Below, in pieces: positions 1 through 64,000 of a DNA stretch of 64,000 nt. Made by a program: the position numbers and the translations under genes. The DNA is from Gluconobacter frateurii (GTDB lineage: Bacteria; Pseudomonadota; Alphaproteobacteria; Acetobacterales; Acetobacteraceae). The notes beneath the pieces were generated by a model that was given only the letters and a program-made list of their open reading frames with translations, ran no database searches and was not told the origin of the DNA. Position 1 is the first letter of the stretch. The number at the start of each line of letters is the position of its first letter. The stretch spans positions 1,054,001-1,118,000 of the forward strand of contig NZ_BEWN01000001.1 of assembly GCF_002723955.1 (NCBI RefSeq). The letters run 5' to 3'.

Positions 1-645
1 GACGATCCCTGAGCCGGCAACGTCGATGGCGGCGTCTATCCCAAACGGTGCTAGCGCGCGAACACGCTCGGCAAGACCTTCGCCATAGGTGGTGGGGATC
101 GCGCCGAGGCTGGCAAGATACTCCTGCTTGCCCGCGCTCGCCGTGCCGATCACGGTGATGCCGCGCAGTCCCGCGAGCTGAAGTATGGCCGTGCCGACAC
201 CACCCGCGGCGCCACTCACCAGCAGGGTTTGATTCTCTTGGATGCCGACCTGATCGAGCGCGCGCGTCGCGGTGTCGGAGATGACGGGGAGACCCGCCGC
301 AACTTCGAAGGAGATCACGTCCGGTTTCCGCGCCCAATGCGTCAGGATCGCCTGTTCAGCCATCATGGCATTGCCGAAACCAAACACGGCATCGCCGATC
401 GCTACGTCCGTGACGCCTGGACCGACTTCGGTCACAACTCCTGACCCTTCCACGCCGAGGCCAGCAGGGAAGTGGACCTTCTCGAACGCACGATATTGCC
501 CTTCGCGCCGCTTCCAGTCCGACGGGTTCACGCCGGCGGCATGGACCTTGATCCGGATTTCGCCTGGTCCGGGGCGAGGCATATCGACCTTGACCAGGCG
601 TAGTACGTCCGGGCCACCATATTCATTGAACTCGACTGCCTTCAT
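1..645 (-). CDS. NADP-dependent quinone oxidoreductase / zinc-less alcohol dehydrogenase (partial)
   Basis: The reading frame is open from an ATG at 645 to the window edge, giving 215 codons, so the C-terminus is missing. The N-terminus (MKAVEFNEYGGPDVL) and the GroES-like fold that follows are typical of the medium-chain dehydrogenase/reductase family, quinone oxidoreductase branch. A nucleotide-binding glycine motif (AAGGVG) occurs near residue 145. I see no structural-zinc cysteine cluster, which fits the zinc-less branch. Such enzymes reduce quinones or enones with NADPH in the cytosol. The substrate cannot be told. The gene faces away from the ABC-transporter cluster and is probably a separate unit. 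Confidence 0.85.
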   Translation of the reverse strand, partial: MKAVEFNEYGGPDVLRLVKVDMPRPGPGEIRIKVHAAGVNPSDWKRREGQYRAFEKVHFPAGLGVEGSGVVTEVGPGVTDVAIGDAVFGFGNAMMAEQAILTHWARKPDVISFEVAAGLPVISDTATRALDQVGIQENQTLLVSGAAGGVGTAILQLAGLRGITVIGTASAGKQEYLASLGAIPTTYGEGLAERVRALAPFGIDAAIDVAGSGIV

Positions 646-1298
646 CTTCACGCTCCATCTGCCGCAGCATTCCAGACTGCGGATGAGGCCATTAGCCGAA
701 GGCTGCTGGCGAGAGTTTTGGAGACGCTGGCCGGATCATCAGATGATCGACGTGTGCTTGGCTGCCTTATACACGCCGCGTGGCGCTGGCAGCCGCTTTT
801 CGCGACGACTGATATCTAGCAGCGTCGGGCGGATGCAGCAATGTCCGGTACAGGTCTGTAGGGCGTCAGGAACCAGCTTGTCAGATTGCGGTTTATGCGT
901 GCGATGAGCGAAAGGCGGCGGTCTGGACTACGCCGCTTTTCCGTGACCGCTGCTGTTCCTGAGTTGATAGCGTTTGTCGAACAGATTGATGACATCCACG
1001 CGCACTTTGATGTCGTGTCCGAGCTTGCGTCTAAAACATGCCCCTGACAGACGATGGTTGCACGCAAGCTCACACGCAGCTCATCTTCAGATGACCATAT
1101 AAAAAAGTAATACTCAAAATATGTATTTCTTATTTGAAAGAATGGGATCTTTGTTGCCTCATCACAACGGAAGCAGGTTGATGAACTTGGCTTTTCGAAG
1201 AATCTGCCGGTTTGCAGAGCTATCGAGGGCAGGTGGTTTCTTCCATATCGGAAGCGATGTGGAGAAATGGTTCTGAGCTGAAAAGAGGGAGGGCGGCC
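646..1298. other. Intergenic region upstream of the ABC/TldDE cluster
   Basis: No convincing gene is seen in these 650 bases. The only longer reading frames have no family resemblance and no ribosome binding site. The part from about 1095 to 1140 is clearly AT-rich and is a likely place for the promoter of the downstream + strand cluster, but I cannot name a -35/-10 pair with confidence. Confidence 0.4.
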
Positions 1299-3164
1299 AT
1301 GATACGTGATGATCATTTTGAAGTGCCGGACTCCCTGCAGGGCGGTTCAGGTCTGAATGATATGACAGTGAAGGGAGTGACTTCGCTGTCTGCGGGGTCT
1401 GGGGCTGAATGGGCCGCCAAAAGCCGGTCCCTCCGGAAAATTATTTTCCTGGGCAGGATTGCAGGTGCCTTTTTTGTATCGAAAGAATGGAAAAAAGCTT
1501 GGCCGCTTTTGCTGTTCTGCCTGACCATCCAGTTCGGTGCCGTGTATGTTTTTTCTTTAGAGACTGGCATCAACAAGAAGCTGTTTGACGCACTTCAGTA
1601 CAAGAACATCGCCGTCATCCCCCGGTATGCCATCGAATTCGTGGCAGTCGGATCGTTTGTCTACAGCCTGACCTATTTGGGGGTTTACCTCGAAAACGTT
1701 CTGGAGATGCTCTGGCGCAACAGGATTTCGGGACTGATTGCCGAGGAGTGGCTGAGTAACGACAGGTTCTATTTTATCGAGCGGGCCGAGCGCGTTGAGA
1801 ATGCTGACCAGCGTATTGCTGAGGACGTCCGGCTCGTTATCAGCGGCGTGTCCGGCATCTTCATGGGGAGCCTTCGGTCCCTTTACACTATCGTGGTTTT
1901 TACAGCCCTGCTGATCCACCGATCTGTGCCTGTGACGTTTCACCTTTTCGGGCATGAAATCACGACGCGCTACGATATCCTGCTTGCCGCTTATGTGTCT
2001 TCCATCCTCGCAACCGGGATTATTTTCCGGATTGGCCGCAAGCTGACGCGCCTGAACATGCGTCAGCAGCATTATGAAGCTGACCTGCGCTTCACGCTCG
2101 TATCGATCAGGAAGCACGCGGAGCAGATCGCTTTCATGGTCCGTGGCAGGATCGAGCATCTGCGTATCGTCACGGCTCTTTCGAGCCTGATGCACAATTA
2201 TTTTGCCCAGCAGCGCATGGGAGTGATCGTTTCATTTTCCACGCAGATCGTCACCCATATCCAGCGCGTTTTGCCACTGGCCCTGACCATTCCGCGCTAT
2301 CTGGCTGGCCGAATGACGTATGGTGATATCACGCAGACGCAATCCGTGTTCGGGACTTTGAGTTCTTCACTGACCTGGCTGATGCAGATGTATCCGATGT
2401 ATTCCGAGACGAATGCCTCGTTTGACCGACTTTTTGTTCTGTTTGATGCCATCCGGATGCCTGAGGAACCAGGCATTATCCTAAGCCGAACGTCAAATTC
2501 CGGAATTTCTGTCGCCAATCTCGATATTCGTCTTCCCGGCAAAAGCAAGCCGCTTGTGGCTATCGGTGCGTGGTCGATCGCCCCTGGAGAAAAATGGGTT
2601 ATCACAGGGGCCTCTGGCAGCGGAAAGAGCACCCTTCTGCGGGCACTGGCGGGTCTGTGGCGGATCGGTGAGGGCGCGATCACCCTTCCGCAGGACGCAC
2701 GGATCACGTTTCTGCCGCAACTGCCTTATCTGCCGCACGGGACCCTACTGGAACTGATGCTCCAGACGCAGCCGCCGTCCGAAGAGGCGCGCGAACTCTG
2801 CGCTGATCTTCTGTGCCAGTTCCGTCTGCCCTGGCTGGTTGCCCAGCTGGATATTGGTGGAGACTGGAACCAGAGACTGTCTCCCGGTGAGCAGCAGCGC
2901 TTTGCGCTGGCACGGGCTTTCGTATCTCCCCCTGACGTTCTCATTCTCGATGAGGCCACATCCGGGCTGGACCAGAACACGGCCGATACCATTTACGCCA
3001 ATCTTCTGGCGCGTCCCGACCTGACTCTCATCAGCGTGGCACACACAGCCGATATCGTGACGCTGCATGACAAACGTCTGCATATCGCCAACGGGACAGC
3101 CACTATTTCTGAAATTTCGGAGACATCGCCGGTGTCTCTCCTCTCTTCAAACAGGAAGTTCTGA
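1299..3164 (+). CDS. SbmA/BacA-like (YddA-type) ABC transporter, fused permease and ATPase
   Basis: This is a 621-aa protein with an N-terminal membrane domain of several helices (roughly residues 50-330) and a C-terminal ATPase. The Walker A motif GASGSGKST lies at about 437-445, the signature LSPGEQQR near 527 and the Walker B VLILDEATS near 550. The layout is that of the ABC_membrane_2 family (SbmA/BacA/YddA, Rv1819c), whose members import modified peptides, bleomycin or cobalamin across the inner membrane. I chose the ATG at 1299 because a purine-rich AGAGGGAGGG lies just upstream; an earlier in-frame start at 1212 would add 29 unlikely residues. The stop is followed directly by the pmbA-like gene, so the two are probably co-transcribed. 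The substrate is inferred from the neighbours only. Confidence 0.88.
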   Translation: MIRDDHFEVPDSLQGGSGLNDMTVKGVTSLSAGSGAEWAAKSRSLRKIIFLGRIAGAFFVSKEWKKAWPLLLFCLTIQFGAVYVFSLETGINKKLFDALQYKNIAVIPRYAIEFVAVGSFVYSLTYLGVYLENVLEMLWRNRISGLIAEEWLSNDRFYFIERAERVENADQRIAEDVRLVISGVSGIFMGSLRSLYTIVVFTALLIHRSVPVTFHLFGHEITTRYDILLAAYVSSILATGIIFRIGRKLTRLNMRQQHYEADLRFTLVSIRKHAEQIAFMVRGRIEHLRIVTALSSLMHNYFAQQRMGVIVSFSTQIVTHIQRVLPLALTIPRYLAGRMTYGDITQTQSVFGTLSSSLTWLMQMYPMYSETNASFDRLFVLFDAIRMPEEPGIILSRTSNSGISVANLDIRLPGKSKPLVAIGAWSIAPGEKWVITGASGSGKSTLLRALAGLWRIGEGAITLPQDARITFLPQLPYLPHGTLLELMLQTQPPSEEARELCADLLCQFRLPWLVAQLDIGGDWNQRLSPGEQQRFALARAFVSPPDVLILDEATSGLDQNTADTIYANLLARPDLTLISVAHTADIVTLHDKRLHIANGTATISEISETSPVSLLSSNRKF

Positions 3165-3165
3165 C

Positions 3166-4521
3166 ATGCTTCATCGCAGCGAGATCGTCCGTCTCCGGCA
3201 GGACTTTGAACAGATCGCAGACCAGGCCTTCACCTTCGGGAAGACGGCGGGTGCCGATGATGTGCAGATTTCCCTGCAGGAAACCGAAAACTGGACCGTG
3301 GGCGCGCGCAACGGGCAGCCGCTTCAGCGGAACAATTCCATTCGCCGCAATGCGCTGATCAGCGTGATGTGCAAGGGCATCCGGGCTTCCGCCGCCACTA
3401 CGGATTTTTCACCCGATGCCGTCAGGCGCGCTCTGGACGCTGCGATCGATATCGCCCGATACGGGGAACGTGACGATCTTGCCGCGTTTTCCGAGGCCTC
3501 CGAATACTGCACCGATATCCGCGATCTGGACCTCTGTCATCCGTGGGACATCCGCTATCCGGACGCGCTGGCACTGGCGCTTGAGGCGGAAGAGCGCGCG
3601 CTGGCTGTCGATCCCTGCATCCAGCAGACTGAAGGCGCGTCTCTGTGGAGCTCGACCGGGTTGTCCTTTCTGGCATCGAGCAAGGGTTTCATGGGCGCCA
3701 TTCCCTGGACCCAGCACGGGATTTCCTGCTCTCCCATCGCCATGCGCGATGGCGCGCGTCAGGTCGAAAGTTGGTCCAGCAATGAGCGGAGCGCGGAGCA
3801 GCTTAAAACGGCAGCGGATGTCGGCCGCATCGCGGGTGAACGTGCACTCGGCGCAATCGGCGGCCAGCAGATCCCGACCGGCACATATCGCGTCCTGATC
3901 GATGCGCCTACGGTTACGGGGCTGCTCGGTGAGTTCATGCGCGCCGTTTCCGGTCCACTGCTGCGTCAGGGAAATTCATTCCTTGCCAACACGCTCGGCG
4001 AGGCGGTTTTCCCCGAACATATCAGCATTTCCGAAGATCCTTTCCGTCCGAGAGGGCGCTCCAGCTCGCCTTATGATGCGGACGGGATCGCCGGAACGGT
4101 CCGTAACGTGGTGGATCGGGGGGTGCTGCGTGGATATTTCCTGGATCTCTATTCGGCCCGCTCGCTGAAGATGGCGCCAACGGGAAATGGCGGACAGACC
4201 TACAACATGGAGATCGTCAGTGCGCTGACAGCCCCGTCTGATACCCTGGCAGAGATGCTCAAGAAGCTCGGGACGGGCCTTCTGATCACGCATATGGCCG
4301 GTTCGTCAGACCTGACCACAGGAACATTTTCCCGGGCGGTACGGGGGGCCTGGGTGAAGGACGGAAAGATCGTGCAGCCGGTTGCCGGGGTCACGGTCGC
4401 CTCGAACCTGCGGGAGATGTTCTCGGGGCTCGTCGCGGTCGGTGCGGATACGGTCGAGCGTGGGCCTTTCCGCACGGGATCGTGGCTTCTGGCTGATATG
4501 TCCGTCGGGGGGAGCGTCTGA
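3166..4521 (+). CDS. PmbA/TldE-family protease subunit
   Basis: A 451-aa protein of the TldD/PmbA (peptidase U62) family. Known TldD/TldE heterodimers degrade unfolded peptides such as CcdA and process microcin B17 in the cytoplasm. TldE/PmbA is the non-metal-binding partner, and no HExxxH motif is present here. The C-terminal half carries family features such as the segment APTGNGGQTYNMEI. The ATG at 3166 follows the ABC-transporter stop by one base and has a GGAAG ribosome site, so it is preferred over an upstream in-frame start at 3067. The next gene, tldD-like, starts one base after this stop. The sequence is divergent from housekeeping PmbA, so this is probably a paralogue dedicated to the locus. 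Confidence 0.88.
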   Translation: MLHRSEIVRLRQDFEQIADQAFTFGKTAGADDVQISLQETENWTVGARNGQPLQRNNSIRRNALISVMCKGIRASAATTDFSPDAVRRALDAAIDIARYGERDDLAAFSEASEYCTDIRDLDLCHPWDIRYPDALALALEAEERALAVDPCIQQTEGASLWSSTGLSFLASSKGFMGAIPWTQHGISCSPIAMRDGARQVESWSSNERSAEQLKTAADVGRIAGERALGAIGGQQIPTGTYRVLIDAPTVTGLLGEFMRAVSGPLLRQGNSFLANTLGEAVFPEHISISEDPFRPRGRSSSPYDADGIAGTVRNVVDRGVLRGYFLDLYSARSLKMAPTGNGGQTYNMEIVSALTAPSDTLAEMLKKLGTGLLITHMAGSSDLTTGTFSRAVRGAWVKDGKIVQPVAGVTVASNLREMFSGLVAVGADTVERGPFRTGSWLLADMSVGGSV

Positions 4522-4522
4522 G

Positions 4523-5998
4523 ATGTCGGGTCTTTCAGAAAACAGCACGAAGATTAGTCGTATTGCAGCCGCGCGTTCCGCCATCGTGGAACGATATGGG
4601 CTGGATGAGGCCTTTCTGCGGAAGGTCTCTGAAAACGCATTGGGGAAATGGGGAGACTTTGCGGATCTCTATCTCCAGTCCCGTGCGTCCGAAAACTGGC
4701 GGATCGAGAACGGCAGGATCAAGGCCGGGACCTTCGGGATCGATCTCGGATACGGCATGCGAGCGATGCGGGATGCGGAGGTCTCTTTCGCCTCGTCCCA
4801 GCGGATTGACCGCGCCGCCATGGAGACGATGGCGCGCCGGCTGACAGAAGGATATGGCGAGGCCAACCCGGTCGCGTCGGTTGGCCTCGTGCAGCGGACC
4901 AGTTCCGAACGGGCGGATCTGTATGGGATTGCGGACCCGCTGCTGTCCTGGAATGCGGATCGCAAGATCGCGCTGCTGCGGTCGATCGACGAACTTGCCC
5001 GTTCGCTGGATCCGAGGGTCGTGTCGGTCAATGCCAGCGTGCAGGCCTCGCATGAGACGGTCTGGGTCACGCGGCATGACGGGTTTTCGAGCGGCGATAT
5101 CCGTCCGCTCGTCAAGCTGGCTGTCGCCGTGACGGTTCTGGCCGATGGCCGTCGTGAAATGTCCAGCTCCGGATTTGGCGGACGTGCTGGATACGAGGTG
5201 CTGACCCCCGATGCGGTGGAAACCCTTGTCCGGAAGGTTGTGTCGTCTGCACTGACTAAGCTGGAAGGCCGCCCCGCACCCGCAGGTCCGATGACGGTCG
5301 TCATCGGCGCAGGCTGGAACGGCGTTCTTCTGCACGAGGCGGTGGGTCACGGGCTTGAGGGCGACTTCAACCAGCGCGGCAGTTCGGCCTTCTCCGGGCG
5401 CATCGGAGAGCAGATTGCGGCTCCCGGCGTCACGATCCTTGACGATGGCACGGTTCCCGGCGGCCGGGGTTCCCTCAACATCGACGATGAGGGTGTCGGG
5501 AGCCATCGGACGGTTCTGGTTGAGGACGGGATTCTGCGAGGCTACATGCACGATCTGCTGAGTGCACGGCAGATGGGATGTGCCCCGACCGGTAATGGTC
5601 GCCGCCAGTCCTATGCGTCTCTGCCCCTGCCGCGCATGACGAATACCTACATGGAAGCCGGAACCATGGAGCCTGCGGAAATCATCGCATCCGTCGAACA
5701 TGGAATTTATGTCGACAACCTCTCCGGCGGTCAGGTGGACGTGACAAGCGGCCGCTTCGTGTTTGAGGCGTCCGAGGCGTTCCTGATCGAAAGCGGAAAA
5801 CTCACCGCGCCTGTCGCCGGCGCCACGATCCTCGGGAACGGTCCGGACACGCTGCGACAGATCAGCATGATCGGCAATGACCGGATGCTCGATGGTGGCG
5901 TCGGTGTGTGCTCCAAATCCGGGCAGACCCTGCCTGTAGGGGTAGGGCAGCCAACATTGCGCGTGGACGATCTGATCGTGGGCGGGAAGGGATCATGA
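4523..5998 (+). CDS. TldD-family metalloprotease subunit
   Basis: A 491-aa TldD-family protein with the zinc motif HEAVGH (HExxxH) at residues 271-276, which marks it as the catalytic subunit. C-terminal family signatures (GRxxSYASLPLPRMTNT, SGGQVD) are visible. In known systems TldD pairs with TldE to cleave unstructured or modified peptides in the cytosol. The ATG at 4523 lies right after the pmbA-like stop, so translation is probably coupled. Its position behind a peptide-type importer and before a TonB-dependent receptor suggests that it digests what the transporter brings in. A role in maturing a locally made peptide is the alternative, but no precursor gene is visible. Confidence 0.9.
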   Translation: MSGLSENSTKISRIAAARSAIVERYGLDEAFLRKVSENALGKWGDFADLYLQSRASENWRIENGRIKAGTFGIDLGYGMRAMRDAEVSFASSQRIDRAAMETMARRLTEGYGEANPVASVGLVQRTSSERADLYGIADPLLSWNADRKIALLRSIDELARSLDPRVVSVNASVQASHETVWVTRHDGFSSGDIRPLVKLAVAVTVLADGRREMSSSGFGGRAGYEVLTPDAVETLVRKVVSSALTKLEGRPAPAGPMTVVIGAGWNGVLLHEAVGHGLEGDFNQRGSSAFSGRIGEQIAAPGVTILDDGTVPGGRGSLNIDDEGVGSHRTVLVEDGILRGYMHDLLSARQMGCAPTGNGRRQSYASLPLPRMTNTYMEAGTMEPAEIIASVEHGIYVDNLSGGQVDVTSGRFVFEASEAFLIESGKLTAPVAGATILGNGPDTLRQISMIGNDRMLDGGVGVCSKSGQTLPVGVGQPTLRVDDLIVGGKGS

Positions 5999-6055
5999 CA
6001 CCTTTTGCGCACTGAGATCGTCCCGAAAAATCCAGATCCTGAAAAGAGAAAAACC

Positions 6056-6385
6056 ATGAGCACCATCATCGCCGTTTCAGAAGACAGCTTTGACGATATC
6101 GTCCTGAACTCCGAACTTCCCGTTGTCGTGGACTTCTGGGCACCCTGGTGCTCGCCCTGCAAGCAGCTGATGCCCATTCTGGATGATACTGCCGAGACCT
6201 ATGCGGGCGAAGTGGTGGTTGCGAAGGTCAACGCCGACGAGAACCCGGCTATCATCGGAAAATACCATGTTCGTGGCCTGCCGACCGTCATTCTTTTTTC
6301 TGATGGCGAGGAACGTGAGCGTTTCTCTGGTCTGCAGACCAAGAGCCGTATTTCCGCTTTCATCGACCGTAATCTCGGGGGCTGA
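6056..6385 (+). CDS. Thioredoxin
   Basis: A 109-aa single-domain thioredoxin with the redox motif WCSPC at residues 31-35. The usual WCGPC has Gly-Pro between the cysteines; here it is Ser-Pro. The cis-proline segment (GLPTVILF) and the C-terminal helix are present, and there is no signal peptide, so it should act in the cytoplasm. I chose the ATG at 6056, which has GAAAAGAG just upstream. It lies 57 bases after tldD and 5 bases before the next gene, inside the same cluster. In this setting it may reduce disulfides of an imported peptide before proteolysis, but this is inference. Confidence 0.92.
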   Translation: MSTIIAVSEDSFDDIVLNSELPVVVDFWAPWCSPCKQLMPILDDTAETYAGEVVVAKVNADENPAIIGKYHVRGLPTVILFSDGEERERFSGLQTKSRISAFIDRNLGG

Positions 6386-6390
6386 GCATC

Positions 6391-7290
6391 ATGCAGTCTT
6401 TTCAGGACAATCCTGCCCTCAAGCGCTCTCTGCTGCAGAAAACCCAGGCCTTCCAGGCATCCGATGGCTGGACCACTCGTCCAGTCTACTGGGATGGAAA
6501 AGGGGGCAGTCTGGTCGGCGGTCTGCTGGGCAGTGAAGATCTCGATCAATGGACCCGCGAGTTTGCGCTGCCGAAATGGACGGCCCTGCTGCTGGACATG
6601 GTTGCCGTAATGCCGCCTTCCGCAGAAGAGGCGAAAGCGGCTCAGATTTCGCTGCTGGAAGCTCTGCCTGTGGGTGTCGATCTGGATCAGTACGGCAACC
6701 TTGTTCTCTCCCGCTTTCTGAAGGAGACGGAAAAAGATTTGTCGTTTCTTCCCACGAATCATCCTCTACGGGCATCTCTGGCAGGCGTCATGGCGCTGCA
6801 TGAAGCTGAAATGTCGGGAAAATCGCTAAAACCTTCCGAATGGCGCGAGGCACGATCCGAGGCTATTACCGCAACGGATCAGGCCGCCCCAGATAGTCCT
6901 GAAGCAAAATTTGGAGCCGTTATCGAAGCGGCAGCCTGGGATCCCCGGACATCACGCTCTGTCGTCGCGGATACGTTCCGATCGTGGATCAATGCGCGGC
7001 GGGATGCCACTGTTCAGCAAAAAGTGGGGGAGCAGGGTCTCAGCACGTTTGAAGAAACCAAGCATCTTCTCGACAGAATTCACGAAGAAGAGCGGAAGAA
7101 AAGAAAAGATCCGAAAGAGTTTATTCATGTTTTCGGAATTCTCGAAGAACGCTACCCCAAAGAATATAGAGACATGAGGGATTTTCATCGGATCCAGCAT
7201 GAAGAAGCGGTCAGACAGAGGCAGGCAGGATTTCATATTATTATTTCCACACTCGAGAGTGCAGAAGTTAAGTTCCGATGTATATGCTGA
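6391..7290 (+). CDS. Hypothetical protein of the ABC/TldDE/TonB-receptor cluster
   Basis: I do not recognise this 299-aa protein. It has no signal peptide and no clear membrane segment. The N-terminal part contains a WTTRPVYWDGKGG patch. The C-terminal third is strongly charged and helical, with a run of Glu/Lys/Arg around residues 230-245, and the protein ends in a CxC pair (RCIC). It starts 5 bases after the thioredoxin stop, so it is almost certainly in the same operon. It could be a cytoplasmic partner or an enzyme for the imported compound. Confidence 0.7.
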   Translation: MQSFQDNPALKRSLLQKTQAFQASDGWTTRPVYWDGKGGSLVGGLLGSEDLDQWTREFALPKWTALLLDMVAVMPPSAEEAKAAQISLLEALPVGVDLDQYGNLVLSRFLKETEKDLSFLPTNHPLRASLAGVMALHEAEMSGKSLKPSEWREARSEAITATDQAAPDSPEAKFGAVIEAAAWDPRTSRSVVADTFRSWINARRDATVQQKVGEQGLSTFEETKHLLDRIHEEERKKRKDPKEFIHVFGILEERYPKEYRDMRDFHRIQHEEAVRQRQAGFHIIISTLESAEVKFRCIC

Positions 7291-7344
7291 AGAACATGGT
7301 TTCTTCGGATATTTACTCCGGTTCTTGTAATAAATAATCCGTAT

Positions 7345-7365
7345 TGCATGGAAAAGACCCATGCA
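7345..7365. repeat. Short inverted repeat before the TonB-receptor gene
   Basis: TGCATGG and CCATGCA form a perfect 7-bp inverted repeat with a 7-base spacer, 26 bases upstream of the receptor start. It could be an operator or a weak RNA hairpin. It is not followed by a T run, so it is not a standard terminator. Confidence 0.35.
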
Positions 7366-7390
7366 TTCTGGAATAATATTGGAAGTGAAA

Positions 7391-9712
7391 ATGAATACAT
7401 TGTTTCGAACACGGAACATATCGCTGTATTTCACTGCGGGGCTGGTGGGCGTCTACATTCCGGCTTATGCAGCGGAGACACAAACTCTGCAGGGTGGAAT
7501 CAGGCAGGTTTCTGATACGGTCGTCGTTCTTCCACGCCAGCCTCTGAAAAAGACAGTTTCAGAAATTTCCCTTCGAATGCACGTTCCGGTCACCATCGGA
7601 CCGGAGGTGCCTGATACGGTATATGCGTCCCCGGTTAAATCCAGGATCGCGGCTGAGGCGCTCCAGCAGGCACTCGTCGGAACAGACTACACGATCTATA
7701 CGGACAAAGCAGGCGCGGTTTATATCCGGCCGGCCAATCGTGAAAACATGAACGTCAGGGCCAAGCGCAATGAAGCTGAGAGCCAGTATAATGTAGATTC
7801 ATCTGCATCTTCGACGCGAACCGGTGGCTCGGTCCGGGATCTTCCCCAGTCCTCGCGAACGATTACCAGTGCGTTGATGGCAGACCAGCAGATCCAGACA
7901 GTCGCGGATGCCATGCGAAACGCAAGCGGCATGACGGTTAACAAAAGCAACCTCCAGGGGGCAAATGGTTATACGGTTCGTGGCTGGACAGCGACCGGCA
8001 TGACGAACGGCATGCTTGATCCGACCGGGCCCATGCAGCCAGTTGCGAATGTCGAGCGTGTCGAAGTTCTCAAAGGTCCGGCGGCTTTGCTTTCAGGCGG
8101 CAACAATATGGGCGGATCGGTTAACATCGTGACGAAAAAGCCTACATCCGATCCGCTTCTGAACATTGAGGGTATGTATGGCTCCTACGATGATCGCAAG
8201 ATCACGGTGGATGGCTCCGACGCGCTGAACCACGACAAGACGATAAGCGCTCGGATCGTCGGTGACTTCGCAGATCAGGATCGTACCTGGGCGGGATACA
8301 AGGGACGCAAGGAATACTCGATTGCACCGTCGATCCGCTTCAAGAACCGGAGTGTCGATATCACGGTCGGTGTAGAAAATTCAAAGGTCCGCCAGCCCCA
8401 GACGGGATATGCCGTCATTCAGGCTCCTGGCGATGATCCGCAGATCGTAACTTACGGTCATGCCTTCGGGCCTGACAATCAGGGCATCGACATGTGGAAC
8501 ACGCGGTGGTTCTACGAAGCGACCTGGAATATCAACCGCTGGCTGACATTTGTCAGCCGAAGTCATCTATCCAATACAACAACACTGGTTGATATGTATG
8601 GTACGGCTGCCTATGAAGGTAACAACAACTACCTGATTATGCAGACCATCGACAAACAGGTATCGTCGCAGCAGGCTACGGATGATTATCTGCGTGCCAA
8701 GTTCAAAACATTCAATGTAAAGCACACAATATCAACGGGAATGAATTATTCTCAGTATATGGTATCGGACTATGGTGCAGATGCAACTGACAATAATGTA
8801 TTTACCGTTGGTCCACTCAACTCCAGTACGCACCTTGCCGCCTTCCAGCCCGCTAACACATTCGAATATCGTCTCGGAACACGGCAGTTGGGATTTTACG
8901 GTCAGGATCTGATCGAGTATGGGCGCTTCCATTTCTTCGGGGCCATCCGTCATACCAGTTACCGCTCTTGGGGAAACAACTCGGCTCCTGTTACGATTGG
9001 TAAGATAACTCCGATTGCTGGTGTCGTTATTGATCTGACAAAGCAGGTTTCCATTTATGGAAGCTGGGTGAAGGGGTTTACTCCTAATTATAGCATCGGA
9101 ACAGACAACAAGCTTCTGCCCTCCCAGACGACCACGAATTTCGAAGCTGGCGCCAAGGCGCAGTTTTTCAAGAAGAAACTTGATCTCATTGCATCGGTCT
9201 ATCGATTGGACCAGAGCAACTATTCCGTGCTGGCAGCAGGATATACGAACAGATACACAGTTCTGCCGGGTATGCGTACGCAGGGTGTTGATATCGATCT
9301 AAGTGGAACGATCCTGCCGGGATGGCAGATTTCTGGTAGCTTCACTTACGCAGGCTTCAAATTCCTCAGCAATGCTCTTCAAAAATACATTGTTCCGGCA
9401 CAGCCAAAGATTAAATACAGCCTTTATACAAGCTATGTGATCCAGAATGGCATGTTCAAACGTGCGGGAATGGCCTTTGGAGTATATGGAAACAGCAGCA
9501 GTTCGGCGTCGTCTTATTATCCGAAATATACGCTGGGTTCACAGCACGAAATTGATCTGAACTTCTTCTACACTTACAGGAAAATGAAACTCAACTTCGG
9601 AATTACTAATCTTGAAAACCGCAATATCTATGGGGTGAGCAGTACGTCGACGTATATTTCTGTCAATGGGCCCCGCATGTTTCGAGGCACAATGTCGTAC
9701 TCTTTCTTCTAA
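7391..9712 (+). CDS. TonB-dependent outer-membrane receptor with N-terminal STN domain
   Basis: A 773-aa protein that starts with a signal peptide (cleavage likely after AYA, near residue 27). It continues with a secretin/TonB short N-terminal (STN) domain at about residues 55-110, a plug domain (around RDLPQSSRTITS and VERVEVLKGPAALLSGG) and a beta-barrel ending in SYSFF with the usual terminal Phe. The sequence most resembles siderophore-type receptors. The ATG at 7391 has GGAAGTG upstream. Receptors with an STN domain often signal to a FecR-type anti-sigma factor, but none is adjacent; a LysR gene follows instead. In this cluster it would carry the ligand over the outer membrane, before the ABC importer. 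Confidence 0.92.
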   Translation: MNTLFRTRNISLYFTAGLVGVYIPAYAAETQTLQGGIRQVSDTVVVLPRQPLKKTVSEISLRMHVPVTIGPEVPDTVYASPVKSRIAAEALQQALVGTDYTIYTDKAGAVYIRPANRENMNVRAKRNEAESQYNVDSSASSTRTGGSVRDLPQSSRTITSALMADQQIQTVADAMRNASGMTVNKSNLQGANGYTVRGWTATGMTNGMLDPTGPMQPVANVERVEVLKGPAALLSGGNNMGGSVNIVTKKPTSDPLLNIEGMYGSYDDRKITVDGSDALNHDKTISARIVGDFADQDRTWAGYKGRKEYSIAPSIRFKNRSVDITVGVENSKVRQPQTGYAVIQAPGDDPQIVTYGHAFGPDNQGIDMWNTRWFYEATWNINRWLTFVSRSHLSNTTTLVDMYGTAAYEGNNNYLIMQTIDKQVSSQQATDDYLRAKFKTFNVKHTISTGMNYSQYMVSDYGADATDNNVFTVGPLNSSTHLAAFQPANTFEYRLGTRQLGFYGQDLIEYGRFHFFGAIRHTSYRSWGNNSAPVTIGKITPIAGVVIDLTKQVSIYGSWVKGFTPNYSIGTDNKLLPSQTTTNFEAGAKAQFFKKKLDLIASVYRLDQSNYSVLAAGYTNRYTVLPGMRTQGVDIDLSGTILPGWQISGSFTYAGFKFLSNALQKYIVPAQPKIKYSLYTSYVIQNGMFKRAGMAFGVYGNSSSSASSYYPKYTLGSQHEIDLNFFYTYRKMKLNFGITNLENRNIYGVSSTSTYISVNGPRMFRGTMSYSFF

Positions 9713-10118
9713 AGAGGTAGGATCTGACTGGTTGAAATGCCTTGCGGTCTACTCTTTGTCTTGGAGGCCGCAAGATCATTGTGTCATGAAAAGACTTCGT
9801 CAAAGCACACCGGGCTATCCTGCTTTTCGTATGAGGTCTGACGAGGAACCAAAGCTGTTGCTACGGCTAGTTGGATGATAGCGAAGGGAAAAAGATAGTT
9901 GGTGAAATATTTCTGAAGGGATTGTCTACAAAACTCCCCTGTTGTCTCGGAATGTTCAGAAGGCGAAGAGCTTTCCATTTCTCCCGGGAGCATATTTTTC
10001 AATCTTCGCGAACGTCTATCACCAAGAACCAGACGGTATGTTCATACAGCCGTGATATCATTGGTCAAACTGAGACGTTACCTGGTCTGCGGTTTCCTAT
10101 AAGAAAGTGGACTCTGGA
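9713..10118. other. Intergenic region between the TonB receptor and LysR genes
   Basis: About 400 bases without a supported gene. An inverted repeat (CTTGCGG at 9741-9747 and CCGCAAG at 9768-9774) lies just after the receptor stop. It may end transcription, although no T run follows. The rest presumably holds the LysR promoter. Confidence 0.4.
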
Positions 10119-11114
10119 ATGACAAAACCCGATATGAATCATATGCATCTCAGGCGTTTAAACCTGAATCTGCTTTATACTCTTGATGCAATATTGAATT
10201 CGGATTCCCTTACCGATGCAGGACGCCTGATCAGGCTTAGCCAGCCTGCGATGAGTGTTGCATTCAAGAAGCTTAAGGACCAGTTCGATGACGAACTGAT
10301 CATTTATCTGTCAGGTAATCGGGTTCTGACGCCTCTGGCTGAAAAATTGAAGCCGCGTGTTAAGAGGATCCTTGTGGAATTGAATGAGACATTCAATCTG
10401 CAAATCGATTTCGATCCGAAAACCAGTAGAAAAACATTTCGACTGGCAGCTTCGGAGAGCCTGGCTACGATGCTTTTAGGGCGTGTCGTACCCCGGATGC
10501 TCATGGAGGCCGAAAATATCAATGTTGTCGTCTCATCTTTGAACAATACGACACAGGCCGAATTGTTTGAAAAAGGGGCAGATATGGTGATTACCCCCCA
10601 ATCAAGCCTTGATCCAAATTTCCCGTCTCTGGAACTTATGACGGATCGACTGTCCTGCATGGTATGGGAACATCATCCTCTTATCAAATCCAGTATCACT
10701 CTTGAAGAATATCTAGCGGCTCGTCATGTAGCAGTCTCCGAGACGTTAGATTTGTCCTCTCGTGCAGGGGGAATACTCTCCCAGAGGCGGATCGTTGCCA
10801 CAACAAGCCGGTATGGAACACTTCCTGAACTCATAATTGGGACGGACCTTGTGGCAACAGGAAGCAGTTGGGTGCTTCAGTATTATGCCTCAATGCTGCC
10901 GGTGAAAGTTGTTACCTTGCCATTTCCCACAGAACAGACTGCCGTTTTCGCGCAATGGCCCGATCATCGCACTTCGGATCCTGCACATCACTGGTTGATG
11001 GCCCATGTGAGCGGATTCACAGAGACACATCGCAAAGCACACGCGATTGCACGAGGAAAAAATAATTCTTATGATTTATGTATTTGTTCCAATAATAGTA
11101 TTACACTTGATTAA
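10119..11114 (+). CDS. LysR-family transcriptional regulator
   Basis: A protein of 331 aa with the N-terminal winged HTH of LysR regulators (LRRLNLNLLYTLDAIL, then LSQPAMSVAFKKLKDQF) and a C-terminal periplasmic-binding-like effector domain. The DNA-binding region resembles the NodD/LinR branch. The ATG at 10119 has a GAAAG site about 8 bases upstream; a GTG at 10107 is an alternative. It lies downstream of the TonB-receptor cluster on the same strand and may control it in response to the imported compound. The 400-base gap argues for its own promoter. Confidence 0.9.
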   Translation: MTKPDMNHMHLRRLNLNLLYTLDAILNSDSLTDAGRLIRLSQPAMSVAFKKLKDQFDDELIIYLSGNRVLTPLAEKLKPRVKRILVELNETFNLQIDFDPKTSRKTFRLAASESLATMLLGRVVPRMLMEAENINVVVSSLNNTTQAELFEKGADMVITPQSSLDPNFPSLELMTDRLSCMVWEHHPLIKSSITLEEYLAARHVAVSETLDLSSRAGGILSQRRIVATTSRYGTLPELIIGTDLVATGSSWVLQYYASMLPVKVVTLPFPTEQTAVFAQWPDHRTSDPAHHWLMAHVSGFTETHRKAHAIARGKNNSYDLCICSNNSITLD

Positions 11115-11307
11115 ATATAAAAAATAATGGAACATTAATAAAAATCATAATATACCTCGGGCTAATTTTTGAGGATACACTTTACGCTATAATTTTTGCT
11201 TTCCGATCCGTGAAGCAGGAAATAGAACGACCCATTCGGCCTTCATGTCAGTCGTACTGTGCGACAGGTGAAAATCCGGATAGCTGAACCGAAATCCACT
11301 TGGCGTT

Positions 11308-12423
11308 TCATACCCTCCTTATGCGCGCACGGTAATGTTCCAGAACCGGCATAACGCCCTCGGACGAGAATGCGCCGTTCAGCCCTTGGGCTGCTCCTTC
11401 GGCCGCCTTGGCCGCGCGCCTGGACATCGTCCGTTCATACCGGGTGACGGACGTCCAGCCACCGTCTGAAGTTAGTGCCCCAGCAAGGTCGACCGCATCA
11501 GCAAGTGCCAGATTCACGCCTTCACCTGAAAATGGGGACATCAGATGCGCCGCATCGCCCAACAGCGTAAGACCAACCCGGCTCTTCCATTGATGCCCGA
11601 TGGGCAACGCATAAAGTGGCCGAACACCAATCACATCGCCAGTCTCCACTACCTCTCTCAACATAGGTGCCCACCCTGCGAAGGCGTCTTGCAGGACCTG
11701 TTGTAGCTGCTCGGGAGACGACGCCCGCCATTCTTTTGCCGTGGCCTCGGCCAGACGGACGCCCGCATAGCCTCGAATATGTCCAAGCCCGTTCCGCTGC
11801 GTGATCAAGGCACGGTTGTCACCCACCGCGAACATTTTCCCGCTACCAGTCAGCCTGTTTATTGCCGGATGTCTTGCTACGTCGAAGCCCAACTCAACCA
11901 AAGTGACTCCTTCATAGGCTGGTTTGGCGTCGCTGAGCAGTGGCCGGACTTGCGACCAAGCGCCGTCGGCCCCCACCACGACATCGAACTGTTCGGTCCA
12001 GCCCTCGCCAACCAGTACGAAACCGTCAGCACTGGGAATGATCCCCGCAACACGACACCCCCAACGAACCGTGCCGGGCAGAAGCGCTTCCAGGAGAATG
12101 TTGCGTAACGCAGTTCGATCGATTTCAGGCCGGTCGTCCGTGGGATCGTCACGATCGAACAACAAGGTACCATCGGCATCGTAGAGCCGGTCACCTTGAT
12201 CCTCCGGACGAGAAGCCGCGGCGAACGCAATTTCCAGACCCGCTTGCCGCATTGCGTACTGGCCGGTTTGGCTGTGGAGGTCGAGAGAGCCACCTTGCGG
12301 GCGCTCGTCAACGTGAGTATCCCGCTCGAACACCACGGGAGATCGGCCGTAACGTTGCAACAGCCGGGCAAGCATCAAGCCTCCGGGCCCACCTCCGATG
12401 ATCGCGATCCGATTCATTGCCAT
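11308..12423 (-). CDS. TetX-like FAD-dependent monooxygenase
   Basis: A 371-aa class A flavoprotein monooxygenase. It has the FAD-binding GGGPGG at residues 10-15, a DG-type motif (VVGADGAWS) and the GD motif GDAAHLMSPFSGEGVNLAL near residue 290. The stretches GGSLDLHSQTGQYAMRQAGL and RPEIDRTALRNILLEAL resemble the tetracycline-inactivating TetX family more than salicylate hydroxylases. Such enzymes hydroxylate aromatic or polyketide compounds using NADPH and oxygen in the cytosol. Activity on tetracycline cannot be inferred from sequence alone. It is divergent from a MarR gene and shares a short operator region with it. Confidence 0.85.
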   Translation of the reverse strand: MAMNRIAIIGGGPGGLMLARLLQRYGRSPVVFERDTHVDERPQGGSLDLHSQTGQYAMRQAGLEIAFAAASRPEDQGDRLYDADGTLLFDRDDPTDDRPEIDRTALRNILLEALLPGTVRWGCRVAGIIPSADGFVLVGEGWTEQFDVVVGADGAWSQVRPLLSDAKPAYEGVTLVELGFDVARHPAINRLTGSGKMFAVGDNRALITQRNGLGHIRGYAGVRLAEATAKEWRASSPEQLQQVLQDAFAGWAPMLREVVETGDVIGVRPLYALPIGHQWKSRVGLTLLGDAAHLMSPFSGEGVNLALADAVDLAGALTSDGGWTSVTRYERTMSRRAAKAAEGAAQGLNGAFSSEGVMPVLEHYRARIRRV

Positions 12424-12439
12424 GTCAGCGCCTCTTGTT

Positions 12440-12457
12440 TATATAGGTTCCTATATA
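12440..12457. promoter_or_regulatory. Palindromic MarR operator candidate 1
   Basis: TATATAGG-TT-CCTATATA is a perfect inverted repeat with 8-bp arms, placed between the divergent monooxygenase and MarR genes. Size and symmetry fit a MarR-dimer operator. It probably overlaps both promoters. Confidence 0.7.
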
Positions 12458-12463
12458 TCAACG

Positions 12464-12473
12464 TAGGGGCCTA
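12464..12473. promoter_or_regulatory. Palindromic MarR operator candidate 2
   Basis: TAGG-GG-CCTA repeats the core (TAGG-N2-CCTA) of the first palindrome. The two centres are 20 bp apart, close to two helical turns, so two dimers could bind on the same face. It lies just before the MarR start and fits autorepression. Confidence 0.55.
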
Positions 12474-12477
12474 TGCA

Positions 12478-12924
12478 ATGAACGATAACGAATGGGATCC
12501 CTTGAGCCATCCTGGCCACTATTTCAGCCGGATCGCCCGAGGCCTGAGCCGCGTCGGGGATGCACGACTACGTGATCTGGGATTGGCCACGGCGCAACTG
12601 CCCATCCTGACCGCGCTCAAAGATGGCGCGCAGCTCTCACAAAAGCAGTTGGCGCATTGGGCGAAGGTTGAGCAGCCAACCATGGCGCAGATGCTGTCCC
12701 GCATGGAACGCGACGGTCTGATCCAACGCACACCAGACCCCAATGACGGGCGATCAAGCCTGATTTCGTTGACGAAGATGGCCCTCGAACGACTGCCAGC
12801 CGGCCGCGCCGTATTGCGTCAAGGTAATGCCGACATGACAAAGGGCCTGACCTCGGAGGAGATCGATACGCTTATAATGCTACTTAGACAGGTCCTTGCC
12901 AATATCGAGGTCATGGAACAATAA
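12478..12924 (+). CDS. MarR-family transcriptional regulator
   Basis: A 148-aa winged-helix protein of the MarR family. The recognition region LSQKQLAHWAKVEQPTMAQMLSRM and the wing (RDGLIQRTPDPNDGRSSLISLT) match the family well. The ATG at 12478 is chosen because the region before it is occupied by two palindromes and the divergent promoter; a longer in-frame extension upstream is not credible. MarR proteins usually repress the neighbouring gene and themselves until a small phenolic or drug-like ligand binds, so this one probably controls the TetX-like monooxygenase. Confidence 0.9.
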   Translation: MNDNEWDPLSHPGHYFSRIARGLSRVGDARLRDLGLATAQLPILTALKDGAQLSQKQLAHWAKVEQPTMAQMLSRMERDGLIQRTPDPNDGRSSLISLTKMALERLPAGRAVLRQGNADMTKGLTSEEIDTLIMLLRQVLANIEVMEQ

Positions 12925-12990
12925 GCTTTGTCAGATTTCGCCCTCATCTTGGGCACAGTTGCCAAGCCTCGTTACTCGAATAACGACCAC

Positions 12991-13554
12991 TTAATTGCGA
13001 TGTTTGTGTGCGATGCTCTTCAGATCGAACCGCATCGCACACCGAGAACCCTTTGGAAATCCTTGGTCATGCTCCCTATCGAGGACGGATAGCAGACGCT
13101 GATCCAAATCTTTATTCAAAAGGATTACGAAACCCATTTTGGAGTAGAATGGCGCATTCCATGGAACTTCTTGAAAAGTGGTCAAGGTTATGCACGTCAG
13201 TTTTTCGCGCAGAGCCCATTGTGTGAGGTGCTGAAGTAATGCTTTCCCGATACCACATCTCTGCCAGGGTGAAGCAACTGACATCTCGAGGATATGAACG
13301 TCATTGCGGTCCACGAAAGCTGTCAAAAAACCGACAGGCGTATCCACTGTATTTACAGCGACCCAGCATGTCCCTGTCCGTATAGATCTTCGATGCGTGT
13401 CCGCTGACATCGTATCTGACGCCGCAATCCAATTCAGCGCTGGCACAAATCTGAAAGATTGCGCTGCAGAAATCTCAATGGTTTGCAACTGCTCTACCTC
13501 CTTCAGGCGGGCATCGCGGATCTGGAAGGATTGCTTCTGGACACGTGAATTCAT
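12991..13554 (-). CDS. GNAT-family N-acetyltransferase
   Basis: A 187-aa protein with the GNAT acetyl-CoA signature QRCGIGKALLQHL (Q/RxxGxG/A) near residue 97, preceded by the beta-strand DVHILEMSVA and followed by the motif B segment FYSKMGF. GNAT enzymes move an acetyl group from acetyl-CoA to an amine. The substrate is not evident. It is close to the IS remnant and reads towards the MarR gene; no operon partner is seen. Confidence 0.85.
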   Translation of the reverse strand: MNSRVQKQSFQIRDARLKEVEQLQTIEISAAQSFRFVPALNWIAASDTMSADTHRRSIRTGTCWVAVNTVDTPVGFLTAFVDRNDVHILEMSVASPWQRCGIGKALLQHLTQWALREKLTCITLTTFQEVPWNAPFYSKMGFVILLNKDLDQRLLSVLDREHDQGFPKGSRCAMRFDLKSIAHKHRN

Positions 13555-13680
13555 ACTCTAAGACCCTGCATAAGCGTGTTTACGCATCTAGACTGATCAT
13601 ATCGGACGACGAGTCTTTCGCATTATTCGCACCAAATCACCGCAATAAAATTTTGAGAACGGGTAATCTGTTCGTTTCTA

Positions 13681-14305
13681 TGGCCAGTTTCTTTCCAGAA
13701 GCCACCTTTGCCGTAGACGAGTATCTGTGGAACACGCCTAGAAACGACGCTTGCGCTCCTTTTCCGAAGAGCGACGGCAGACCATGCGTTGATGACCGCC
13801 ACGTGTTAAGTGGCATCTTTTTTGTTAATTGGAACGGCCTGCGCTGGCAGGATGCGCCCCGGGACTATGGGCGGCACAAGACGCTATACAACTGTTGGAA
13901 GCGTTGGAGTGCCATGGGAGTCTTCGCGCGGATGATGGATGGGCTGTCTGCTGGGAAGGCAGAGCCTCAGACCATCATGATTGATGTGGCCTATCTCAAG
14001 GCAGACCGTACGGCTTCGAGCCTGGGGCTAAAAAAGGGGGTATGAACACGAAGCTGCATGCCGTCACGGATCAGAACGGACGTCCGCTGAGCTTCTTCAT
14101 GACGGCGGGGCAGATCAGTGATTACACCCGTGCCGCTGCCCTTCTGGGCAGTCTTTCTGCAGCACAATGGATGCTGGGAGCCCGGGGATATGACGCTGAC
14201 TGATTCAGGGATGTCTTGGAGGAGAAAGGGATCAAACCCTGCATTCCGGGACGGAAATTCCGCGGGAAACCTGTCAAATACGACAAGCGGAAATACAAAC
14301 GTCGC
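13681..14305 (+). pseudogene. IS5-family transposase, 5' part (broken by prophage)
   Basis: The first frame (13681-14045) encodes an IS5-type N-terminal domain (DDRHVLSGIFFV, GLRWQDAPRDYG, YNCWKRWSAMGVF) and part of the catalytic core (MIDVAYLKADRTASSL). It shifts at a run of A6G5 into a second frame from 14042 (MNTKLHAVTD, FFMTAGQISDYT, GYDAD). A TGA at 14201 stands where the family normally has a Trp codon. The frame then continues (RDVLEEKGIKPCIPGRKF) up to 14305, where prophage DNA begins. The gene resumes at 55388 beyond the prophage. It was therefore cut by the prophage, and its own mutations make it inactive anyway. The outer ends of the IS were not identified. Confidence 0.85.
14301..14305. 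repeat. 5-bp target duplication, prophage left border
   Basis: GTCGC occurs directly before the prophage end and again at 55388-55392 after the other end. Removing the prophage and one copy restores the transposase reading KYKRR-NRIEIMFGRLK. Mu-type transposition makes 5-bp duplications. Confidence 0.9.
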
Positions 14306-14383
14306 TGAAGCGCGACACTCAATTTGGAACTAACGGACAGACAAGTTGGAACCCTTTTTCATAGGTCTCACCCTGTCCGTTAG
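14306..14383. repeat. Prophage right end (R) with transposase-site candidates
   Basis: Reading inward: the terminal TGAAGCGCGACA, then TTGGAAC at 14324-14330 and again at 14346-14352, a 22-bp period like adjacent MuA sites. An 11-bp inverted repeat, CTAACGGACAG (14330-14340) and CTGTCCGTTAG (14373-14383), lies around the second copy. The 11-mer CAATTTGGAAC here also occurs once at the other end (55205-55215). Confidence 0.65.
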
Positions 14384-14388
14384 ACCGT

Positions 14389-14412
14389 CTTTAAACGGGT
14401 TTTAAACCCCGA
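14389..14412 (-). terminator. Terminator candidate at the end of the late transcript
   Basis: Directly after the last late gene (stop at 14413-14415) the - strand reads CGGGGTTTAAAACCCG followed by TTTAAAG. The GGGTTTAAAACCC palindrome can form a hairpin. The T run is short, so this is moderate evidence. Confidence 0.5.
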
Positions 14413-15174
14413 TTAAACGGCAGATAAAAACTCCTGGTTCGCCTCAATCAACGTCCCCCAGTCCTGAACCTTCGCCGGTGGCAACAACTGCCTCCAGAGC
14501 AGCCCATGCGCTTCCGTCAGGCGAGACCGTACCCAACGCCACGTCGCTTTCTGCTCCATCCCCCACGTCAGGATCGTGACCAGATCATCGTCGGCCGTCC
14601 CATCCCAGGACCAGATCAGCCCGCAGTGATACCCCCAGGACGCAGGCGTCTGGTCTCCAGCCGTCTGCGTGTCCCACACTCCAGCCGCCTGATCGGCCTT
14701 AGCCAGAGCGAACCCTGCATAAGAGCAGTCCATGCCCGCAATCACATTGCGAACCGCGTTCAGATCCTCGAAATCGGCTGTCCCAAACACCGGGAAGAGC
14801 GTCTGTGATGCTAGAGAAAACCCCTGACGCGATGCATGGGTCAGAACAGACAGCTCATCGCCGCCCAGATCCGTTGCCTCATCACCCGGCACATACCCCG
14901 TGGACGCAGAATAGAACGCAACAGCGTCGGCCTCACGGACAGAAACCTGAAACCCGTTTAGCGCTGCTGTGGCCCGGATCGAATTACCCACCCCCACAGC
15001 GGAGCAGTTCCCCAGCCTGTCGTTGCCCAGCAGCAGCGGAGCCGGATTGATTCCCGTTCGCGGCAGACGTTCCGGAGCCCGCTTCGCCATCACGCGCTTA
15101 CTGGTCTGTGACAGCAGCGGCATTCTCGGGTCCAGCCGTGCCGGTGCCCCACCCAGACAACGCTGACCCTTCAT
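14413..15174 (-). CDS. Phage right-arm protein, possible papain-like cysteine peptidase
   Basis: This 253-aa protein is the last gene of the late strand. It has a GNC motif (NDRLGNCSAVGVGNSIRA) near residues 51-68, a later GYHCGLIW, then ILTWGMEQ. The order Cys-His-(Trp-Gly) recalls C1-type cysteine peptidases, but a clear active-site Asn is not visible. There is no signal peptide. Its start overlaps the preceding lipoprotein gene by 4 bases (ATGA). It could act in host interaction, in wall degradation or as a virion-associated protein; I cannot decide. Confidence 0.6.
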   Translation of the reverse strand: MKGQRCLGGAPARLDPRMPLLSQTSKRVMAKRAPERLPRTGINPAPLLLGNDRLGNCSAVGVGNSIRATAALNGFQVSVREADAVAFYSASTGYVPGDEATDLGGDELSVLTHASRQGFSLASQTLFPVFGTADFEDLNAVRNVIAGMDCSYAGFALAKADQAAGVWDTQTAGDQTPASWGYHCGLIWSWDGTADDDLVTILTWGMEQKATWRWVRSRLTEAHGLLWRQLLPPAKVQDWGTLIEANQEFLSAV

Positions 15175-15803
15175 GGCCGTGCTCCCACGAACGGAGCTGC
15201 CGACTTGAACGGACAGACCGCTTCCGTCCAGTCCTCAATCAGACCGTCCACACGCTCCCGCAGCGCATTCCGGTCTGCCAGAATATCCCCGCGTTCCTGA
15301 TCCAGCTGCGCTTGAACCGCCTGACTGCCACCGCCTTTATCCCCGTCGCCTGACAGAAGGTCATGCTCCCAGGCCAACCGACGCGACATCTCAACATCTG
15401 GGAGGAGCGACAGTGCCGTCACTGTCACGGGAGCCAGAACCGTCTGCGCCCGCGTCTTCGCAAGATCCGCTTCCGCACCCAGTGACGGCGCGGACGTAAT
15501 GGACGCCAGCGTGATCTTGCCCGAAGCCGTCACACTGCCAGTCAGCGTGACGTTCATATCCCCGGAGAGCACCGTCACAACCGGATCTGGACGCATCGCC
15601 AGACACTGCGCAGCCTGCACATCCTGATCAAACGCCGCCCCCTGCGTGGTTGTCCAAGACGTGACACGCGCCGCCGGAATTGCGCCCGCATGCGCCATGT
15701 CTTCCTGAATACCGGACAGAGCCGCCGGAATAGTCGTGGTCGTGAGGGCCGCTCCCTGACATCCCCCCAACAGCAGCAAAGCCGCCACCAGAACGCCCCT
15801 CAT
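15171..15803 (-). CDS. Prophage-encoded lipoprotein
   Basis: A 210-aa protein with a short lipoprotein signal peptide. After MRGVLVAALLLLGG comes Cys15 of the lipobox, so it should be lipidated and stay in the periplasm or outer membrane. The C-terminal half is helical and charged (around QAQLDQERGDILADRNALRER), which suggests a coiled coil. It overlaps both neighbours by 4 bases, so it is translated with the other right-arm genes. Possible roles are a spanin-like lysis protein, superinfection exclusion or surface alteration. Confidence 0.75.
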   Translation of the reverse strand: MRGVLVAALLLLGGCQGAALTTTTIPAALSGIQEDMAHAGAIPAARVTSWTTTQGAAFDQDVQAAQCLAMRPDPVVTVLSGDMNVTLTGSVTASGKITLASITSAPSLGAEADLAKTRAQTVLAPVTVTALSLLPDVEMSRRLAWEHDLLSGDGDKGGGSQAVQAQLDQERGDILADRNALRERVDGLIEDWTEAVCPFKSAAPFVGARP

Positions 15804-16444
15804 CGGCGGAGCCTCACCAGACGCGCCGCACGAACACCCTCATAACTGACCTGATACCGCGTCATGGCCGGGCGCGTGAGAGCCAAGCGCTGCGCCTTCG
15901 TCAGGGTGACAGACGAAATGGCAGCCTTGAAAGCCGCCGCAATGGTGCTGATCGCACTGGCCGCCGTCGTGATCTCACTCACCAGTGAAGCGCCGAGTTG
16001 CGCAGCATAATCGCTTGCTACAGACGACAGCAGGGTTGCGAGCTGCTGGATATCCGCCAGCAGCGACGTCACCACATCAGGAACGCTGCCCGTGCTCAGT
16101 GTCAGAGACAGCGACGTGCCAGCGTAGGTCTCGAAATTACTCAGTCCGGTCTGAACCGTCGTCAGAAGAGACGTGATGGCTGCGGCCTGTGTGGCTCCGA
16201 TCAGGGAGGAAAGCTGTGCGATTCCTACAACCGTCTTTCCAGCCGACAGAACTGCGGTGCCGTAGGACACCAGCTCGTCAACGTCGATGGTCAGCGTCTT
16301 GGCGCCATCGGCGGACGTGCTGGTCGAACACCCCGGCAACGATGCAAGGGACAGCCCCACAGCGGCCCCGGAAAACACACGCCCCAGGAACCGGCGACGG
16401 CTGCGGTTAAGCGTTTCGGACTGGACAACAACACGATCAATCAT
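15800..16444 (-). CDS. Prophage-encoded Tat lipoprotein
   Basis: A 214-aa protein whose N-terminus has a twin-arginine motif (SRRRFLG, residues 15-21), a hydrophobic stretch and a lipobox LPGC with Cys39. This predicts export in folded form by the Tat system, then lipidation. The rest is rich in Ala, Ser and Thr and largely helical, with no cofactor motif that I recognise. A Tat signal on a phage structural-region gene is unusual. It overlaps the upstream gene by 8 bases and the next by 4. Confidence 0.8.
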   Translation of the reverse strand: MIDRVVVQSETLNRSRRRFLGRVFSGAAVGLSLASLPGCSTSTSADGAKTLTIDVDELVSYGTAVLSAGKTVVGIAQLSSLIGATQAAAITSLLTTVQTGLSNFETYAGTSLSLTLSTGSVPDVVTSLLADIQQLATLLSSVASDYAAQLGASLVSEITTAASAISTIAAAFKAAISSVTLTKAQRLALTRPAMTRYQVSYEGVRAARLVRLRR

Positions 16445-16916
16445 GGGAAGCTCCTGCTTTTTCAGTTTTCGAATTTAATGGAGCGGTGCCCGCATCCGGT
16501 GCCGCCAGCGCGGGAGCATCTGCCAGTTCGCTCTGCGGTGGCACGACTGCGACAGGAAACGGCGGTAGCGGTGGAAACTCGGTTAATGAGTGACCCGCAA
16601 CGGCCTCCAGAGCGTGGACCTGCAAACGCGCCCCGATTGCCTGCTCGTAAACAGTCTGAAGGGTTTCGGCAGACGCGATTGCATGCGCTCGCGCCGCCGC
16701 TTCCAGCAGGACAACGCGCTCATACGACGCTGACAGAACAGATTCTCTTTTCTGGGCGGTATCCAGCAACCTCAGCGCCTGATCGCCAGCGGTCAGCCTG
16801 TTCGACTGGGAGCGCAGGCGATACTGCCCCACTGCACCGGCCCACCCACCGACAGCCCCAAACGCCCACTGAATAGGGTCGCCCCATTCGTGCCAGAACG
16901 CCGCGAGAAAACTCAT
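16437..16916 (-). CDS. Small phage protein with N-terminal membrane segment
   Basis: A 159-aa protein. Residues about 10-30 (around PIQWAFGAVGGWAGAVGQY) are hydrophobic and may span the membrane once. The middle is helical (LLDTAQKRESVLSASYERV) and the C-terminus is Pro/Ala-rich. The ATG at 16916 overlaps the end of the fibre gene by 4 bases; a longer upstream start is not favoured. It could belong to a lysis group with the two lipoprotein genes that follow, but no holin family is recognised. Confidence 0.6.
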   Translation of the reverse strand: MSFLAAFWHEWGDPIQWAFGAVGGWAGAVGQYRLRSQSNRLTAGDQALRLLDTAQKRESVLSASYERVVLLEAAARAHAIASAETLQTVYEQAIGARLQVHALEAVAGHSLTEFPPLPPFPVAVVPPQSELADAPALAAPDAGTAPLNSKTEKAGASHD

Positions 16917-19507
16917 TGCGCCACCAGCGCGGCGTTCGTGCTGTCTCGCCAGCCAGAGACTGAAGCGTGCCACCAGACAGGCACGCCCACCACACCGTTC
17001 ACTTTGCAGTCCGAACACCAGACCTGCGCGCCGTCATCGTCGGCAGTCGGCAGGCTGTTCAGCGTGAACGATCCCGCCACGAACGCTCCACCGTAGTTTC
17101 CAGTGTACGGACTGATTTTCGCATTGGCGTAACTGGTGCTGTGAAAATAGCTGCACAGAGACGGCGTGGCGCTGTCGCACATATTGACGCTCTTGCCAGC
17201 GGCCAGGTTGATATCTCCTGATACGGTGATCGCGCTGTCGAACACAGCCGTGCCTACCGTTTCCAGAGAGGCCAATTTAGCCGCACCACCGGTCGTCAAT
17301 GCGCCGTCCACGTAGAACGTCCCGGCCAGACCGTTTTTGTTGGCCACGACCTGGTGCAGCACGGGTCCGGTCGTAGATGTCGCATCTACCAGATACTGGT
17401 AACCGCCCATCACGCCGTCGCTGTCGTTCAGACCTAAGGATTTACCGGCGGCAACGCTGACATTTCCGTCCGCCAGCAGCGCGCCCTTCAGGTGGAGGCC
17501 TGGTGCCCCTTGAGCGCCAGAGTATGAAGCACTGGTCCCAGCCTGGGAATTGAACGCGATATTCATCTGGTAGGTGCTGTCAGAATACGCGTACGCCGCA
17601 TTGGACCCGTTGGGATCAACCGTGTAGAGCGCGGCTCCGTTGCCAGTCAGGATATCGCCGCCCGACACAATTTTTCCATGTGAGTCCACGTAGGCGCAGG
17701 CATTATAGCCGCACAGGCCAATCCCGTTTTTGTATGCCTGCGGGTTCAGCTCAATTCGCTCTTGGATGGTCCCCAGCTGCCCGCGACCGGCCCCAACAGA
17801 CACGCCATAGCTGATGGTCTCGTTTGCGTAATCCGTTGTACTGCCGGGGTCTGTGGCGAACCGCTGAGCCCACCACATCGGGCGAATATACGTGAAATTA
17901 CTGAAGGTCTGGCCGCCTGTATTGGTGGACGACGCCAGGCTGGCGATGACGGCAGTCGTCGGACCACCAGAAACGTCCCGAGACGGTCCCTCCAGCGGCC
18001 CAACGTATAGTGGATCAGATTGGACAGCCGTTGCGTACCAGTTCGGTGCCATCACCAGGAGGTTACTATTTCCCCCTGCGAGGGCGAGGTTATAGCTTCC
18101 ATCTGCTGGCTGATCGCCACCGTAGGAAATCGTGAGGCCGTGAAGCGTTCGACCACGCACACCCGACGCGGTGGAACCGCCCCACAGGTCGATCTCATTC
18201 GCTTCACACTGCCGGGTGAGTGTGTCCACCTCTGTCGTCAGACACGCGACAGTCTGGTTCATATTGAATTTTTTGTACGCACCCCCGATGAAAACGCTCG
18301 GTGTCCGATAAGTCCATGTGGGGCTGGCGCTGTCTGCGTCGATCAGGTCGCCGCTATTCTGACCGGGAGCAGTCGTCACCGTCGCGGCGCTGGCCTCGGT
18401 GCGCCAACCAGCTGCACGACCGTCTGGATCACTGACGATATTCAGGACCGTGTAGTCAGTCCCCTGGGTCCACGAGGCCACATATCCGTAATAGACGTTA
18501 GGCGTAAACGTGGCAGTCGTCAGCGTTTGGCCGTTCCAGTTCGTCCAGTAGCTGCCACCGGCAGCGTTTCCCCCAGGCGCGTCATAATTGGCATACACGC
18601 GCATCCATTGCTTCAGCAGACGGATCTGAGCGGTGCTCAGGGCAGGCGTGATCGTGACAGTTGATCCCGTCAGCGCGACAGTTCGCGGGGTACTGTCGTC
18701 ACGCGTGACCTGCGAACCGGCCTCAATCCTGAACGGGGTGATCTGGCTGCCAACGTACAATGAGCAGCCGTCGTCGTTGCCACAACCGTTGCGGCCCGTC
18801 CCCTGGTCGCCAATCGTGTCGTAAATAGCCGCGATCGCGCCGCCAGAATCGCTCATTGACCACGGTGAACCCGTCACTTTGAGATAACCGTCGTCGTGGT
18901 CCGTGTGGCCACCAACTAGCGTCGTATTTGGATAGAGGAACGGATCTCCGTTATTCCAGCCTGACGAAAACGACGGCCGCGCCGTATAGCCGTTCCCCGC
19001 AGGAATAAAGCCGCCGCCGATATAGGACTGCCCCCACGCAGATCCCGTCGTATTCACAGGGGCTGTCACAGCACCGTTAGCGTCCAGGCCCGCCAACCCA
19101 ATAATCCCGCTGGCCGTTGGTGCGTTGACACCCGCTTTCAACAGGAAGTTGGCATTCAGCGTCGTCAATAAATCGAACGTATTTTTCAGCGCGGCATTGG
19201 CCGTTGTCTGCGTTGTAGAAATCGTGTCTGACGCCGCTTTTTCAGCAGCCAGAGCGCGATTGGTCTCTGTCGCAAGCCCTGTGGCGTTCTGCCCGAGCTG
19301 CGACAGAACCACAGAAATCGGCTGTCCGCCTAGCATCGTCGCAGGATCGAGATTGATGAATTTCGCAATCCCGTCCTGGCCGATCTGATAGGTCGGATTG
19401 AGCCGACTGGAAGCAATTCCACCACCAGGCGTGAAAATCGGCGCTGCGCTTCCGAAAGCCGGGATCGTCAGAGCTGCCAGCAAAACCAAACAACGACGCA
19501 TGCTCAT
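16913..19507 (-). CDS. Large tail fibre/spike-like protein with N-terminal signal peptide
   Basis: An 864-aa protein. The N-terminus (MSMRRCLVLLAALTIPAFGSAA) looks like a Sec signal peptide. A helical, probably trimeric coiled-coil segment follows around residues 75-110 (ETNRALAAEKAASDTISTTQ), then long Gly/Ser/Thr-rich beta stretches with repeated modules such as AAGKSLGLNDSDG and AAGKSVNMCDS. That build is typical of phage tail fibres or spikes that bind cell-surface sugars. Position after the baseplate genes supports a fibre role. A signal peptide on a fibre is odd, because fibres normally assemble in the cytosol; the protein may instead be exported. Confidence 0.75.
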   Translation of the reverse strand: MSMRRCLVLLAALTIPAFGSAAPIFTPGGGIASSRLNPTYQIGQDGIAKFINLDPATMLGGQPISVVLSQLGQNATGLATETNRALAAEKAASDTISTTQTTANAALKNTFDLLTTLNANFLLKAGVNAPTASGIIGLAGLDANGAVTAPVNTTGSAWGQSYIGGGFIPAGNGYTARPSFSSGWNNGDPFLYPNTTLVGGHTDHDDGYLKVTGSPWSMSDSGGAIAAIYDTIGDQGTGRNGCGNDDGCSLYVGSQITPFRIEAGSQVTRDDSTPRTVALTGSTVTITPALSTAQIRLLKQWMRVYANYDAPGGNAAGGSYWTNWNGQTLTTATFTPNVYYGYVASWTQGTDYTVLNIVSDPDGRAAGWRTEASAATVTTAPGQNSGDLIDADSASPTWTYRTPSVFIGGAYKKFNMNQTVACLTTEVDTLTRQCEANEIDLWGGSTASGVRGRTLHGLTISYGGDQPADGSYNLALAGGNSNLLVMAPNWYATAVQSDPLYVGPLEGPSRDVSGGPTTAVIASLASSTNTGGQTFSNFTYIRPMWWAQRFATDPGSTTDYANETISYGVSVGAGRGQLGTIQERIELNPQAYKNGIGLCGYNACAYVDSHGKIVSGGDILTGNGAALYTVDPNGSNAAYAYSDSTYQMNIAFNSQAGTSASYSGAQGAPGLHLKGALLADGNVSVAAGKSLGLNDSDGVMGGYQYLVDATSTTGPVLHQVVANKNGLAGTFYVDGALTTGGAAKLASLETVGTAVFDSAITVSGDINLAAGKSVNMCDSATPSLCSYFHSTSYANAKISPYTGNYGGAFVAGSFTLNSLPTADDDGAQVWCSDCKVNGVVGVPVWWHASVSGWRDSTNAALVAQ

Positions 19508-19884
19508 GCCTCCTGGATCGGCCCGGTGCCGTTTTGGTAGAGTTCGCCCGATCCCGTGACGGGATCGTATCCGGTGGCCGTATCAGGCAGAGCCGTGGGC
19601 ACCGTGAGATTTCCGGCCTCCGACACGCCCAGACGTGGCTTTCCACCGAGCAGCAGCGCTCCGTTTTTATCCAGAACTGCCAGTGACGCGCCGCCCAGAG
19701 ACTGGGCGATACCTTCTGCCAGCCCCGTGACCGGAACCTGGGTTCCGTCAGAATAGGAAAACACAAGCTCGCCCGTGGTGGCGTTAAAGCCGATGGCCGT
19801 AACCTGAGCGGTCGCATCTGGCGTCCCGCCCGGACTGACCGTCACCGCAGCCACGCCTGCTGAATTGTTCACATCCACACTCAT
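19504..19884 (-). CDS. Small tail-region protein
   Basis: A 126-aa protein, rich in Gly, Ala, Thr and Val and probably all-beta, with short repeats (VTGLAEGIAQSLGGASLAVLD). It overlaps the large fibre gene by 4 bases (ATGA). It is likely a fibre connector or adaptor, but no family is recognised. Confidence 0.6.
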   Translation of the reverse strand: MSVDVNNSAGVAAVTVSPGGTPDATAQVTAIGFNATTGELVFSYSDGTQVPVTGLAEGIAQSLGGASLAVLDKNGALLLGGKPRLGVSEAGNLTVPTALPDTATGYDPVTGSGELYQNGTGPIQEA

Positions 19885-20210
19885 GATGCGCTCCCGGCAC
19901 GCGTCACCGGCGTGCTGACCTGAATTGCAAATTGTTCGGAAAACTGGATCACACCGTCCGGCCGGAGGAACCTCAGATCACAGAACAGCCGACCGCACGG
20001 CCAGCTGATCGGACCTGATGCCCAGAGATTGACGATCCCGACGTGCCCGACTGGCGGGCGTCCCGACAGGTCTGCCACCAGCACACCCAGCGCGTCCCGG
20101 ACCTGCGCAGTAATCGCAAAACCGGACAGATCAATCGGCGCGCCCGAACGATCAGCAATCCGACAGGAAATCTGGAACGTCTGGCCATTTCTGACCTGAA
20201 GCGCTGTCAC
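19881..20210 (-). CDS. Small tail-region beta protein
   Basis: A 109-aa protein with a GTG start that overlaps the preceding stop (GTGA). The pattern (FQISCRIADRSGAPIDLSG, then ITAQVRDALG) resembles the N-terminal beta-sandwich domain of phage baseplate or fibre-network proteins of the BppU type. No firm family assignment is possible. Confidence 0.6.
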   Translation of the reverse strand: MTALQVRNGQTFQISCRIADRSGAPIDLSGFAITAQVRDALGVLVADLSGRPPVGHVGIVNLWASGPISWPCGRLFCDLRFLRPDGVIQFSEQFAIQVSTPVTRAGSAS

Positions 20211-20392
20211 TCGGACGCCTCATAAACAGAGCCGATCCGATAAGTGCCGTCAGGATCAGCGACGGCAGCCAGACCATCTCCTGGCTCCCACGCCTGCACG
20301 CCGTCCCACAGAACCCGGTTGACGACTGTGCCAGCTGGCGACCCGTCAACAGCAACGGTGCGATAAACTGCATATCCAATCACGGACGACAT
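20207..20392 (-). CDS. Very small tail-region protein
   Basis: A 61-aa protein starting at the ATG at 20392 that overlaps the fibre stop (TGATG). Strand-rich sequence (WDGVQAWEPGDGLAAV) suggests a small carbohydrate-binding or capping module of the fibre. The tight overlaps on both sides support it as a real gene. Confidence 0.6.
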   Translation of the reverse strand: MSSVIGYAVYRTVAVDGSPAGTVVNRVLWDGVQAWEPGDGLAAVADPDGTYRIGSVYEASE

Positions 20393-21294
20393 CAGCCCAA
20401 CTCCCAAATCAGTATCCGACCCATTCCGCCAACCCCACCGGTCATGCTGCCAGCGCCTACAGTGCCCGTACCGCCTGCGCCCGCACCGAACCCGCTCGTC
20501 GGTCCGAGTGCTCCGTCAGATGCACTCGTGGTCGCATTGCCACTTCCGACGCCCATCTTGCTGTCTGGTCCGATTGGTGGAACCGGAACGCTCGCTGTAG
20601 TCCCGTCCGAATTGGGGATTAGGAATCCCGACGACCCGTTTGCCCCCTGCAACGCGTGGATCATCTGCATTCCGGTCGTCGGTGTGTATGTGACGGTTCC
20701 GCCAATACCCTGCCCAGTCCAGGCAGCTTTCCCGGCCGCAATGGAACCTGTCGTCGTGCCAGCACGGCCCCCGTTACACTGCACCAGACTACCAAACGAG
20801 GTGGTCCCACCATCGCTGCCGTCCGCCCCCCGATAACCCAGCCCCGGAGCGCCGATAGTCAGCTGCATGTTCGCAACTGGCAGGAGTGCCAGATTAATCA
20901 GGAGTTGCGCCCAGCTCCCGGCACCGCTCGCAGACCCGCAGGCCGCAGGGTTGGAACTGTTGCTGCCCCCCAGTGCACCGCCGCCGCCGCCGCCAGGGCC
21001 CTGCATCTGGACCAGCAGGGATTTGGCATCTGATCCTGGCGTGTACGTGCGGGAACTCGTGACATCCACAACCCGCAACAGCCGTCCCTTGGCGATCGCT
21101 TGCCAAAGCTGGGTTTCGTCGTTGGAAGATCCCGTCAGCCCCGATTGCTCGATGCAATGCATGACCTCATTGATGGTCGGGTTGAACACCGTTTCGTCCA
21201 GATCCGTGCCGTCCCGCTGCCCTGGAATGAGATTGGCAAACTGGCGACGGCCCTGAGCGTCCACAACATTGCCAGGCGCACTGATATAATCCAC
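20392..21294 (-). CDS. Glycine-rich tail fibre protein
   Basis: A 300-aa protein. The N-terminal 70 residues (DETVFNPTINEVMHCIEQSG) resemble baseplate-binding regions of tail fibres. From residue 100 on it is Gly/Ser-rich, with a GPGGGGGGALGG run and later GAGAGGTGTVGAGSM, like polyglycine-helix receptor-binding tips. It follows gp48 at once, where Mu carries its fibre gene S. Confidence 0.75.
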   Translation of the reverse strand: MDYISAPGNVVDAQGRRQFANLIPGQRDGTDLDETVFNPTINEVMHCIEQSGLTGSSNDETQLWQAIAKGRLLRVVDVTSSRTYTPGSDAKSLLVQMQGPGGGGGGALGGSNSSNPAACGSASGAGSWAQLLINLALLPVANMQLTIGAPGLGYRGADGSDGGTTSFGSLVQCNGGRAGTTTGSIAAGKAAWTGQGIGGTVTYTPTTGMQMIHALQGANGSSGFLIPNSDGTTASVPVPPIGPDSKMGVGSGNATTSASDGALGPTSGFGAGAGGTGTVGAGSMTGGVGGMGRILIWELG

Positions 21295-21837
21295 TCAGAC
21301 CCACTCCCCATTGACGCGAAACAGCACGATCGTGTCGGCGGGTGCCGCCAGTTCGATCTGGGTTCTCAGGCCCGCGTTGTCCTCGGCCAGATCACAGAAC
21401 CAGTAAAAACGGAGCGTGTGCTGGCTGCACGTGGCCGCACCGCACTTCGCCACACCGCAGATCGCGGGCTCCGGTTCCGTGACCGTGACGGCAATCCCGT
21501 AAGACGTTCCCATGCCCTCGATATCGACAATCCGAGCGCCGCCGGTTGCCGTCCACCGGGCCTGCAACAGAGCCCGCAGCTCGTCATCCGTGAGCGATCC
21601 CACATCCCGCCCGGATGGATCAGGCCCCAGTAGGTCCTGGTAGTCCTGCAACAGCAGAACTGACGTGCCCGGACAGAACTCGTTCTGAAGCGCCGCAACA
21701 TCGCCTTCCAGGATGGCGCGGGCACTGGCAAACGCCTGCATCAATGCCGCGACGTTCGGGCCGGACAGCGCAGATCCCGGAGGAAGCAGGGAGCGCAGTT
21801 CGCTCGCAATCGTGTCAGCGGACCGTCCTACGATCAT
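21295..21837 (-). CDS. Mu gp48-like baseplate/tail protein (DUF2313)
   Basis: A 180-aa protein with the family pattern LRSLLPPGSALSGP near the N-terminus, then LLGPDPSGRD and LRALLQARWTATGG. This matches Mu gp48, the equivalent of P2 gpI, which links the baseplate to the fibres. The start overlaps the gp47 stop by 4 bases. Confidence 0.85.
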   Translation of the reverse strand: MIVGRSADTIASELRSLLPPGSALSGPNVAALMQAFASARAILEGDVAALQNEFCPGTSVLLLQDYQDLLGPDPSGRDVGSLTDDELRALLQARWTATGGARIVDIEGMGTSYGIAVTVTEPEPAICGVAKCGAATCSQHTLRFYWFCDLAEDNAGLRTQIELAAPADTIVLFRVNGEWV

Positions 21838-22907
21838 GATGCCGCTGCCCAGGTAATTGTTCCCAGAACAGCCCTTTGCGGGGCCACCAACTGAATATCT
21901 GCGGCCGGTGAGACCAGGACGTTCGATCCCGGTGCCGCTGCGTAAATTTTCGCCTGAAGCGCCTCAACCGAGATCAGAGGCGCAACACCGAGCCCCAGAT
22001 AATACGGTGACAGGGCGTTGGTGACGGCCGCGCGGTTCGCCGCGGTGTCAGAGGCCAGCTTGATCGTCAGATCCTGCGGAACAACTACGGTCGCAACGGC
22101 CGTGAAATTCGCCCGGACCGGAGCAGATGCCGCGATCACACTCTGCATCTGCGCAACCTGTGCAGCCGTCGGAGCGACACCCAGAACCAGCTCGAAGATC
22201 ACCCCGACGGTCCCGATACCGACCCAGCCTTTCACAACGTCCACCAGAACAGCGCCGCCGCCCGTGGCCCATTTCGTGTAATCTGCAACCGTTCCCGAAC
22301 CCGGTGGCGTCCGGACGGACGCGATAATACGCGCACGCCAGCTCTCAACGCCCTCAATCGCCGCACCACCTGCAAAGCCGTTCGCATCCACGGCAACAGA
22401 CGAGACGCCCGCAATCGGTGACAGCAATGTCAGGCCAGTGCCGCCCAGCAGGTTCCCGGCCGTTCCCGTTGTGGTGCAGGTCGCGTCCACTGTCGCGGTT
22501 GCACCGGCTGCAATCGTTAGCGCCTCATTGGTCGCCCATTGAACCGACCCATCAGACGTCAGCAATGTCCCGGCCGGGATCGTGACGGACGCGCTGGCCG
22601 TAAACACAACCATCCCGACCGCAGCCGTCGCCGGATTGCGCGGCGTCCGCCACATCAGGGCATGATCGGGCAATTTCCCGTTTTCGGTCGCCGTCGTGAC
22701 AATGACTTCCAGCAGGCAATCCCGAATGAACAGATAGATTTCGTAGTCAGACAGCCCATGCAGAACAGCCAGAACCTGCTCGAACGTGGCCGGTGCTGTC
22801 GCATCCAGTGTGACGATCGTGCCATCCTGTGCCTGGAACTGCTGCCCGGCCAGCGCCGTGATAAACCGCTGCGCCAGCGTCTGCGGTGTCGGGATCTGCG
22901 CACTCAC
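21834..22907 (-). CDS. Mu gp47-like baseplate wedge protein (gpJ family)
   Basis: A 357-aa protein of the baseplate J family, visible in GTLLTSDGSVQWATNEALTI, GTAGNLLGG and the segment SWRARIIASVRTPPGSGTVADYTKWA. Forms wedges around the baseplate hub. It has a GTG start that overlaps the gp46 stop. Confidence 0.88.
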   Translation of the reverse strand: MSAQIPTPQTLAQRFITALAGQQFQAQDGTIVTLDATAPATFEQVLAVLHGLSDYEIYLFIRDCLLEVIVTTATENGKLPDHALMWRTPRNPATAAVGMVVFTASASVTIPAGTLLTSDGSVQWATNEALTIAAGATATVDATCTTTGTAGNLLGGTGLTLLSPIAGVSSVAVDANGFAGGAAIEGVESWRARIIASVRTPPGSGTVADYTKWATGGGAVLVDVVKGWVGIGTVGVIFELVLGVAPTAAQVAQMQSVIAASAPVRANFTAVATVVVPQDLTIKLASDTAANRAAVTNALSPYYLGLGVAPLISVEALQAKIYAAAPGSNVLVSPAADIQLVAPQRAVLGTITWAAAS

Positions 22908-23392
22908 AGCGTCTGCACCTGTGCGGAAACACCATAATCCTGCGCACTGACAGTGACGTTCAACCGCCCGCGCTGTGTGCCCCAGGCCGCAGACGTATCA
23001 ATCTCGATCCCATGATAATCCGCTATCGGCTCGACCGCCTCCGCGGCCGCGTTCTCGACGTCCTGCCGCGTTGTTTCGTCCTGCTTCCCGCGCTCATACA
23101 GCCAGAACCGGTTCCCCAGACGCTGCCCGTCCGGCAGCAACACATCTCCCGGCCAGCCACGACGTGAAAAAACGCCGCCCTCGGTTCCGGCCGGAGCCGT
23201 CAGAAGTTCTGGAATAACGTCGTCTGTATCGGCGCGACGGTCTGACCCCATCGCGATCAGCAGGGAAGACACGGGCGTGCGGTCAACCGCAATCCGCCCG
23301 CGCCCGTTGCCGGTCGGCACGATCATCAGATCACATGCGCCCGTAAGCGCATTGATCCCAATCTGCATTGTGCAAAACGTCGTCGTCGGCAT
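22904..23392 (-). CDS. Mu gp46-like baseplate wedge protein (gpW/gp25 family)
   Basis: A 162-aa protein with features of Mu gp46: WPGDVLLPDGQRLGNRFWLYERGKQ and a C-terminal beta region (RGRLNVTVSAQDYG). It initiates wedge and sheath assembly at the baseplate. It is the first gene after a copy of the 19-nt late motif (23430-23448), so a new late transcript may start here. Confidence 0.85.
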   Translation of the reverse strand: MPTTTFCTMQIGINALTGACDLMIVPTGNGRGRIAVDRTPVSSLLIAMGSDRRADTDDVIPELLTAPAGTEGGVFSRRGWPGDVLLPDGQRLGNRFWLYERGKQDETTRQDVENAAAEAVEPIADYHGIEIDTSAAWGTQRGRLNVTVSAQDYGVSAQVQTL

Positions 23393-23546
23393 AGGCGCGA
23401 CTATTCGCCAGAGCCGGGAACGCGATAACGGTCCGGGATCATACCCCCGGATTTACTGCGCTTCAGAAACTGTAAAACAGACGTGTCCATGCCGGGGCAT
23501 CGTGCCCGCCGGATCTGTCCCCGTTCAGGGAAGCGATTGCACCCCG
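23393..23546. other. Intergenic region within the tail cluster
   Basis: A 154-bp gap inside an otherwise gap-free late block. It holds late motif copy 3. In Mu the late tail promoter is at a comparable place, before the P region. Confidence 0.55.
23430..23448 (-). promoter_or_regulatory. Late-promoter motif, copy 3 (before gp46)
   Basis: On the - strand this reads GGGGGTA-TGATCC-CGGACC. It lies 37 nt before the gp46 start codon. The pattern GGGGGTA-N6-CGGACC is shared exactly with two other intergenic sites. The flanking CGTTA is shared with copy 2. Confidence 0.7.
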
Positions 23547-24104
23547 TTACTGCGGTTTGCCCGTAGTCCCTGAACCCGTCTGAACCCCGGAATGCGTATG
23601 TGTGGACAGGGAAATCCCGGCACCCTTCACATCGCCCTGAGCCACGATCGTCTCCGTGACCGTCAGCTTCCCGGTAATCGCGACCCCGTCTGGCGTCACG
23701 TCCAGAACCGTCTGCCCACCGATTGAAACCAGCAGTTCCTGATGCGCGTCAACCCTGACGATCTTGCCGTCCTGAAGATAGATTTTCTGACCAACAGAAT
23801 CATACTGGCAGCTTTCGCCAGCCGTCAGGCCACCCATCCGGGCCGCAGCCGGATTGGCAGGTGGCAGCGCAATCACATCAGACGGATCAGAGCCCACCTG
23901 GATCAGGTGCGTGATCGCCCCATCCAACGGCACGGACGACGCGAACCCGAACGGCTGCCAGACCGGCACCTGGCTCCGCACCTGCCCATAATGCGCCTGC
24001 AACGTCAGCAGCTGCTCCGGCCCGGTATCGTCCAGATCCTCGACAACTGCCCGGACGTGCTGCCCCCTCAGTGCGTGGTGCAACTCTGTCAGCGGATCGC
24101 TCAC
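23547..24104 (-). CDS. Mu gp45-like baseplate spike protein (gpV)
   Basis: A 185-aa protein of the gpV/gp45 baseplate-assembly family: SVPLDGAITHLIQVGSDPSD, then GESCQYDSVGQKIYL, and an OB-fold followed by a C-terminal beta-helix with the HTHSGVQTG motif. HxH motifs in such spikes bind an iron ion at the tip. It has a GTG start that overlaps the gp44 stop. Confidence 0.88.
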   Translation of the reverse strand: MSDPLTELHHALRGQHVRAVVEDLDDTGPEQLLTLQAHYGQVRSQVPVWQPFGFASSVPLDGAITHLIQVGSDPSDVIALPPANPAAARMGGLTAGESCQYDSVGQKIYLQDGKIVRVDAHQELLVSIGGQTVLDVTPDGVAITGKLTVTETIVAQGDVKGAGISLSTHTHSGVQTGSGTTGKPQ

Positions 24105-25420
24105 GATTTCCCCCAGGTCGTTCCCGTAGTCGTTTTTCTGCGTCCGGATGTCGGCGGTGTATCTGCCTCGCCACTCAGGTCGTACGCGTCAGGCGGAACA
24201 ACGGAGATCCGTGCTTCTTCGCCATGCCCCGTGTTCGCCCATGTCACAGCGCCGATCAGCATGTCGCCATTGAGGCCATTGTACCAATCCTGAACAGGAA
24301 CCAGCATGTTCGGCCGCCACAGCGCACCGGTGGCATCGAGCACGCCTGGCACCGTATAAACAAACGCCTCGGAATGAGCGCGGGCCGTGCGATACCGCCA
24401 GTCTGCCTGATCCTGAAGCGACCACGGGTCCGCCGCCTGGCGCGCGGGCGTACGCTTGCGTTTCGGTGCCCGCGTGCCGGTCTGATAGGCCGCATTCCCG
24501 GCCGGTGCCGTTGTCCCTTGTCCCTGCGCCACGCTGTCGAGTGTCGGATTGGCGCTGTTCTGCGTCGCAGCGGACGCGCCACTCTGGGTTTTCGCCATGT
24601 GGACAATCGGCCGGAAGCGTTTGACGCCCGGATCAACGCAATGCCCGATCCGGCATGACGCCCCCAGCTCTTTCGCGCGGTGCCCGTTCGTCAGCGTCGT
24701 CTGCCCTGGAACTGAACCCACGTTCAACGCCGATTTAGAGCCCCTTAAAACGCTGTTAAACTGTCCCTTGACGTAGACATCCGAATGCCGTTCCGAGATC
24801 TGTGCCTCCATATGGCTGACATTCCCGCCCGGATAGACCAGCTTGTCCTGAACCCGTGTCGTTCCGGCTTTTGTCAGCAGCAGCTTGCCCAGACCGTCAG
24901 ACGTGACCAGCACGCCACGCTGCCGCGACAGACGCTCAACCGCCCCCAGAACAGTGTCAGTCTGCTCCAGTGCCACCAGCGTAAAGGGGGCGCCGGTTTC
25001 AACCTGACGGGAGACCGTCACGCCATAGGGGCTGGTCAGATGCCCGATGACCGTCTCCAGAGCAATCTGACGATACTCGGCCGGTCCAACCGGATTGGCT
25101 GTGCAGTCCACCAGATCCCCGGTCTTGTCACGTCCGGAAACTGTGACTGACAGATCTCGGTCAGATCCGGAAGAGTTCAGCCCTTTGACAAACCCTTTCA
25201 ACACGACAACGCTGTGGATCTCGATTTCCACTGCGTCGTGCATTTTGACGGTTGGCTGATAGCTGCTGTCTTCCGGGACTTTTTCCGCCAGGGTAAATCG
25301 AAACACGCCCGCCAGATCTGCCAGATCAATGCCCGCCTCGCAGGTTGTCCAGTTATGAATGGCCTTGCCATTAACCCGCACAATCCAGTTCCGGGCATGC
25401 GCCGTGACGGTCTCGCTCAT
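24101..25420 (-). CDS. Mu gp44-like baseplate hub protein (P / gpD family)
   Basis: A 439-aa protein of the late-control D / Mu P family. It forms the central hub under the tail tube. Visible features include the N-terminal VNGKAIHNW, DAVEIEIHSVVVLKGFV, VSGRDKTGDLVDCTA and a C-terminal region ending in TTTGTTWGKS. A central Pro/Lys/Arg-rich linker (APKRKRTPARQ) is present. It overlaps gp43 by 4 bases. Confidence 0.88.
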   Translation of the reverse strand: MSETVTAHARNWIVRVNGKAIHNWTTCEAGIDLADLAGVFRFTLAEKVPEDSSYQPTVKMHDAVEIEIHSVVVLKGFVKGLNSSGSDRDLSVTVSGRDKTGDLVDCTANPVGPAEYRQIALETVIGHLTSPYGVTVSRQVETGAPFTLVALEQTDTVLGAVERLSRQRGVLVTSDGLGKLLLTKAGTTRVQDKLVYPGGNVSHMEAQISERHSDVYVKGQFNSVLRGSKSALNVGSVPGQTTLTNGHRAKELGASCRIGHCVDPGVKRFRPIVHMAKTQSGASAATQNSANPTLDSVAQGQGTTAPAGNAAYQTGTRAPKRKRTPARQAADPWSLQDQADWRYRTARAHSEAFVYTVPGVLDATGALWRPNMLVPVQDWYNGLNGDMLIGAVTWANTGHGEEARISVVPPDAYDLSGEADTPPTSGRRKTTTGTTWGKS

Positions 25421-26820
25421 TGCTCCAGAACCTCCACGGTGCCAGGACCAACAGCGCCCGGATGCGAAATTCCGTTACGTGTCACCAGATCGTCCAGAAC
25501 CGTCTGCACCTGCGAAACGTCGTCACCGGCAATGGCATAGGCCAGCGTCCAGGCAGACATCTGCGCCGGAACGGTGACCGCCACCACACTCGGCAAACGG
25601 CCCACCTGGGCGGAACAGTCAGCAATCAGCGCAATTCTGGCCGCCCGTACCGCCGTCCACAAACCACTCAGCGAAACACCACACCCGGCAGAAGCAGCGC
25701 TTTCCAGATCTGCAATCAGACCATCCAGCCCCGCCAGATAAATATCACGAGCGGCAATCGCATCCGCGCCACTGACAAAATCCAGACCGCCCCAACATGC
25801 CAAAATCTGCGACACCGTGATTGCGCGGACAGCAACCGCCACCCCCTGCACCTGTCCTGGCACACCTGAAACAGCGGCAAGCGTGGTGGCAGACGTCGCA
25901 ATCTGATCGGCCCCAGACAACAACAGCGCCCCGATCGCCGCAGCAGTCACTGTGTCTGATGTATCCCCGACAACTGCCTGCGCCGGTGCCACCACACTCT
26001 CATCCGGATCTGTCACCGCGTTGGCCAGAGCAACAGGAACACCCGCAAACGCGCCCACAACCGCATTGGCGTAATCGGTCGAACTGTTATCCGCAGGTGC
26101 CGAAACACCCGCAGACAGCGTGGCAAGGGGCGTCGTCACCGCTGCCTGGATCGGCTGCGGCGCACTGGCCGTCAGACCGTCCCAGATCCCACTCGCCTCG
26201 GAGATCAAAGAATTGACGCCGCCTGCCAGGGCCAGTGGAATAGCCAATGGGGCCAGCACACCCTGAACCGCCAGTGTGGCCTCATCCACCAGATCGTCAG
26301 CCTTTTCCAAAAGACTGTTCAGCGTGTCCGTAATCTTCGAGAGGAGACCACCCGTGGTGGATTTTGCAGGTTCCCTGATGACCGAGACCGAAAACCGCGC
26401 CAGCCGGATCTGACTGGACGAAAACGAGATCTCGCCCGGCTCCACGATCCGCACCCGCAGACGGCCCCACCACGGGTGAACCAGCGTTTGCGGCCCTTTC
26501 TTCAGGAGAACCTTGCGCATCCGCGTCGCACGGATGACGTAATCGTCCCCCGAAAGGAACCCCGTCAGGTGCAGCGGCGCATCCAGTGCCCCGAAGTCCT
26601 GGAAGAGCTGATCCTCGACCGGCCGTTCCGGAAACAGAAACCGCTGAACCCGACGTCCAGCAGCTTCCCGGCTGTCCAGGCAGTCAAAAACCACACCACC
26701 AAGCGCAGCCGATCCGAGAAGACTGGACAGGGCATTCCCAACCAGAGAACCCACACCGGGGATCTGAGACAGTACGGACGCAGAAGACCCCAGACCGAAC
26801 GTCGAAAGAGAACCACTCAT
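25417..26820 (-). CDS. Mu gp43-like DNA circularisation / tail protein (N)
   Basis: A 467-aa protein of the phage N/DNA-circulation family. The N-terminal domain (FPERPVEDQLFQDFGALDAPLHLTGFLSG...VRATRMRKVL, then LVHPWWG) is characteristic. A long Ala/Val-rich helical region follows. In Mu, N protects the injected DNA and is part of the tail hub region. It lies between the tape measure and P, as in Mu. Confidence 0.85.
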   Translation of the reverse strand: MSGSLSTFGLGSSASVLSQIPGVGSLVGNALSSLLGSAALGGVVFDCLDSREAAGRRVQRFLFPERPVEDQLFQDFGALDAPLHLTGFLSGDDYVIRATRMRKVLLKKGPQTLVHPWWGRLRVRIVEPGEISFSSSQIRLARFSVSVIREPAKSTTGGLLSKITDTLNSLLEKADDLVDEATLAVQGVLAPLAIPLALAGGVNSLISEASGIWDGLTASAPQPIQAAVTTPLATLSAGVSAPADNSSTDYANAVVGAFAGVPVALANAVTDPDESVVAPAQAVVGDTSDTVTAAAIGALLLSGADQIATSATTLAAVSGVPGQVQGVAVAVRAITVSQILACWGGLDFVSGADAIAARDIYLAGLDGLIADLESAASAGCGVSLSGLWTAVRAARIALIADCSAQVGRLPSVVAVTVPAQMSAWTLAYAIAGDDVSQVQTVLDDLVTRNGISHPGAVGPGTVEVLEQ

Positions 26821-26821
26821 C

Positions 26822-28912
26822 TCAGGGCCTGTTCATCATACGGCCGCCCGAAGGCAGCACGGTGGTTTTGACGTGTGGATGGGGCGAAGCGTGGACAGCC
26901 AGTCCAGGCGCATGCGTCACATGCACTTCCAGTGGCTGATGCGCAGGCAGACCATGCCAACCCGGCCCCGTCGTCGGGACTGTTAGGGGACCGCGAATGG
27001 TCGGAGATCCCGGCATCTTCGGGTCCATATGCGTGAAAGCCCCGGAGATCGAGCCACTGACCCGATCTCCCCAACCCGCAACCCAGTGCTCAAATGACGT
27101 GAACCCGGCCTTGATATGATCCCAGTTATGGTAGAGCGCATATCCGAGAAGGGCAGCCGCCCCGACGACGATTCCGATCTCAGCCGTAGCCGCGATCCCG
27201 GCAATCCCGATCCCTTCGAGCGCAACAGTAATGATGCCAGCACCCGCCTTGATCGGACCTGCTACAGCGCCAAGAGCCCCAAGACCTGCGACGGCTGCCA
27301 GCGACCCACCCGCAAGTCCAAGAATGCCCGTGGTCAGGCCAGGCAGATGCTTGTCAGAGCCCTCCATCGCCTCGGTCAGCCCGTGGAAGCCGACCGTCAC
27401 GCCATGCAGGATAGGCGCAAAACCAATCCCCATACGTCGCTCCAGCTGCTCCCAGCTCTCATCAAATGACGTCGTCTGAATTTTCAGCGTTTTGATACCG
27501 GTCTCGAAATCCCGATCAATCACACTCTGGTTTGCCCCAGACGTCCGACGATGGATCTCTTCATACTGATCCATGTGCATCAGGATCGCCTGGACGAACC
27601 CACGGTCCTGCTCATTGTTGAACAGCGTTCCCAAGGCTCTCCGATCCTGTCCTCGATGCGTGATCCGGTCCACCACCCGGAGCACTGCCAGCATCGGATC
27701 TTCACCATGCCGCCGCGCATGGTCTTCCAGCCCAAACAGATCCACCCCGTAGTGTTGAAACCGCTTGGCCGTGTGTGGACTGGTGATGGCCTGAATAAAC
27801 GCACGTGCGTCTGTGGTCGCTTCCCCTTCGGTACCCGTGGATTTCCGCACGACAGCAAGCGCTGCCCCCAAATCGTCCACGCCTGATCGACCGTGCACGC
27901 CCAGAGCACCGGCAGCAGCGGCCACCTGAGGCAGCAAAGGGGCCAGCTTTTCAAACGGAAGGTCAGCCGATTTCCCGGCCAGTGCGACAGAAGCCAGTGC
28001 ACCACCCAACTGCTGGTCACTGATCCCCATGTTTTCCTGAAGGGCGAATGTCGATTTCGCAACCGCGTCTGGAGCCGCGTTATAGGCCGTGGCAATATGA
28101 GCCACCACTGGCATCACAGCATTCAGGCGCGCCTGGCTATATCCCTCACGCGAGAAGAAGCCTGCGCCTTCTGCCAGATCCTCGCCCCGCTGCCCCGTTT
28201 CCCGAGCAAGACGATCCATCTGCGTTGCGAAGGCGGCCGCAAACGCGTCATTCGCCGCACCGTGCAGATCCAGACCAATCCCGATATGCCTGATGGTATT
28301 GTCGTATTCCGCAGCGGCTTTGACTGGCTCGACCAATCCGAACCCGGCCGCAGCCGCGCCAAACGCCTGCCCAACACCGCGTTCCACCGATTCGTGAAAA
28401 TGCCCGGCCGCGTCCATAACGCGCCGCCCATAACGAGACCGGCCTTCCGGTTCTTCCTCTTCTTCAGAAGACCGGCGTCGCCCTCCGCCAATCTGCGGAA
28501 CCTGCTCGACAGCCCGTGTCGTACGTTCAGCTGCGGCCGTCACGGCCTCCAGCCCCGTCACTGCCTCAGAGGTGCCAATACGGGTCCGCGCCAGACTTTC
28601 CTCCAGAACGGTAGCCCCCATGGCCGTCCGTTCCAGCGCCGATCCGGCCTCAGTCGCAGTCGCGGCCGTGACCCCGAGCCCTTCGCCCAGAATATCAGCC
28701 GAACCCGTTGCCCGGCTCATCGCTTCAGAGAGAACGTCCGTCTGCTCCGCACAACGCGGAACGGGCTCCCAGACGCTGTCAAACGCGCTGTTCTGCCCCA
28801 GACGATCCAGGCTGGACGTCAAACGCCCAACCATTTGTTCGATCCGCTCGACCGGCCCTGACAGCTTGTCGAGCAGTGTCAGTTCGAACTGTGCTGTCAA
28901 AGTGCCGGACAT
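26822..28912 (-). CDS. Tail tape measure protein (Mu gp42-like)
   Basis: A 696-aa protein starting with FELTLLDKLSGPVERIEQMVGRL, the usual N-terminus of Mu-like tape measures. It has a helical first part, a central domain of the TP901-type minor tail protein (SFDESWEQLERRMGIGFAPI), and hydrophobic segments around residues 520-590 that may enter the host inner membrane. Tail length should scale with it. The ATG overlaps the stop of the frameshifted chaperone extension (TAATG). Confidence 0.88.
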   Translation of the reverse strand: MSGTLTAQFELTLLDKLSGPVERIEQMVGRLTSSLDRLGQNSAFDSVWEPVPRCAEQTDVLSEAMSRATGSADILGEGLGVTAATATEAGSALERTAMGATVLEESLARTRIGTSEAVTGLEAVTAAAERTTRAVEQVPQIGGGRRRSSEEEEEPEGRSRYGRRVMDAAGHFHESVERGVGQAFGAAAAGFGLVEPVKAAAEYDNTIRHIGIGLDLHGAANDAFAAAFATQMDRLARETGQRGEDLAEGAGFFSREGYSQARLNAVMPVVAHIATAYNAAPDAVAKSTFALQENMGISDQQLGGALASVALAGKSADLPFEKLAPLLPQVAAAAGALGVHGRSGVDDLGAALAVVRKSTGTEGEATTDARAFIQAITSPHTAKRFQHYGVDLFGLEDHARRHGEDPMLAVLRVVDRITHRGQDRRALGTLFNNEQDRGFVQAILMHMDQYEEIHRRTSGANQSVIDRDFETGIKTLKIQTTSFDESWEQLERRMGIGFAPILHGVTVGFHGLTEAMEGSDKHLPGLTTGILGLAGGSLAAVAGLGALGAVAGPIKAGAGIITVALEGIGIAGIAATAEIGIVVGAAALLGYALYHNWDHIKAGFTSFEHWVAGWGDRVSGSISGAFTHMDPKMPGSPTIRGPLTVPTTGPGWHGLPAHQPLEVHVTHAPGLAVHASPHPHVKTTVLPSGGRMMNRP

Positions 28913-29082
28913 TATTCCCCGCTCGTCTCTCTGCGGACCTGGTCCGCATATTCAGAACAGGACCCGGCCCAGAACCGCAGTTCCCCAGACGTCAACGCCC
29001 GGAGATCCTGCCGTCCAAAATTCAGGTTATGAGCAACCGCCGCTAGGAGGACGTTCCAACCTTCGGGCCATCGTCCGTAAAA
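28912..29082 (-). CDS. -1 frame extension of the tail assembly chaperone (gp41')
   Basis: Between the gp41 stop and the tape-measure start, the -1 frame is open and encodes VLLAAVAHNLNFGRQ, then LTSGELRFWAGSCSEYADQV. It ends in TAA, which overlaps the tape-measure ATG. It has no start codon of its own with a ribosome site, so it would be made by -1 frameshifting near the end of gp41, for instance at the GTTTTTA stretch (29078-29084). Tail chaperone pairs made by frameshift are known in many tailed phages. The exact slip site is not certain. Confidence 0.65.
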   Translation of the reverse strand, partial: FYGRWPEGWNVLLAAVAHNLNFGRQDLRALTSGELRFWAGSCSEYADQVRRETSGE

Positions 29083-29435
29083 ACGTTGATCACGCCTGTG
29101 GCACGGATGTAGTCGCGGGCAGACAGCTTGCGCAGCACCTTCTCACCGGCCGGTCCTGAATGACCGGTGGATGCACCCAGCAGGAACAACGTGCGAGATC
29201 CCGCCTTCGGCAGATTGGAGCTGTCGATGATGTCTCCGGCATCCAGCTCACGGAACACCAGTTCGGACACCGTAACCGTGTTTTCGCCCTCGGAAGTCGA
29301 TCCCTTCAAACTAACCACACGCGTCAGCGGCATCAGAACAGTGCCGTCATCCTGCCAGGTGCAGCCATTCGGCAATTTCGGCAGAACAGGATCAGCCGCT
29401 ACGGAAAGGGCAGTTTTGACAGCCAGCTTGCTCAT
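29043..29435 (-). CDS. Tail assembly chaperone (Mu gp41-like)
   Basis: A 130-aa protein between tail tube and tape measure, with the pattern DGTVLMPLTRVVSLKG and VTVSELVFRELDAGD found in tail assembly chaperones of Mu-like phages. It should coat the tape measure during tail building. Its 3' end lies in the region where a -1 shift would add the extension at 28912-29082. Confidence 0.8.
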   Translation of the reverse strand: MSKLAVKTALSVAADPVLPKLPNGCTWQDDGTVLMPLTRVVSLKGSTSEGENTVTVSELVFRELDAGDIIDSSNLPKAGSRTLFLLGASTGHSGPAGEKVLRKLSARDYIRATGVINVFTDDGPKVGTSS

Positions 29436-29788
29436 GTCAGTTCCTGATAGGTGTTGAAGGTCCAGTTGATCTGGGCCTGTCCGTTGTCCTGGGCGTCCGG
29501 AAACGTCTTCACGTACGCATCCGAAATCGTCCAGGTCTGGCCAGTATCGGCCTGAAGCTGAAGCTCCCCTTCACCGAGGGAAGGATCAAACTCGGTCAGA
29601 GACACATCCGGCGTGATCAGGACCGTCGCCTGAACCATGCCCGGATTGTACTGCTGACTGCGCAGGGTCCGCCGTCCGGCATTGACGTCATTGTTCTGCT
29701 GTCCGGGCAGCCGAAAACGGATGCCTTTCTGGACGTCATAGGTTTTCCCACGCCAGACGAGCGCGATTGTTCCAATAGTCTGCGTCAC
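29432..29788 (-). CDS. Tail tube protein (Mu gp40 / M)
   Basis: A 118-aa protein of the Mu tube family: IGTIALVWRGKTYDVQKG at the start, then GRRTLRSQQYNPGMVQATV. It polymerises into the inner tube. It has a GTG start just after the sheath stop and a 4-base overlap with gp41. Confidence 0.88.
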   Translation of the reverse strand: MTQTIGTIALVWRGKTYDVQKGIRFRLPGQQNNDVNAGRRTLRSQQYNPGMVQATVLITPDVSLTEFDPSLGEGELQLQADTGQTWTISDAYVKTFPDAQDNGQAQINWTFNTYQELT

Positions 29789-29792
29789 GGCG

Positions 29793-31292
29793 TTACACCT
29801 GCATCTGGAGTTGGTTTGCCAGCACGATCAGGCTGCCCATGGGCTTGATCGGTAGCGTCGAATTGACCCGGTTCCGGTCGCTCGTGTCTCGCTTGAAAAC
29901 AGCTGTCGGACCGAGCGTCGCCACGTCATCAATCCAACCCTGCAACTCGTAGAGTTTGCACTGCGCCACCCACGATGCCTGAAGCGTTCGGCACGTCACG
30001 ACGCCAGGCGTATTCGCCAGCGGAGAACTGTCGTCAGCCAGTTTGGCGTTGTAGTAATTCGCCGTGACGTACGTGTTCCACTCATAGCGGACGCGTGCTC
30101 CGATCGCTGGGATCATCACATCCCATACGCCTGAGGCCAGTCCGGTCGTGGGATCAGTCTGGCGTGTGGTGACAACACGTTCGAAATTGACTGTTCCGTC
30201 ACGATTGAGCGTGAGCGTCGTGCAGCCTGCTGTCAGAAGCACGTTGCGCTGCGTCGAGCTGAATTGCGATGACGCGGGCGGCCCTAGCCCTGACAGTCCG
30301 TTCAGAGCGATACCCCGCAACTGTCGGGACGGATCGCTGTTCAGAGACTGGCTACCCTGTGCCGCACAGACTGCGGCCAGTACCCAGGGGGACCAATACG
30401 GACCCTGCGCACCGATCAGGACAAGCTCTTCCGCCGTGGAGAACTGAGCTGCCAGTGCCTGGATCTGGGCCTGCGTGCCCGTGTAGGCCGCCCAGACACG
30501 CGCGTCTTTTGCAACCATCGCGTTGTTGCGACGGCGCGCCTCAAGAACAGCCGCAGAAATATTGGCAGCATCATGTCCCGTCAGAACAATGTCCGAATAC
30601 CAGGTCTCACCCAGTGCCTGGAGCGCTGGCGTAATATCCGGAAGCCCGGCACCGTTCTGCATCGGACTGGTCGCGATCGTCAGGCCGGGCACCTGATCTG
30701 CCGTTCTCGTCGTCGTGCGGATTTCACAGTTGCCGCCGCTGGCGTCGCCTGTTTCTCCGGCCGTCAGCGTGACGACTGCACCTGACACCGTCGCCGTCAG
30801 TCCGCACGCAATTTTCAGGACAGTCCCGTTAGCACCGGAGGCCTGCGTATTCAGAGACGCCAGCAGTGCAGCGGCGGCGGCCGTAGCCGACGCACCGGAC
30901 GCCACAGCAAAAGTGAAGCGGTTCCCGCCAATCATGACTGCGCCGGTTCCAGCAGAGGTTGCCGTCCCGGAGAAGGTGATAGAGCCGACGGCCGCAACGC
31001 CTCCGGTCGCAGGAGCAACACCCACCGCGTCCAGAACAATATCCGAACGCTCTGTGCTGAATGCGTTGATCGCCTGTGTCAGAACAGTGCCAACACCAAA
31101 CAGACCCGCCGCAGTGCCGGATGTGACGTTACGATAGACCGTATTGACCGAAGCGGAACCGCCGCTCACCTGCCCAACGATCACGACCCGCAACGGCATT
31201 CCAGCCAATGTATCCTGGGACGGCACATCCTTTATTTCGGTGTAGGAGCCGGGAACGGCCCATTCACCAGGGATCTGCACAAAATCAACCAT
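29793..31292 (-). CDS. Contractile tail sheath protein (Mu gp39 / L)
   Basis: A 499-aa sheath protein starting VDFVQIPGEWAVPGSYTEI, as in Mu L, with LPLRVVIVGQ-type early strands, the conserved EEL VLIGAQGPYWSPW region and a C-terminal RNRVNSTLPIKPMGSL(I). The ATG at 31292 with GGGGGCAAGAG upstream is chosen over an upstream in-frame start. It builds the contracting outer tail tube. Confidence 0.92.
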   Translation of the reverse strand: MVDFVQIPGEWAVPGSYTEIKDVPSQDTLAGMPLRVVIVGQVSGGSASVNTVYRNVTSGTAAGLFGVGTVLTQAINAFSTERSDIVLDAVGVAPATGGVAAVGSITFSGTATSAGTGAVMIGGNRFTFAVASGASATAAAAALLASLNTQASGANGTVLKIACGLTATVSGAVVTLTAGETGDASGGNCEIRTTTRTADQVPGLTIATSPMQNGAGLPDITPALQALGETWYSDIVLTGHDAANISAAVLEARRRNNAMVAKDARVWAAYTGTQAQIQALAAQFSTAEELVLIGAQGPYWSPWVLAAVCAAQGSQSLNSDPSRQLRGIALNGLSGLGPPASSQFSSTQRNVLLTAGCTTLTLNRDGTVNFERVVTTRQTDPTTGLASGVWDVMIPAIGARVRYEWNTYVTANYYNAKLADDSSPLANTPGVVTCRTLQASWVAQCKLYELQGWIDDVATLGPTAVFKRDTSDRNRVNSTLPIKPMGSLIVLANQLQMQV

Positions 31293-31503
31293 TGCTCTTG
31301 CCCCCTTCAGGCGTAGCCGGAGCGGCCGGTGCCCCCAGACTGACAGGCTTGTCGCTCTGATCGGCCTGCTCCACGTCACCGTCCCGCAGCGCACGCGCCC
31401 AGTACGGATCAGCCGGATTGATCAGAAATTTCTCAGGAACCGCCTGTCCGGCCGGAGACAGCACAAGCCGCCCCGCCGCAGGACGAACCAGAACTGTCGT
31501 CAC
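31285..31503 (-). CDS. Mu gp38-like protein (DUF2635)
   Basis: A 72-aa protein: VLVRPAAGRLVLSPAGQAVPE then PYWARALRDGDVEQ fits the DUF2635 family found directly before the sheath gene in Mu-like phages. It has a GTG start that overlaps the gp37 stop (GTGA). Function is unknown. Confidence 0.8.
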   Translation of the reverse strand: MTTVLVRPAAGRLVLSPAGQAVPEKFLINPADPYWARALRDGDVEQADQSDKPVSLGAPAAPATPEGGKSNG

Positions 31504-32078
31504 GGTGTTTCTCCCGTGCTGTCCACGTACGTCTGGGACAGCGTTTTGAGTGTATCGAGCTGCGCCAGGTACTCTGGCGTATCAAAGGAAAGGCCGGGGA
31601 TCGTGACCTGCAACTGGACGGACGCCACATTGTCCTCCAGCCATTCCTGCTCGCCGGTTGTCGTCAGCTGACGAACCTCGCAGGTGCCAAGTCCTTTGAC
31701 CTTCATGCCATGCAGCCCCAGAGCCGCCACGGCACTCAAGCCAAGAATGCCCGGCAGTGTCCCGTCTCCGAAATATGCCTCCAGACCAGGCTGCTGACGG
31801 GTCAAAAGCACCAGATAGAATTGCGCATCCCCTCGGAAATTGGCCCCGACCCGCTGCGCTGGCGGGCACCCCATAAAGCCCAGTCCCACCATCGGCATGC
31901 GCCGTGTCAGTTCTTTCCAGTCCGCAAGCGTCGCCCGTGGTGGAATAACCGCGTGCTCGTAAACCGCCGGATCAAACAGCTCTTCAAGGCGCTTTCGGAT
32001 CGTCCCAAAAGCGACCGCAAGCGAACCCCCGGCAATCAGCATGTCTGGATACTGGTTGTCAGAAAATACCCGGTTCAC
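31500..32078 (-). CDS. Mu gp37-like tail completion protein (DUF1834)
   Basis: A 192-aa protein with the gp37 pattern (IRKRLEELFDPAVYEHAVIPP near the N-terminus). It is thought to act in tail completion. Two adjacent GTG codons (32081, 32078) are possible starts; 32078 gives the GTGA overlap seen across this operon and an 8-base spacing from GGAGGG. Confidence 0.82.
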   Translation of the reverse strand: MNRVFSDNQYPDMLIAGGSLAVAFGTIRKRLEELFDPAVYEHAVIPPRATLADWKELTRRMPMVGLGFMGCPPAQRVGANFRGDAQFYLVLLTRQQPGLEAYFGDGTLPGILGLSAVAALGLHGMKVKGLGTCEVRQLTTTGEQEWLEDNVASVQLQVTIPGLSFDTPEYLAQLDTLKTLSQTYVDSTGETP

Positions 32079-32497
32079 CACAGACGCCCTCCAGACTGCA
32101 TAGCCTGCCGTCTACTGATCCGGGACCAGGACTTGCTTTCATTGGCAGGTGTCTGTCCGTCCAACGTCACTGTCCCGCGCGAAATATGCGTGAGCCATTC
32201 CACAGCATCCTTGCGGTCCAGACGCATCTGTTCCGTTGGCTGGGAGGCTCCCGTCTGGGCCAGCGCATAGCGTGCGATCCGGCAGCAGGCATCCGCAATG
32301 CTATTCGGCGGCGTTGCAAGCGGTGTTGCAAAACGCCGGTTCAGATAGCTGTCGATCAATGATGACGCATTCGTCAGTGCCAAGGTCACCTTGGCCTGAT
32401 CAATACCGTTTTTCGGCATCCCTTCAGGCGTGGTGTTCGCGATCAGCTCGCGTTCACCAAACCGGTCGATCATGTCACTGACGGATGCGTACGGCAT
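32075..32497 (-). CDS. Mu gp36-like protein (DUF1320)
   Basis: A 140-aa protein: YASVSDMIDRFGERELIANT, then LIDSYLNRRFATPLATPP, the DUF1320 signature of Mu gp36, a head-tail connector type protein. The ATG at 32497 overlaps the gp35 stop (TGATG). Confidence 0.88.
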   Translation of the reverse strand: MPYASVSDMIDRFGERELIANTTPEGMPKNGIDQAKVTLALTNASSLIDSYLNRRFATPLATPPNSIADACCRIARYALAQTGASQPTEQMRLDRKDAVEWLTHISRGTVTLDGQTPANESKSWSRISRRQAMQSGGRLW

Positions 32498-32808
32498 CAA
32501 AGGACCTCGATCACTTCCAGAAGAGGCTCTTTCGTCAGGGCATCCATCTCATCAGTGGAAAAATGCCCATCGGCATAGACCGCGACGGGAGGATGAACGA
32601 CACCAGCACGGCGCAGCCCTGGCTGACGTGAGACAATGATGATCTGTCCCGAAACAGGCTCCAGATCGGACGTCCGCATGGACAGGAACTCTACACGCGG
32701 CGTTGGGGGCAGCAGTTCTTGTTCCGGCAGATCCTCCGGCCTCGGTGGCAGCACTTCATCAGGCAGATCAGTCGACTTCGCAGCCGGTGTGCTCTTTTTC
32801 GCAGTCAT
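32497..32808 (-). CDS. Mu gp35-like protein
   Basis: A 103-aa protein with a Lys/Pro-rich N-terminal half and a C-terminal segment (GHFSTDEMDALTKEPLLEVIEV) that recalls the HI1506/FluMu-type small protein located after the major capsid gene. It is probably a virion-associated or head-completion protein. Confidence 0.75.
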   Translation of the reverse strand: MTAKKSTPAAKSTDLPDEVLPPRPEDLPEQELLPPTPRVEFLSMRTSDLEPVSGQIIIVSRQPGLRRAGVVHPPVAVYADGHFSTDEMDALTKEPLLEVIEVL

Positions 32809-32820
32809 GCGTCTTTCCCC

Positions 32821-33756
32821 TTACAGATGCGAACAGACAACCGGCTTGGCGGTGCCCTTCCAGGGGTTGGACCCGCTGACCCACGTCTTGCCATCCGGAG
32901 CCAGAACAGGAACCTGGTCGGACGTCATCAGTCCGTTGGCCTGCCCCTCAAGGGCAGAAGGCACCATGAGAATGTTCGGCTTGATGCCATATGGAGTGCC
33001 ATCGACACGACGTTGGCCCGCCATGGCCGCACGGGCTGCCCCGTAGGTGTCGCTGTTCAGCGGACGGGTAGAAGCGTAAGCCAGCTGCCACAGTCCAAAG
33101 CCAGCGTTGCAGCGGCCGTCCGTTCCCCACAGGAACTGCTTGTTGCGGAACACATTGTCATCATCCAGCGCCGTCTTGGACGTGATGCTGAAGTCACGAC
33201 GATTCTGGAAAATCATCGGCTGCAACGGCTGGTTCGTATCAAACAGGAACCACATTGGTCCTGCCGTCTCAGTGCCCTGCGGGGTGCTGATATTGGCGTA
33301 ACTGATCGTGTCGCCGTTCGCATCGGACGTCTCGTGATCCGTGTCGAAGAAGTTCTGGCCATCCCAGCACTTCGTCGTCGTGCCCTTCTTCAGAAGGCCG
33401 AAAACGAGTAGATCCGGAAAGTCACCGGCATTCTTTCCCAGCTGCTGCACGCCGATATTGAAGATGCCGAACTGGTCATCGTCGATATCGTCGCGATCAA
33501 TGCCGATCGTGCCTTCAAACGTCTTGTTCTCGATGGAAAATCCACCAGTCTTCATGCTGTGGATGACGCGATCGCCCAGCCACTCCCGAAGACCCGGAAT
33601 TTCATCCAGCTTAGGGTAGAAGTTCGCACGCGAGGTGGACGGGATAACCATCGAAATCGTCTTGAACATCGACGGCGCGGTCTGGAGAAACTGGTTGAAC
33701 TGGGTGCGAACACCCACGTCCAGAGTCCGCATGAAAGGACCAGAAATTTCTGCCAT
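32821..33756 (-). CDS. Major capsid protein (Mu gpT)
   Basis: A 311-aa protein of the Mu gpT major head family: FNQFLQTAPSMFKTISMVIPSTSRANFYPKLDEIP, then IENKTFEGTIGIDRDDIDDDQFGIF and LGKNAGDFPDLL. It forms the icosahedral head with an HK97-type fold. Confidence 0.93.
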   Translation of the reverse strand: MAEISGPFMRTLDVGVRTQFNQFLQTAPSMFKTISMVIPSTSRANFYPKLDEIPGLREWLGDRVIHSMKTGGFSIENKTFEGTIGIDRDDIDDDQFGIFNIGVQQLGKNAGDFPDLLVFGLLKKGTTTKCWDGQNFFDTDHETSDANGDTISYANISTPQGTETAGPMWFLFDTNQPLQPMIFQNRRDFSITSKTALDDDNVFRNKQFLWGTDGRCNAGFGLWQLAYASTRPLNSDTYGAARAAMAGQRRVDGTPYGIKPNILMVPSALEGQANGLMTSDQVPVLAPDGKTWVSGSNPWKGTAKPVVCSHL

Positions 33757-33759
33757 GGA

Positions 33760-34209
33760 TCAGATCTCCGTGTAAGGCGTGCCGTCAGCGTCGATGCCTG
33801 CAAAGACACCAACCTGGAGACGGGCCGTGCCGCCCTCCGGCGTTTGTGTGAGGGATACGGTCTCATCATCGACCGCATAGACAGGCTTGCCCTTGTCCGC
33901 CCAGGTCGGAGCCGTGTCGGAGAACGGCAGGTCATAACAGCCGGTCAGACAGTCCACCGCCGTATCGCCACCAACGCCCGGACCTGTGCCTGGGAAATTC
34001 GCCGTGTTGATCTGCGCGTGTCGCGCCAGACCCAGAATGGCCACCAGCGCGGACGGCGTCCCCGTGGAACCGGCCGGAACCAGCGTGCCGTCTGCGCAGA
34101 CGGCCGTGATGGAATTGCGATAGAGCGCAAATCCTGTAGCAACCTTGCCGGAGAACTGCGGGGAGCGTGGCCCCATCTTCTGACGAAGCGTGCGATCAGC
34201 GGTCAGCAT
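33760..34209 (-). CDS. Putative head decoration / capsid cement protein (Mu gp33 position)
   Basis: A 149-aa protein, beta-rich (GFALYRNSITAVCADGTLVPAGS, then GLARHAQINTANFPG), between scaffold/protease and capsid genes. The position and pattern fit a capsid decoration protein with a DUF2190-like build. Its start overlaps the protease stop (TGATG). Confidence 0.7.
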   Translation of the reverse strand: MLTADRTLRQKMGPRSPQFSGKVATGFALYRNSITAVCADGTLVPAGSTGTPSALVAILGLARHAQINTANFPGTGPGVGGDTAVDCLTGCYDLPFSDTAPTWADKGKPVYAVDDETVSLTQTPEGGTARLQVGVFAGIDADGTPYTEI

Positions 34210-35177
34210 CAGACATCACCCCGCATTTTCTTCATGTCCTCGACCTTGATGCCAAGGAGCCCAGCCACCTTGGTGTCGTCGTCGCTGGCGGATGTCTTGC
34301 GCTGCGTATGGCGTTCGACTGAGGTTCCGAGCTTGGGCAGGCCAGAAATGATCTTCTCGGCAGAAGCCGGGTTCTGCATATGCAGGGTGATCAGCTCGGC
34401 CTTCATGTCCTCGGTGATGACAGCGCCGCCATCGGCCGCAGTCTTCAGAGCCGCTTCAGCCGCTGTGCGAGACGCCTGTTCCTGAAGTGTCTTCACCTGT
34501 GCCTCAAGGGCCGTCACCTGCTGCGCATGCGTCTGCACCGCAGATGTCTTGGCCTTCAGACCCGTCACAATCGCCTCTACGGTCTGCTCACCGCTCAGGC
34601 CAGCAAGTCCGACGACCTGTGTATGAAGCTGAAGGGCCTGACCGGCACGGGACAAAGCCGCTTCCAGATCTGCCTGCGGAGTATTTTCGGGGAGGCCAAG
34701 CCTCCGCGCGATGTCGGAGGGGTTCATCCCGGTCTCCTGTGTGTGAAGTTCAGTGAGCGTCAGGTTCGGCAGGTTGGTCAGGCTGGCGCGAACCAGACGC
34801 GTGACCGCTTTACCAGACGCATCAACGGCAAAAGCAGGTGAAACCCCCCGATAGGCTTTGTCCTGCATCAGGGCATTGCCACGACGGTTCCAGTCCACAC
34901 GTCCCCAGATCCCGTCCTGGCGAGCCTGAAGCTCGACGATCCAGCCCACGGCCGGAGCGCTGCCGCCTTTTACGGCCGCCAGATCCGTTGCGTGGTTTTC
35001 ATCCAGGACAAGCCGCTTTTGTCCCTGCATGGTGTGCAGGATCAGTTTCTCGGCATCCGGTACCGTATAAGGGCCACGACCATCCGTGCCCCGGAAGTCA
35101 CCGGCAGGAAGCAGGTGTATCCATTGCGGAACATCGTTGCCCTCGGGCAGGGTCATGTGGAGATGAAGGTTTCTCAT
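34209..35177 (-). CDS. Head maturation protease/scaffold (Mu gpI)
   Basis: A 322-aa protein with the Mu I protease domain in the N-terminal half (WIHLLPAGDFRGTDGRGPYTV, HATDLAAVKGGSAPAVGWI, YRGVSPAFAVD) and a helical scaffold domain in the C-terminal half (ALEAQVKTLQEQASRTAAEA), much like Mu I/Z. The ATG at 35177 is preferred to a GTG at 35189. No strong ribosome site is seen for either. It is the first gene behind late motif copy 2, so a late transcript may start here. Confidence 0.88.
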   Translation of the reverse strand: MRNLHLHMTLPEGNDVPQWIHLLPAGDFRGTDGRGPYTVPDAEKLILHTMQGQKRLVLDENHATDLAAVKGGSAPAVGWIVELQARQDGIWGRVDWNRRGNALMQDKAYRGVSPAFAVDASGKAVTRLVRASLTNLPNLTLTELHTQETGMNPSDIARRLGLPENTPQADLEAALSRAGQALQLHTQVVGLAGLSGEQTVEAIVTGLKAKTSAVQTHAQQVTALEAQVKTLQEQASRTAAEAALKTAADGGAVITEDMKAELITLHMQNPASAEKIISGLPKLGTSVERHTQRKTSASDDDTKVAGLLGIKVEDMKKMRGDV

Positions 35178-35380
35178 GAACCAGCACACTGCCGGTTCGT
35201 GTCAGCGCTGCTAACGGTCCGGGTTCATACCCCCGAAATTCCGTCCTGCATATTTCGCGCGACAGGCCCATGAAAGCCCTTTTGCCCCTCCGGTTCTACC
35301 GGAAAGACCTGAAACGCGCTCTAGACCCGTCTTAAACTGTTTTAAACGTGTTCAAAAACTCAATCAGCACCCACGGTTCG
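35178..35380. other. Intergenic region between gpG and gpI genes
   Basis: It contains late motif copy 2 (35216-35234) and a perfect hairpin TCCGGT-TCT-ACCGGA (35289-35303) after gpG without a clear T run. No gene is seen. Confidence 0.5.
35216..35234 (-). promoter_or_regulatory. Late-promoter motif, copy 2 (before gpI)
   Basis: The - strand reads GGGGGTA-TGAACC-CGGACC, 38 nt before the start codon of the I gene. The same spacing and sequence occur at 43097-43115 and 23430-23448. Mu has late promoters Plys, PI and PP at comparable spots. Confidence 0.7.
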
Positions 35381-35890
35381 TCAGCGCGGCCTCATTGCCC
35401 GCCGAAGGAACCCTTCAAGCTCTGTGAGAACATCCTCGCGGTCCTCAGAGGTGAATGCGAGGTATGGCCGCGCCGGAACCGTCACGCTGCCCCTGTGAAA
35501 CAGGCTGCCACCCATTTCGAACGAAAGCTGCTTGGCATTTTTGGGTTTGATCACCGCGCCAAACTGATGAACGGCGGCATAGACCTTGTTTGATCCCCAC
35601 CGCAGAACCGGTCCGGACGCCTGAGCAGTCAAAGAACCGTACAGCCCTGCATTGAAATTTGGCCCGCGCAGAATGCCCGGTCCTTCTTTCGTCAAAGCAT
35701 ACTGCGGGTTCAGAGGTTTGAACGGCTGCCCCTGCGGATCGACTTCCTGTTCAATGCGATGCCGGGTGCTGGTCAGAACGATATGCCCCACAGCTTTCAG
35801 AACATTCTCAGGGTTCCGGCCGATGCCCGCAATGCGTTCCAGTGTGTCCCGCATGGGCTGGAATGATCCCGTCAGACTGATGCTCGCCAT
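35381..35890 (-). CDS. Virion morphogenesis protein (Mu gpG)
   Basis: A 169-aa protein of the Mu gpG family (VGHIVLTSTRHRIEQEVDPQGQPF, PLNPQYALTK, VYAAVHQFGAVI, PARPYLAF). It is a tail-head joining or tail-completion factor. The ATG at 35890 is chosen with AAGGATT upstream. Confidence 0.88.
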   Translation of the reverse strand: MASISLTGSFQPMRDTLERIAGIGRNPENVLKAVGHIVLTSTRHRIEQEVDPQGQPFKPLNPQYALTKEGPGILRGPNFNAGLYGSLTAQASGPVLRWGSNKVYAAVHQFGAVIKPKNAKQLSFEMGGSLFHRGSVTVPARPYLAFTSEDREDVLTELEGFLRRAMRPR

Positions 35891-35903
35891 GCTTGCAATC
35901 CTT

Positions 35904-36032
35904 TTACCCGCAGGAGTACAGTCCAAACCGCGACGCACGGTGACACGGTGATAAATCTACCGGCCGTAGCACTGCCCCGTTCAGGAGCAGGAGCGCCATG
36001 TGGGTTTTTGTAGGCCCACCCGTGCGTCGCAT
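35904..36032 (-). CDS. Possible small protein between F and G
   Basis: A 42-aa frame whose ATG overlaps the F stop (TGATG) and whose stop lies 13 bases before the gpG start, next to its ribosome site. It fills a gap in an otherwise gapless operon. It has one short hydrophobic run (ALLLLNGAVL). It may only serve translational coupling. Confidence 0.35.
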   Translation of the reverse strand: MRRTGGPTKTHMALLLLNGAVLRPVDLSPCHRASRFGLYSCG

Positions 36033-37243
36033 CACTGTTCAAAATCCGGAAGGTCAGCCCCTCTGCCGAACAGAGGGGAGTGCTTCCGAAGCCAACGCCG
36101 CACATCCTTGGCGCTGATCCGTTGGAACGACTGAAGATAGTTCTTCGTCCCATCTCCTGTGCGCTTCACAACGATATTAAACAGCTTGTCCTTATGGGAC
36201 GTCACCATCCGGACATGCAGCGGCGTATTCCCTGGCAACACTACGCCAGGCGCACCGATCATGCCGGGAAGGTCCACATAATGGGGCTCGACCTCACCAT
36301 GCTTGATATTCTTGCTCAGCGTATCGTCTGACAGGATCACGTCAGCTGTCTCAGACCCCAGAACATGCTGCACTTCCGCAGGCATGGTCCCGGCCGTGAC
36401 TTCACCATGTGCCCCTGGCTTCAGCAGCGCTTCCACATCCTTGACCTGCTGCGCCTCCCGATCAGCTGGAACAGTCACGTGATGCGACGGTGGCGCGGTG
36501 GGTCTCGGCTCCAGTTTCGGCTGAACGGCCGTGCGGGCCTTCTGATTGTCCAGCCACGCCTTGCCCGGATTATACGCGAATGAGGGATCAATCCCTTTGG
36601 GGACCATCTCCGTTCGCCCGGTTGCCGGGTTCTTCCAGGGGCGCAGATCCAGCGGCGGTGCTTCAGAAATCGTCCAGCCATTCCGCTTCAGCTGCGAGCG
36701 CGTGACCGGCTCAACCGTGCAATGACAGTGCCAGCCATTCGGCGGGAAATGCGTATCCCACCACGGGTCGTCGTTCGCCAGAACCAGTCCGTCCCAGGCA
36801 ACATGCTCCGGCCGGGGATGCGGGCAGGTATGATGCCGGTAGCGCCATGCCGGGAAAATATCCCGTGCTTCCTCGGTCGCCAGCTGGGCATACTGACCGG
36901 CCGCATAGGCTGTCGTCAGATTGGTGTTGTAGATGATCTTGGCCCGCCAGGCCGGATCACTACCATGCTGCCAGCCGTTCTTCGCAACAATCCTGTCGAA
37001 GTCCTGCTGGAAGTCATGCAGCGTCGTGCCATCGGTCAAAGCACGGTTTACAGCCGTCTTAAGATCCGTCAGCAACGCCTGAGAAGCCGCACCGGCAACG
37101 GAAAATCCGACCGAATGCGCTTTGTCCATCACCTCGCCAAAGCGCTCGGTCGGCACCAGAGCCTTCTGACGAAAGAACGAAATAGCCTCACTCGGCGCCA
37201 GCGCAGCTCCATCCAGAAGAGCGTGGTCGAAACCGTCAGCCAC
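36032..37243 (-). CDS. Head morphogenesis protein (Mu gpF/gp30) with C-terminal nuclease-like domain
   Basis: A 403-aa protein. The N-terminal part has the Mu F pattern (VSTRQKALVP-like SFFRQKALVPTERF; IIYNTNLTTAYAAGQY; WRYRHHTCPHPRPEH; HFPPNGWHCHCTVEP). The C-terminal ~110 residues (ILSDDTLSKNIKHGEV, NIVVKRTGDGTKNYLQSFQRI) resemble the PBECR group of barnase/EndoU/colicin-like nucleases found on phage head proteins. No ATG is near; the GTG at 37243 overlaps the portal stop and is the likely start. It acts in head assembly and possibly on incoming host or rival nucleic acid. Confidence 0.82.
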   Translation of the reverse strand: MADGFDHALLDGAALAPSEAISFFRQKALVPTERFGEVMDKAHSVGFSVAGAASQALLTDLKTAVNRALTDGTTLHDFQQDFDRIVAKNGWQHGSDPAWRAKIIYNTNLTTAYAAGQYAQLATEEARDIFPAWRYRHHTCPHPRPEHVAWDGLVLANDDPWWDTHFPPNGWHCHCTVEPVTRSQLKRNGWTISEAPPLDLRPWKNPATGRTEMVPKGIDPSFAYNPGKAWLDNQKARTAVQPKLEPRPTAPPSHHVTVPADREAQQVKDVEALLKPGAHGEVTAGTMPAEVQHVLGSETADVILSDDTLSKNIKHGEVEPHYVDLPGMIGAPGVVLPGNTPLHVRMVTSHKDKLFNIVVKRTGDGTKNYLQSFQRISAKDVRRWLRKHSPLFGRGADLPDFEQ

Positions 37244-38963
37244 GACGCTGCATCTGCTGAAGCATCTGTGCCTGTCCGGCGAGTTGTGCGATTGCCATGC
37301 CGGTGCTGACGGCTTCAGCAAACTCTTCGTCCGGCAACTTCAGTCCGGCCAGGCGGCCTTTCATCTCCTCCAGGCTCCCGGACGTTTCCACCACTTCGCG
37401 GGCGGCATCCGTCATCTTCGACAGACCAGCCATCGCATCACGTCCCAGGCGCTGCGTCATCAACTCGATCAGCTGCGGCCCCTCGGACTGAACATGCAGA
37501 TCCACGAGCCTCCCGATCTGCGTATGCAACGCGACGCGTTCCGGGTCCTGGGCAGGCTGAACCTGGACATTCTGATCCTCATCCCGTGGCTGCTTGACCG
37601 ACGGCGGCGTCACCGTGCCCGGCTGGTCGCGTGGTGGCTCGATCGTCCCCGGCTTGGCCTGAGGCGCAATAACGGGCTGCGGCTGGGCAGCAAGCCCCAC
37701 AACCTCGTCGCCTTCTTCAGGCGGGTTAAGGGCTAACCGGTCATAAAGATCCTGCGCCCGAACCTTCCAGCCTTGCGGCCCGGCATACTGAATAAACTTG
37801 ATCAGTTCATCCAGCGTCGGTTCATCCGGGCGGCCGATCGCAAGGATTGGATATTTTTCCTGTGGGCCAAAGGTGAAATCCACCATGACCTGGATAATCT
37901 GCTCATTGACCGTATGAGCCAGAAGCATCGCATCAGCCCGCTCAATATCCTCCTGGACAAGCCGATGCGTCTTGCTGGAGGCGTGCGCGCCCTGATGGCT
38001 GTCTGCCGTTCCGGTCTGACCCAGCACCGCCTTGGAAATCTGTTCGTCAAACCAGCGGATACGGCTCAGATGCAGTTCATGGGAGCCCGCGCCACCCTTC
38101 GGTTCAACAAACTCAACCTCCATTCCTTTTGGAATGATAGCCGCGCAGGACCCTGCAATATCCGTGACGGCCTGCCACAGAACGTCCCGGTCTTCTTCTG
38201 TGCTTTCCGGCCCATACGTGCCAATCCGCATGGGAAGGCCATAGTTCTGAACAAAGATGCTCCAGTCCCGAAGCGTGAACATCTTGAACATCACAGCCCA
38301 AGCCACAGCACGCGTCAGGCCGCTCTGGATTGTCAGTCCCGACCAGCTGGGATGTCGATGAATGACCATCTTTCGTGCGGGAAGTTCTGCCAGACCGGCC
38401 ATGGGATAGCCGTCCTCGATCCCCGAAGCGCTCTGGCCCTCCATACTGCGAAGGTTGACGGTTTCCCCGTCTTGATAAGAGATCTCGAACCAGCGCTGCG
38501 GGCGAAACTGGAAACCGCACGGCCGGTTGTTCCCCGGTTCCAGCTTCCAGTCGATCTCCAGAACACTGAAGCCCTTTCCGATGGCATCCAGCATATCGAA
38601 CAGGGAACGCCGAAGCACTCCGGTCTCAACCCAGTCCCGAACCCAGTCCGCAATCTTCTTGCCACGCTTGCTGTCATCAGCTGGCGTGACCGTAATCGGC
38701 AACTGGGAAACGGACCGCTTCCGGGTCCCGAGAACGCCCAGATAATGCAGATCCCGCCGCTCGATTTCTGCCGCGATTTCCTGCCAGGCCTGACTATCTC
38801 CCTGATCGGCCGCCCGCATCAGACTACCAAGAGAGGCAGGATTCATTCCCGCCATTGGTGTGCTGACAGCCGCTGGTCTCAATCCAACCATAGTGGGCGG
38901 AGCAACGGGCCTCTTTAGAAGATCCTGCGGGATCGGACGCCCTTCAGCATCAAGCAGAGCCAT
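37236..38963 (-). CDS. Portal protein (Mu gp29, DUF935)
   Basis: A 575-aa DUF935 portal protein: RDLHYLGVLGTRKRSVSQLPITV, GKGFSVLEIDW, PKGMEVEFVEPKG and AVLGQTGTADSHQGA. It forms the DNA gate at the head vertex. The C-terminal part has a Pro-rich linker (PQPVIAPQAKPG) and a helical tail. Its start overlaps the terminase stop (TAATG). Confidence 0.93.
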   Translation of the reverse strand: MALLDAEGRPIPQDLLKRPVAPPTMVGLRPAAVSTPMAGMNPASLGSLMRAADQGDSQAWQEIAAEIERRDLHYLGVLGTRKRSVSQLPITVTPADDSKRGKKIADWVRDWVETGVLRRSLFDMLDAIGKGFSVLEIDWKLEPGNNRPCGFQFRPQRWFEISYQDGETVNLRSMEGQSASGIEDGYPMAGLAELPARKMVIHRHPSWSGLTIQSGLTRAVAWAVMFKMFTLRDWSIFVQNYGLPMRIGTYGPESTEEDRDVLWQAVTDIAGSCAAIIPKGMEVEFVEPKGGAGSHELHLSRIRWFDEQISKAVLGQTGTADSHQGAHASSKTHRLVQEDIERADAMLLAHTVNEQIIQVMVDFTFGPQEKYPILAIGRPDEPTLDELIKFIQYAGPQGWKVRAQDLYDRLALNPPEEGDEVVGLAAQPQPVIAPQAKPGTIEPPRDQPGTVTPPSVKQPRDEDQNVQVQPAQDPERVALHTQIGRLVDLHVQSEGPQLIELMTQRLGRDAMAGLSKMTDAAREVVETSGSLEEMKGRLAGLKLPDEEFAEAVSTGMAIAQLAGQAQMLQQMQRRG

Positions 38964-40531
38964 CAGTTAAGCCTCCCACGAATGCCGTAATTATCGAGGC
39001 CAGTGTGCCGCCTGGACCGCTCTTCCGCTATTTCCTGCTGCACCGGCCAAGTACCCGCTCTGCGCTCATCATCCGCCGCACTCGCATAAGGAGAGGGCGC
39101 TGCCCGATAGCCATATTCTTCCGGATCGGCCCTGCTGGCCGCATAAGCCATGGCGAGCGCAATCGCAGCATCACCGTGCCGCTTGCCGGTGCCACCTTCG
39201 CTCCGCTGATCTGGTACACGCGCGACACCTCGAACCAGCTTCAGGGCGCGAATGTCATCATGAATTTCCTGGTCTGCTGGAAGCGTAAGTGTTGCATCTT
39301 CAAACGCCGCTTTCATGGGCGGCATCTCATCACGGTACCAGCCCTCAGAAAGCATGACCGCTTCAACGCGGGAGCCGTACCGTTGCACCGTCACTTCAGC
39401 CAGATATTGGCCGTTACCACGTCCGTCCATCTTACCCGCCCGAAAACGGGGCAGACGGTCCAGAACATAATGCAGGATCTGCTTCTGCTGCTCGAAGGGC
39501 GTGTTGCGCAATTCAACAACCAGCACTGTCGCCCGGTCTGTATTGGGCCGCATCTGAAGAACCCAGATCACAGTCAGATCGCCTGAACGACCGAAGTCCT
39601 CGCCAAAAACATGCGATGCTTTTGGGTCCAGCCCGTCCAGAACAGGCGCAAGTTCTTCTTCACAGAATGAGCGGGCTTCAAGCTCACGAAGGCGATCTGC
39701 CATCAGCGTAAATGCCGCGTCACAGGCCCATCGCTTGACTGGAACGGCCTTGTCGCTCCGGGCGTCAATGAGCGCCAGGGGAATATATGCCCCGGTAGAC
39801 GGGTTCGGGATACAGAACAGCTCTTCGTCCGCATTATCCTGATAAAACGCCAGCATTTCGGTTCGCCAGGCATCCTGTCCGGCCTGCGTCCATTCAATGC
39901 CCTGAGCCTCACAGATCTTGTGATACACGCCGTCCCGCAATGCATCATCCAGCGTGATCCGGATCAGATGATACGGCACTTTTTTGGCGCGGATCTTCTG
40001 CACAAGGACATTGAACGGGTTCTGATCCCCGTCATGGGTACTGATGATCAGAACCTTCCCGCCCCAGATCAGCAGCGCCATGGCGGCCTTCAGTAGCTCG
40101 TCCAGATCATCATGGAACGCGGCCTCATCCAGAATAACCAGTCCCTGCATTCCTCGAAGCGCTCGCGCACGGGAAGGAAGTGCGAGGATCTTGTGCCCCG
40201 ATGCCAGATCCAGCCGGAAAACCTTGGTGTCCTTCTCAGGGTGCTCTGGATCTCGCCAGAAGGATTCCTGCACAGTCGCCACGACGTCTTGCATCGTCGC
40301 GGCATGTTCGGCGCAGTAATCAATAAATTCCCGCGCCATTTCGAGATTATAGCCCATATAAAAGACGTCCATGCCGCCTTCGCCACGTGCCGTCGCCGCC
40401 GTGATGTCAGCAATGAAGGACGCGGCCCAGGACAAGCCCGTACGGCGGCTTTTCTCCACCACGACCACCTTGTGGTCCCGAACGGCCTGCATAGTCTCGG
40501 ATTGGTAACGCAGGAAAACTGGCTGGCTCAT
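38963..40531 (-). CDS. Large terminase subunit (Mu gp28)
   Basis: A 522-aa packaging ATPase/nuclease. It has an adenine-motif start (FLRYQSETMQAVRDHKVVVVEKSRRTGLSW), with the Walker A variant near residue 27, Walker B GLVILDEAAF near 130, and a nuclease domain with an acidic triad candidate (FGEDFGRSGDL, KRHGDAAIALAMA). Packages phage DNA by the headful mode in Mu. It overlaps gp27 by 4 bases. Confidence 0.93.
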   Translation of the reverse strand: MSQPVFLRYQSETMQAVRDHKVVVVEKSRRTGLSWAASFIADITAATARGEGGMDVFYMGYNLEMAREFIDYCAEHAATMQDVVATVQESFWRDPEHPEKDTKVFRLDLASGHKILALPSRARALRGMQGLVILDEAAFHDDLDELLKAAMALLIWGGKVLIISTHDGDQNPFNVLVQKIRAKKVPYHLIRITLDDALRDGVYHKICEAQGIEWTQAGQDAWRTEMLAFYQDNADEELFCIPNPSTGAYIPLALIDARSDKAVPVKRWACDAAFTLMADRLRELEARSFCEEELAPVLDGLDPKASHVFGEDFGRSGDLTVIWVLQMRPNTDRATVLVVELRNTPFEQQKQILHYVLDRLPRFRAGKMDGRGNGQYLAEVTVQRYGSRVEAVMLSEGWYRDEMPPMKAAFEDATLTLPADQEIHDDIRALKLVRGVARVPDQRSEGGTGKRHGDAAIALAMAYAASRADPEEYGYRAAPSPYASAADDERRAGTWPVQQEIAEERSRRHTGLDNYGIRGRLN

Positions 40532-41103
40532 TTGACGCCGAACGCTCCTGCCATAAGAGCCGCTGCCGTCTCGGCAGACAGACCCTGCTTCTTTGCGATG
40601 ACACCAATATTTTCCTTGGCTTCCGCCTGAAGCATCTCGCGAACCTGTCGCTCAACCTCGGCCCGATATTCCGCATCCGTCTTACTGGCCTTGGACAAGC
40701 TCTCCAGAGCCTTAGCCACAAGGGAAATCCCCATAGGATCGCGCTTGGCAAATGCCTGTCCGCCCTTGGACAGTTCGGACGGGTCTCCCTCCTGAGCCTT
40801 CATAAACAGGTCAAGAATGGCCGTGTGCATCAGCTCAATATTCAGCTGCGCATTCCGTCCGATTTCCGCTGCTCCCAACCGTCCGACCAGAGCCGTCGCG
40901 ACATCGCGCGAACGACGCATTTGCACGCCCAGCCGGTCAAGGTTCTGAATATGACGTCCTAGTGCCGAACGGCTGATTTCGACACCGTCCAGTTCAGCCA
41001 ATGCCGCCAGAATTTCATCAATGGTTGAGCCACCATCACGCAACTGGCCAATCCGCTCCCGGATCTCATCCGGCATACGATCAATCGAAGACGGCCGCGC
41101 CAT
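40528..41103 (-). CDS. Small terminase-like protein (Mu gp27, DUF3486)
   Basis: A 191-aa protein of the DUF3486 family: ARPSSIDRMPDEIRERIGQLRDGG, then ISRSALGRHIQNLDRL. It has an HTH-like N-terminus and sits next to the large terminase, as Mu gp27 does. It probably recognises the phage pac end. Confidence 0.88.
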   Translation of the reverse strand: MARPSSIDRMPDEIRERIGQLRDGGSTIDEILAALAELDGVEISRSALGRHIQNLDRLGVQMRRSRDVATALVGRLGAAEIGRNAQLNIELMHTAILDLFMKAQEGDPSELSKGGQAFAKRDPMGISLVAKALESLSKASKTDAEYRAEVERQVREMLQAEAKENIGVIAKKQGLSAETAAALMAGAFGVK

Positions 41104-41106
41104 GAT

Positions 41107-41418
41107 TTACAGTGGCTTCCGAGAGGCGACACCGGGAACGGCTCGCTCGTTATCACGTGCCTGCAAGCCCTCGACTGTCAGTGTGGCAACCCAGAGTGGC
41201 CGTCCAGGCGCCAGCGGATAGCGTTCCAGCGTGACACAGCCTTCACGTTCCAGATGCTCCAGATCTTCCTGAATGTCTTGCGCCTGCGCAGGATGGCCCA
41301 TGGCCCGGATGCACTTCAGAACAATGTCTGCGTTCAGACGACGGTCTGCCATCTGCGCAATCGCGTCCAAAACATACCAGCGACGGTTTTCAACCAAGAC
41401 CTGACGAACAGCGTTCAC
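41107..41418 (-). CDS. Mu gp26-like winged-helix protein
   Basis: A 103-aa protein predicted to be a winged helix (RRWYVLDAIAQMADRRLNADIVLKCIRAMGH, then LEHLEREGCVTLERY and a strand pair ending LWVATLT). It matches the small protein in front of gp27 in Mu-like phages. The GTG at 41418 gives a GTGA overlap with the small gene upstream and has GGGGAGAG before it; a longer frame start at 41457 is less likely. Confidence 0.72.
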   Translation of the reverse strand: MNAVRQVLVENRRWYVLDAIAQMADRRLNADIVLKCIRAMGHPAQAQDIQEDLEHLEREGCVTLERYPLAPGRPLWVATLTVEGLQARDNERAVPGVASRKPL

Positions 41419-41543
41419 AGCCGCTCTCCCCGAGATAAATGAGTGGTAGGCGGGCAACTGAGGTTATCGGCCGTCACGCCCAGAAAGGCACCCGCCAAAA
41501 AAGCCACAGCGATGATTGCCACCTCGAATAAAACGCTTTTCAT
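41415..41543 (-). CDS. Small membrane protein
   Basis: A 42-aa protein with one strong hydrophobic segment (VAIIAVAFLAGAFLGV), a single Cys and a Ser/Arg tail. The ATG at 41543 overlaps the upstream gene stop (ATGA) and its stop overlaps the next GTG. It could be part of a lysis group with the neighbouring TM protein, but no holin or spanin family is recognised. Confidence 0.6.
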   Translation of the reverse strand: MKSVLFEVAIIAVAFLAGAFLGVTADNLSCPPTTHLSRGERL

Positions 41544-41860
41544 GGCTTTCTCAGATGCCCTTCAACAATCAGGTGCAGGAGCTTGTTTGACTGCTCCTGG
41601 TCATTGGAAATTTTCTGGAGCATTTGCGCCGTGTGCCGGTCACGCTCTTCATTCGCAGCGTGCTCTCGCTCAAGAATGGCATGCCCTTGCTCCAGGCTGG
41701 CGTGCCCTCGTTCCAGGCTAATGATGCGCCGCTCGATTGTCAGATGCCGCAACAGCGCAACCACCGCCCAGACGGTGAGGACCAGCCCAAAAATCAGGGC
41801 AATGATCATCACCGGCCAAGGCAACACCACGCTCGCGGCCACATGGGCCGCGTCGCCCAT
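41540..41860 (-). CDS. Membrane-anchored coiled-coil protein (Mu gp25-like, DUF2730)
   Basis: A 106-aa protein with one N-terminal transmembrane helix (VMIIALIFGLVLTVWAVVALL) and a soluble coiled coil with a heptad-like repeat LERGHASLEQGHAILEREH. This fits DUF2730 proteins of Mu-like phages between lysozyme and terminase genes. A role in lysis or spanin-like action is possible. Confidence 0.75.
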   Translation of the reverse strand: MGDAAHVAASVVLPWPVMIIALIFGLVLTVWAVVALLRHLTIERRIISLERGHASLEQGHAILEREHAANEERDRHTAQMLQKISNDQEQSNKLLHLIVEGHLRKP

Positions 41861-42273
41861 CAGCTTGCGGCAGGCTCGACAGACGCACCCTCGGTCTGCG
41901 CACCAGAAGCTGCGTCGTCAGACGTCGCATCCGTAAGCTGATCCAGGGGAACCAGCGTCGTCGCCAGATCGTAAATCGCCGATTTCAGGTGGCTCTGCAC
42001 AGCGTCGAGAGACGGCACGGAGACACCGGCTGCGACGGCCAGAGTGGCAAACTCGGAAATCGCGGTCTGAACCAGAGGGTTTTCGCTTTCAAAGGTTTTG
42101 AAAGACGTCACCAGATGGTCAATGCCACCATTCGTGGCCGTCACGGCCGAACGGACAGCCTGATTGGCAATCTTCTGGTACCGCGCCCCTTTGCCGGAAA
42201 TCGCGCTGGCAATGACCGGAGTAATCAGCGCACCAATGGACGCAAGAGACGTGAGATTGAGCTTAACGGCCAT
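41860..42273 (-). CDS. Phage protein of the lysis-terminase interval
   Basis: A 137-aa protein, Ala/Ser/Thr-rich and mostly helical, with a hydrophobic N-terminal patch (SLASIGALITPVIASAISG) and an acidic, low-complexity C-terminus (ATSDDAASGAQTEGAS). No family is recognised. It lies between endolysin and the gp25-like gene. Confidence 0.6.
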   Translation of the reverse strand: MAVKLNLTSLASIGALITPVIASAISGKGARYQKIANQAVRSAVTATNGGIDHLVTSFKTFESENPLVQTAISEFATLAVAAGVSVPSLDAVQSHLKSAIYDLATTLVPLDQLTDATSDDAASGAQTEGASVEPAAS

Positions 42274-42352
42274 GTCGGCCTCCCTGGGTGCGCCGCGTTC
42301 TCGCGCAGGTACGTTGACCGGCCGGTGCGCGCCCGCAGCACGGCCAGAACCG

Positions 42353-43060
42353 TTAGGCGAGCGCGGGCATTGCCGTCAGAAGAGCAACAGCAGCCTCAAC
42401 ACGCTGATCCAGCCGCCCGAGCCACCCTCGACCGAACTGGGCAAAACCCTTGAATGAGCGATAAGCCGCTTCCTGCTGGCTGGCACACGCATAAATCAGT
42501 ACCCGCAGCCGCGCGTCCTGGGCTTTGACGGCCTTCAGTGTGCCCGGACCGATAATGCCATCAGACGTCACACCCAGATCATCCTGAAGACGACGCCGAT
42601 ATCGGTCTGACAATGACAGGAGAATGTCCTGAACGGGCGCGCGCAGAACTGCGGCAAGCGTCAGTTCGCCAATATCGCCGTCAATCTGCTCAGGCTGCAT
42701 ACACAGCACGCGCTGCAACTGCTTGGCAGCCCGCGCCACGCCGCAGTTAAACGCAAAGTCAAACAGCAGCAGATCCACACCAGCCGGAAGCTGATCGCCA
42801 TTGATCGCCCGCCAGTAAAGACACCGCGAAATAGCGTTGAACTGATCCTGTGTGATGGACTGCATGACAGTCTTCGTGACCATCGACGCGTCGCCCAGCC
42901 ACCGCACCATGACAGGCGCAGAAATCCCGCGCATCGTGCCAACGAGGTTGCCTTGGCCTACAGCGCCAAAGGTCCAGTTCCCCGCATCAGAGTGCAGACA
43001 CTGGTAAAGCCCCTCGCGCGAGGCGGTAAATTGTGCGGCGATATCGAAATTGAAATCCAT
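42353..43060 (-). CDS. Endolysin, GH108-type lysozyme with peptidoglycan-binding domain
   Basis: A 235-aa protein. The N-terminal domain has the GH108 pattern with the likely catalytic Glu16 in TASREG and a Trp-Thr motif (GNWTFGAVGQG). The middle and C-terminal part matches PG_binding_3 (FDFAFNCGVARAAKQLQRVL, QIDGDIGELTLAAV, DGIIGPGTLKAV). No signal peptide is present, so a holin is needed. It corresponds to Mu lys and sits behind late motif copy 1. Confidence 0.85.
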   Translation of the reverse strand: MDFNFDIAAQFTASREGLYQCLHSDAGNWTFGAVGQGNLVGTMRGISAPVMVRWLGDASMVTKTVMQSITQDQFNAISRCLYWRAINGDQLPAGVDLLLFDFAFNCGVARAAKQLQRVLCMQPEQIDGDIGELTLAAVLRAPVQDILLSLSDRYRRRLQDDLGVTSDGIIGPGTLKAVKAQDARLRVLIYACASQQEAAYRSFKGFAQFGRGWLGRLDQRVEAAVALLTAMPALA

Positions 43061-43096
43061 GCCCCGACATTAGGCGGGGAGGCTTTATCTATTCAG

Positions 43097-43115
43097 GGTC
43101 CGAGAGCTTACCCCC
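43097..43115 (-). promoter_or_regulatory. Late-promoter motif, copy 1 (before lysozyme)
   Basis: The - strand reads GGGGGTA-AGCTCT-CGGACC, 36 nt before the lysozyme start and directly after the stop of the Mor/C-like activator gene. The block matches copies 2 and 3 in both conserved halves and in the 6-base spacer. Confidence 0.7.
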
Positions 43116-43122
43116 AGACCTG

Positions 43123-43548
43123 TCAGAACAAGGAAATCTGGCGATCATCCTGCCACGAACGGCGGTTCTGGCAAAGCTGCGTCCCGGATCTGTTTAACAG
43201 ATCGTAAGTGCCGCCTCGCGTCAGACCAAGGCGGGCGGCAATATCAGAAACCGGCAGTCCCCGGTCAGCGTATTTCCGAGCCCGCCACGCCCGACAACTT
43301 GGGACAACGTATTTATCGCCGCCCCAGGCACGACACAATGCCCGCGCAATACCCTCACCATAAACGGCAGCAAGCCGCGATCCTTCGGATTTCTTAGGCA
43401 CAGAAATACGCTGTCCCTGCGTTCCTTCAATGAACGCAAGCACCACGTCTTCATCCACCTCGTCGAGCAGACAAGCCAAACTTTCCGGCACCGGGACCAT
43501 AACCAATATTTCTCTGTTTTCTGCGCTTTCCGTAAAGAACTGTACCAC
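43123..43548 (-). CDS. Mor/C-family transcription activator
   Basis: A 141-aa protein of the Mor family. The dimerisation part (LDEVDEDVVLAFIEGTQGQRISVPK) and the HTH at the C-terminus (LPVSDIAARLGLTRGGTYDLL) match Mu Mor/C activators, which recruit RNA polymerase to middle or late promoters. Only one such gene is present, so it may combine the two Mu roles. The start is uncertain: GTG at 43548 gives the full frame, an ATG at 43500 gives 125 aa. It sits at the early/late border. Confidence 0.83.
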   Translation of the reverse strand: MVQFFTESAENREILVMVPVPESLACLLDEVDEDVVLAFIEGTQGQRISVPKKSEGSRLAAVYGEGIARALCRAWGGDKYVVPSCRAWRARKYADRGLPVSDIAARLGLTRGGTYDLLNRSGTQLCQNRRSWQDDRQISLF

Positions 43549-43562
43549 GTCAAAAATAATCG

Positions 43563-43597
43563 TGCAGACAAAAAAAGAGCCCCGGTGAAGGGGCTCT
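43563..43597 (-). terminator. Rho-independent terminator 2 (duplicated element)
   Basis: On - : GAGCCCC-TTCACC-GGGGCTC followed by TTTTTTT and GTCTGCA. It lies just after the 43611-44090 gene and before the Mor-like gene. It is almost identical to the element at 44102-44136, differing by one A. Confidence 0.85.
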
Positions 43598-43610
43598 CCT
43601 TTTAATAAAT

Positions 43611-44090
43611 TTATCGCTTTTCTCGCTTAAAAAGTCTTTCAAAGACGAGGTCTTTCACTTCTTGATCCGTCATATCTTTCGGCACGAATAACGTCTCTCC
43701 GAACAGGACCAGATCAGTGCGCCGATAAACTTCCCGAGGATAATAGGGTTCATCGTTGGTTTCAGGGCAGATCGCGCTATTCGCATTAAGGAGCGCCGTC
43801 ACCATACCATGGCGTGCACCGCCGAAAAAGCGAGCGTTAGTCATACTCATGTTGAAGGTTTTCCCTTTAAGCTCAGAACTTTTAGCGTCGAGCGGTACCA
43901 TAGTTCCTCTGTAAAAGTTCTTCCTCGATCCTGCGGGATCAGAAATATCCTCTAAAATTCGCGGATCTAGTTTTGGAGTCAGTCGATCTGGATATAGTTC
44001 CAGAGAAAGTTTCTCCCGCAAAATGCACTGTGCTCGCAAGAATTGTTCGAGCGCCTCGAAGCGTGTCTGTTCATCAGCCAAAATCATCAT
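43611..44090 (-). CDS. Hypothetical protein between twin terminators
   Basis: A 159-aa cytosolic protein with no recognised family. It has mixed alpha/beta character with segments LRAQCILREKLSLELYPDR and FNMSMTNARFFGGARHGM. The ATG at 44090 has GGAGG close upstream. It is bounded on both sides by copies of the same terminator, which is a hallmark of a moron (a self-contained added gene). Confidence 0.65.
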   Translation of the reverse strand: MMILADEQTRFEALEQFLRAQCILREKLSLELYPDRLTPKLDPRILEDISDPAGSRKNFYRGTMVPLDAKSSELKGKTFNMSMTNARFFGGARHGMVTALLNANSAICPETNDEPYYPREVYRRTDLVLFGETLFVPKDMTDQEVKDLVFERLFKREKR

Positions 44091-44101
44091 GCCTCCAATA
44101 A

Positions 44102-44136
44102 TGCAGACAAAAAAGAGCCCCGGTGAAGGGGCTCTT
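44102..44136 (-). terminator. Rho-independent terminator 1 (duplicated element)
   Basis: On - : AAGAGCCCC-TTCACC-GGGGCTCTT then TTTTG and TCTGCA. It follows the 44145-44390 gene and stands 12 bases before the start of the next gene. The same 34-base block recurs at 43563-43597. Confidence 0.85.
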
Positions 44137-44144
44137 TCTGATCA

Positions 44145-44390
44145 TCATTCCAGGTCGTTCATTATGCCAAGTATTCCTCGGGCGTGCCGCCTGCATTCGG
44201 TTGCAGAGATATCCTCTGCATCCGCCAAAGCACACAGCCGCACCTGAAGATATCCAATCTCCAAATGTAGCTGTTCGCGGTTTTTCTCTATCCCGCCATT
44301 CAATGCCCCAGAGACCTTCTGACGAAGACTGATCAGGCTCCTTTCCAGATTTATCAGTCTGGCACGCTGTTCGGACGATAAATCTGGCAT
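44145..44390 (-). CDS. Small coiled-coil phage protein
   Basis: An 81-aa protein, almost all helix (RARLINLERSLISLRQKVSG, LEIGYLQVRLCALADAEDI), probably a coiled coil. The ATG at 44390 follows the stop of the upstream gene by 4 bases. No family is recognised. Confidence 0.6.
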   Translation of the reverse strand: MPDLSSEQRARLINLERSLISLRQKVSGALNGGIEKNREQLHLEIGYLQVRLCALADAEDISATECRRHARGILGIMNDLE

Positions 44391-44394
44391 TCCC

Positions 44395-44661
44395 TTATTC
44401 TTTTCCAATTTTTCTGACGTGCGTGATCTGAAGGATTTCCGGAGCCGTGATTTTGGAAATTTTCTTTTTCTGGACATCTGCAATCTCCATACGCGAAGCG
44501 AACGGTTCCTCTCCGGGATTTTCTTCAATGTAATACGGGCCGCGAAAATCTTTTTGCTCAACCCTTACTGCTTTTTGCGCGATCGAAATTAGCTTCATCG
44601 CATCAGTCATGGACATGGCGTAGTTGCGATAACCTATTTCAATAATAGCCATCTTAGTCAT
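44395..44661 (-). CDS. Small phage protein
   Basis: An 88-aa protein starting MTKMAIIEIGYRNYAMSMTDAM with a Lys-rich C-terminus. Its start overlaps the GemA stop (ATGA). The MSMTDAMKLISIAQKA segment is helical. Function is unknown. Confidence 0.6.
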   Translation of the reverse strand: MTKMAIIEIGYRNYAMSMTDAMKLISIAQKAVRVEQKDFRGPYYIEENPGEEPFASRMEIADVQKKKISKITAPEILQITHVRKIGKE

Positions 44662-45074
44662 GACTTTTGCCCTTCCACTCTCTCTCCCCACGCCTTCAGC
44701 GCCTCAATCACAACACCAGCCTGCGCGCCTGACAGGAAATTCGGATCGTCCACACCAACCATCCGCTTCACAAAAGCCCGAAGGCTCTCCCGAGATCCGC
44801 CCGATCGCAGGCAAGGAGCCAGCTCCTTCCACAATGCAAACACCTTCCGAACCTCCGGCCGGGACGACGTAGGCTTGCCTTTGGGAGGCGAGGGCCGAAA
44901 TCCGTCCCGCTTGAACCCCGCAAGAACCTTGTCCATCTCCGCGATGGTCATGTCCTTCGCAGACCGCTTTCCTGTCTCGCGTTCCAGCCGATCCCGATAG
45001 GCATCCTCATCCAGGCACAACTGCTTCCGGGCAATGGATAACCGGGCATAACGCCCCTTGCGATTATCAGCCAT
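44658..45074 (-). CDS. GemA-like regulatory protein (Mu gp16, DUF1018)
   Basis: A 138-aa protein of the GemA family: LSIARKQLCLDEDAYRDRLERETGKRS, then MTIAEMDKVLAGFKRDGFRP and a C-terminal helical domain. Mu GemA affects host DNA supercoiling and gene expression. Its placement just before the Mor-like region matches Mu gene order. Confidence 0.85.
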   Translation of the reverse strand: MADNRKGRYARLSIARKQLCLDEDAYRDRLERETGKRSAKDMTIAEMDKVLAGFKRDGFRPSPPKGKPTSSRPEVRKVFALWKELAPCLRSGGSRESLRAFVKRMVGVDDPNFLSGAQAGVVIEALKAWGERVEGQKS

Positions 45075-45309
45075 CGACCTTTCCCTCGCGTGTGAGGGCA
45101 GCGATCAACACAGCACGAACGCTTTCAAGTCGCTCGGTAGTCGTCAGACTGTCTTTGCGAGAGGCATATTCAGCTTTGTTGAGCGCCGCTCGAAGAGTGT
45201 GATTCTCTTCCCGAAGCTGCGCCTCCACAGTCTTTTGGCTCCGCAGATACGCTTGCGCTTCAGTCTTTCCGATTTTCACGGTGATCTTTTTCAGCACGCG
45301 TCCTCTCAC
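45067..45309 (-). CDS. Small coiled-coil phage protein
   Basis: An 80-aa basic protein with a helical middle (VEAQLREENHTLRAALNKAEYA). It overlaps neighbours at both ends. No family is recognised. Confidence 0.6.
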   Translation of the reverse strand: MRGRVLKKITVKIGKTEAQAYLRSQKTVEAQLREENHTLRAALNKAEYASRKDSLTTTERLESVRAVLIAALTREGKVDG

Positions 45310-45593
45310 GACATCACCTCATCAACCGTCGTCTCAGTAATCGTCGCCTCGGAAACGAACGGCCCGATCGGGCCATATCCTTCAATGAACTGATCGGCTC
45401 CATAGTGACGCGTGACCTCGTCCATCACGCCGCGTGCAACCATCTGTCCGATATGCTCGGCATGTTCCCGCATCTCGAAAAACGGAAAAAAACCGGCCCG
45501 ATACTCTTCCATGAACTGCTCGGTAAACGCGTCTTTCTTGAGCGTCACGGAAACCGTCTGCACAACCTCAATCTGAAATTTATGGTCAGACAT
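45306..45593 (-). CDS. Hypothetical early phage protein
   Basis: A 95-aa protein (MSDHKFQIEVVQTVSVTLK start; aromatic FFPFFEMREHAEHIGQMVARG middle). The ATG at 45593 is preferred. It overlaps the small membrane gene by 8 bases and the next gene by 4. Function is unknown. Confidence 0.6.
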   Translation of the reverse strand: MSDHKFQIEVVQTVSVTLKKDAFTEQFMEEYRAGFFPFFEMREHAEHIGQMVARGVMDEVTRHYGADQFIEGYGPIGPFVSEATITETTVDEVMS

Positions 45594-45702
45594 GATCGGC
45601 CTCCGCGCCACCAAGGGCAGCAGCGCACATGCGCCCCCAGATCAAAGCCACAACCGGACTGACAACCAGCCAGCCGATCCCGACAAGAGTGAGAATATTC
45701 AT
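45586..45702 (-). CDS. Very small membrane protein
   Basis: A 38-aa frame, MNILTLVGIGWLVVSPVVAL..., with one membrane helix and a GGGGGAAG ribosome site just upstream. The good ribosome site and the overlap with the next gene support it. Confidence 0.5.
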   Translation of the reverse strand: MNILTLVGIGWLVVSPVVALIWGRMCAAALGGAEADHV

Positions 45703-45712
45703 CGCTTCCCCC

Positions 45713-45979
45713 TCACGGCGTGCCGTCAGGCTGGCACAAAAGCTGCACGCCACCTGACGACTTGAGTTCGTTTTGAGCGAATGCCGTGCACGCCTGCTGG
45801 CTCTCAAACGACAGCCGGCCACCCGACAAAAGAACCTGCGTCACAGGCCGGAATTGAGGGTGAAGCGCCACAAGGCTCTGTCCGGCGGGCGCGGGCAAGA
45901 ACGTGCTTCCCTGGACCAGGCGAGGAAATGGAAGCATCTGCGGGCCAGCAAGAACAGCAATAAGGAAATAATGGAGCAT
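45713..45979 (-). CDS. Small exported early phage protein
   Basis: An 88-aa protein with an N-terminal hydrophobic stretch (MLHYFLIAVLAGPQMLPFP) that may be a signal peptide. The mature part has two Cys (QQACTAF, VQLLCQP) that could form a disulfide. Located just after the DUF3164 gene. It may act in the periplasm; function is unknown. Confidence 0.55.
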   Translation of the reverse strand: MLHYFLIAVLAGPQMLPFPRLVQGSTFLPAPAGQSLVALHPQFRPVTQVLLSGGRLSFESQQACTAFAQNELKSSGGVQLLCQPDGTP

Positions 45980-45990
45980 GGTCGGCTCTT

Positions 45991-46620
45991 TCAGAGAGAA
46001 GAGAAATTGAGATCGACGTTTTTCCAGCCTTCTTTGCTGGTTTCACGCATGTAAAACCGCAGGTAAGTCCGGCTCCCGATCACTTCCACAGCGTCAGAGA
46101 GGGCTTTGCGGGCGTCCGGCCACAACGGGTGATCAAAGTCCTGCCGCTTCAGAGCCAGAATGCGTTCGGTCGAGATCCGGCCGCTGGTCGGATGCCGGGA
46201 AAAGGCACTGTTCACCACCTTCCGCAGGTCCGCTGATACGGTCCCCATCATGTCGTCCAGGATCTGGTTCAGAAGCGCCTGGGCAGCCACAATTGCCTGA
46301 TTGACCGACTTCTGATCAGCAACCGTGATCGTCACCTTCCGCGTGTGGTCATGGTTCTCAAACGTGTTGCCCCCACGCGAACCACCGAGCCGCAGCCCGT
46401 AGTCCTGAAGGATCAGATCCAGCAGCGCATCAATGTCGGCATAACGCTGTTCTTTCCACGCCCGGATGCGCTCCTGTTCGGCAACCGCAAGCGCAATCAT
46501 TTCCTCTGCGAGATCACTGGCCAGTAGCTCCCGAGGCTTCAAACGGTCTGCACGGCGCTCAACCCCGCACCAAGAACGAAGAATACGGCCCTCAGCAAGG
46601 GACTTTTCTTTGTTGATCAT
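45991..46620 (-). CDS. DUF3164 family protein
   Basis: A 209-aa protein matching DUF3164 of Mu-like phages: EMIALAVAEQERIRAWKEQRYADID, LRLGGSRGGNTF, GRISTERILALKRQDFDHPLW, VEVIGSRTYLRFYMRE. It belongs to the semi-essential early region. The ATG at 46620 is chosen because the sequence before it has no family match. The function is not known; DNA-linked roles are suggested in related phages. Confidence 0.82.
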   Translation of the reverse strand: MINKEKSLAEGRILRSWCGVERRADRLKPRELLASDLAEEMIALAVAEQERIRAWKEQRYADIDALLDLILQDYGLRLGGSRGGNTFENHDHTRKVTITVADQKSVNQAIVAAQALLNQILDDMMGTVSADLRKVVNSAFSRHPTSGRISTERILALKRQDFDHPLWPDARKALSDAVEVIGSRTYLRFYMRETSKEGWKNVDLNFSSL

Positions 46621-46628
46621 GACAGCCC

Positions 46629-46910
46629 TCAATTCACATCTGATTCTGGAATGCCGATCCCGTGCACGGCTTGCCCGATCATCACGGCAACAACCGCAGA
46701 GAGGGCCACGCCCCACATCCGGGTTTCGTTCTCAGGAGACAGCACACCATCACCCTGATGGGAGACCCGCTTCAGCATCTCCCGACAAAGCTGAACCTCC
46801 CCGGAGATCGAAACGGGACCAGCTTTCGCCAGGTGAGTTTCCAGATCCGCCCTGAAAGCACGCACAGTGCTGTCAATCAGCAGAGGCGTCAGCATCACCG
46901 TCGCTCTCAT
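46629..46910 (-). CDS. Hypothetical early phage protein with a C-terminal hydrophobic segment
   Basis: A 93-aa protein. Residues near 68-85 (GVALSAVVAVMIGQAVHGI) are hydrophobic. The start overlaps the upstream stop (ATGA). No family is recognised. Confidence 0.58.
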   Translation of the reverse strand: MRATVMLTPLLIDSTVRAFRADLETHLAKAGPVSISGEVQLCREMLKRVSHQGDGVLSPENETRMWGVALSAVVAVMIGQAVHGIGIPESDVN

Positions 46911-47488
46911 GCTCTGGCTCCACGCATGGAACGAACAGTATCGACCGTGAAATCCGCGCCCTGAGCGAAATCAATGCCGATAATGCTGGGCGAATATTGC
47001 GCGCCCACCATCATCCGGATCTGCGCTTCCAGCGCTGCACATCGCTGTTCCAGGCGAAGCGCCTGGAGAGCGCTTTCCTCCAGATCACGGGCAAATTCCT
47101 CACCCTGCGTCCGGGTGATCGCAACAAAGCCCAAGCCCCGCATGGCTTCGGCTTCGCGCCGCAGTTTTGTCGAAAGAGGGTCGTAAATCCGTGCAGCTTC
47201 CGTGACAGCTGCACCGTCCAGATCCTGTGCAAGCTCGTCGTAAACCTCACGAACCAGCCGATCATGCGGCATGCGCGCCAGAAACCGCAGCGCAATGCGG
47301 CACATCACCGCATCCATAACCGCGTCCGGTCCCACTCGGCTCATGCCGTCCAGGCACTGCTCAACCGTCAGGCCATCCGCACAACGGGTGAAAAGATTGA
47401 CCAAGGCAGACTGAACCAGCGGCAGCCGGTTCATATCGAAATTCATCGTCTGGGAAGCCGCTTCCCGAAGCATGACAACAGCGTTCAT
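46907..47488 (-). CDS. Hypothetical early phage protein
   Basis: A 193-aa, mostly helical protein (LRREAEAMRGLGFVAI, ALQALRLEQRCAALEAQIRMM). The 4-base overlaps with both neighbours mark it as part of the early operon. I recognise no domain; it does not look like Gam. Confidence 0.6.
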   Translation of the reverse strand: MNAVVMLREAASQTMNFDMNRLPLVQSALVNLFTRCADGLTVEQCLDGMSRVGPDAVMDAVMCRIALRFLARMPHDRLVREVYDELAQDLDGAAVTEAARIYDPLSTKLRREAEAMRGLGFVAITRTQGEEFARDLEESALQALRLEQRCAALEAQIRMMVGAQYSPSIIGIDFAQGADFTVDTVRSMRGARA

Positions 47489-47748
47489 GACACGTCCTTC
47501 AGGGCAAGCACGTCGCCCACAGTCAGATTTTCAGGGTAGTAGGCGACAGCATCCACAATGATGCTTTGCCCCTTCGAAGGTTTTGGGATCGGGTTCAGAG
47601 CGCGAACCTGCTTGCACCAGCCTACTGTCCGCAGCTCACTCAAGCCTCGGAAATAGGCCGTCATAGCCCGCTGCGCGTAGTCCGCAGTCGTGCCATGCTT
47701 CTCTGCCAGTTCCACACCAAGCTGCCGGATGGACTTTACGCCGCACAT
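47485..47748 (-). CDS. Small early phage protein
   Basis: An 87-aa protein with a helical N-terminal part (IRQLGVELAEKHGTTADYAQRAM) and a strand-rich C-terminus (SIIVDAVAYYPENLTVGDVL). The ATG at 47748 has GGAGG upstream and overlaps the preceding gene by 13 bases. Function is unknown. Confidence 0.6.
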   Translation of the reverse strand: MCGVKSIRQLGVELAEKHGTTADYAQRAMTAYFRGLSELRTVGWCKQVRALNPIPKPSKGQSIIVDAVAYYPENLTVGDVLALKDVS

Positions 47749-48422
47749 GGCATGTCCTCCTCAACCGGAGCCATGATCGGAAACAGCCCACGCGATGCCA
47801 GAAGCGCGCCTGTCGGGTGAGACAGGATCTGCCGTTCACTCAGAACCAGCCGCAGGATGCCGTCGCGGCGTTCCATCAGCTGCGCCAGAACCTGATCCAT
47901 CACCCCGCGGTGTGCCCAATGGATCAATCGGCTCCGCAGGCGGCGGTACTGAACGCCATACTCTGCCGGAACATCGCTCCAGCGAAGCCCATGACGCAGA
48001 ACATGCACGATCGCACTCAGAACGACCCGATCATCCAGACGCGGCTTGCCGTGCGAGAGAGGGAAGCACGGTGCAACGCGCTCCATCTGTTCCTCCGTCA
48101 GCCACGTCACCTGGTCCGGCATGCGCCCCGCCGCAACAATCCCCGGCTCGACACGATAACCGGCACAGATCGCGCGCCCCGCTGCCGTCAGTGTCGCGAA
48201 CCCGTCAGCACCTACGACAGTCGCCCCACAAGCAGCCAGAAATGCCCACGGTCCCGGTTCAGCCAGAACCGTCACCACACCGTCCACCAGGCGCCACCGA
48301 AATTCCCGTGACCCACGCTCATGCCTCACGCGCCCATGTTCCCGCAGGAGCCAGAGGATCGCCTTCTGGCTCGGCGTTTTACCCGCGCGCTCCAGGCGCG
48401 GGGCTGCTGTCACCACATTCAC
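47736..48422 (-). CDS. Early phage protein with IS5-transposase-like N-terminal domain (DUF4096-like)
   Basis: A 228-aa protein. Residues about 1-100 contain a possible winged helix (QKAILWLLREHGRVRHERG). Residues 107-182 match the N-terminal, DNA-binding domain of IS5-family transposases: WLTEEQMERV, GKPRLDDRVVLSAIVHVL, GLRWSDVPAEYG, then a HWAHRGVMDQVLAQL helix. The catalytic DDE part of a transposase is absent, and a short unrelated tail (to residue 228) follows. The GTG at 48422 overlaps the previous stop and has GAGGAGG upstream. It is most likely a captured DNA-binding domain working in early regulation or replication. Confidence 0.75.
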   Translation of the reverse strand: MNVVTAAPRLERAGKTPSQKAILWLLREHGRVRHERGSREFRWRLVDGVVTVLAEPGPWAFLAACGATVVGADGFATLTAAGRAICAGYRVEPGIVAAGRMPDQVTWLTEEQMERVAPCFPLSHGKPRLDDRVVLSAIVHVLRHGLRWSDVPAEYGVQYRRLRSRLIHWAHRGVMDQVLAQLMERRDGILRLVLSERQILSHPTGALLASRGLFPIMAPVEEDMPCAA

Positions 48423-48637
48423 GAGAACGCCTCCTCAAGAGCGGACAGCACTTCAAACACGCGCTTGTCCCCATCCACCGAGAGCAGGAAATCGCGGATG
48501 ACGATGCGGGATTCCGGCGCGATGCTGGCCGTCACGGTCCGCTGGTCCGTGATCTGAAGAAACGCCTCGTGAATATCCTCGTCCGACTTCGCCTTGACGG
48601 TCTCGTCCTGCGACGCCTTGTTCGGTTTGCGTGCCAT
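48419..48637 (-). CDS. Small early phage protein after MuB
   Basis: A 72-aa, charged protein (ARKPNKASQDETVKAKSDED start). The ATG at 48637 lies 9 bases from a strong GGGAGGGA site, so it is preferred over a GTG at 48646 that would touch that site. Function is unknown. Confidence 0.6.
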   Translation of the reverse strand: MARKPNKASQDETVKAKSDEDIHEAFLQITDQRTVTASIAPESRIVIRDFLLSVDGDKRVFEVLSALEEAFS

Positions 48638-48642
48638 GGCGC

Positions 48643-49641
48643 TCACTCCCTCCCTGCGTAGGAGGGGAGTTCACCGTTCGTCAGCTGTTTCCATGCGGCC
48701 TGCACATCCTGCTCGCCAATCTGGGTCCGTTCGTCAGAAGCCGCCAACATCCAGGCATAGCGAAGTGTCTTGTTCATTGAACGAAGACCACCCGGCTGCC
48801 CCGCAATCCACCTGCACAGGTCGAACAGCTTGGAATCCGCAATGTTCCAGGCATCGAAAATAGCTCGCGTGTCCTTCACCTGCGGCTGCTTGCGGTTTTT
48901 GCGCATGCCAATGCGGGAGAAGATCTGTGCGTGAGACGTGTCGCGGCTCATGCCTTCAATGCGACCCTTCAGAGGCTCGTTCCCCATGAACACCAGACCG
49001 ATCCGGGCGCGGTCATTAATCGTCCGCAGAAGATCAATGGCTTCCGTCTGAAGGTGCTGCGCTTCATCCACGATAATCAGCCCATGCGTCCCCTGAACCC
49101 TCCGGATCAGGGCTGCCATCATGCGCGGCCCACGCTTCTCCGCCGCGTCCACAATCTCCGTCAGTTCCCGCAGAACTGCGGTCGGTGAGCGCATGGAACT
49201 GTCTGCCGTCATCAGCCAGACGTTCGGCGTTTCTTTCCGGTATGCCTCGGCAGACATCGTCTTACCGACACCAGCGTTTCCGGTGATCAGGCCAATGTCT
49301 GGCCCGCTCTGTGCGTACTCGAACACCATGCGAAACGTCAGAGCACTTGGCGTCTCAATAAAGGCCGGATCGCGTGGCATGAGATTGCGAACCTGTGTCC
49401 GCGTCCGCAGGCTCTCCAGATACTTCTCTGCCTTTTCATCCTGGAGATCATTGCGGCCCGGATACTTGCCGTGCAGCCAGAGCCCCAGCGTGCCCTTCGG
49501 AATACCACTGACCTGCGCCGCCTGGTTCAGTGTCAGCCCTTCTGCATCCATATGCGCCTTGAAGCGGACAGCCGCCTCCGAAGGGATAAAGCTCTCCTGT
49601 TCGCCGCCCACAGGGGCGTCGTTAATAACCGTCTCACTCAT
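48643..49641 (-). CDS. MuB-like AAA+ target-selection ATPase
   Basis: A 332-aa protein. The N-terminal HTH (LTLNQAAQVSGIPKGTLGLWLHGKY) is followed by an AAA+ domain with Walker A GNAGVGKT at 121-128, Walker B LIIVDEAQ and sensor-like GLVFMGN. MuB coats target DNA, steers the transposase and gives target immunity. It follows the MuA-like gene after 61 bases. Confidence 0.92.
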   Translation of the reverse strand: MSETVINDAPVGGEQESFIPSEAAVRFKAHMDAEGLTLNQAAQVSGIPKGTLGLWLHGKYPGRNDLQDEKAEKYLESLRTRTQVRNLMPRDPAFIETPSALTFRMVFEYAQSGPDIGLITGNAGVGKTMSAEAYRKETPNVWLMTADSSMRSPTAVLRELTEIVDAAEKRGPRMMAALIRRVQGTHGLIIVDEAQHLQTEAIDLLRTINDRARIGLVFMGNEPLKGRIEGMSRDTSHAQIFSRIGMRKNRKQPQVKDTRAIFDAWNIADSKLFDLCRWIAGQPGGLRSMNKTLRYAWMLAASDERTQIGEQDVQAAWKQLTNGELPSYAGRE

Positions 49642-49702
49642 GATTTATTGACCTCTAAGTCGTGTTTTACTTGCTCAACCGGATCGCAACTTCCGGTCCG
49701 AT

Positions 49703-51646
49703 CTATCCCCGAATAAAGCTCAGGATCTTTGCAGCCTCGATCGCGTCCTGATCTTCGTCTTCGTCTTCAAATCGCATCGGCTCCGGTGCCAGTGCGGCGT
49801 TCCCATGAAAGCGTGTGGCGGGCTGGAAGGGCGTGACGATCTTCGCGTCTAGCGGCTCTGGATCATCCTCCAGCATTGGTGCGGAAAGGGCAGCCAGCTC
49901 CTTGAGAGACAGCGTCTTCGTTGCCTCCAGCTGCTCCTTCGCCGCCTTGACGAACTTGCGCCGTGCACGGCCATGCTCTTGCGCCGCCATCTTGTCCGAG
50001 AAGCCCACCGCCGCGATGCATGGCGCGGAAACAACGAAAGTCCCGTCCGCCCGATACACATGCAGCGGTTCCTGCAACGCCTGCGGATCAAACCGCACCA
50101 CACAGGGCTGCCCACGCAACGCCATCAGTTCCTCCGCCCAGAAGCGGTTTCCTTCCAGCGTGATTTCACCCGAGATGCGGTTAGGCTTGATTGCCTCCGC
50201 CGCCATCAGCCACAGACGGCGCTGCTCCGCTGTCGCCTTAACGATCGGGCTGGCCTCATAAGACGCCTTGAACGCCTCCATGAAAGACAGCTTCCCGCCA
50301 CACACCGCAGACCGACGGCCCGTGCGGGCATTATGCTCCCGGATTTCCGCCGCAATGGTCTCCACAAACACCTCAATCGGCACGGCCTTGGACGCATAGT
50401 TCTCAGGCTTGGCCATCGGGTTGTTACCCGTCCAGGCACCAGCAAACTTCGGATGCTTGGCCGCACCCTGCGCCAGATCGCGCCAGGCGCGTTCGATCGG
50501 CTTGGACTGGCCGGAATAGGGCGTGGTCCAATGCACCTCGACGCCTAGCTGCGTCATGATACCCACCGGTTCGTCTTCCTTCACCTTGAAGCGGAACCGG
50601 TTCGGGATACCGCCCGTCATCCATTTTGAGGCAAAGTTTCGGCCGTTATCGAGGTAACACATCTTCGGAATGCCATAGGTCTCGACCATGTCGCCAAATG
50701 CCAGACGCACCGTCTCCGCATTTTCGGACTTGTCGATCCGCCAGGACAAAATCATGCCCGAAAACAGATCTTGAAAACCAACCATGACCGGACGTCCGAT
50801 CGTGCCGTCTTCCCACTTCACGAATACGTCCCAACGATGACCGTCCGCATTCACCGCCTGGAGGGCATGGAACACATCGCGGCGACGCTGCTGCGCCGGA
50901 TAAAGCCGCTTCAGCGCGTCCACGCCTTCGCGGGCCAGCACCACCAGTTCGGGCGGGAAAGCCTGCAACCGACGCAGCAGCGTCTTGGCAGACGGCACCT
51001 TCCAGCCATGCTCCACCGCAGCGGCCTTCACGCGACGATAACAGTCCGTGAAATTTGGCTGTTCCACCCGAAGCCAGTCAGATTTCAGCATCTCCCAGGC
51101 TTCCGGCGTGCATTCCGCCGCATTGCCACCACCACCCCAGTGCGGAGCCAGCGCAGGTAGCCAGTCACACCGGTTGAGACCCCGCAGGTCGCGATACCAG
51201 TTGTTGATCGTGGTTTTCCCGACGCCCGTTTCATGCGCCACCATCATCACGGCATGGGTCTTGCGCGTGCCACTGGCCACCAGCGTCTCAACAGCGTTGA
51301 TCACTTCAAGCGCCTTCTGTGCCTTGCGCCGCAACGCTTCCGGCATGCCCTCATACCGCCGCCACAGATCCTCCCGCTCGCGTTTCTCAACGAACGTCTC
51401 AGCCTGTGCTGGCGCGTTTGCCACGGCGAGTTTAACGCGTGCGGATAGCGGCAAGGCATACGGCGTAAACTCAAACCCGCCGCCACGCCCCTGACGTCTC
51501 CGCCACGTCTGTCCTTCAAGCTCAGGCGCAAGCCAGTTCTCGCTCTCCGCCCGGATCTGCACGCCACGTGCCGTTCCAGGCATCCCCGGCAAAGCCATCG
51601 CTGCAAGCTGGGAAGCGGAATACCAGATGTGAGACGTGCCACTCAT
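49703..51646 (-). CDS. MuA-like DDE transposase
   Basis: A 647-aa transposase. It has an N-terminal winged-helix end-binding region (IWYSASQLAAMALPGMPGT), helical DNA-binding domains, and an RNase H-fold core with catalytic Asp268 (NADGH), Asp333 (YLDNGR) and Glu385 (KPIERAW), close to MuA D269/D336/E392. The C-terminal part is charged (EDEDEDQDAIEA) and may contact MuB. The ATG at 51646 has GGAGGA about 8 bases upstream. It integrates and replicates the phage by transposition, recognising the ends at 14306 and 55387. Confidence 0.95.
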   Translation of the reverse strand: MSGTSHIWYSASQLAAMALPGMPGTARGVQIRAESENWLAPELEGQTWRRRQGRGGGFEFTPYALPLSARVKLAVANAPAQAETFVEKREREDLWRRYEGMPEALRRKAQKALEVINAVETLVASGTRKTHAVMMVAHETGVGKTTINNWYRDLRGLNRCDWLPALAPHWGGGGNAAECTPEAWEMLKSDWLRVEQPNFTDCYRRVKAAAVEHGWKVPSAKTLLRRLQAFPPELVVLAREGVDALKRLYPAQQRRRDVFHALQAVNADGHRWDVFVKWEDGTIGRPVMVGFQDLFSGMILSWRIDKSENAETVRLAFGDMVETYGIPKMCYLDNGRNFASKWMTGGIPNRFRFKVKEDEPVGIMTQLGVEVHWTTPYSGQSKPIERAWRDLAQGAAKHPKFAGAWTGNNPMAKPENYASKAVPIEVFVETIAAEIREHNARTGRRSAVCGGKLSFMEAFKASYEASPIVKATAEQRRLWLMAAEAIKPNRISGEITLEGNRFWAEELMALRGQPCVVRFDPQALQEPLHVYRADGTFVVSAPCIAAVGFSDKMAAQEHGRARRKFVKAAKEQLEATKTLSLKELAALSAPMLEDDPEPLDAKIVTPFQPATRFHGNAALAPEPMRFEDEDEDQDAIEAAKILSFIRG

Positions 51647-52098
51647 CACCAGCGTCCTCCCCGGACTGCACCACGGATTTCCCTTTCTTTCCGGGCCAGA
51701 TCGCGCCTATGTTCCTGAACCGCCGCAAGTTCGATCATCGGTAGGTAACGGCGGTCGATGACACTCCACCCGTGATCGGCCGCCACAAACTCCACCAGCC
51801 TCCGATCCCCCGTCGCCGTCACCAGCGCGTCAAACCGCGACACCGAAATCTCGTGCGTATCCCGTGCAACGGACGCATAAGCGTTCAGAATATTGAGGCT
51901 GATCTTCCGCCCCATATGCTGGCTCATGCGCTCGGCAATCTCCGCCCGAGAATACCCGCAGCTATCCAAAGACACCGAAATCGCCCGAGACAACCGGCTG
52001 GAATAAGAGTTTCCCCGGATCATCTGCGGATCGAAAGACAACACCGTTTCAGGTGGTGCCCAGGCCAGCAGATCAAGCTGTTCGCCACTCCTGATCAT
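51646..52098 (-). CDS. Early phage protein before MuA
   Basis: A 150-aa protein, helical, with a possible HTH (YSRAEIAERMSQHMGRKISLNILNAYAS). It resembles the small protein placed before the transposase in several non-coli Mu-like phages. The exact function is unknown; DNA binding is likely. It overlaps the preceding gene by 4 bases. Confidence 0.68.
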   Translation of the reverse strand: MIRSGEQLDLLAWAPPETVLSFDPQMIRGNSYSSRLSRAISVSLDSCGYSRAEIAERMSQHMGRKISLNILNAYASVARDTHEISVSRFDALVTATGDRRLVEFVAADHGWSVIDRRYLPMIELAAVQEHRRDLARKEREIRGAVRGGRW

Positions 52099-52382
52099 GC
52101 CGCAGCCCTCCGCAGCTCGGCATCAGCCTGGAACAGCTCCAGACAGGCGGACTGGGGCGCATCAATTTCCCACAGCAGATCCATCACCAGAACAATGTTC
52201 GGGGTCATGGTTCCGTCCTCGATCCGGCACAGGCTCGTTTCTGCCAGCCCGACACGCTCGCACAATACCCGGCGGGACAGCCTTGCGTTCGTCCGTTCAC
52301 GCCGGATGATAGCGCCCAACTTGAAGCGGAAAGCCTGATTCCGGTTCTCGGTCGCCGGATCTTTCAAACGATGGTTCATCAC
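52095..52382 (-). CDS. Xre-type HTH regulator
   Basis: A 95-aa protein with one HTH_3 domain (LGAIIRRERTNARLSRRVLCERVGLAETSLCRIEDG). It is likely a second early regulator of the phage. It overlaps the ParB-like gene by 4 bases. Confidence 0.8.
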   Translation of the reverse strand: MMNHRLKDPATENRNQAFRFKLGAIIRRERTNARLSRRVLCERVGLAETSLCRIEDGTMTPNIVLVMDLLWEIDAPQSACLELFQADAELRRAAA

Positions 52383-53269
52383 GCGGCCTCCTTCTCAGAA
52401 AACCCCGGAAGACGAGGCGCAAAGTCTTCCACAATCGTGCGCTTCTCAAACTCGGAAGCCTTCAGCCACGCCGCATTGCACGCCACAGACGGCATCTGCG
52501 AAGACGCATATTCAACGATCTGCTGCTGCTCTTCCGGATCGCACTTGCGCCAGAAGGACAGGAACTTTTCCAGCTTCTCCGGTGCAGGTGGCTTCGGACG
52601 GTTCTCAATCTGCCGAACAATCTCGCCCACATTGCGAACGTCAGGATGCTGAACCGTAAAGAACGCAACCTTGCGCTGCTGATCAGGCGTCAGCTTGCCC
52701 AGAGCCATCAGCTGCGCACCAGACGCCGCCAGCCATGTCCCGGAGATCGTTTTGCGCACATCATCGACAATCAGACCATGCAACTGCACGGCTGTTTCAA
52801 TGGTTCGGCGGGACAAACCCAGCTTCTCGGCAGTCGCTTCCGAGAACGCAGGGATCAAACCGCAAAGCTCTGCGTTTTGATCGGACTTGCGGTCGCCGCC
52901 CTGTTTCGTCTCTGGATGTAGCTCTTCATAAACGGCCTTACGCCGTGCAAGAAAGGTTGCGCGATCCAGTGGCGTCAGCTCACGGCGGATCAGGTTTTCG
53001 TCGATTTCAAGAAGCTGTGCTTCTGTCTCCGTCGCCTTAACGACAGATGCAATCGCAACCTCTTTCCCGGCTTTCTCCAGCGCCGCGTAGCGATGACCAC
53101 CAGCAATCAGCGCATACTTCTCACTGCGCCCGATCTTGCGAACCCAGACCGGTGTGTCCTGTCCACGTTCCGCAATGGAAGCGGCCAGAAACTCAACCCA
53201 TGACGGGTCTACCGTCCGCAGACGATTACCAACCTCGATCTGGTTTAGCGGGATCTCAATGACGTTCAT
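52379..53269 (-). CDS. ParB/Spo0J-like DNA-binding protein
   Basis: A 296-aa protein. The N-terminal ParB-like domain has IPLNQIEVGNRLRTVDPSWV, then the nucleotide-binding GGHRYAALEKAGK (GEHR-like box) and ENLIRRELTPLDRA. A central HTH (FSEATAEKLGLSRRTIETA) follows. ParB proteins clamp DNA in partition; in phages such proteins may regulate or aid replication. No ParA partner is present. Confidence 0.83.
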   Translation of the reverse strand: MNVIEIPLNQIEVGNRLRTVDPSWVEFLAASIAERGQDTPVWVRKIGRSEKYALIAGGHRYAALEKAGKEVAIASVVKATETEAQLLEIDENLIRRELTPLDRATFLARRKAVYEELHPETKQGGDRKSDQNAELCGLIPAFSEATAEKLGLSRRTIETAVQLHGLIVDDVRKTISGTWLAASGAQLMALGKLTPDQQRKVAFFTVQHPDVRNVGEIVRQIENRPKPPAPEKLEKFLSFWRKCDPEEQQQIVEYASSQMPSVACNAAWLKASEFEKRTIVEDFAPRLPGFSEKEAA

Positions 53270-53571
53270 GCCGCCACTCCGTTTCTACGAAGATCAGCCA
53301 CAGAATCCTCGATAGAAATTCGAGTGGCACGAACGGAGACGGGCGTGCCGTCATACAGAAACCACTCAGGCCAGACATCATGCGGCAACATGTTCAGATC
53401 TTTCGCAACTTCCCGCTGGATCGGCAGGGAATAGCCCTGCTGGCGGATTGCGTTCGAAACGGCATGAACAGTCTTCCCGATTTTCTTTGCGTAGGCACTG
53501 AGGCTGCCGTACTTCATACGGAAATGCGCCACGATCTCCTCGGGGTGCATTCCTTTTGGCTTTCGTGCCAT
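53266..53571 (-). CDS. Ner-like early regulator
   Basis: A 101-aa HTH protein of the Ner/Nlp family (MHPEEIVAHFRMKYGSLSAYAKKIGKTVHAVSNAI, then PHDVWPEWF). In Mu, Ner dampens both the early and repressor promoters in the lytic cycle. The ATG at 53571 has GAGGAGAG upstream; a longer frame to 53724 is unlikely. It is the first gene of the leftward early transcript. Confidence 0.85.
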   Translation of the reverse strand: MARKPKGMHPEEIVAHFRMKYGSLSAYAKKIGKTVHAVSNAIRQQGYSLPIQREVAKDLNMLPHDVWPEWFLYDGTPVSVRATRISIEDSVADLRRNGVAA

Positions 53572-53770
53572 GATAACTCTCCTCGACCGGGGCGGTGCCA
53601 GCCGCCCCTTTTCTTGACCCCCATCCACGGGAACTTTCGCGGTCCCGTTTGCTCGATAGGATTGACGGTGAGAATAGTCTTTTTCGGATTTGCAGCAACC
53701 GGAAAAAACGATTTCGCAGATCATAAAATCGTCTTTTCTGTTGATAAGTCGAATTTCAATAGGCTTTTCA
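53572..53770. promoter_or_regulatory. Divergent early/repressor control region
   Basis: This 199-bp gap between ner (-) and repressor (+) must hold both promoters. It contains CGATTT...AAATCG, an imperfect palindrome at 53709-53731. The 12-mer GATTTCGCAGAT at 53710-53721 recurs at 53804-53815 inside the start of the repressor gene. These are good candidates for repressor or Ner operators. Confidence 0.6.
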
Positions 53771-54535
53771 ATGACTTCAACTAATCAAAAAATCGGAAAA
53801 GAAGATTTCGCAGATAGCGAAAACAACTCCGAAGAGGTTTTTCGCTATCGACGTTTGAAAAGCTGTGTTGAAGCCGCTGGTGGCAACGCTCACGTGGCAG
53901 CCTTATCCGGTATCGCGGCATCTACTCTCAGCGCATACATGAATGGGGGAGAGTGGAAGGTTGGCGTCGCTCGCAAAATCGCGGATGCGTGCGGTACCTC
54001 TCTTCAATGGCTATTATTTGGAGACGAAGGCAAGCAAGGCACTTCCTCCGATAGAACGCCCCCAGTGCTTTCAGAGAAAACAAACGATAAAACGAAAATA
54101 ATATCTGGATATGACGTTGAGTTATCTGCGGGCTTCGGATTTACGCCAAATACAAATATCGAAGTAGTTTCATTTTCAATAAGCGCGGATATCCTCCCAG
54201 ACGAGCTTCTACAACCATACAGAAAGCTAATTGCCGTTCGGGCAAGGGGCGACAGTATGGAGCCTTATATATGTTCGGGGGATATTATCGTTCTAGACCT
54301 TAATGATAGGTCTATATTTACTGGCGGTGTTTACGGCTTACGCGTGGGGGATCAGCTCCTGGTCAAACGGCTTTCCGTCCGCGCGAACGGTAATCTGATC
54401 GTAGCCAGCGACAATGCCCGCTACCCGACGGACGAAATTAGCGCCACCGAAATTCGCCAAATGACAGAAGACGGCGGCTCTCCAATGGCAATCATTGGCA
54501 GAGTTGTCTGGAGAATGGGAATGGGACTGTCGTGA
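53771..54535 (+). CDS. Phage repressor, HTH plus S24 (LexA-like) peptidase
   Basis: A 254-aa protein. The N-terminal HTH (GGNAHVAALSGIAASTLSAYMNGG) is followed by a linker and a LexA/CI-type S24 domain with the catalytic Ser162 in GDSMEP and Lys199 in LVKRL. Self-cleavage on RecA activation would lift repression. Mu itself uses a ClpX-controlled repressor, so this prophage should respond to DNA damage instead. The ATG at 53771 follows the control region; a longer in-frame start at 53690 is less likely. Confidence 0.9.
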   Translation: MTSTNQKIGKEDFADSENNSEEVFRYRRLKSCVEAAGGNAHVAALSGIAASTLSAYMNGGEWKVGVARKIADACGTSLQWLLFGDEGKQGTSSDRTPPVLSEKTNDKTKIISGYDVELSAGFGFTPNTNIEVVSFSISADILPDELLQPYRKLIAVRARGDSMEPYICSGDIIVLDLNDRSIFTGGVYGLRVGDQLLVKRLSVRANGNLIVASDNARYPTDEISATEIRQMTEDGGSPMAIIGRVVWRMGMGLS

Positions 54536-55134
54536 TAAAGAGAATTTTTATTGCAATCACAGTTCCTTTATTCCTCGTTCTAGGTTTGCTCACGATATTC
54601 GGTAGCAATACACCCACTGATGCAAAAAGTAGTCCCGTACCAGAGGTAGAAGAAAACAAATTTCACCTGCCCGATACGACACAAATTTTGCCTAAAAACC
54701 TTTCAGGTGAGGCAGTTGAATACCTGTCTCCATGCCTCAATACGGGAGATTACTCCGTTAAAGACTGTATGGATTTTCAGGATCAGTTCGTCAGAGAATA
54801 TATCAACGCGCATTCCGGAGACTATTTGGCAATCTCGAATGTCTCGACCATGTTTTCTGAACCGTTGGCGGGCGCTGTACGCGTCAACAACATTCAGAGC
54901 TGCGCCTGGAGGCTTGTTCTGATGCGCTTGGGATCTCCTTATCTCAGTGATCTGGACAAAGACATCACTAAGAACAGGTGCGAAGCTGTAGGCGGGGTAA
55001 GGGACCAGACTGCGGTCGCCCGAGCAAATGAGATCCTAAAGATCGTTCGATCCCATCGCATTCACCCAATAGCCGTTCCGCAGGTGCAATACGACCCGAA
55101 GCGAGATCGGGACGAACAGACGGCTGACGAGTAA
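54532..55134 (+). CDS. Exported/membrane-anchored protein co-transcribed with the repressor
   Basis: A 200-aa protein with a GTG start that overlaps the repressor stop by 4 bases (GTGA). The N-terminus (IFIAITVPLFLVLGLLTIFG) is a signal anchor or signal peptide. The rest is soluble, with four Cys (SPCLNTG, VKDCMD, QSCAWRL, KNRCEA) that could make two disulfides in the periplasm. As it is made with the repressor it should be expressed in lysogens, which points to a moron such as superinfection exclusion. No family is recognised. Confidence 0.75.
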   Translation: MIKRIFIAITVPLFLVLGLLTIFGSNTPTDAKSSPVPEVEENKFHLPDTTQILPKNLSGEAVEYLSPCLNTGDYSVKDCMDFQDQFVREYINAHSGDYLAISNVSTMFSEPLAGAVRVNNIQSCAWRLVLMRLGSPYLSDLDKDITKNRCEAVGGVRDQTAVARANEILKIVRSHRIHPIAVPQVQYDPKRDRDEQTADE

Positions 55135-55387
55135 GTGGGTTTTAAGATTGTCTAAAACACTTCTTAAAACGAGGCTAAATCTGGAAGCCTAAATTTCACA
55201 GCAGGTTCCAAATTGATTGTCTCTTCCGCCCGAAAGGCAGTCGTGGAGGCAAGCCCGCCTCACAGGGCGGCGAAAGGGACGAACGGCACATCACACCAAG
55301 AAACCCGCCGTTTTATATCCCGTGAGATCCCGCAACGTCCCGGTACATCCCACTTCCTAGTTCTCCCATACTGTCTGTCCCCCTTCA
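55135..55387. repeat. Prophage left end (L) with terminal and internal repeats
   Basis: Read inward from 55387 the end begins TGAAGGGGGACAGACAGTAT. GTTCCAAATTG at 55205-55215 is the reverse complement of the 11-mer CAATTTGGAAC at the R end (14320-14330), about 173 bp from the L end, near where Mu has its third A-binding site. TCCC occurs at 55318, 55328, 55338 and 55348, exactly 10 bp apart. A weak hairpin GTTTTA/TAAAAC (55139-55158) may end the repressor transcript. Confidence 0.6.
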
Positions 55388-55392
55388 GTCGC
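55388..55392. repeat. 5-bp target duplication, prophage right border
   Basis: Second copy of GTCGC, matching 14301-14305. Confidence 0.9.
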
Positions 55393-55510
55393 AACCGCAT
55401 CGAGATCATGTTCGGAAGGCTCAAGCACTAGCAGCGGGTCGCCACCCGCACGACAGATGCCCGGCTGTCTTCTTCTCGGCCATCTGCCTCGCTGCAACCG
55501 TTTGGTCTGA
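55388..55510 (+). pseudogene. IS5-family transposase, 3' part (beyond the prophage)
   Basis: Continues the frame cut at 14305: RNRIEIMFGRLK is the conserved C-terminal motif of IS5-type transposases around the catalytic Glu. A TAG follows at the position of the usual Asp-Trp. One base is missing further on (CGC-ACGACAGATGCCCG); restoring it would give RYDRCPAVFFSAICLAATV. So the piece has at least two defects besides the prophage insertion. Confidence 0.82.
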
Positions 55511-55913
55511 CTATGACTCCTGAGGCTAATCTCTGGCGGCCATCAAAGGCGATAAGATCAACATCAGTGATTCAGGCACTATACAGTCTGCTTCTTCCTT
55601 CTTGATATAGAGGAGGTCTGACCTAATGTAGGTGAGATATATTTTTCGTTATCATCGTACTGAAAATAAATATATTTAATTATATGACATAGAAAGTATA
55701 TCACAATAATACCAAGTAATAACTTTAATATACAATAATCGATACTTCTTAAATATTATAGTTGATGTTTAGGTTGTTTCTATATTAACGCATCGAAAAT
55801 ATATATACAAGATACTGGTTTCAAAACCGAAAAAACCCATCTTAATTTATTCTATAGAAACCAAGAATTAAATACCCAAGAGGTTTGAGTATATTGTATC
55901 AGTCCGACTGACC
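55511..55913. other. AT-rich intergenic region
   Basis: About 400 bases with no gene. From about 55620 to 55860 it is very AT-rich, with many TATA/AATA runs, and clearly unlike the neighbours. It may contain the outer edge of the IS or foreign DNA. No promoter is assigned. Confidence 0.4.
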
Positions 55914-56270
55914 TCATCCCTTTACGTCTAGGCGAACAGTGGTATGGCGAGAGTTCAGGGAGAGCATCAGTCTCGCCAATAGTGCCAGCAGGTGGGGCCA
56001 CCACCCTAAAATCAGCGACACAGCACAGGCAGAAAGCGATAGCAGACTGCCCCAAAGCAGAAATCCGAAGCCGCCTCCTTCGCGCCAGATAGCCATGATC
56101 AGAACACCGACCAGCAGCAGTCCTGCCAGCAGGCGAGCCTTAAGCGCCGCACCCGGCAATAACTGCGGCGTCTTTGTAGCTCGGCGGTGCGGAAATTGCG
56201 TTAACGCCAACAGTGCAAAAGCGACAAATAATATTAGTCCAAAAGCCGTGTAGATCATGACAGTTACCAT
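55914..56270 (-). CDS. DUF3325-like membrane protein
   Basis: A 118-aa protein with three predicted membrane helices (FGLILFVAFALLALTQF; LLAGLLLVGVLIMAIW; LLSLSACAVSLILGWW). DUF3325 proteins occur with PepSY proteins and TonB receptors in iron-uptake clusters. Its ATG overlaps the PepSY stop (TAATG). Confidence 0.75.
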   Translation of the reverse strand: MVTVMIYTAFGLILFVAFALLALTQFPHRRATKTPQLLPGAALKARLLAGLLLVGVLIMAIWREGGGFGFLLWGSLLSLSACAVSLILGWWPHLLALLARLMLSLNSRHTTVRLDVKG

Positions 56271-57820
56271 TACAGGCGTTCTCCAAACGGGACGTTCAGG
56301 GGAGTGGGTACCCGTGTCCTACGAGACAGGCGTATCGTCGTCAGTAACGCCAGCGCAGCCCCGACTAGCAGCACGACATCCATTCCTGCTACCGGCCAGA
56401 GATAGCGATGGAAGAGCGTTCGCAGTGGATGGTCCCCCGTTGTGATCCAGTTCAGCAAGGCGGCGAGGGCCGCCAGAACCCCGATTGTGGCGCTTTGTTC
56501 GATCCACATTCGGTGAGGCCGGATCCAGCCATGCAGGAATGTTGCCAGCCAAGCAAAATAGAACGCCCCAATTTCAAGAGTGGCACGGTCTTGCCCAAAT
56601 AAATTCGCATTCGGAAACAGCAGGCGATTGGCGACGAAGAAGACCAGTGTCGCAATGATGATCCCCGTCACTGATCCTGAAGCCAGCCCTTCGACTACCC
56701 GGAAGCCGAAAGTGCTTTCCTGTGTCTTTCGACGTGTTTCAAGCCAGAACAGAAATCCTGTTCCAATCAGAACACAACTGCCCAGCCCCAGAATGAAATA
56801 GAGCCAGCGCAAGGCCCAATGATGAAACTGAATGAGATGCACACCACTTAGAAAGCGTTCAGCGCGAATGATCGGATGCGGCGCTGGAGATCGAGAGAAA
56901 TTTTTCCCTGTCGGACCTTCGAACGAGATGACATCCCTGTCAACGATGACCTGTCTGTCGCTTTCGCGGAAAAACGCCATCCGGCTTGTTGTCGTGCCGG
57001 GATTAATCACGAGTATCGTATGAGGTTCCGCTCCGCCCCATACATTCCGAACGTAAGAGGCGGCCTTATCCAGCGAAGCAACGGAGGCACCAGCCTTGCC
57101 GGGCTTTACCGGGAGGAATGTCAGGCCGTTGACCTCGAAGAAGTAACCACGCGGGTTCGGATAAACAGCTTTCACGCTTCCGGGGAAATAGGTCGTGCTC
57201 AGAATGACGAGCCCGGAAAATGTGAGGATGATATGAAAGGGCAGGCCAAGCACACCAGCCATGTTGTGCAAGTCCAATAACATTCGGCGTGGCTTTTTGG
57301 TGGGCCTGAAGGTGAAAAACTCCGCAAACAGTTTGCGGTGGATGATAACGCCCGTGACACACAGGGCCAGCATGGCCATGGACGCTAATCCGACTAGCCA
57401 TTCCCCAAGATTCATTAACCCGATTTCAAGTGTATAATGAAACGGGAAAATAAAACCTGTCGCTCCAAGCGTCCCGCTATTCGGCAGTTCTTTGCCTGTT
57501 ACCGGATCGAACTCACGCGTGATGAATTTCTGGCGCGTTCGGTAATGGACATGAACGACGGCCTGACGGTCATCGGGCATGATCACGTTCCAGAAGGCGG
57601 CTTTCGCAGCGATCGCGTCGTTCAGTGAGGGTCTGAACGTTTCAAGTGGTAAAGGGCTAGTCGCGGCAGGAAGGCGCGTGGCCGGCTCCATCCAGGAATC
57701 GATCTCGCTATCGAACACGGAAAGCGTGCCCATCCAGAAGACCGCAAACAGAATGCTTCCCAGTACGACCCCCGCCCAGGTGTGCAGCCAGCCCATGGAA
57801 CGTCTGAAATCCTGCTCCAT
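56270..57820 (-). CDS. PepSY-domain membrane protein (siderophore-iron reductase type)
   Basis: A 516-aa protein of the PepSY_TM family. It has an N-terminal helix (MGWLHTWAGVVLGSILFAVFWMG) and others at about 140, 190, 340 and 400-500, and two His-containing helices (HTWAG, HNMAG) that could bind heme. Related proteins (FsqB/PiuB/FhuF-like in function) reduce or help release iron from siderophores in the inner membrane. The ATG at 57820 follows the preceding stop at once; a TTG at 57844 is not favoured. Confidence 0.85.
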   Translation of the reverse strand: MEQDFRRSMGWLHTWAGVVLGSILFAVFWMGTLSVFDSEIDSWMEPATRLPAATSPLPLETFRPSLNDAIAAKAAFWNVIMPDDRQAVVHVHYRTRQKFITREFDPVTGKELPNSGTLGATGFIFPFHYTLEIGLMNLGEWLVGLASMAMLALCVTGVIIHRKLFAEFFTFRPTKKPRRMLLDLHNMAGVLGLPFHIILTFSGLVILSTTYFPGSVKAVYPNPRGYFFEVNGLTFLPVKPGKAGASVASLDKAASYVRNVWGGAEPHTILVINPGTTTSRMAFFRESDRQVIVDRDVISFEGPTGKNFSRSPAPHPIIRAERFLSGVHLIQFHHWALRWLYFILGLGSCVLIGTGFLFWLETRRKTQESTFGFRVVEGLASGSVTGIIIATLVFFVANRLLFPNANLFGQDRATLEIGAFYFAWLATFLHGWIRPHRMWIEQSATIGVLAALAALLNWITTGDHPLRTLFHRYLWPVAGMDVVLLVGAALALLTTIRLSRRTRVPTPLNVPFGERL

Positions 57821-57821
57821 G

Positions 57822-58106
57822 TCAGTGTCCGTGACCGATGACAAAAATCATGCAGTTCTCAGAGGCAATCACGAGAACAAATATTGCGAGAACCTGCCAC
57901 GGCCTTCGGGAAGAGAAGACCCAAAGGATCAGACATAAATAGAGAATGAATCCCAGCATTGTTCCCAATGCTACGGCGTTCACACGCGACATACCCGAAG
58001 CAAACAGCACGATGCAGAACGCCGCGAGAGTTGAAGAGGTGACAAAATAGGCGCCTCCGGTTGCCAGAAGAACTCTCGCGACAACGCCTGATCTGGACCG
58101 GCTCAT
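57822..58106 (-). CDS. DUF3649-like small membrane protein
   Basis: A 94-aa protein with three membrane helices (LLATGGAYFVTSSTLAAFCIVLF; ALGTMLGFILYLCLILWVF; VLAIFVLVIASENCMIF), typical of the DUF3649 family in TonB-receptor iron clusters. Its ATG overlaps the stop of the receptor gene (TGATG). Confidence 0.78.
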   Translation of the reverse strand: MSRSRSGVVARVLLATGGAYFVTSSTLAAFCIVLFASGMSRVNAVALGTMLGFILYLCLILWVFSSRRPWQVLAIFVLVIASENCMIFVIGHGH

Positions 58107-60607
58107 CAGAAATCAGCAGCGATCGAGAAACGAGCCGTTCGCGGTGCGCTCAATGACAGGTAGCTGGCTCCACTGGAGTTCCAGTATCGGGCGTTGGTTA
58201 CATTATCCACGTTCAGGAAAAATGTGATTTTTCCTTTTTTCGTAGCCGGATTTTTCATGACATAACGTGCGCCCAGGTCGAGCCTGACCCAACTGGGAAT
58301 ACGTCTCCGATAGGATGTAGAATTTTCAATGTATTCCGACCCCGTGTACATGATGTCGGACGTTACAGAGACACCTTTTATAAACGGTACATCGTAATCC
58401 AGCCCCATGTTGAAATTGACTGGAGAGGTATTCAGCGCGCGCTGGCCGTTATAAGTGCCGCCCTGCGTATTTGTAAGGGTAGGGTCCAGAAGCATCACAC
58501 CGCCCGTAGCGTGCAGACCATGCAGGACTTCGCCGGCAATATTCAGTTCGAGACCGCGATTACGCTGGTTCCCGTTTACTGTCAGTATATTGGTCGCCGT
58601 GTTGGAAACGGTGTTTGGTTGGGATATCTGGAAAACATCGAATGTGGCTATGAATTTCCTGAAATCCGCCTTTACGCCGACTTCATATTGCGTCGACTTG
58701 TATGGAGCGAGGATTTCACCTGCATTGGCATAAGTCGTGCCAACCGTCGTTCCCTGCTGTAGGCCTTGAATCCAGTTTCCATAGATCGAGACATTCTTCA
58801 GCGGTTTGAACACTGCAAGCACAGCCGGACTTATGGCTGTCTTGTCATAGAGTCCAGAAGCTGCCCCTGTTGTGGTGCTGTAGCTCGCACTTTGTACGCG
58901 TTGAGCGCGCAGCCCGGCCGTGACCTGAATACGATTATGCAATGCAGAAATCGTGTCGACAAAAGCCAGACTGGACAGGGTCGATGTTCCAGTCTTCGGC
59001 GAACTATAGGGAACAGAGACACTGCGACTCAGAAGATAATAATTCTTTCCGCTGTAAATATTCAAAGCATACGCGGGAATATCAGTGTTCGAACCAAAAA
59101 TCCGACCCATCGTAAGATCAAGACGATTGGCTGAGAACGCCAGATCATGCTTGAGGGGACCGGTATCGACTTTTCCGCGAACGCCCAAATCGGCAGTCAG
59201 ATAACGACCGTTCTGTACAATCCCAACCGGGCTGGAGCCAGATCCCGCTCCCTGGGCATTGCTGACGACCACATACTGGGAATATGCGCCTCTGTATTTG
59301 TAATCATGAACACCAACACTGCCATAGGCCGTAAAGTTACGGAAAAGATCTACTTCCCCTCGGAATACTCCGAAAATGTCTTCCCCATTGAAGTAACTCC
59401 ACGGCAGCTTGTAGTTTCTTTTAACCTTCGAGGCATCGGGGACCGGCACGCCTGCAGCCAGCGAGTAGTACGGAAGAACCCCATCGATGTTACGAACCTG
59501 GTAGCCAAAGTCAGTCGACAGCCGGACATGGTGTAGTCGAAGATCAACGCCCGCTCCAACCAGCGCCGTTTTCATTCCGCTATAGGGGACTGCTGTCGAG
59601 CCTGAGCGGATCATACCGTTTACACGGATACCGAGCTGCTTTTCCTTGCCATAGCGCCGTCCGATATCAGCATGCCCCCCAAACTGCGAGTTGGAGGTGT
59701 AATCCGCTTCGATCTTCGTGATCGGCGTATCATGGGCCCGCTTGGGCACGACGTTGACGACACCCCCAATCGCACCTCCAGGGGACATGCCGTTCAGCAA
59801 GGCAGCGGGACCGCGCAGCACTTCAACCCGTTCGGCAAGTTCCGAGGTGATGCCGCTGAATGGCATCATCCCGTACATTCCACCGTAGGAAATATCCACA
59901 TTATCCAGTGTAAAGCCACGGATCTGCAGGCGCTCTACGCCAGCCGTTCCTTCGGAGAATATTCCTCTGACCGAAGGATCGTCCTTCAGGGCATCCCGGA
60001 TTGTCCGGATCTGTCTCTCCTCGATGAACGCCTCAGTATAGCTTGTCATATTGAACGGCGTGTCCATCACATCCCGGTTGCCAAGCAGCCCGAGCTGTCC
60101 GCCACGCGCGATCTCTCCGCCGGGAAGCGTCGGTGGCAGATTGCCGATCATTGCTGTGGCGGGGACTGCAATGCGATAACGCCCTCCAACCCGTACGGGG
60201 CCAAGCATAATGGTGGAGGAGGCTTTCAAGATGGAAATGCGCTGACCTGAACGCGAAAACGTATAACCACTTCCGGCCAGAATACGACTGAGGGCCTCAT
60301 CTGGTGTCATGGTCCCAGACACGGCGTTCCCTCTTAGCCCATCGACCTTGTTCATGTCGTAAAACACCTGCAGCCCGGCTTTTCGGCTCAGGGTAAGCAG
60401 AGATGCGTTGAGATCACCTGCAGGAATGTTGACCGAGATCATCGGTTGGGCTGCGGCACTGGGGTCGAGTTGTCCCTGCGCATGTGCGGGCATTTCAGAT
60501 ATCAGCAGGCCCGTAACAGCCAGGGCCGTTCCCGACATCAACCAATAAAGGCCCGTTGTGCAGTTTCTGCACCGTCCTGCCAGACGGTACGCCTTCTGAA
60601 AACTCAT
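58106..60607 (-). CDS. FecA-like TonB-dependent siderophore receptor/transducer
   Basis: An 833-aa protein with a long signal peptide (cleavage near PAHA, residue 43), an STN signalling domain at about residues 55-110 (VNIPAGDLNASLLTLSRKAGLQVFY), a plug (MDTPFNMTSYTE, ERVEVLRGPAALLNGMSPGG) and a beta-barrel ending in ARFSIAADF. The ATG at 60607 has GGGAAGAG upstream. The STN domain plus the adjacent fecI/fecR genes indicate surface signalling: ligand binding activates its own sigma factor. Confidence 0.92.
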   Translation of the reverse strand: MSFQKAYRLAGRCRNCTTGLYWLMSGTALAVTGLLISEMPAHAQGQLDPSAAAQPMISVNIPAGDLNASLLTLSRKAGLQVFYDMNKVDGLRGNAVSGTMTPDEALSRILAGSGYTFSRSGQRISILKASSTIMLGPVRVGGRYRIAVPATAMIGNLPPTLPGGEIARGGQLGLLGNRDVMDTPFNMTSYTEAFIEERQIRTIRDALKDDPSVRGIFSEGTAGVERLQIRGFTLDNVDISYGGMYGMMPFSGITSELAERVEVLRGPAALLNGMSPGGAIGGVVNVVPKRAHDTPITKIEADYTSNSQFGGHADIGRRYGKEKQLGIRVNGMIRSGSTAVPYSGMKTALVGAGVDLRLHHVRLSTDFGYQVRNIDGVLPYYSLAAGVPVPDASKVKRNYKLPWSYFNGEDIFGVFRGEVDLFRNFTAYGSVGVHDYKYRGAYSQYVVVSNAQGAGSGSSPVGIVQNGRYLTADLGVRGKVDTGPLKHDLAFSANRLDLTMGRIFGSNTDIPAYALNIYSGKNYYLLSRSVSVPYSSPKTGTSTLSSLAFVDTISALHNRIQVTAGLRAQRVQSASYSTTTGAASGLYDKTAISPAVLAVFKPLKNVSIYGNWIQGLQQGTTVGTTYANAGEILAPYKSTQYEVGVKADFRKFIATFDVFQISQPNTVSNTATNILTVNGNQRNRGLELNIAGEVLHGLHATGGVMLLDPTLTNTQGGTYNGQRALNTSPVNFNMGLDYDVPFIKGVSVTSDIMYTGSEYIENSTSYRRRIPSWVRLDLGARYVMKNPATKKGKITFFLNVDNVTNARYWNSSGASYLSLSAPRTARFSIAADF

Positions 60608-60796
60608 TCTCTTCCCATTTCCCGAAGCCTTATGGACGCAACCGCGAATGAATTGCATTTTCTTCAGGGAGTAGGACGACTGAGCCAGCGGGAATCAGTA
60701 AGGCTTTTTCGGTTTTTCCAGTTTTTTTCGATTATCTGTTTGTTTACAGCCCTTTATCGTTGCAAAAACTCTCTACGCTTCTGCCTGAAGCAGCCA

Positions 60797-61741
60797 TCAA
60801 TAGATGATTGTTACCAGCATACCCGCAGAAATTGTTTTTACATGCAGTTCCTGACTGATCGTTGTCAGGGCACCCTCAATATCCTCACAGGCAAAGACGC
60901 CGCTTACTCTTCGACTGGCCAGACTTCGCTTCGCCAAAACGATCCGGCCGTGGCGGTATCGATTCAGGCGAGCGATCACGTCCGAAAGTGGCTCATTATC
61001 GAAAACAAGCTGGCCAGTCCGCCATGCGGTCAGCGTTGTGGTAGACACTGCATGCGGGTCACTCAGGCCCGATCGGCCGAAATGGACGCTCTGTCCTTCC
61101 GAAACGACAACGGACCGTAAAATACCGTCATGATCCTGTCTTGCGACACGGACAGTATGTTCAGTGACGGTTGTATCCGCGTCCGAACCGTCACGTGCCA
61201 CCATGAACTGGGTGCCCAGTGCAGTCGCCGTGCCACCAGCCGCATCGACAACAAAAGGCCTGTGTTCCGTCCCACTCACAGGAGCAACGGTAAAATAGGC
61301 CTGCCCTCCAACCACGATGACGCGTCGTTCGTTTGCCGTATAGCGCAAGGTGAGGGCAGCATGGGTATCCAGCTCGGCAAGACTGCCATCATTAAGCTCG
61401 ACAGTGCGAATTTCTCCTGTGCTCGTTGTGTAATCGGCAAACCAGCGGGCGGGTTCAAGCCAGCTCACACCAACCCCGAGCACGAGTACGAATATACCTG
61501 CCGCCGCGGCATGTGTTGCTGTTTGCCGCTGCCGGGTCTTCTTCTTTCGACCGCCCACATCAAGATCCGACCACAGACTGGATGCCCGGCAGAATGCCGC
61601 CTCATGAAGAGGCGATACAGATCGCCATATTTCGAAAGACTGCTGCTCTTCCAGCGTTAGTTCGCCACCGCCGCGGCGAATGACCCACTCCGCAGCTTCC
61701 GTATCAATCCTGTCCAGCTGGTCGTCCGTAGTATCCGTCAT
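60797..61741 (-). CDS. FecR-like anti-sigma factor
   Basis: A 314-aa protein with an N-terminal cytosolic DUF4880-like domain (EAAEWVIRRGGGELTLEEQQSFEIW), one membrane helix (AGIFVLVLGVGVSWL, about residue 85) and a periplasmic FecR domain (ELNDGSLAELDTHAALTLRY, GQAYFTVAPV, GTQFMVAR). It senses the receptor STN domain and controls the sigma factor. 189 bases lie before the receptor start. Confidence 0.9.
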   Translation of the reverse strand: MTDTTDDQLDRIDTEAAEWVIRRGGGELTLEEQQSFEIWRSVSPLHEAAFCRASSLWSDLDVGGRKKKTRQRQTATHAAAAGIFVLVLGVGVSWLEPARWFADYTTSTGEIRTVELNDGSLAELDTHAALTLRYTANERRVIVVGGQAYFTVAPVSGTEHRPFVVDAAGGTATALGTQFMVARDGSDADTTVTEHTVRVARQDHDGILRSVVVSEGQSVHFGRSGLSDPHAVSTTTLTAWRTGQLVFDNEPLSDVIARLNRYRHGRIVLAKRSLASRRVSGVFACEDIEGALTTISQELHVKTISAGMLVTIIY

Positions 61742-61823
61742 GAGATCAGCCTTCTGATCGTGCTGGACCCGCTACAGATAAGACGTCTGGAGATCACAAG
61801 ACCAGTAAAGAAAAACATGAAAA

Positions 61824-62321
61824 TCAGCGAGGCAGGCGCGACAGAAGATGCCGAAGCGCTATTGCAAGATGCTTTTGCACGGTACTTTCCGAGACGGCCA
61901 GCTGTTTCGCTACCGTGCGGTAATTCAGTCCAGTCACGCGATTGAGCACGAATATACGTTGAGTTACTTGCGGTAGTTCATCCAGAAGCGCTGCAATCTG
62001 GCGAATTTTTTGCCTCGCCGCCACTACGTCTTCCGCATGAGGCCTGTCGTCGATCGTGCAGGCTAGATCTTCGATAAGGACATTGGATGTCTTGCGTCGA
62101 CGGACAGATCTGACATGGTCGATTACCAGATTACGAAGTGTACTATACAGGAACGCGCGACATGAATCCGCCGGAAGGGCGTCTCCATGCTCCATGAAGC
62201 GAATGAAGGTTTCCTGTACGAAGTCAGCGGCAAGATCACGGTCATTCAGTTGCCGCCCGACATAGTCAGCCAACTCCCGTCTATGGCCCGAAAACAGGCG
62301 GCTTATTCGTGTTCTGTCCAC
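61824..62321 (-). CDS. FecI-like ECF sigma factor
   Basis: A 165-aa ECF sigma factor: region 2 (DFVQETFIRFMEHGD, FLYSTLRNLVIDHVR) and region 4 (LPQVTQRIFVLNRVTGLNYRTVAKQLAVSESTVQKHLA). It should direct transcription of the downstream receptor gene when iron is low and ligand is present. It is the first gene of the module. Confidence 0.92.
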   Translation of the reverse strand: MDRTRISRLFSGHRRELADYVGRQLNDRDLAADFVQETFIRFMEHGDALPADSCRAFLYSTLRNLVIDHVRSVRRRKTSNVLIEDLACTIDDRPHAEDVVAARQKIRQIAALLDELPQVTQRIFVLNRVTGLNYRTVAKQLAVSESTVQKHLAIALRHLLSRLPR

Positions 62322-63224
62322 TTTCTGTAGTGATCCAACCCCGTGTGATGATCAGCCATCTAGCACAACTAAGAATCATTCGCAAACAAACGTCCTACCA
62401 GGAAGGCTCAAAATTGTTATCGGGTGATGATGCTTTTATGTGGCTTCTTTTTATAGAAACAGGATCGCTAAATTTCAGAGAAAGGTCCTAAATTCAGGCA
62501 CTGCGAGGGGACTGAAAATAAGGAACTTGTACCGGGTAATAGAAAAATAGAGGGAGGGTCTGCGAAAAATCCGCTTTTCACGCGAGAGTACCGAAAAGAG
62601 GGAAGGGGACAGAATCTTTTGACGCCTTTGGTGCAAGATAGAGGTCTCTGTTTCTGCTGACTGTTTGTTCCTAAAACCGAAAAAGACGCTGACTGCGAAA
62701 TATGAAGAATCATCATGAGTGTTTATGACAGTATTCTACAAGGGCCTGAATAAGGCTCTCGCATACTCGGAAGTTCAGGCAGACAAACAGCTATACCCCC
62801 TTAGGGACGTGCTCTGTCTGTGTACGTGGCAGTCATCAGAACCCGGACTGGATTGTCTCAGGTACAGTTTGCCAGGAGCATCGGGGTTGCCAAAGGGCCC
62901 CTTTTGAACTGAAAACATGGGCCTAGTCATCGAACCGGACCGGCTTAGGTCTTGCTAGCAATGCCGGATAAACGCCCATCGTTAGTTAGTGAACTACTCT
63001 TTGCCGCTCGCTGACAAAACAGAGGTCTGATATCACCCCAGTAATTGCCTATCAAAATGCCTGTTTAGAAGAGTTTACCTTCGTGATCCGAGCGGAAACA
63101 CACTTACGGCCCACACTTAAGCAGCCTCCTTAGTTCACTGACTTTGGAGCAATAACGGCGCGTGTGATCCGCATGACTGGCGGGGATCGGCCGATTACTC
63201 AGCTGATCATACCGGGCATTATTG
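62322..63224. other. Intergenic region upstream of fecI
   Basis: About 900 bases with no supported gene. The region 62366-62384 contains AAGAATCATTCGC, a partial match to a Fur box (AATGAT half in the reverse strand), 45-60 bases before the fecI start. Iron-dependent control is plausible, but the match is weak. Confidence 0.35.
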
Positions 63225-63627
63225 TTATTTTCTTTGATATGCTTCTTCGGGGCGAACCCGAGTTAGGGTCGTCACTTCGACGAAATATCCGCCCTTGGCC
63301 TGAAAGTAGAAAGACCACGCGTCATGTGCGTCGCGAGAGGCCTGCGCCTCCCAGTCGTCCTCGCTCAACCTCTAATATTAAAGCATCAACGGCGTCGCGA
63401 GACTTCTGGATGAAACGGATGTGTAGAATGTCGAGTTGCTTGGGATAATTGAAGCCTTCGAGCTTGTTGTCAAAATGGTTGACGATCAGCACCAACCCAT
63501 CGCTGTCCTGCATGACGGCCATCTTGGTTCCACGCACAACGAGAGTGTGCAAACCGAAATACTGCTCGAACATTGCCCAACCAGTCTCAGTATCGTGGCT
63601 GTAAAGGTTGATGTGGTTCCGATTCAT
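63225..63627 (-). pseudogene. VOC/glyoxalase-family protein, frameshifted
   Basis: The first 89 codons (from ATG 63627: NRNHINLYSHDTETGWAMFEQYFGLHTLVVRG, ILHIRFIQKSRDAVDAL) fit the VOC superfamily. Around 63365 the frame changes: the alternative frame then reads EDDWEAQASRDAHDAWSFYF and GGYFVEVTTLTR, a normal VOC C-terminus, ending at 63225. A one-base insertion or two-base loss explains this. Without the shift, the protein ends at 63322 as a 101-aa product. A sequencing error could give the same picture. Confidence 0.72.
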
Positions 63628-64000
63628 GACTGTGCCTTTCCGTCGTTGGTATGACGGACACGAGCCGGTCGCAACATGGCCAAAGACGACCGACCACGGA
63701 CGAGGCCAATCCTCGTCGTGTCAGGCCATGGCCAAGAGCAGGTTTATTCGCTCAAGCGTGACTGCCTCCGGAGAGACCACAGGTTATCACCATACCTGCA
63801 TCGCTGTCTTTTTAGGTAAAGACGACTTTGCTAACGGCGGGAGCAGCCGCTCCGCCATCGTCTTCATGTCTGTCATTACTGATTATCCGCAAAGCGGACA
63901 TAGGCAATAGGGTCCGAGGACGGAAGCAATCTGAACGAAATGCTTTACACCCCAAACGATCAGGGGGAGAATCGCCGGCTGGCCAAGTTCGGTAAGACCC
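63628..64000. other. Window edge, no confident gene
   Basis: No gene could be supported. A + strand frame starting at 63940 (MLYTPNDQG) runs off the edge and could be the start of one, but 20 codons are too few to judge. Confidence 0.3.

Follow-up and report, generated by a model that had tools for sequence, protein, structure and literature searches.

Predicted activator sites and leaderless starts, with an inverted repeat around the putative -10, at three late operons of a Mu-like Gluconobacter prophage

In bacteriophage Mu, the C-activated late promoters Plys, PI and PP and the Mor-activated Pm carry a dyad-like site just upstream of, or overlapping, the -35 region and a non-consensus -10, and an activator gene lies directly before lysozyme. 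The Mor dyad is centred at -43.5 (PMC4287176). By our mapping of oligonucleotides said to end 20 nt after the start (PMC4461284), transcripts start ~24 nt before the lys and I genes and ~347 nt before P, distances that are uncertain by 1-2 nt. Two Mu-like phages of the Rhodobacterales, RcapMu and ThpS-P1, have a Mor/C-like gene before endolysin, and their endolysin and I genes are each preceded by a common dyad or motif. In phage T4, the genes e, soc, 49 and I-TevI are described in PMC3014915 as having longer early transcripts with an inhibitory structure, and late promoters so placed that the 5′ part of this structure is missing from the late mRNA. For the host genus, the available text of PMC5756330 gives Gluconobacter oxydans promoters as a -10 'nAtnnn' and a -35 'ttGnnn' 16-23 nt apart with the ribosome binding site 'aGGAg', and lists 62 of 1344 assigned starts (5%) as leaderless, so that leaderless mRNAs exist in the genus but are rare. 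A literature search with most subscription journals outside its reach listed nothing about leaderless late promoters in Mu-like phages, nor about the late promoters that Mu-like prophages of acetic acid bacteria use; in PMC8566455, on temperate phages of acetic acid bacteria, the words Mu-like, transposase and leaderless did not turn up in any passage.

The DNA analysed here is a 64,000-nucleotide stretch of the Gluconobacter frateurii genome (the window), which carries a Mu-like prophage. As in Mu, an activator gene lies directly before lysozyme, late promoter sites are predicted before lysozyme and I, and each putative promoter has a dyad-like site just upstream of, or overlapping, the -35 and a non-consensus -10; unlike in Mu, the third promoter precedes gp46 and not P, and the site sequences differ from those of Mu. 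The pattern GGGGGTA-N6-CGGACC has three exact matches in the window, all on the - strand and exactly where an earlier note on this DNA had placed them. They are GGGGGTAAGCTCTCGGACC at 43097-43115, 36 nt before the lysozyme ATG (43060); GGGGGTATGAACCCGGACC at 35216-35234, 38 nt before the ATG of gene I (35177); and GGGGGTATGATCCCGGACC at 23430-23448, 37 nt before the gp46 ATG (23392), which bears out the 36-38 nt that had been claimed. No match arose in 100 dinucleotide shuffles of the window with zero mismatches allowed (mean 0.00, max 0), and on this test and the exact matches we list the three copies as predicted activator sites. The whole-genome search that the note had proposed returned no exact copy in 3,309,380 bases besides these three, in agreement with its failure to see a fourth in the prophage, and one additional match, on a different contig, when one mismatch was allowed. 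A clean palindrome is not kept in each copy of this window-type (W-type) site; we also tried an exact dyad with GGGGGTA at its centre and gave it up, as the copies, notably the I site of the relative L005, do not keep it.

The products encoded after the three sites are a Glyco_hydro_108 (GH108) lysozyme (42353-43060), a Mu-like I protease (head protease, gene I, 34209-35177) and the baseplate protein GP46 (gp46, 22904-23392), all on the - strand and all with the identities that had been proposed; together with the Shine-Dalgarno statistics given below, the three genes are predicted to be leaderless. For gene I, ATG 35177 is a better start than GTG 35189, because homologues align from that ATG. 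The third site had been called a PP analogue, a name that fails in the strict sense because the site lies between gp45 and gp46 and the P (gp44) homologue (24101-25420) is upstream of it. No terminator was seen in the sequence between the mor stop and the lysozyme site, and the one terminator-like site listed by a terminator scan is upstream of mor; mor RNA is therefore expected to run into lysozyme. An Rfam search of 12000-54000 gave nothing at gathering thresholds.

The earlier note had drawn the Mor/C-like gene at 43123-43548. The gene stands, with a revised start: translation probably begins at ATG 43500 (43123-43500, - strand) rather than at GTG 43548, because in the relative L005 the longer frame runs into a stop at its codon 4. 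Its product, encoded just before the first site, clearly matches the phage family phrog_836, named 'late transcriptional activator' (E 1e-15). Pfam Mor (PF08765) matches it with E 0.0014 and 19 bits, below the curated cut-off of 24.9, and at E<=1 it finds every one of the 19 aligned relatives, the best with 1.5e-6; the helix-turn-helix is on the C-terminal side of the model. A profile comparison gave E 2.5e-4 against Mu C (probability 43%, 61 columns), a profile search gave E 0.08 for the solved Mor structure 1rr7, and pairwise BLASTP against Mu C gave E 0.24. With Foldseek there was no match in the PDB at E<=0.001, and Mor was absent among the best 50 rows. Taken together, these comparisons place the activator as a probable, though distant, relation within the Mor/C family.

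We propose that: i) the three copies would be bound by the Mor/C-like activator that the prophage itself encodes; ii) each would lie within a sigma-70-type late promoter, with the site centre near -45.5, a weak -35 that resembles CTGA at lysozyme, a NANNNT -10 located 24 nt downstream of the site and transcription beginning at the ATG or no more than 2 nt from it; iii) the first gene of each late operon would be translated from a leaderless mRNA; and iv) read-through RNA, which for lysozyme would come from mor, would carry an inverted repeat that late RNA does not, and its hairpin, set against an AUG without a Shine-Dalgarno sequence, would silence the gene until the activator fires the promoter. 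The activator-site promoters and the leaderless starts, taken jointly, are likely to be read correctly here. The translational lock, with a hairpin that silences read-through RNA and a late RNA that would start after the hairpin, is put forward tentatively, at somewhat less than even chances. Sequence statistics show the site, the spacing, the lack of a Shine-Dalgarno sequence and the inverted repeat, while binding by the Mor/C-like protein, the start at the ATG and the lock are inferred.

Relatives were collected with the activator as query. Of 26 genomes from the genus 6 gave a match, and of 397 from the family 41 did; viral contigs and named contigs of Gluconobacter, Neokomagataea, Komagataeibacter and Acetobacter were searched as well; near-identical copies among the viral and named contig loci were not added to the set. 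The final set comprises 68 late starts (27 lysozyme, 23 I and 18 gp46) from 27 records, i.e., the window and 26 related ones, and 52 of the 68 are nonredundant. Two of the first 20 stretches were left out (L048 and L054, with no lysozyme homologue after Mor), as were 16 of 20 more distant ones, in which the gene, the start or the layout was not recognised or the contig ended. The gp46 starts of L042 and L043 (no own-type site) and of L065 and L067 (start or site unclear) were also left out. Start codons were picked by homology with ATG required, and the lysozyme starts of L065 and L067 were picked by eye. A second late start in L137 was rejected, its frame having only 10 codons, and the contig match L113, where there is no Mor gene, was taken as chance.

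The earlier note had missed three features of these starts, namely a -10 at fixed spacing, the lack of a leader or Shine-Dalgarno sequence, and an inverted repeat. In the window, the -10-like hexamers are TAATGT at lysozyme (43067-43072), CAGTGT at I (35186-35191) and AATAGT at gp46 (23400-23405), all on the - strand, each 24 nt after its site and 6, 8 and 7 nt, respectively, before the ATG. At lysozyme, a -35-like CTGAAT (43091-43096, - strand) can be read, with 18 bp between it and the -10 hexamer. The ten W-type sites, which come from four records, all keep a distance of exactly 24 nt to NANNNT, and the ATG follows after another 6-8 nt. Among the 52 nonredundant sites, 49 have NANNNT at the expected place, against 1-19 of 52 at 19 other shifts; the hexamer is weak and was chosen as the best of several offsets, a freedom that the shift control also has. 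The hexamer is missing in the other three (L046, L052 and L058, lys), and a candidate -35 core TGA is found at only 33 of the 52. The sigma-70 -10 base frequencies and the anti-Shine-Dalgarno sequence used here are common background. If the hexamer is the -10, transcription would start on the first base of the ATG or at most 2 nt away, and the site centre would fall at about -45.5. The predicted sites thus sit where Mor of Mu binds relative to the start (PMC4287176), and the predicted leader is 0-2 nt, in contrast to the ~24 nt of Mu lys and I and the ~347 nt of P.

A Shine-Dalgarno core between -17 and -4 is present at 0 of the 68 late starts and at 84 of 158 internal late starts (9 of 21 in the window alone). 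The median Shine-Dalgarno pairing energy is -2.9 at the late starts versus -6.5 at the internal ones (p 5e-15). The late starts therefore show the absence of an upstream Shine-Dalgarno sequence that is looked for in leaderless genes, and because of this absence and the position of the -10 we predict, with good confidence, that the late mRNAs are leaderless. Leaderless messages would then seem to be the rule for the late operons of these phages and rare in the host genus.

The -10 is enclosed by pairing arms that end at, or 1-2 nt before, the ATG. Read from the sequence and backed by the statistics below, the repeats of the window (all - strand) are CCCCG-N8-CGGGG at lysozyme (43062-43079, ending 1 nt before the ATG), GAACCGG-N7-CTGGTTC at I (35178-35198, abutting the ATG, with one G.T pair) and GGCG-N8-CGCC at gp46 (23394-23409, ending 1 nt before the ATG). 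The mean stem is 3.87 pairs within a site versus 2.87 with arms swapped between sites (z 8.2, 0 of 20000 permutations), in a set whose members are related and hence not fully independent. The excess is seen for each gene (lysozyme z 4.2, I z 6.0, gp46 z 2.9) and with one phage per clade, the clades being assigned by eye (z 6.5). It also exceeds arm swaps within one phage (0 of 5000), and no excess was found at 106 nonredundant internal starts (z -1.8). When the frame was slid along the sequence only two stem peaks appeared, the -10 repeat and the activator palindrome (z 6.5). Perfect stems of >=5 pairs occur at 22 of 52 sites versus 5.7 expected; by the per-site list, the repeat is weak or missing at several sites. 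Judged by these comparisons, the repeat is a structure and not a protein recognition sequence, because its arms are unshared even within one phage.

A structure of this kind could act in DNA as well as in RNA. The paired arms might tune melting of the -10, or hairpin extrusion might serve an activator-dependent opening, and there would then be no translational lock. The -10 lies centrally in the repeat at sites with otherwise unrelated arms, and at lys, I and P of Mu the C protein acts at the closed-to-open step (PMC4461284, in the available portion). Wobble pairs, too, are not clearly above chance (3 G.T versus 0.83 expected and 0 A.C versus 0.31, numbers that are too few). Pairing of the flanks is, however, required by no known factor or mechanism, and GC-rich flanks need not pair, yet the pairing exceeds that of same-phage arm swaps. 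We regard such a DNA-level role as rather unlikely, with a chance of perhaps one in three at best.

Alternatively, the promoters would be real but transcription would begin further upstream, with the hairpin as an element of a 5′ leader and the -10-like hexamer as its conserved loop. An AUG-adjacent hairpin would then be in all late mRNAs, which would explain its conservation. What the loop keeps, however, is only the two hallmark bases of a -10, the putative leader has no Shine-Dalgarno sequence, and the activator site would move to near -25, far from the -43.5 of the Mor centre in Mu (PMC4287176, as above). Leadered late mRNAs are improbable on these grounds.

The reading of the motif as the activator's site draws on its behaviour among phages. 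In a comparison of 21 of the 27 records, aligned on the -10, the near duplicates L043, L044, L055 and L089 (the last being the exception record discussed below) and also L047 and L067 were omitted. Identity from -56 to -36 is 72% for same-phage pairs versus 36% between phages (49 versus 990 pairs). The corresponding values are 29% versus 28% in the spacer, 43% versus 42% from -19 to -7, and 26% versus 25% upstream of the site region. Nearly every record has its own site, mostly palindromic, before the same genes and at the same position; an own-type site before gp46 was not seen in L042 and L043, and L052 has half of one. The closest relative, L005 (record G412), with a Mor 82% identical to that of the window, has three W-type sites, found with a looser search pattern, upstream of the same three genes. 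The recombinant G409 has a Mor 78% identical to the window's and a W-type I site, and its I gene agrees at 538 of 600 nt with the I gene of L041, a locus with a 43% identical Mor. In the alignment of G409 and L041 at I, the upstream flank is nearly identical and the promoter core between flank and gene differs, being W-type in G409. As far as the alignment tells, an exchange has taken place naturally in G409, and the site there follows the Mor type and not the gene neighbourhood. The exception, G410, has an L041-type Mor and yet a W-type site ahead of gp46, where its metagenome contig ends, and may be a misassembly or a real mismatch.

The motif could instead be the operator of another regulator, a host factor or a phage repressor. 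Mor and site distances are significantly correlated in Mantel tests (r 0.26, 0.55 and 0.43), but the correlation is confounded by descent because other regions correlate too at I and gp46; it was set aside as proof of Mor-site pairing, and to that extent another regulator would fit. It fits poorly, however, with a site that varies between phages and stays of the same kind within a phage, with one that goes with the Mor type in G409, and with a host chromosome that has no further exact copies, and we hold it to be a slim chance. That the three repeats are chance or functionless remnants of a promoter-cassette duplication is scarcely credible, for nothing but the shortness of the motif was found in its favour, the three copies have unrelated spacers and flanks, and relatives of several genera retain the layout. 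The claim that the copies are the late-promoter sites of the Mor/C-like protein is largely supported by within-phage sharing, between-phage divergence, the Mor-like position, the neighbouring gene for a protein that matches a late-activator family, and G409, with G410 against it, and we consider it highly probable that the three copies are activator sites within promoters. The activator's site may have been exchanged repeatedly in evolution while the promoter frame was kept.

The layout seems to have a limited reach. It was not recognised in RcapMu and ThpS-P1, and the endolysin start of RcapMu, unlike those of the window, has a GGAG-type Shine-Dalgarno sequence. At least three of the more distant stretches left out above (L069, L076 and L077) have a Shine-Dalgarno sequence before the next gene; as read from their sequences, the layout is lost or not recognised in the more distant phages. 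In a record from another family, G669, the lysozyme start reads GGGGCGGATGTGAACATCTGTCCCC, CTGA, a 24-nt distance (by eye), then GAAAAT, a repeat of 7 bp and the ATG; no I gene was located in this record. The inverted repeat around the -10 may be a further difference from Mu. As in T4 gene e, an inhibitory hairpin would be present in read-through RNA and its 5′ part, at least, missing from late RNA. In T4 (PMC3014915), the Shine-Dalgarno sequence and/or the AUG is inside the helix and the late mRNA retains its ribosome site, whereas here the whole repeat precedes the AUG and the late mRNA is predicted to be leaderless. The resemblance is functional and not one of descent.

Perhaps, then, though with rather less than an even chance, the late genes of this family of Mu-like phages are timed by the choice of transcript start, with one lock for each of three late operons. 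If this is true, alphaproteobacteria would have a Mu-type late switch that operates through leaderless mRNAs, in a host genus with ~5% leaderless starts, and it would be a second, independent answer to the problem of T4 gene e, namely how lysozyme stays silent when RNA reads through. The numerous activator-site pairs that nature offers would also be a ready set for learning how Mor/C-like proteins read DNA.

Upstream of the gene for the Mor/C-like activator (mor), at window 43500-43600, a hairpin followed by a run of T resembles a terminator, and after it, within the same interval, comes a TCTGCATGATTATT..GTGGTACANT stretch that is kept in relatives whose Mor types differ. This stretch is probably the mor gene's own promoter, of the leadered type. 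The GTG codons that open the longest frames of mor (43548) and of I (35189) are probably not the true starts.

Among the Mu-like phages of Rhodobacterales, RcapMu (L038) has an identical dyad, CCCCCGGACCTGTGTCCGGGGG, followed by TTTT, at 14017 and 22439, ~70 nt upstream of the endolysin start and of the I start; it could be a terminator or a candidate activator site. In ThpS-P1 (L039), GACCAACTwGTTGCGCATG precedes the endolysin gene and the I gene alike (13446 and 21742).

In record G410 (L115/L120), a site of the window's type lies before gp46 at contig positions 112-129, yet Mor is of the type found in the related locus L041. Either the contig end is misassembled, or the promoter is foreign to its own activator. 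At the lysozyme start of L137 (G669), the window's promoter layout recurs in a genome from a different alphaproteobacterial family.
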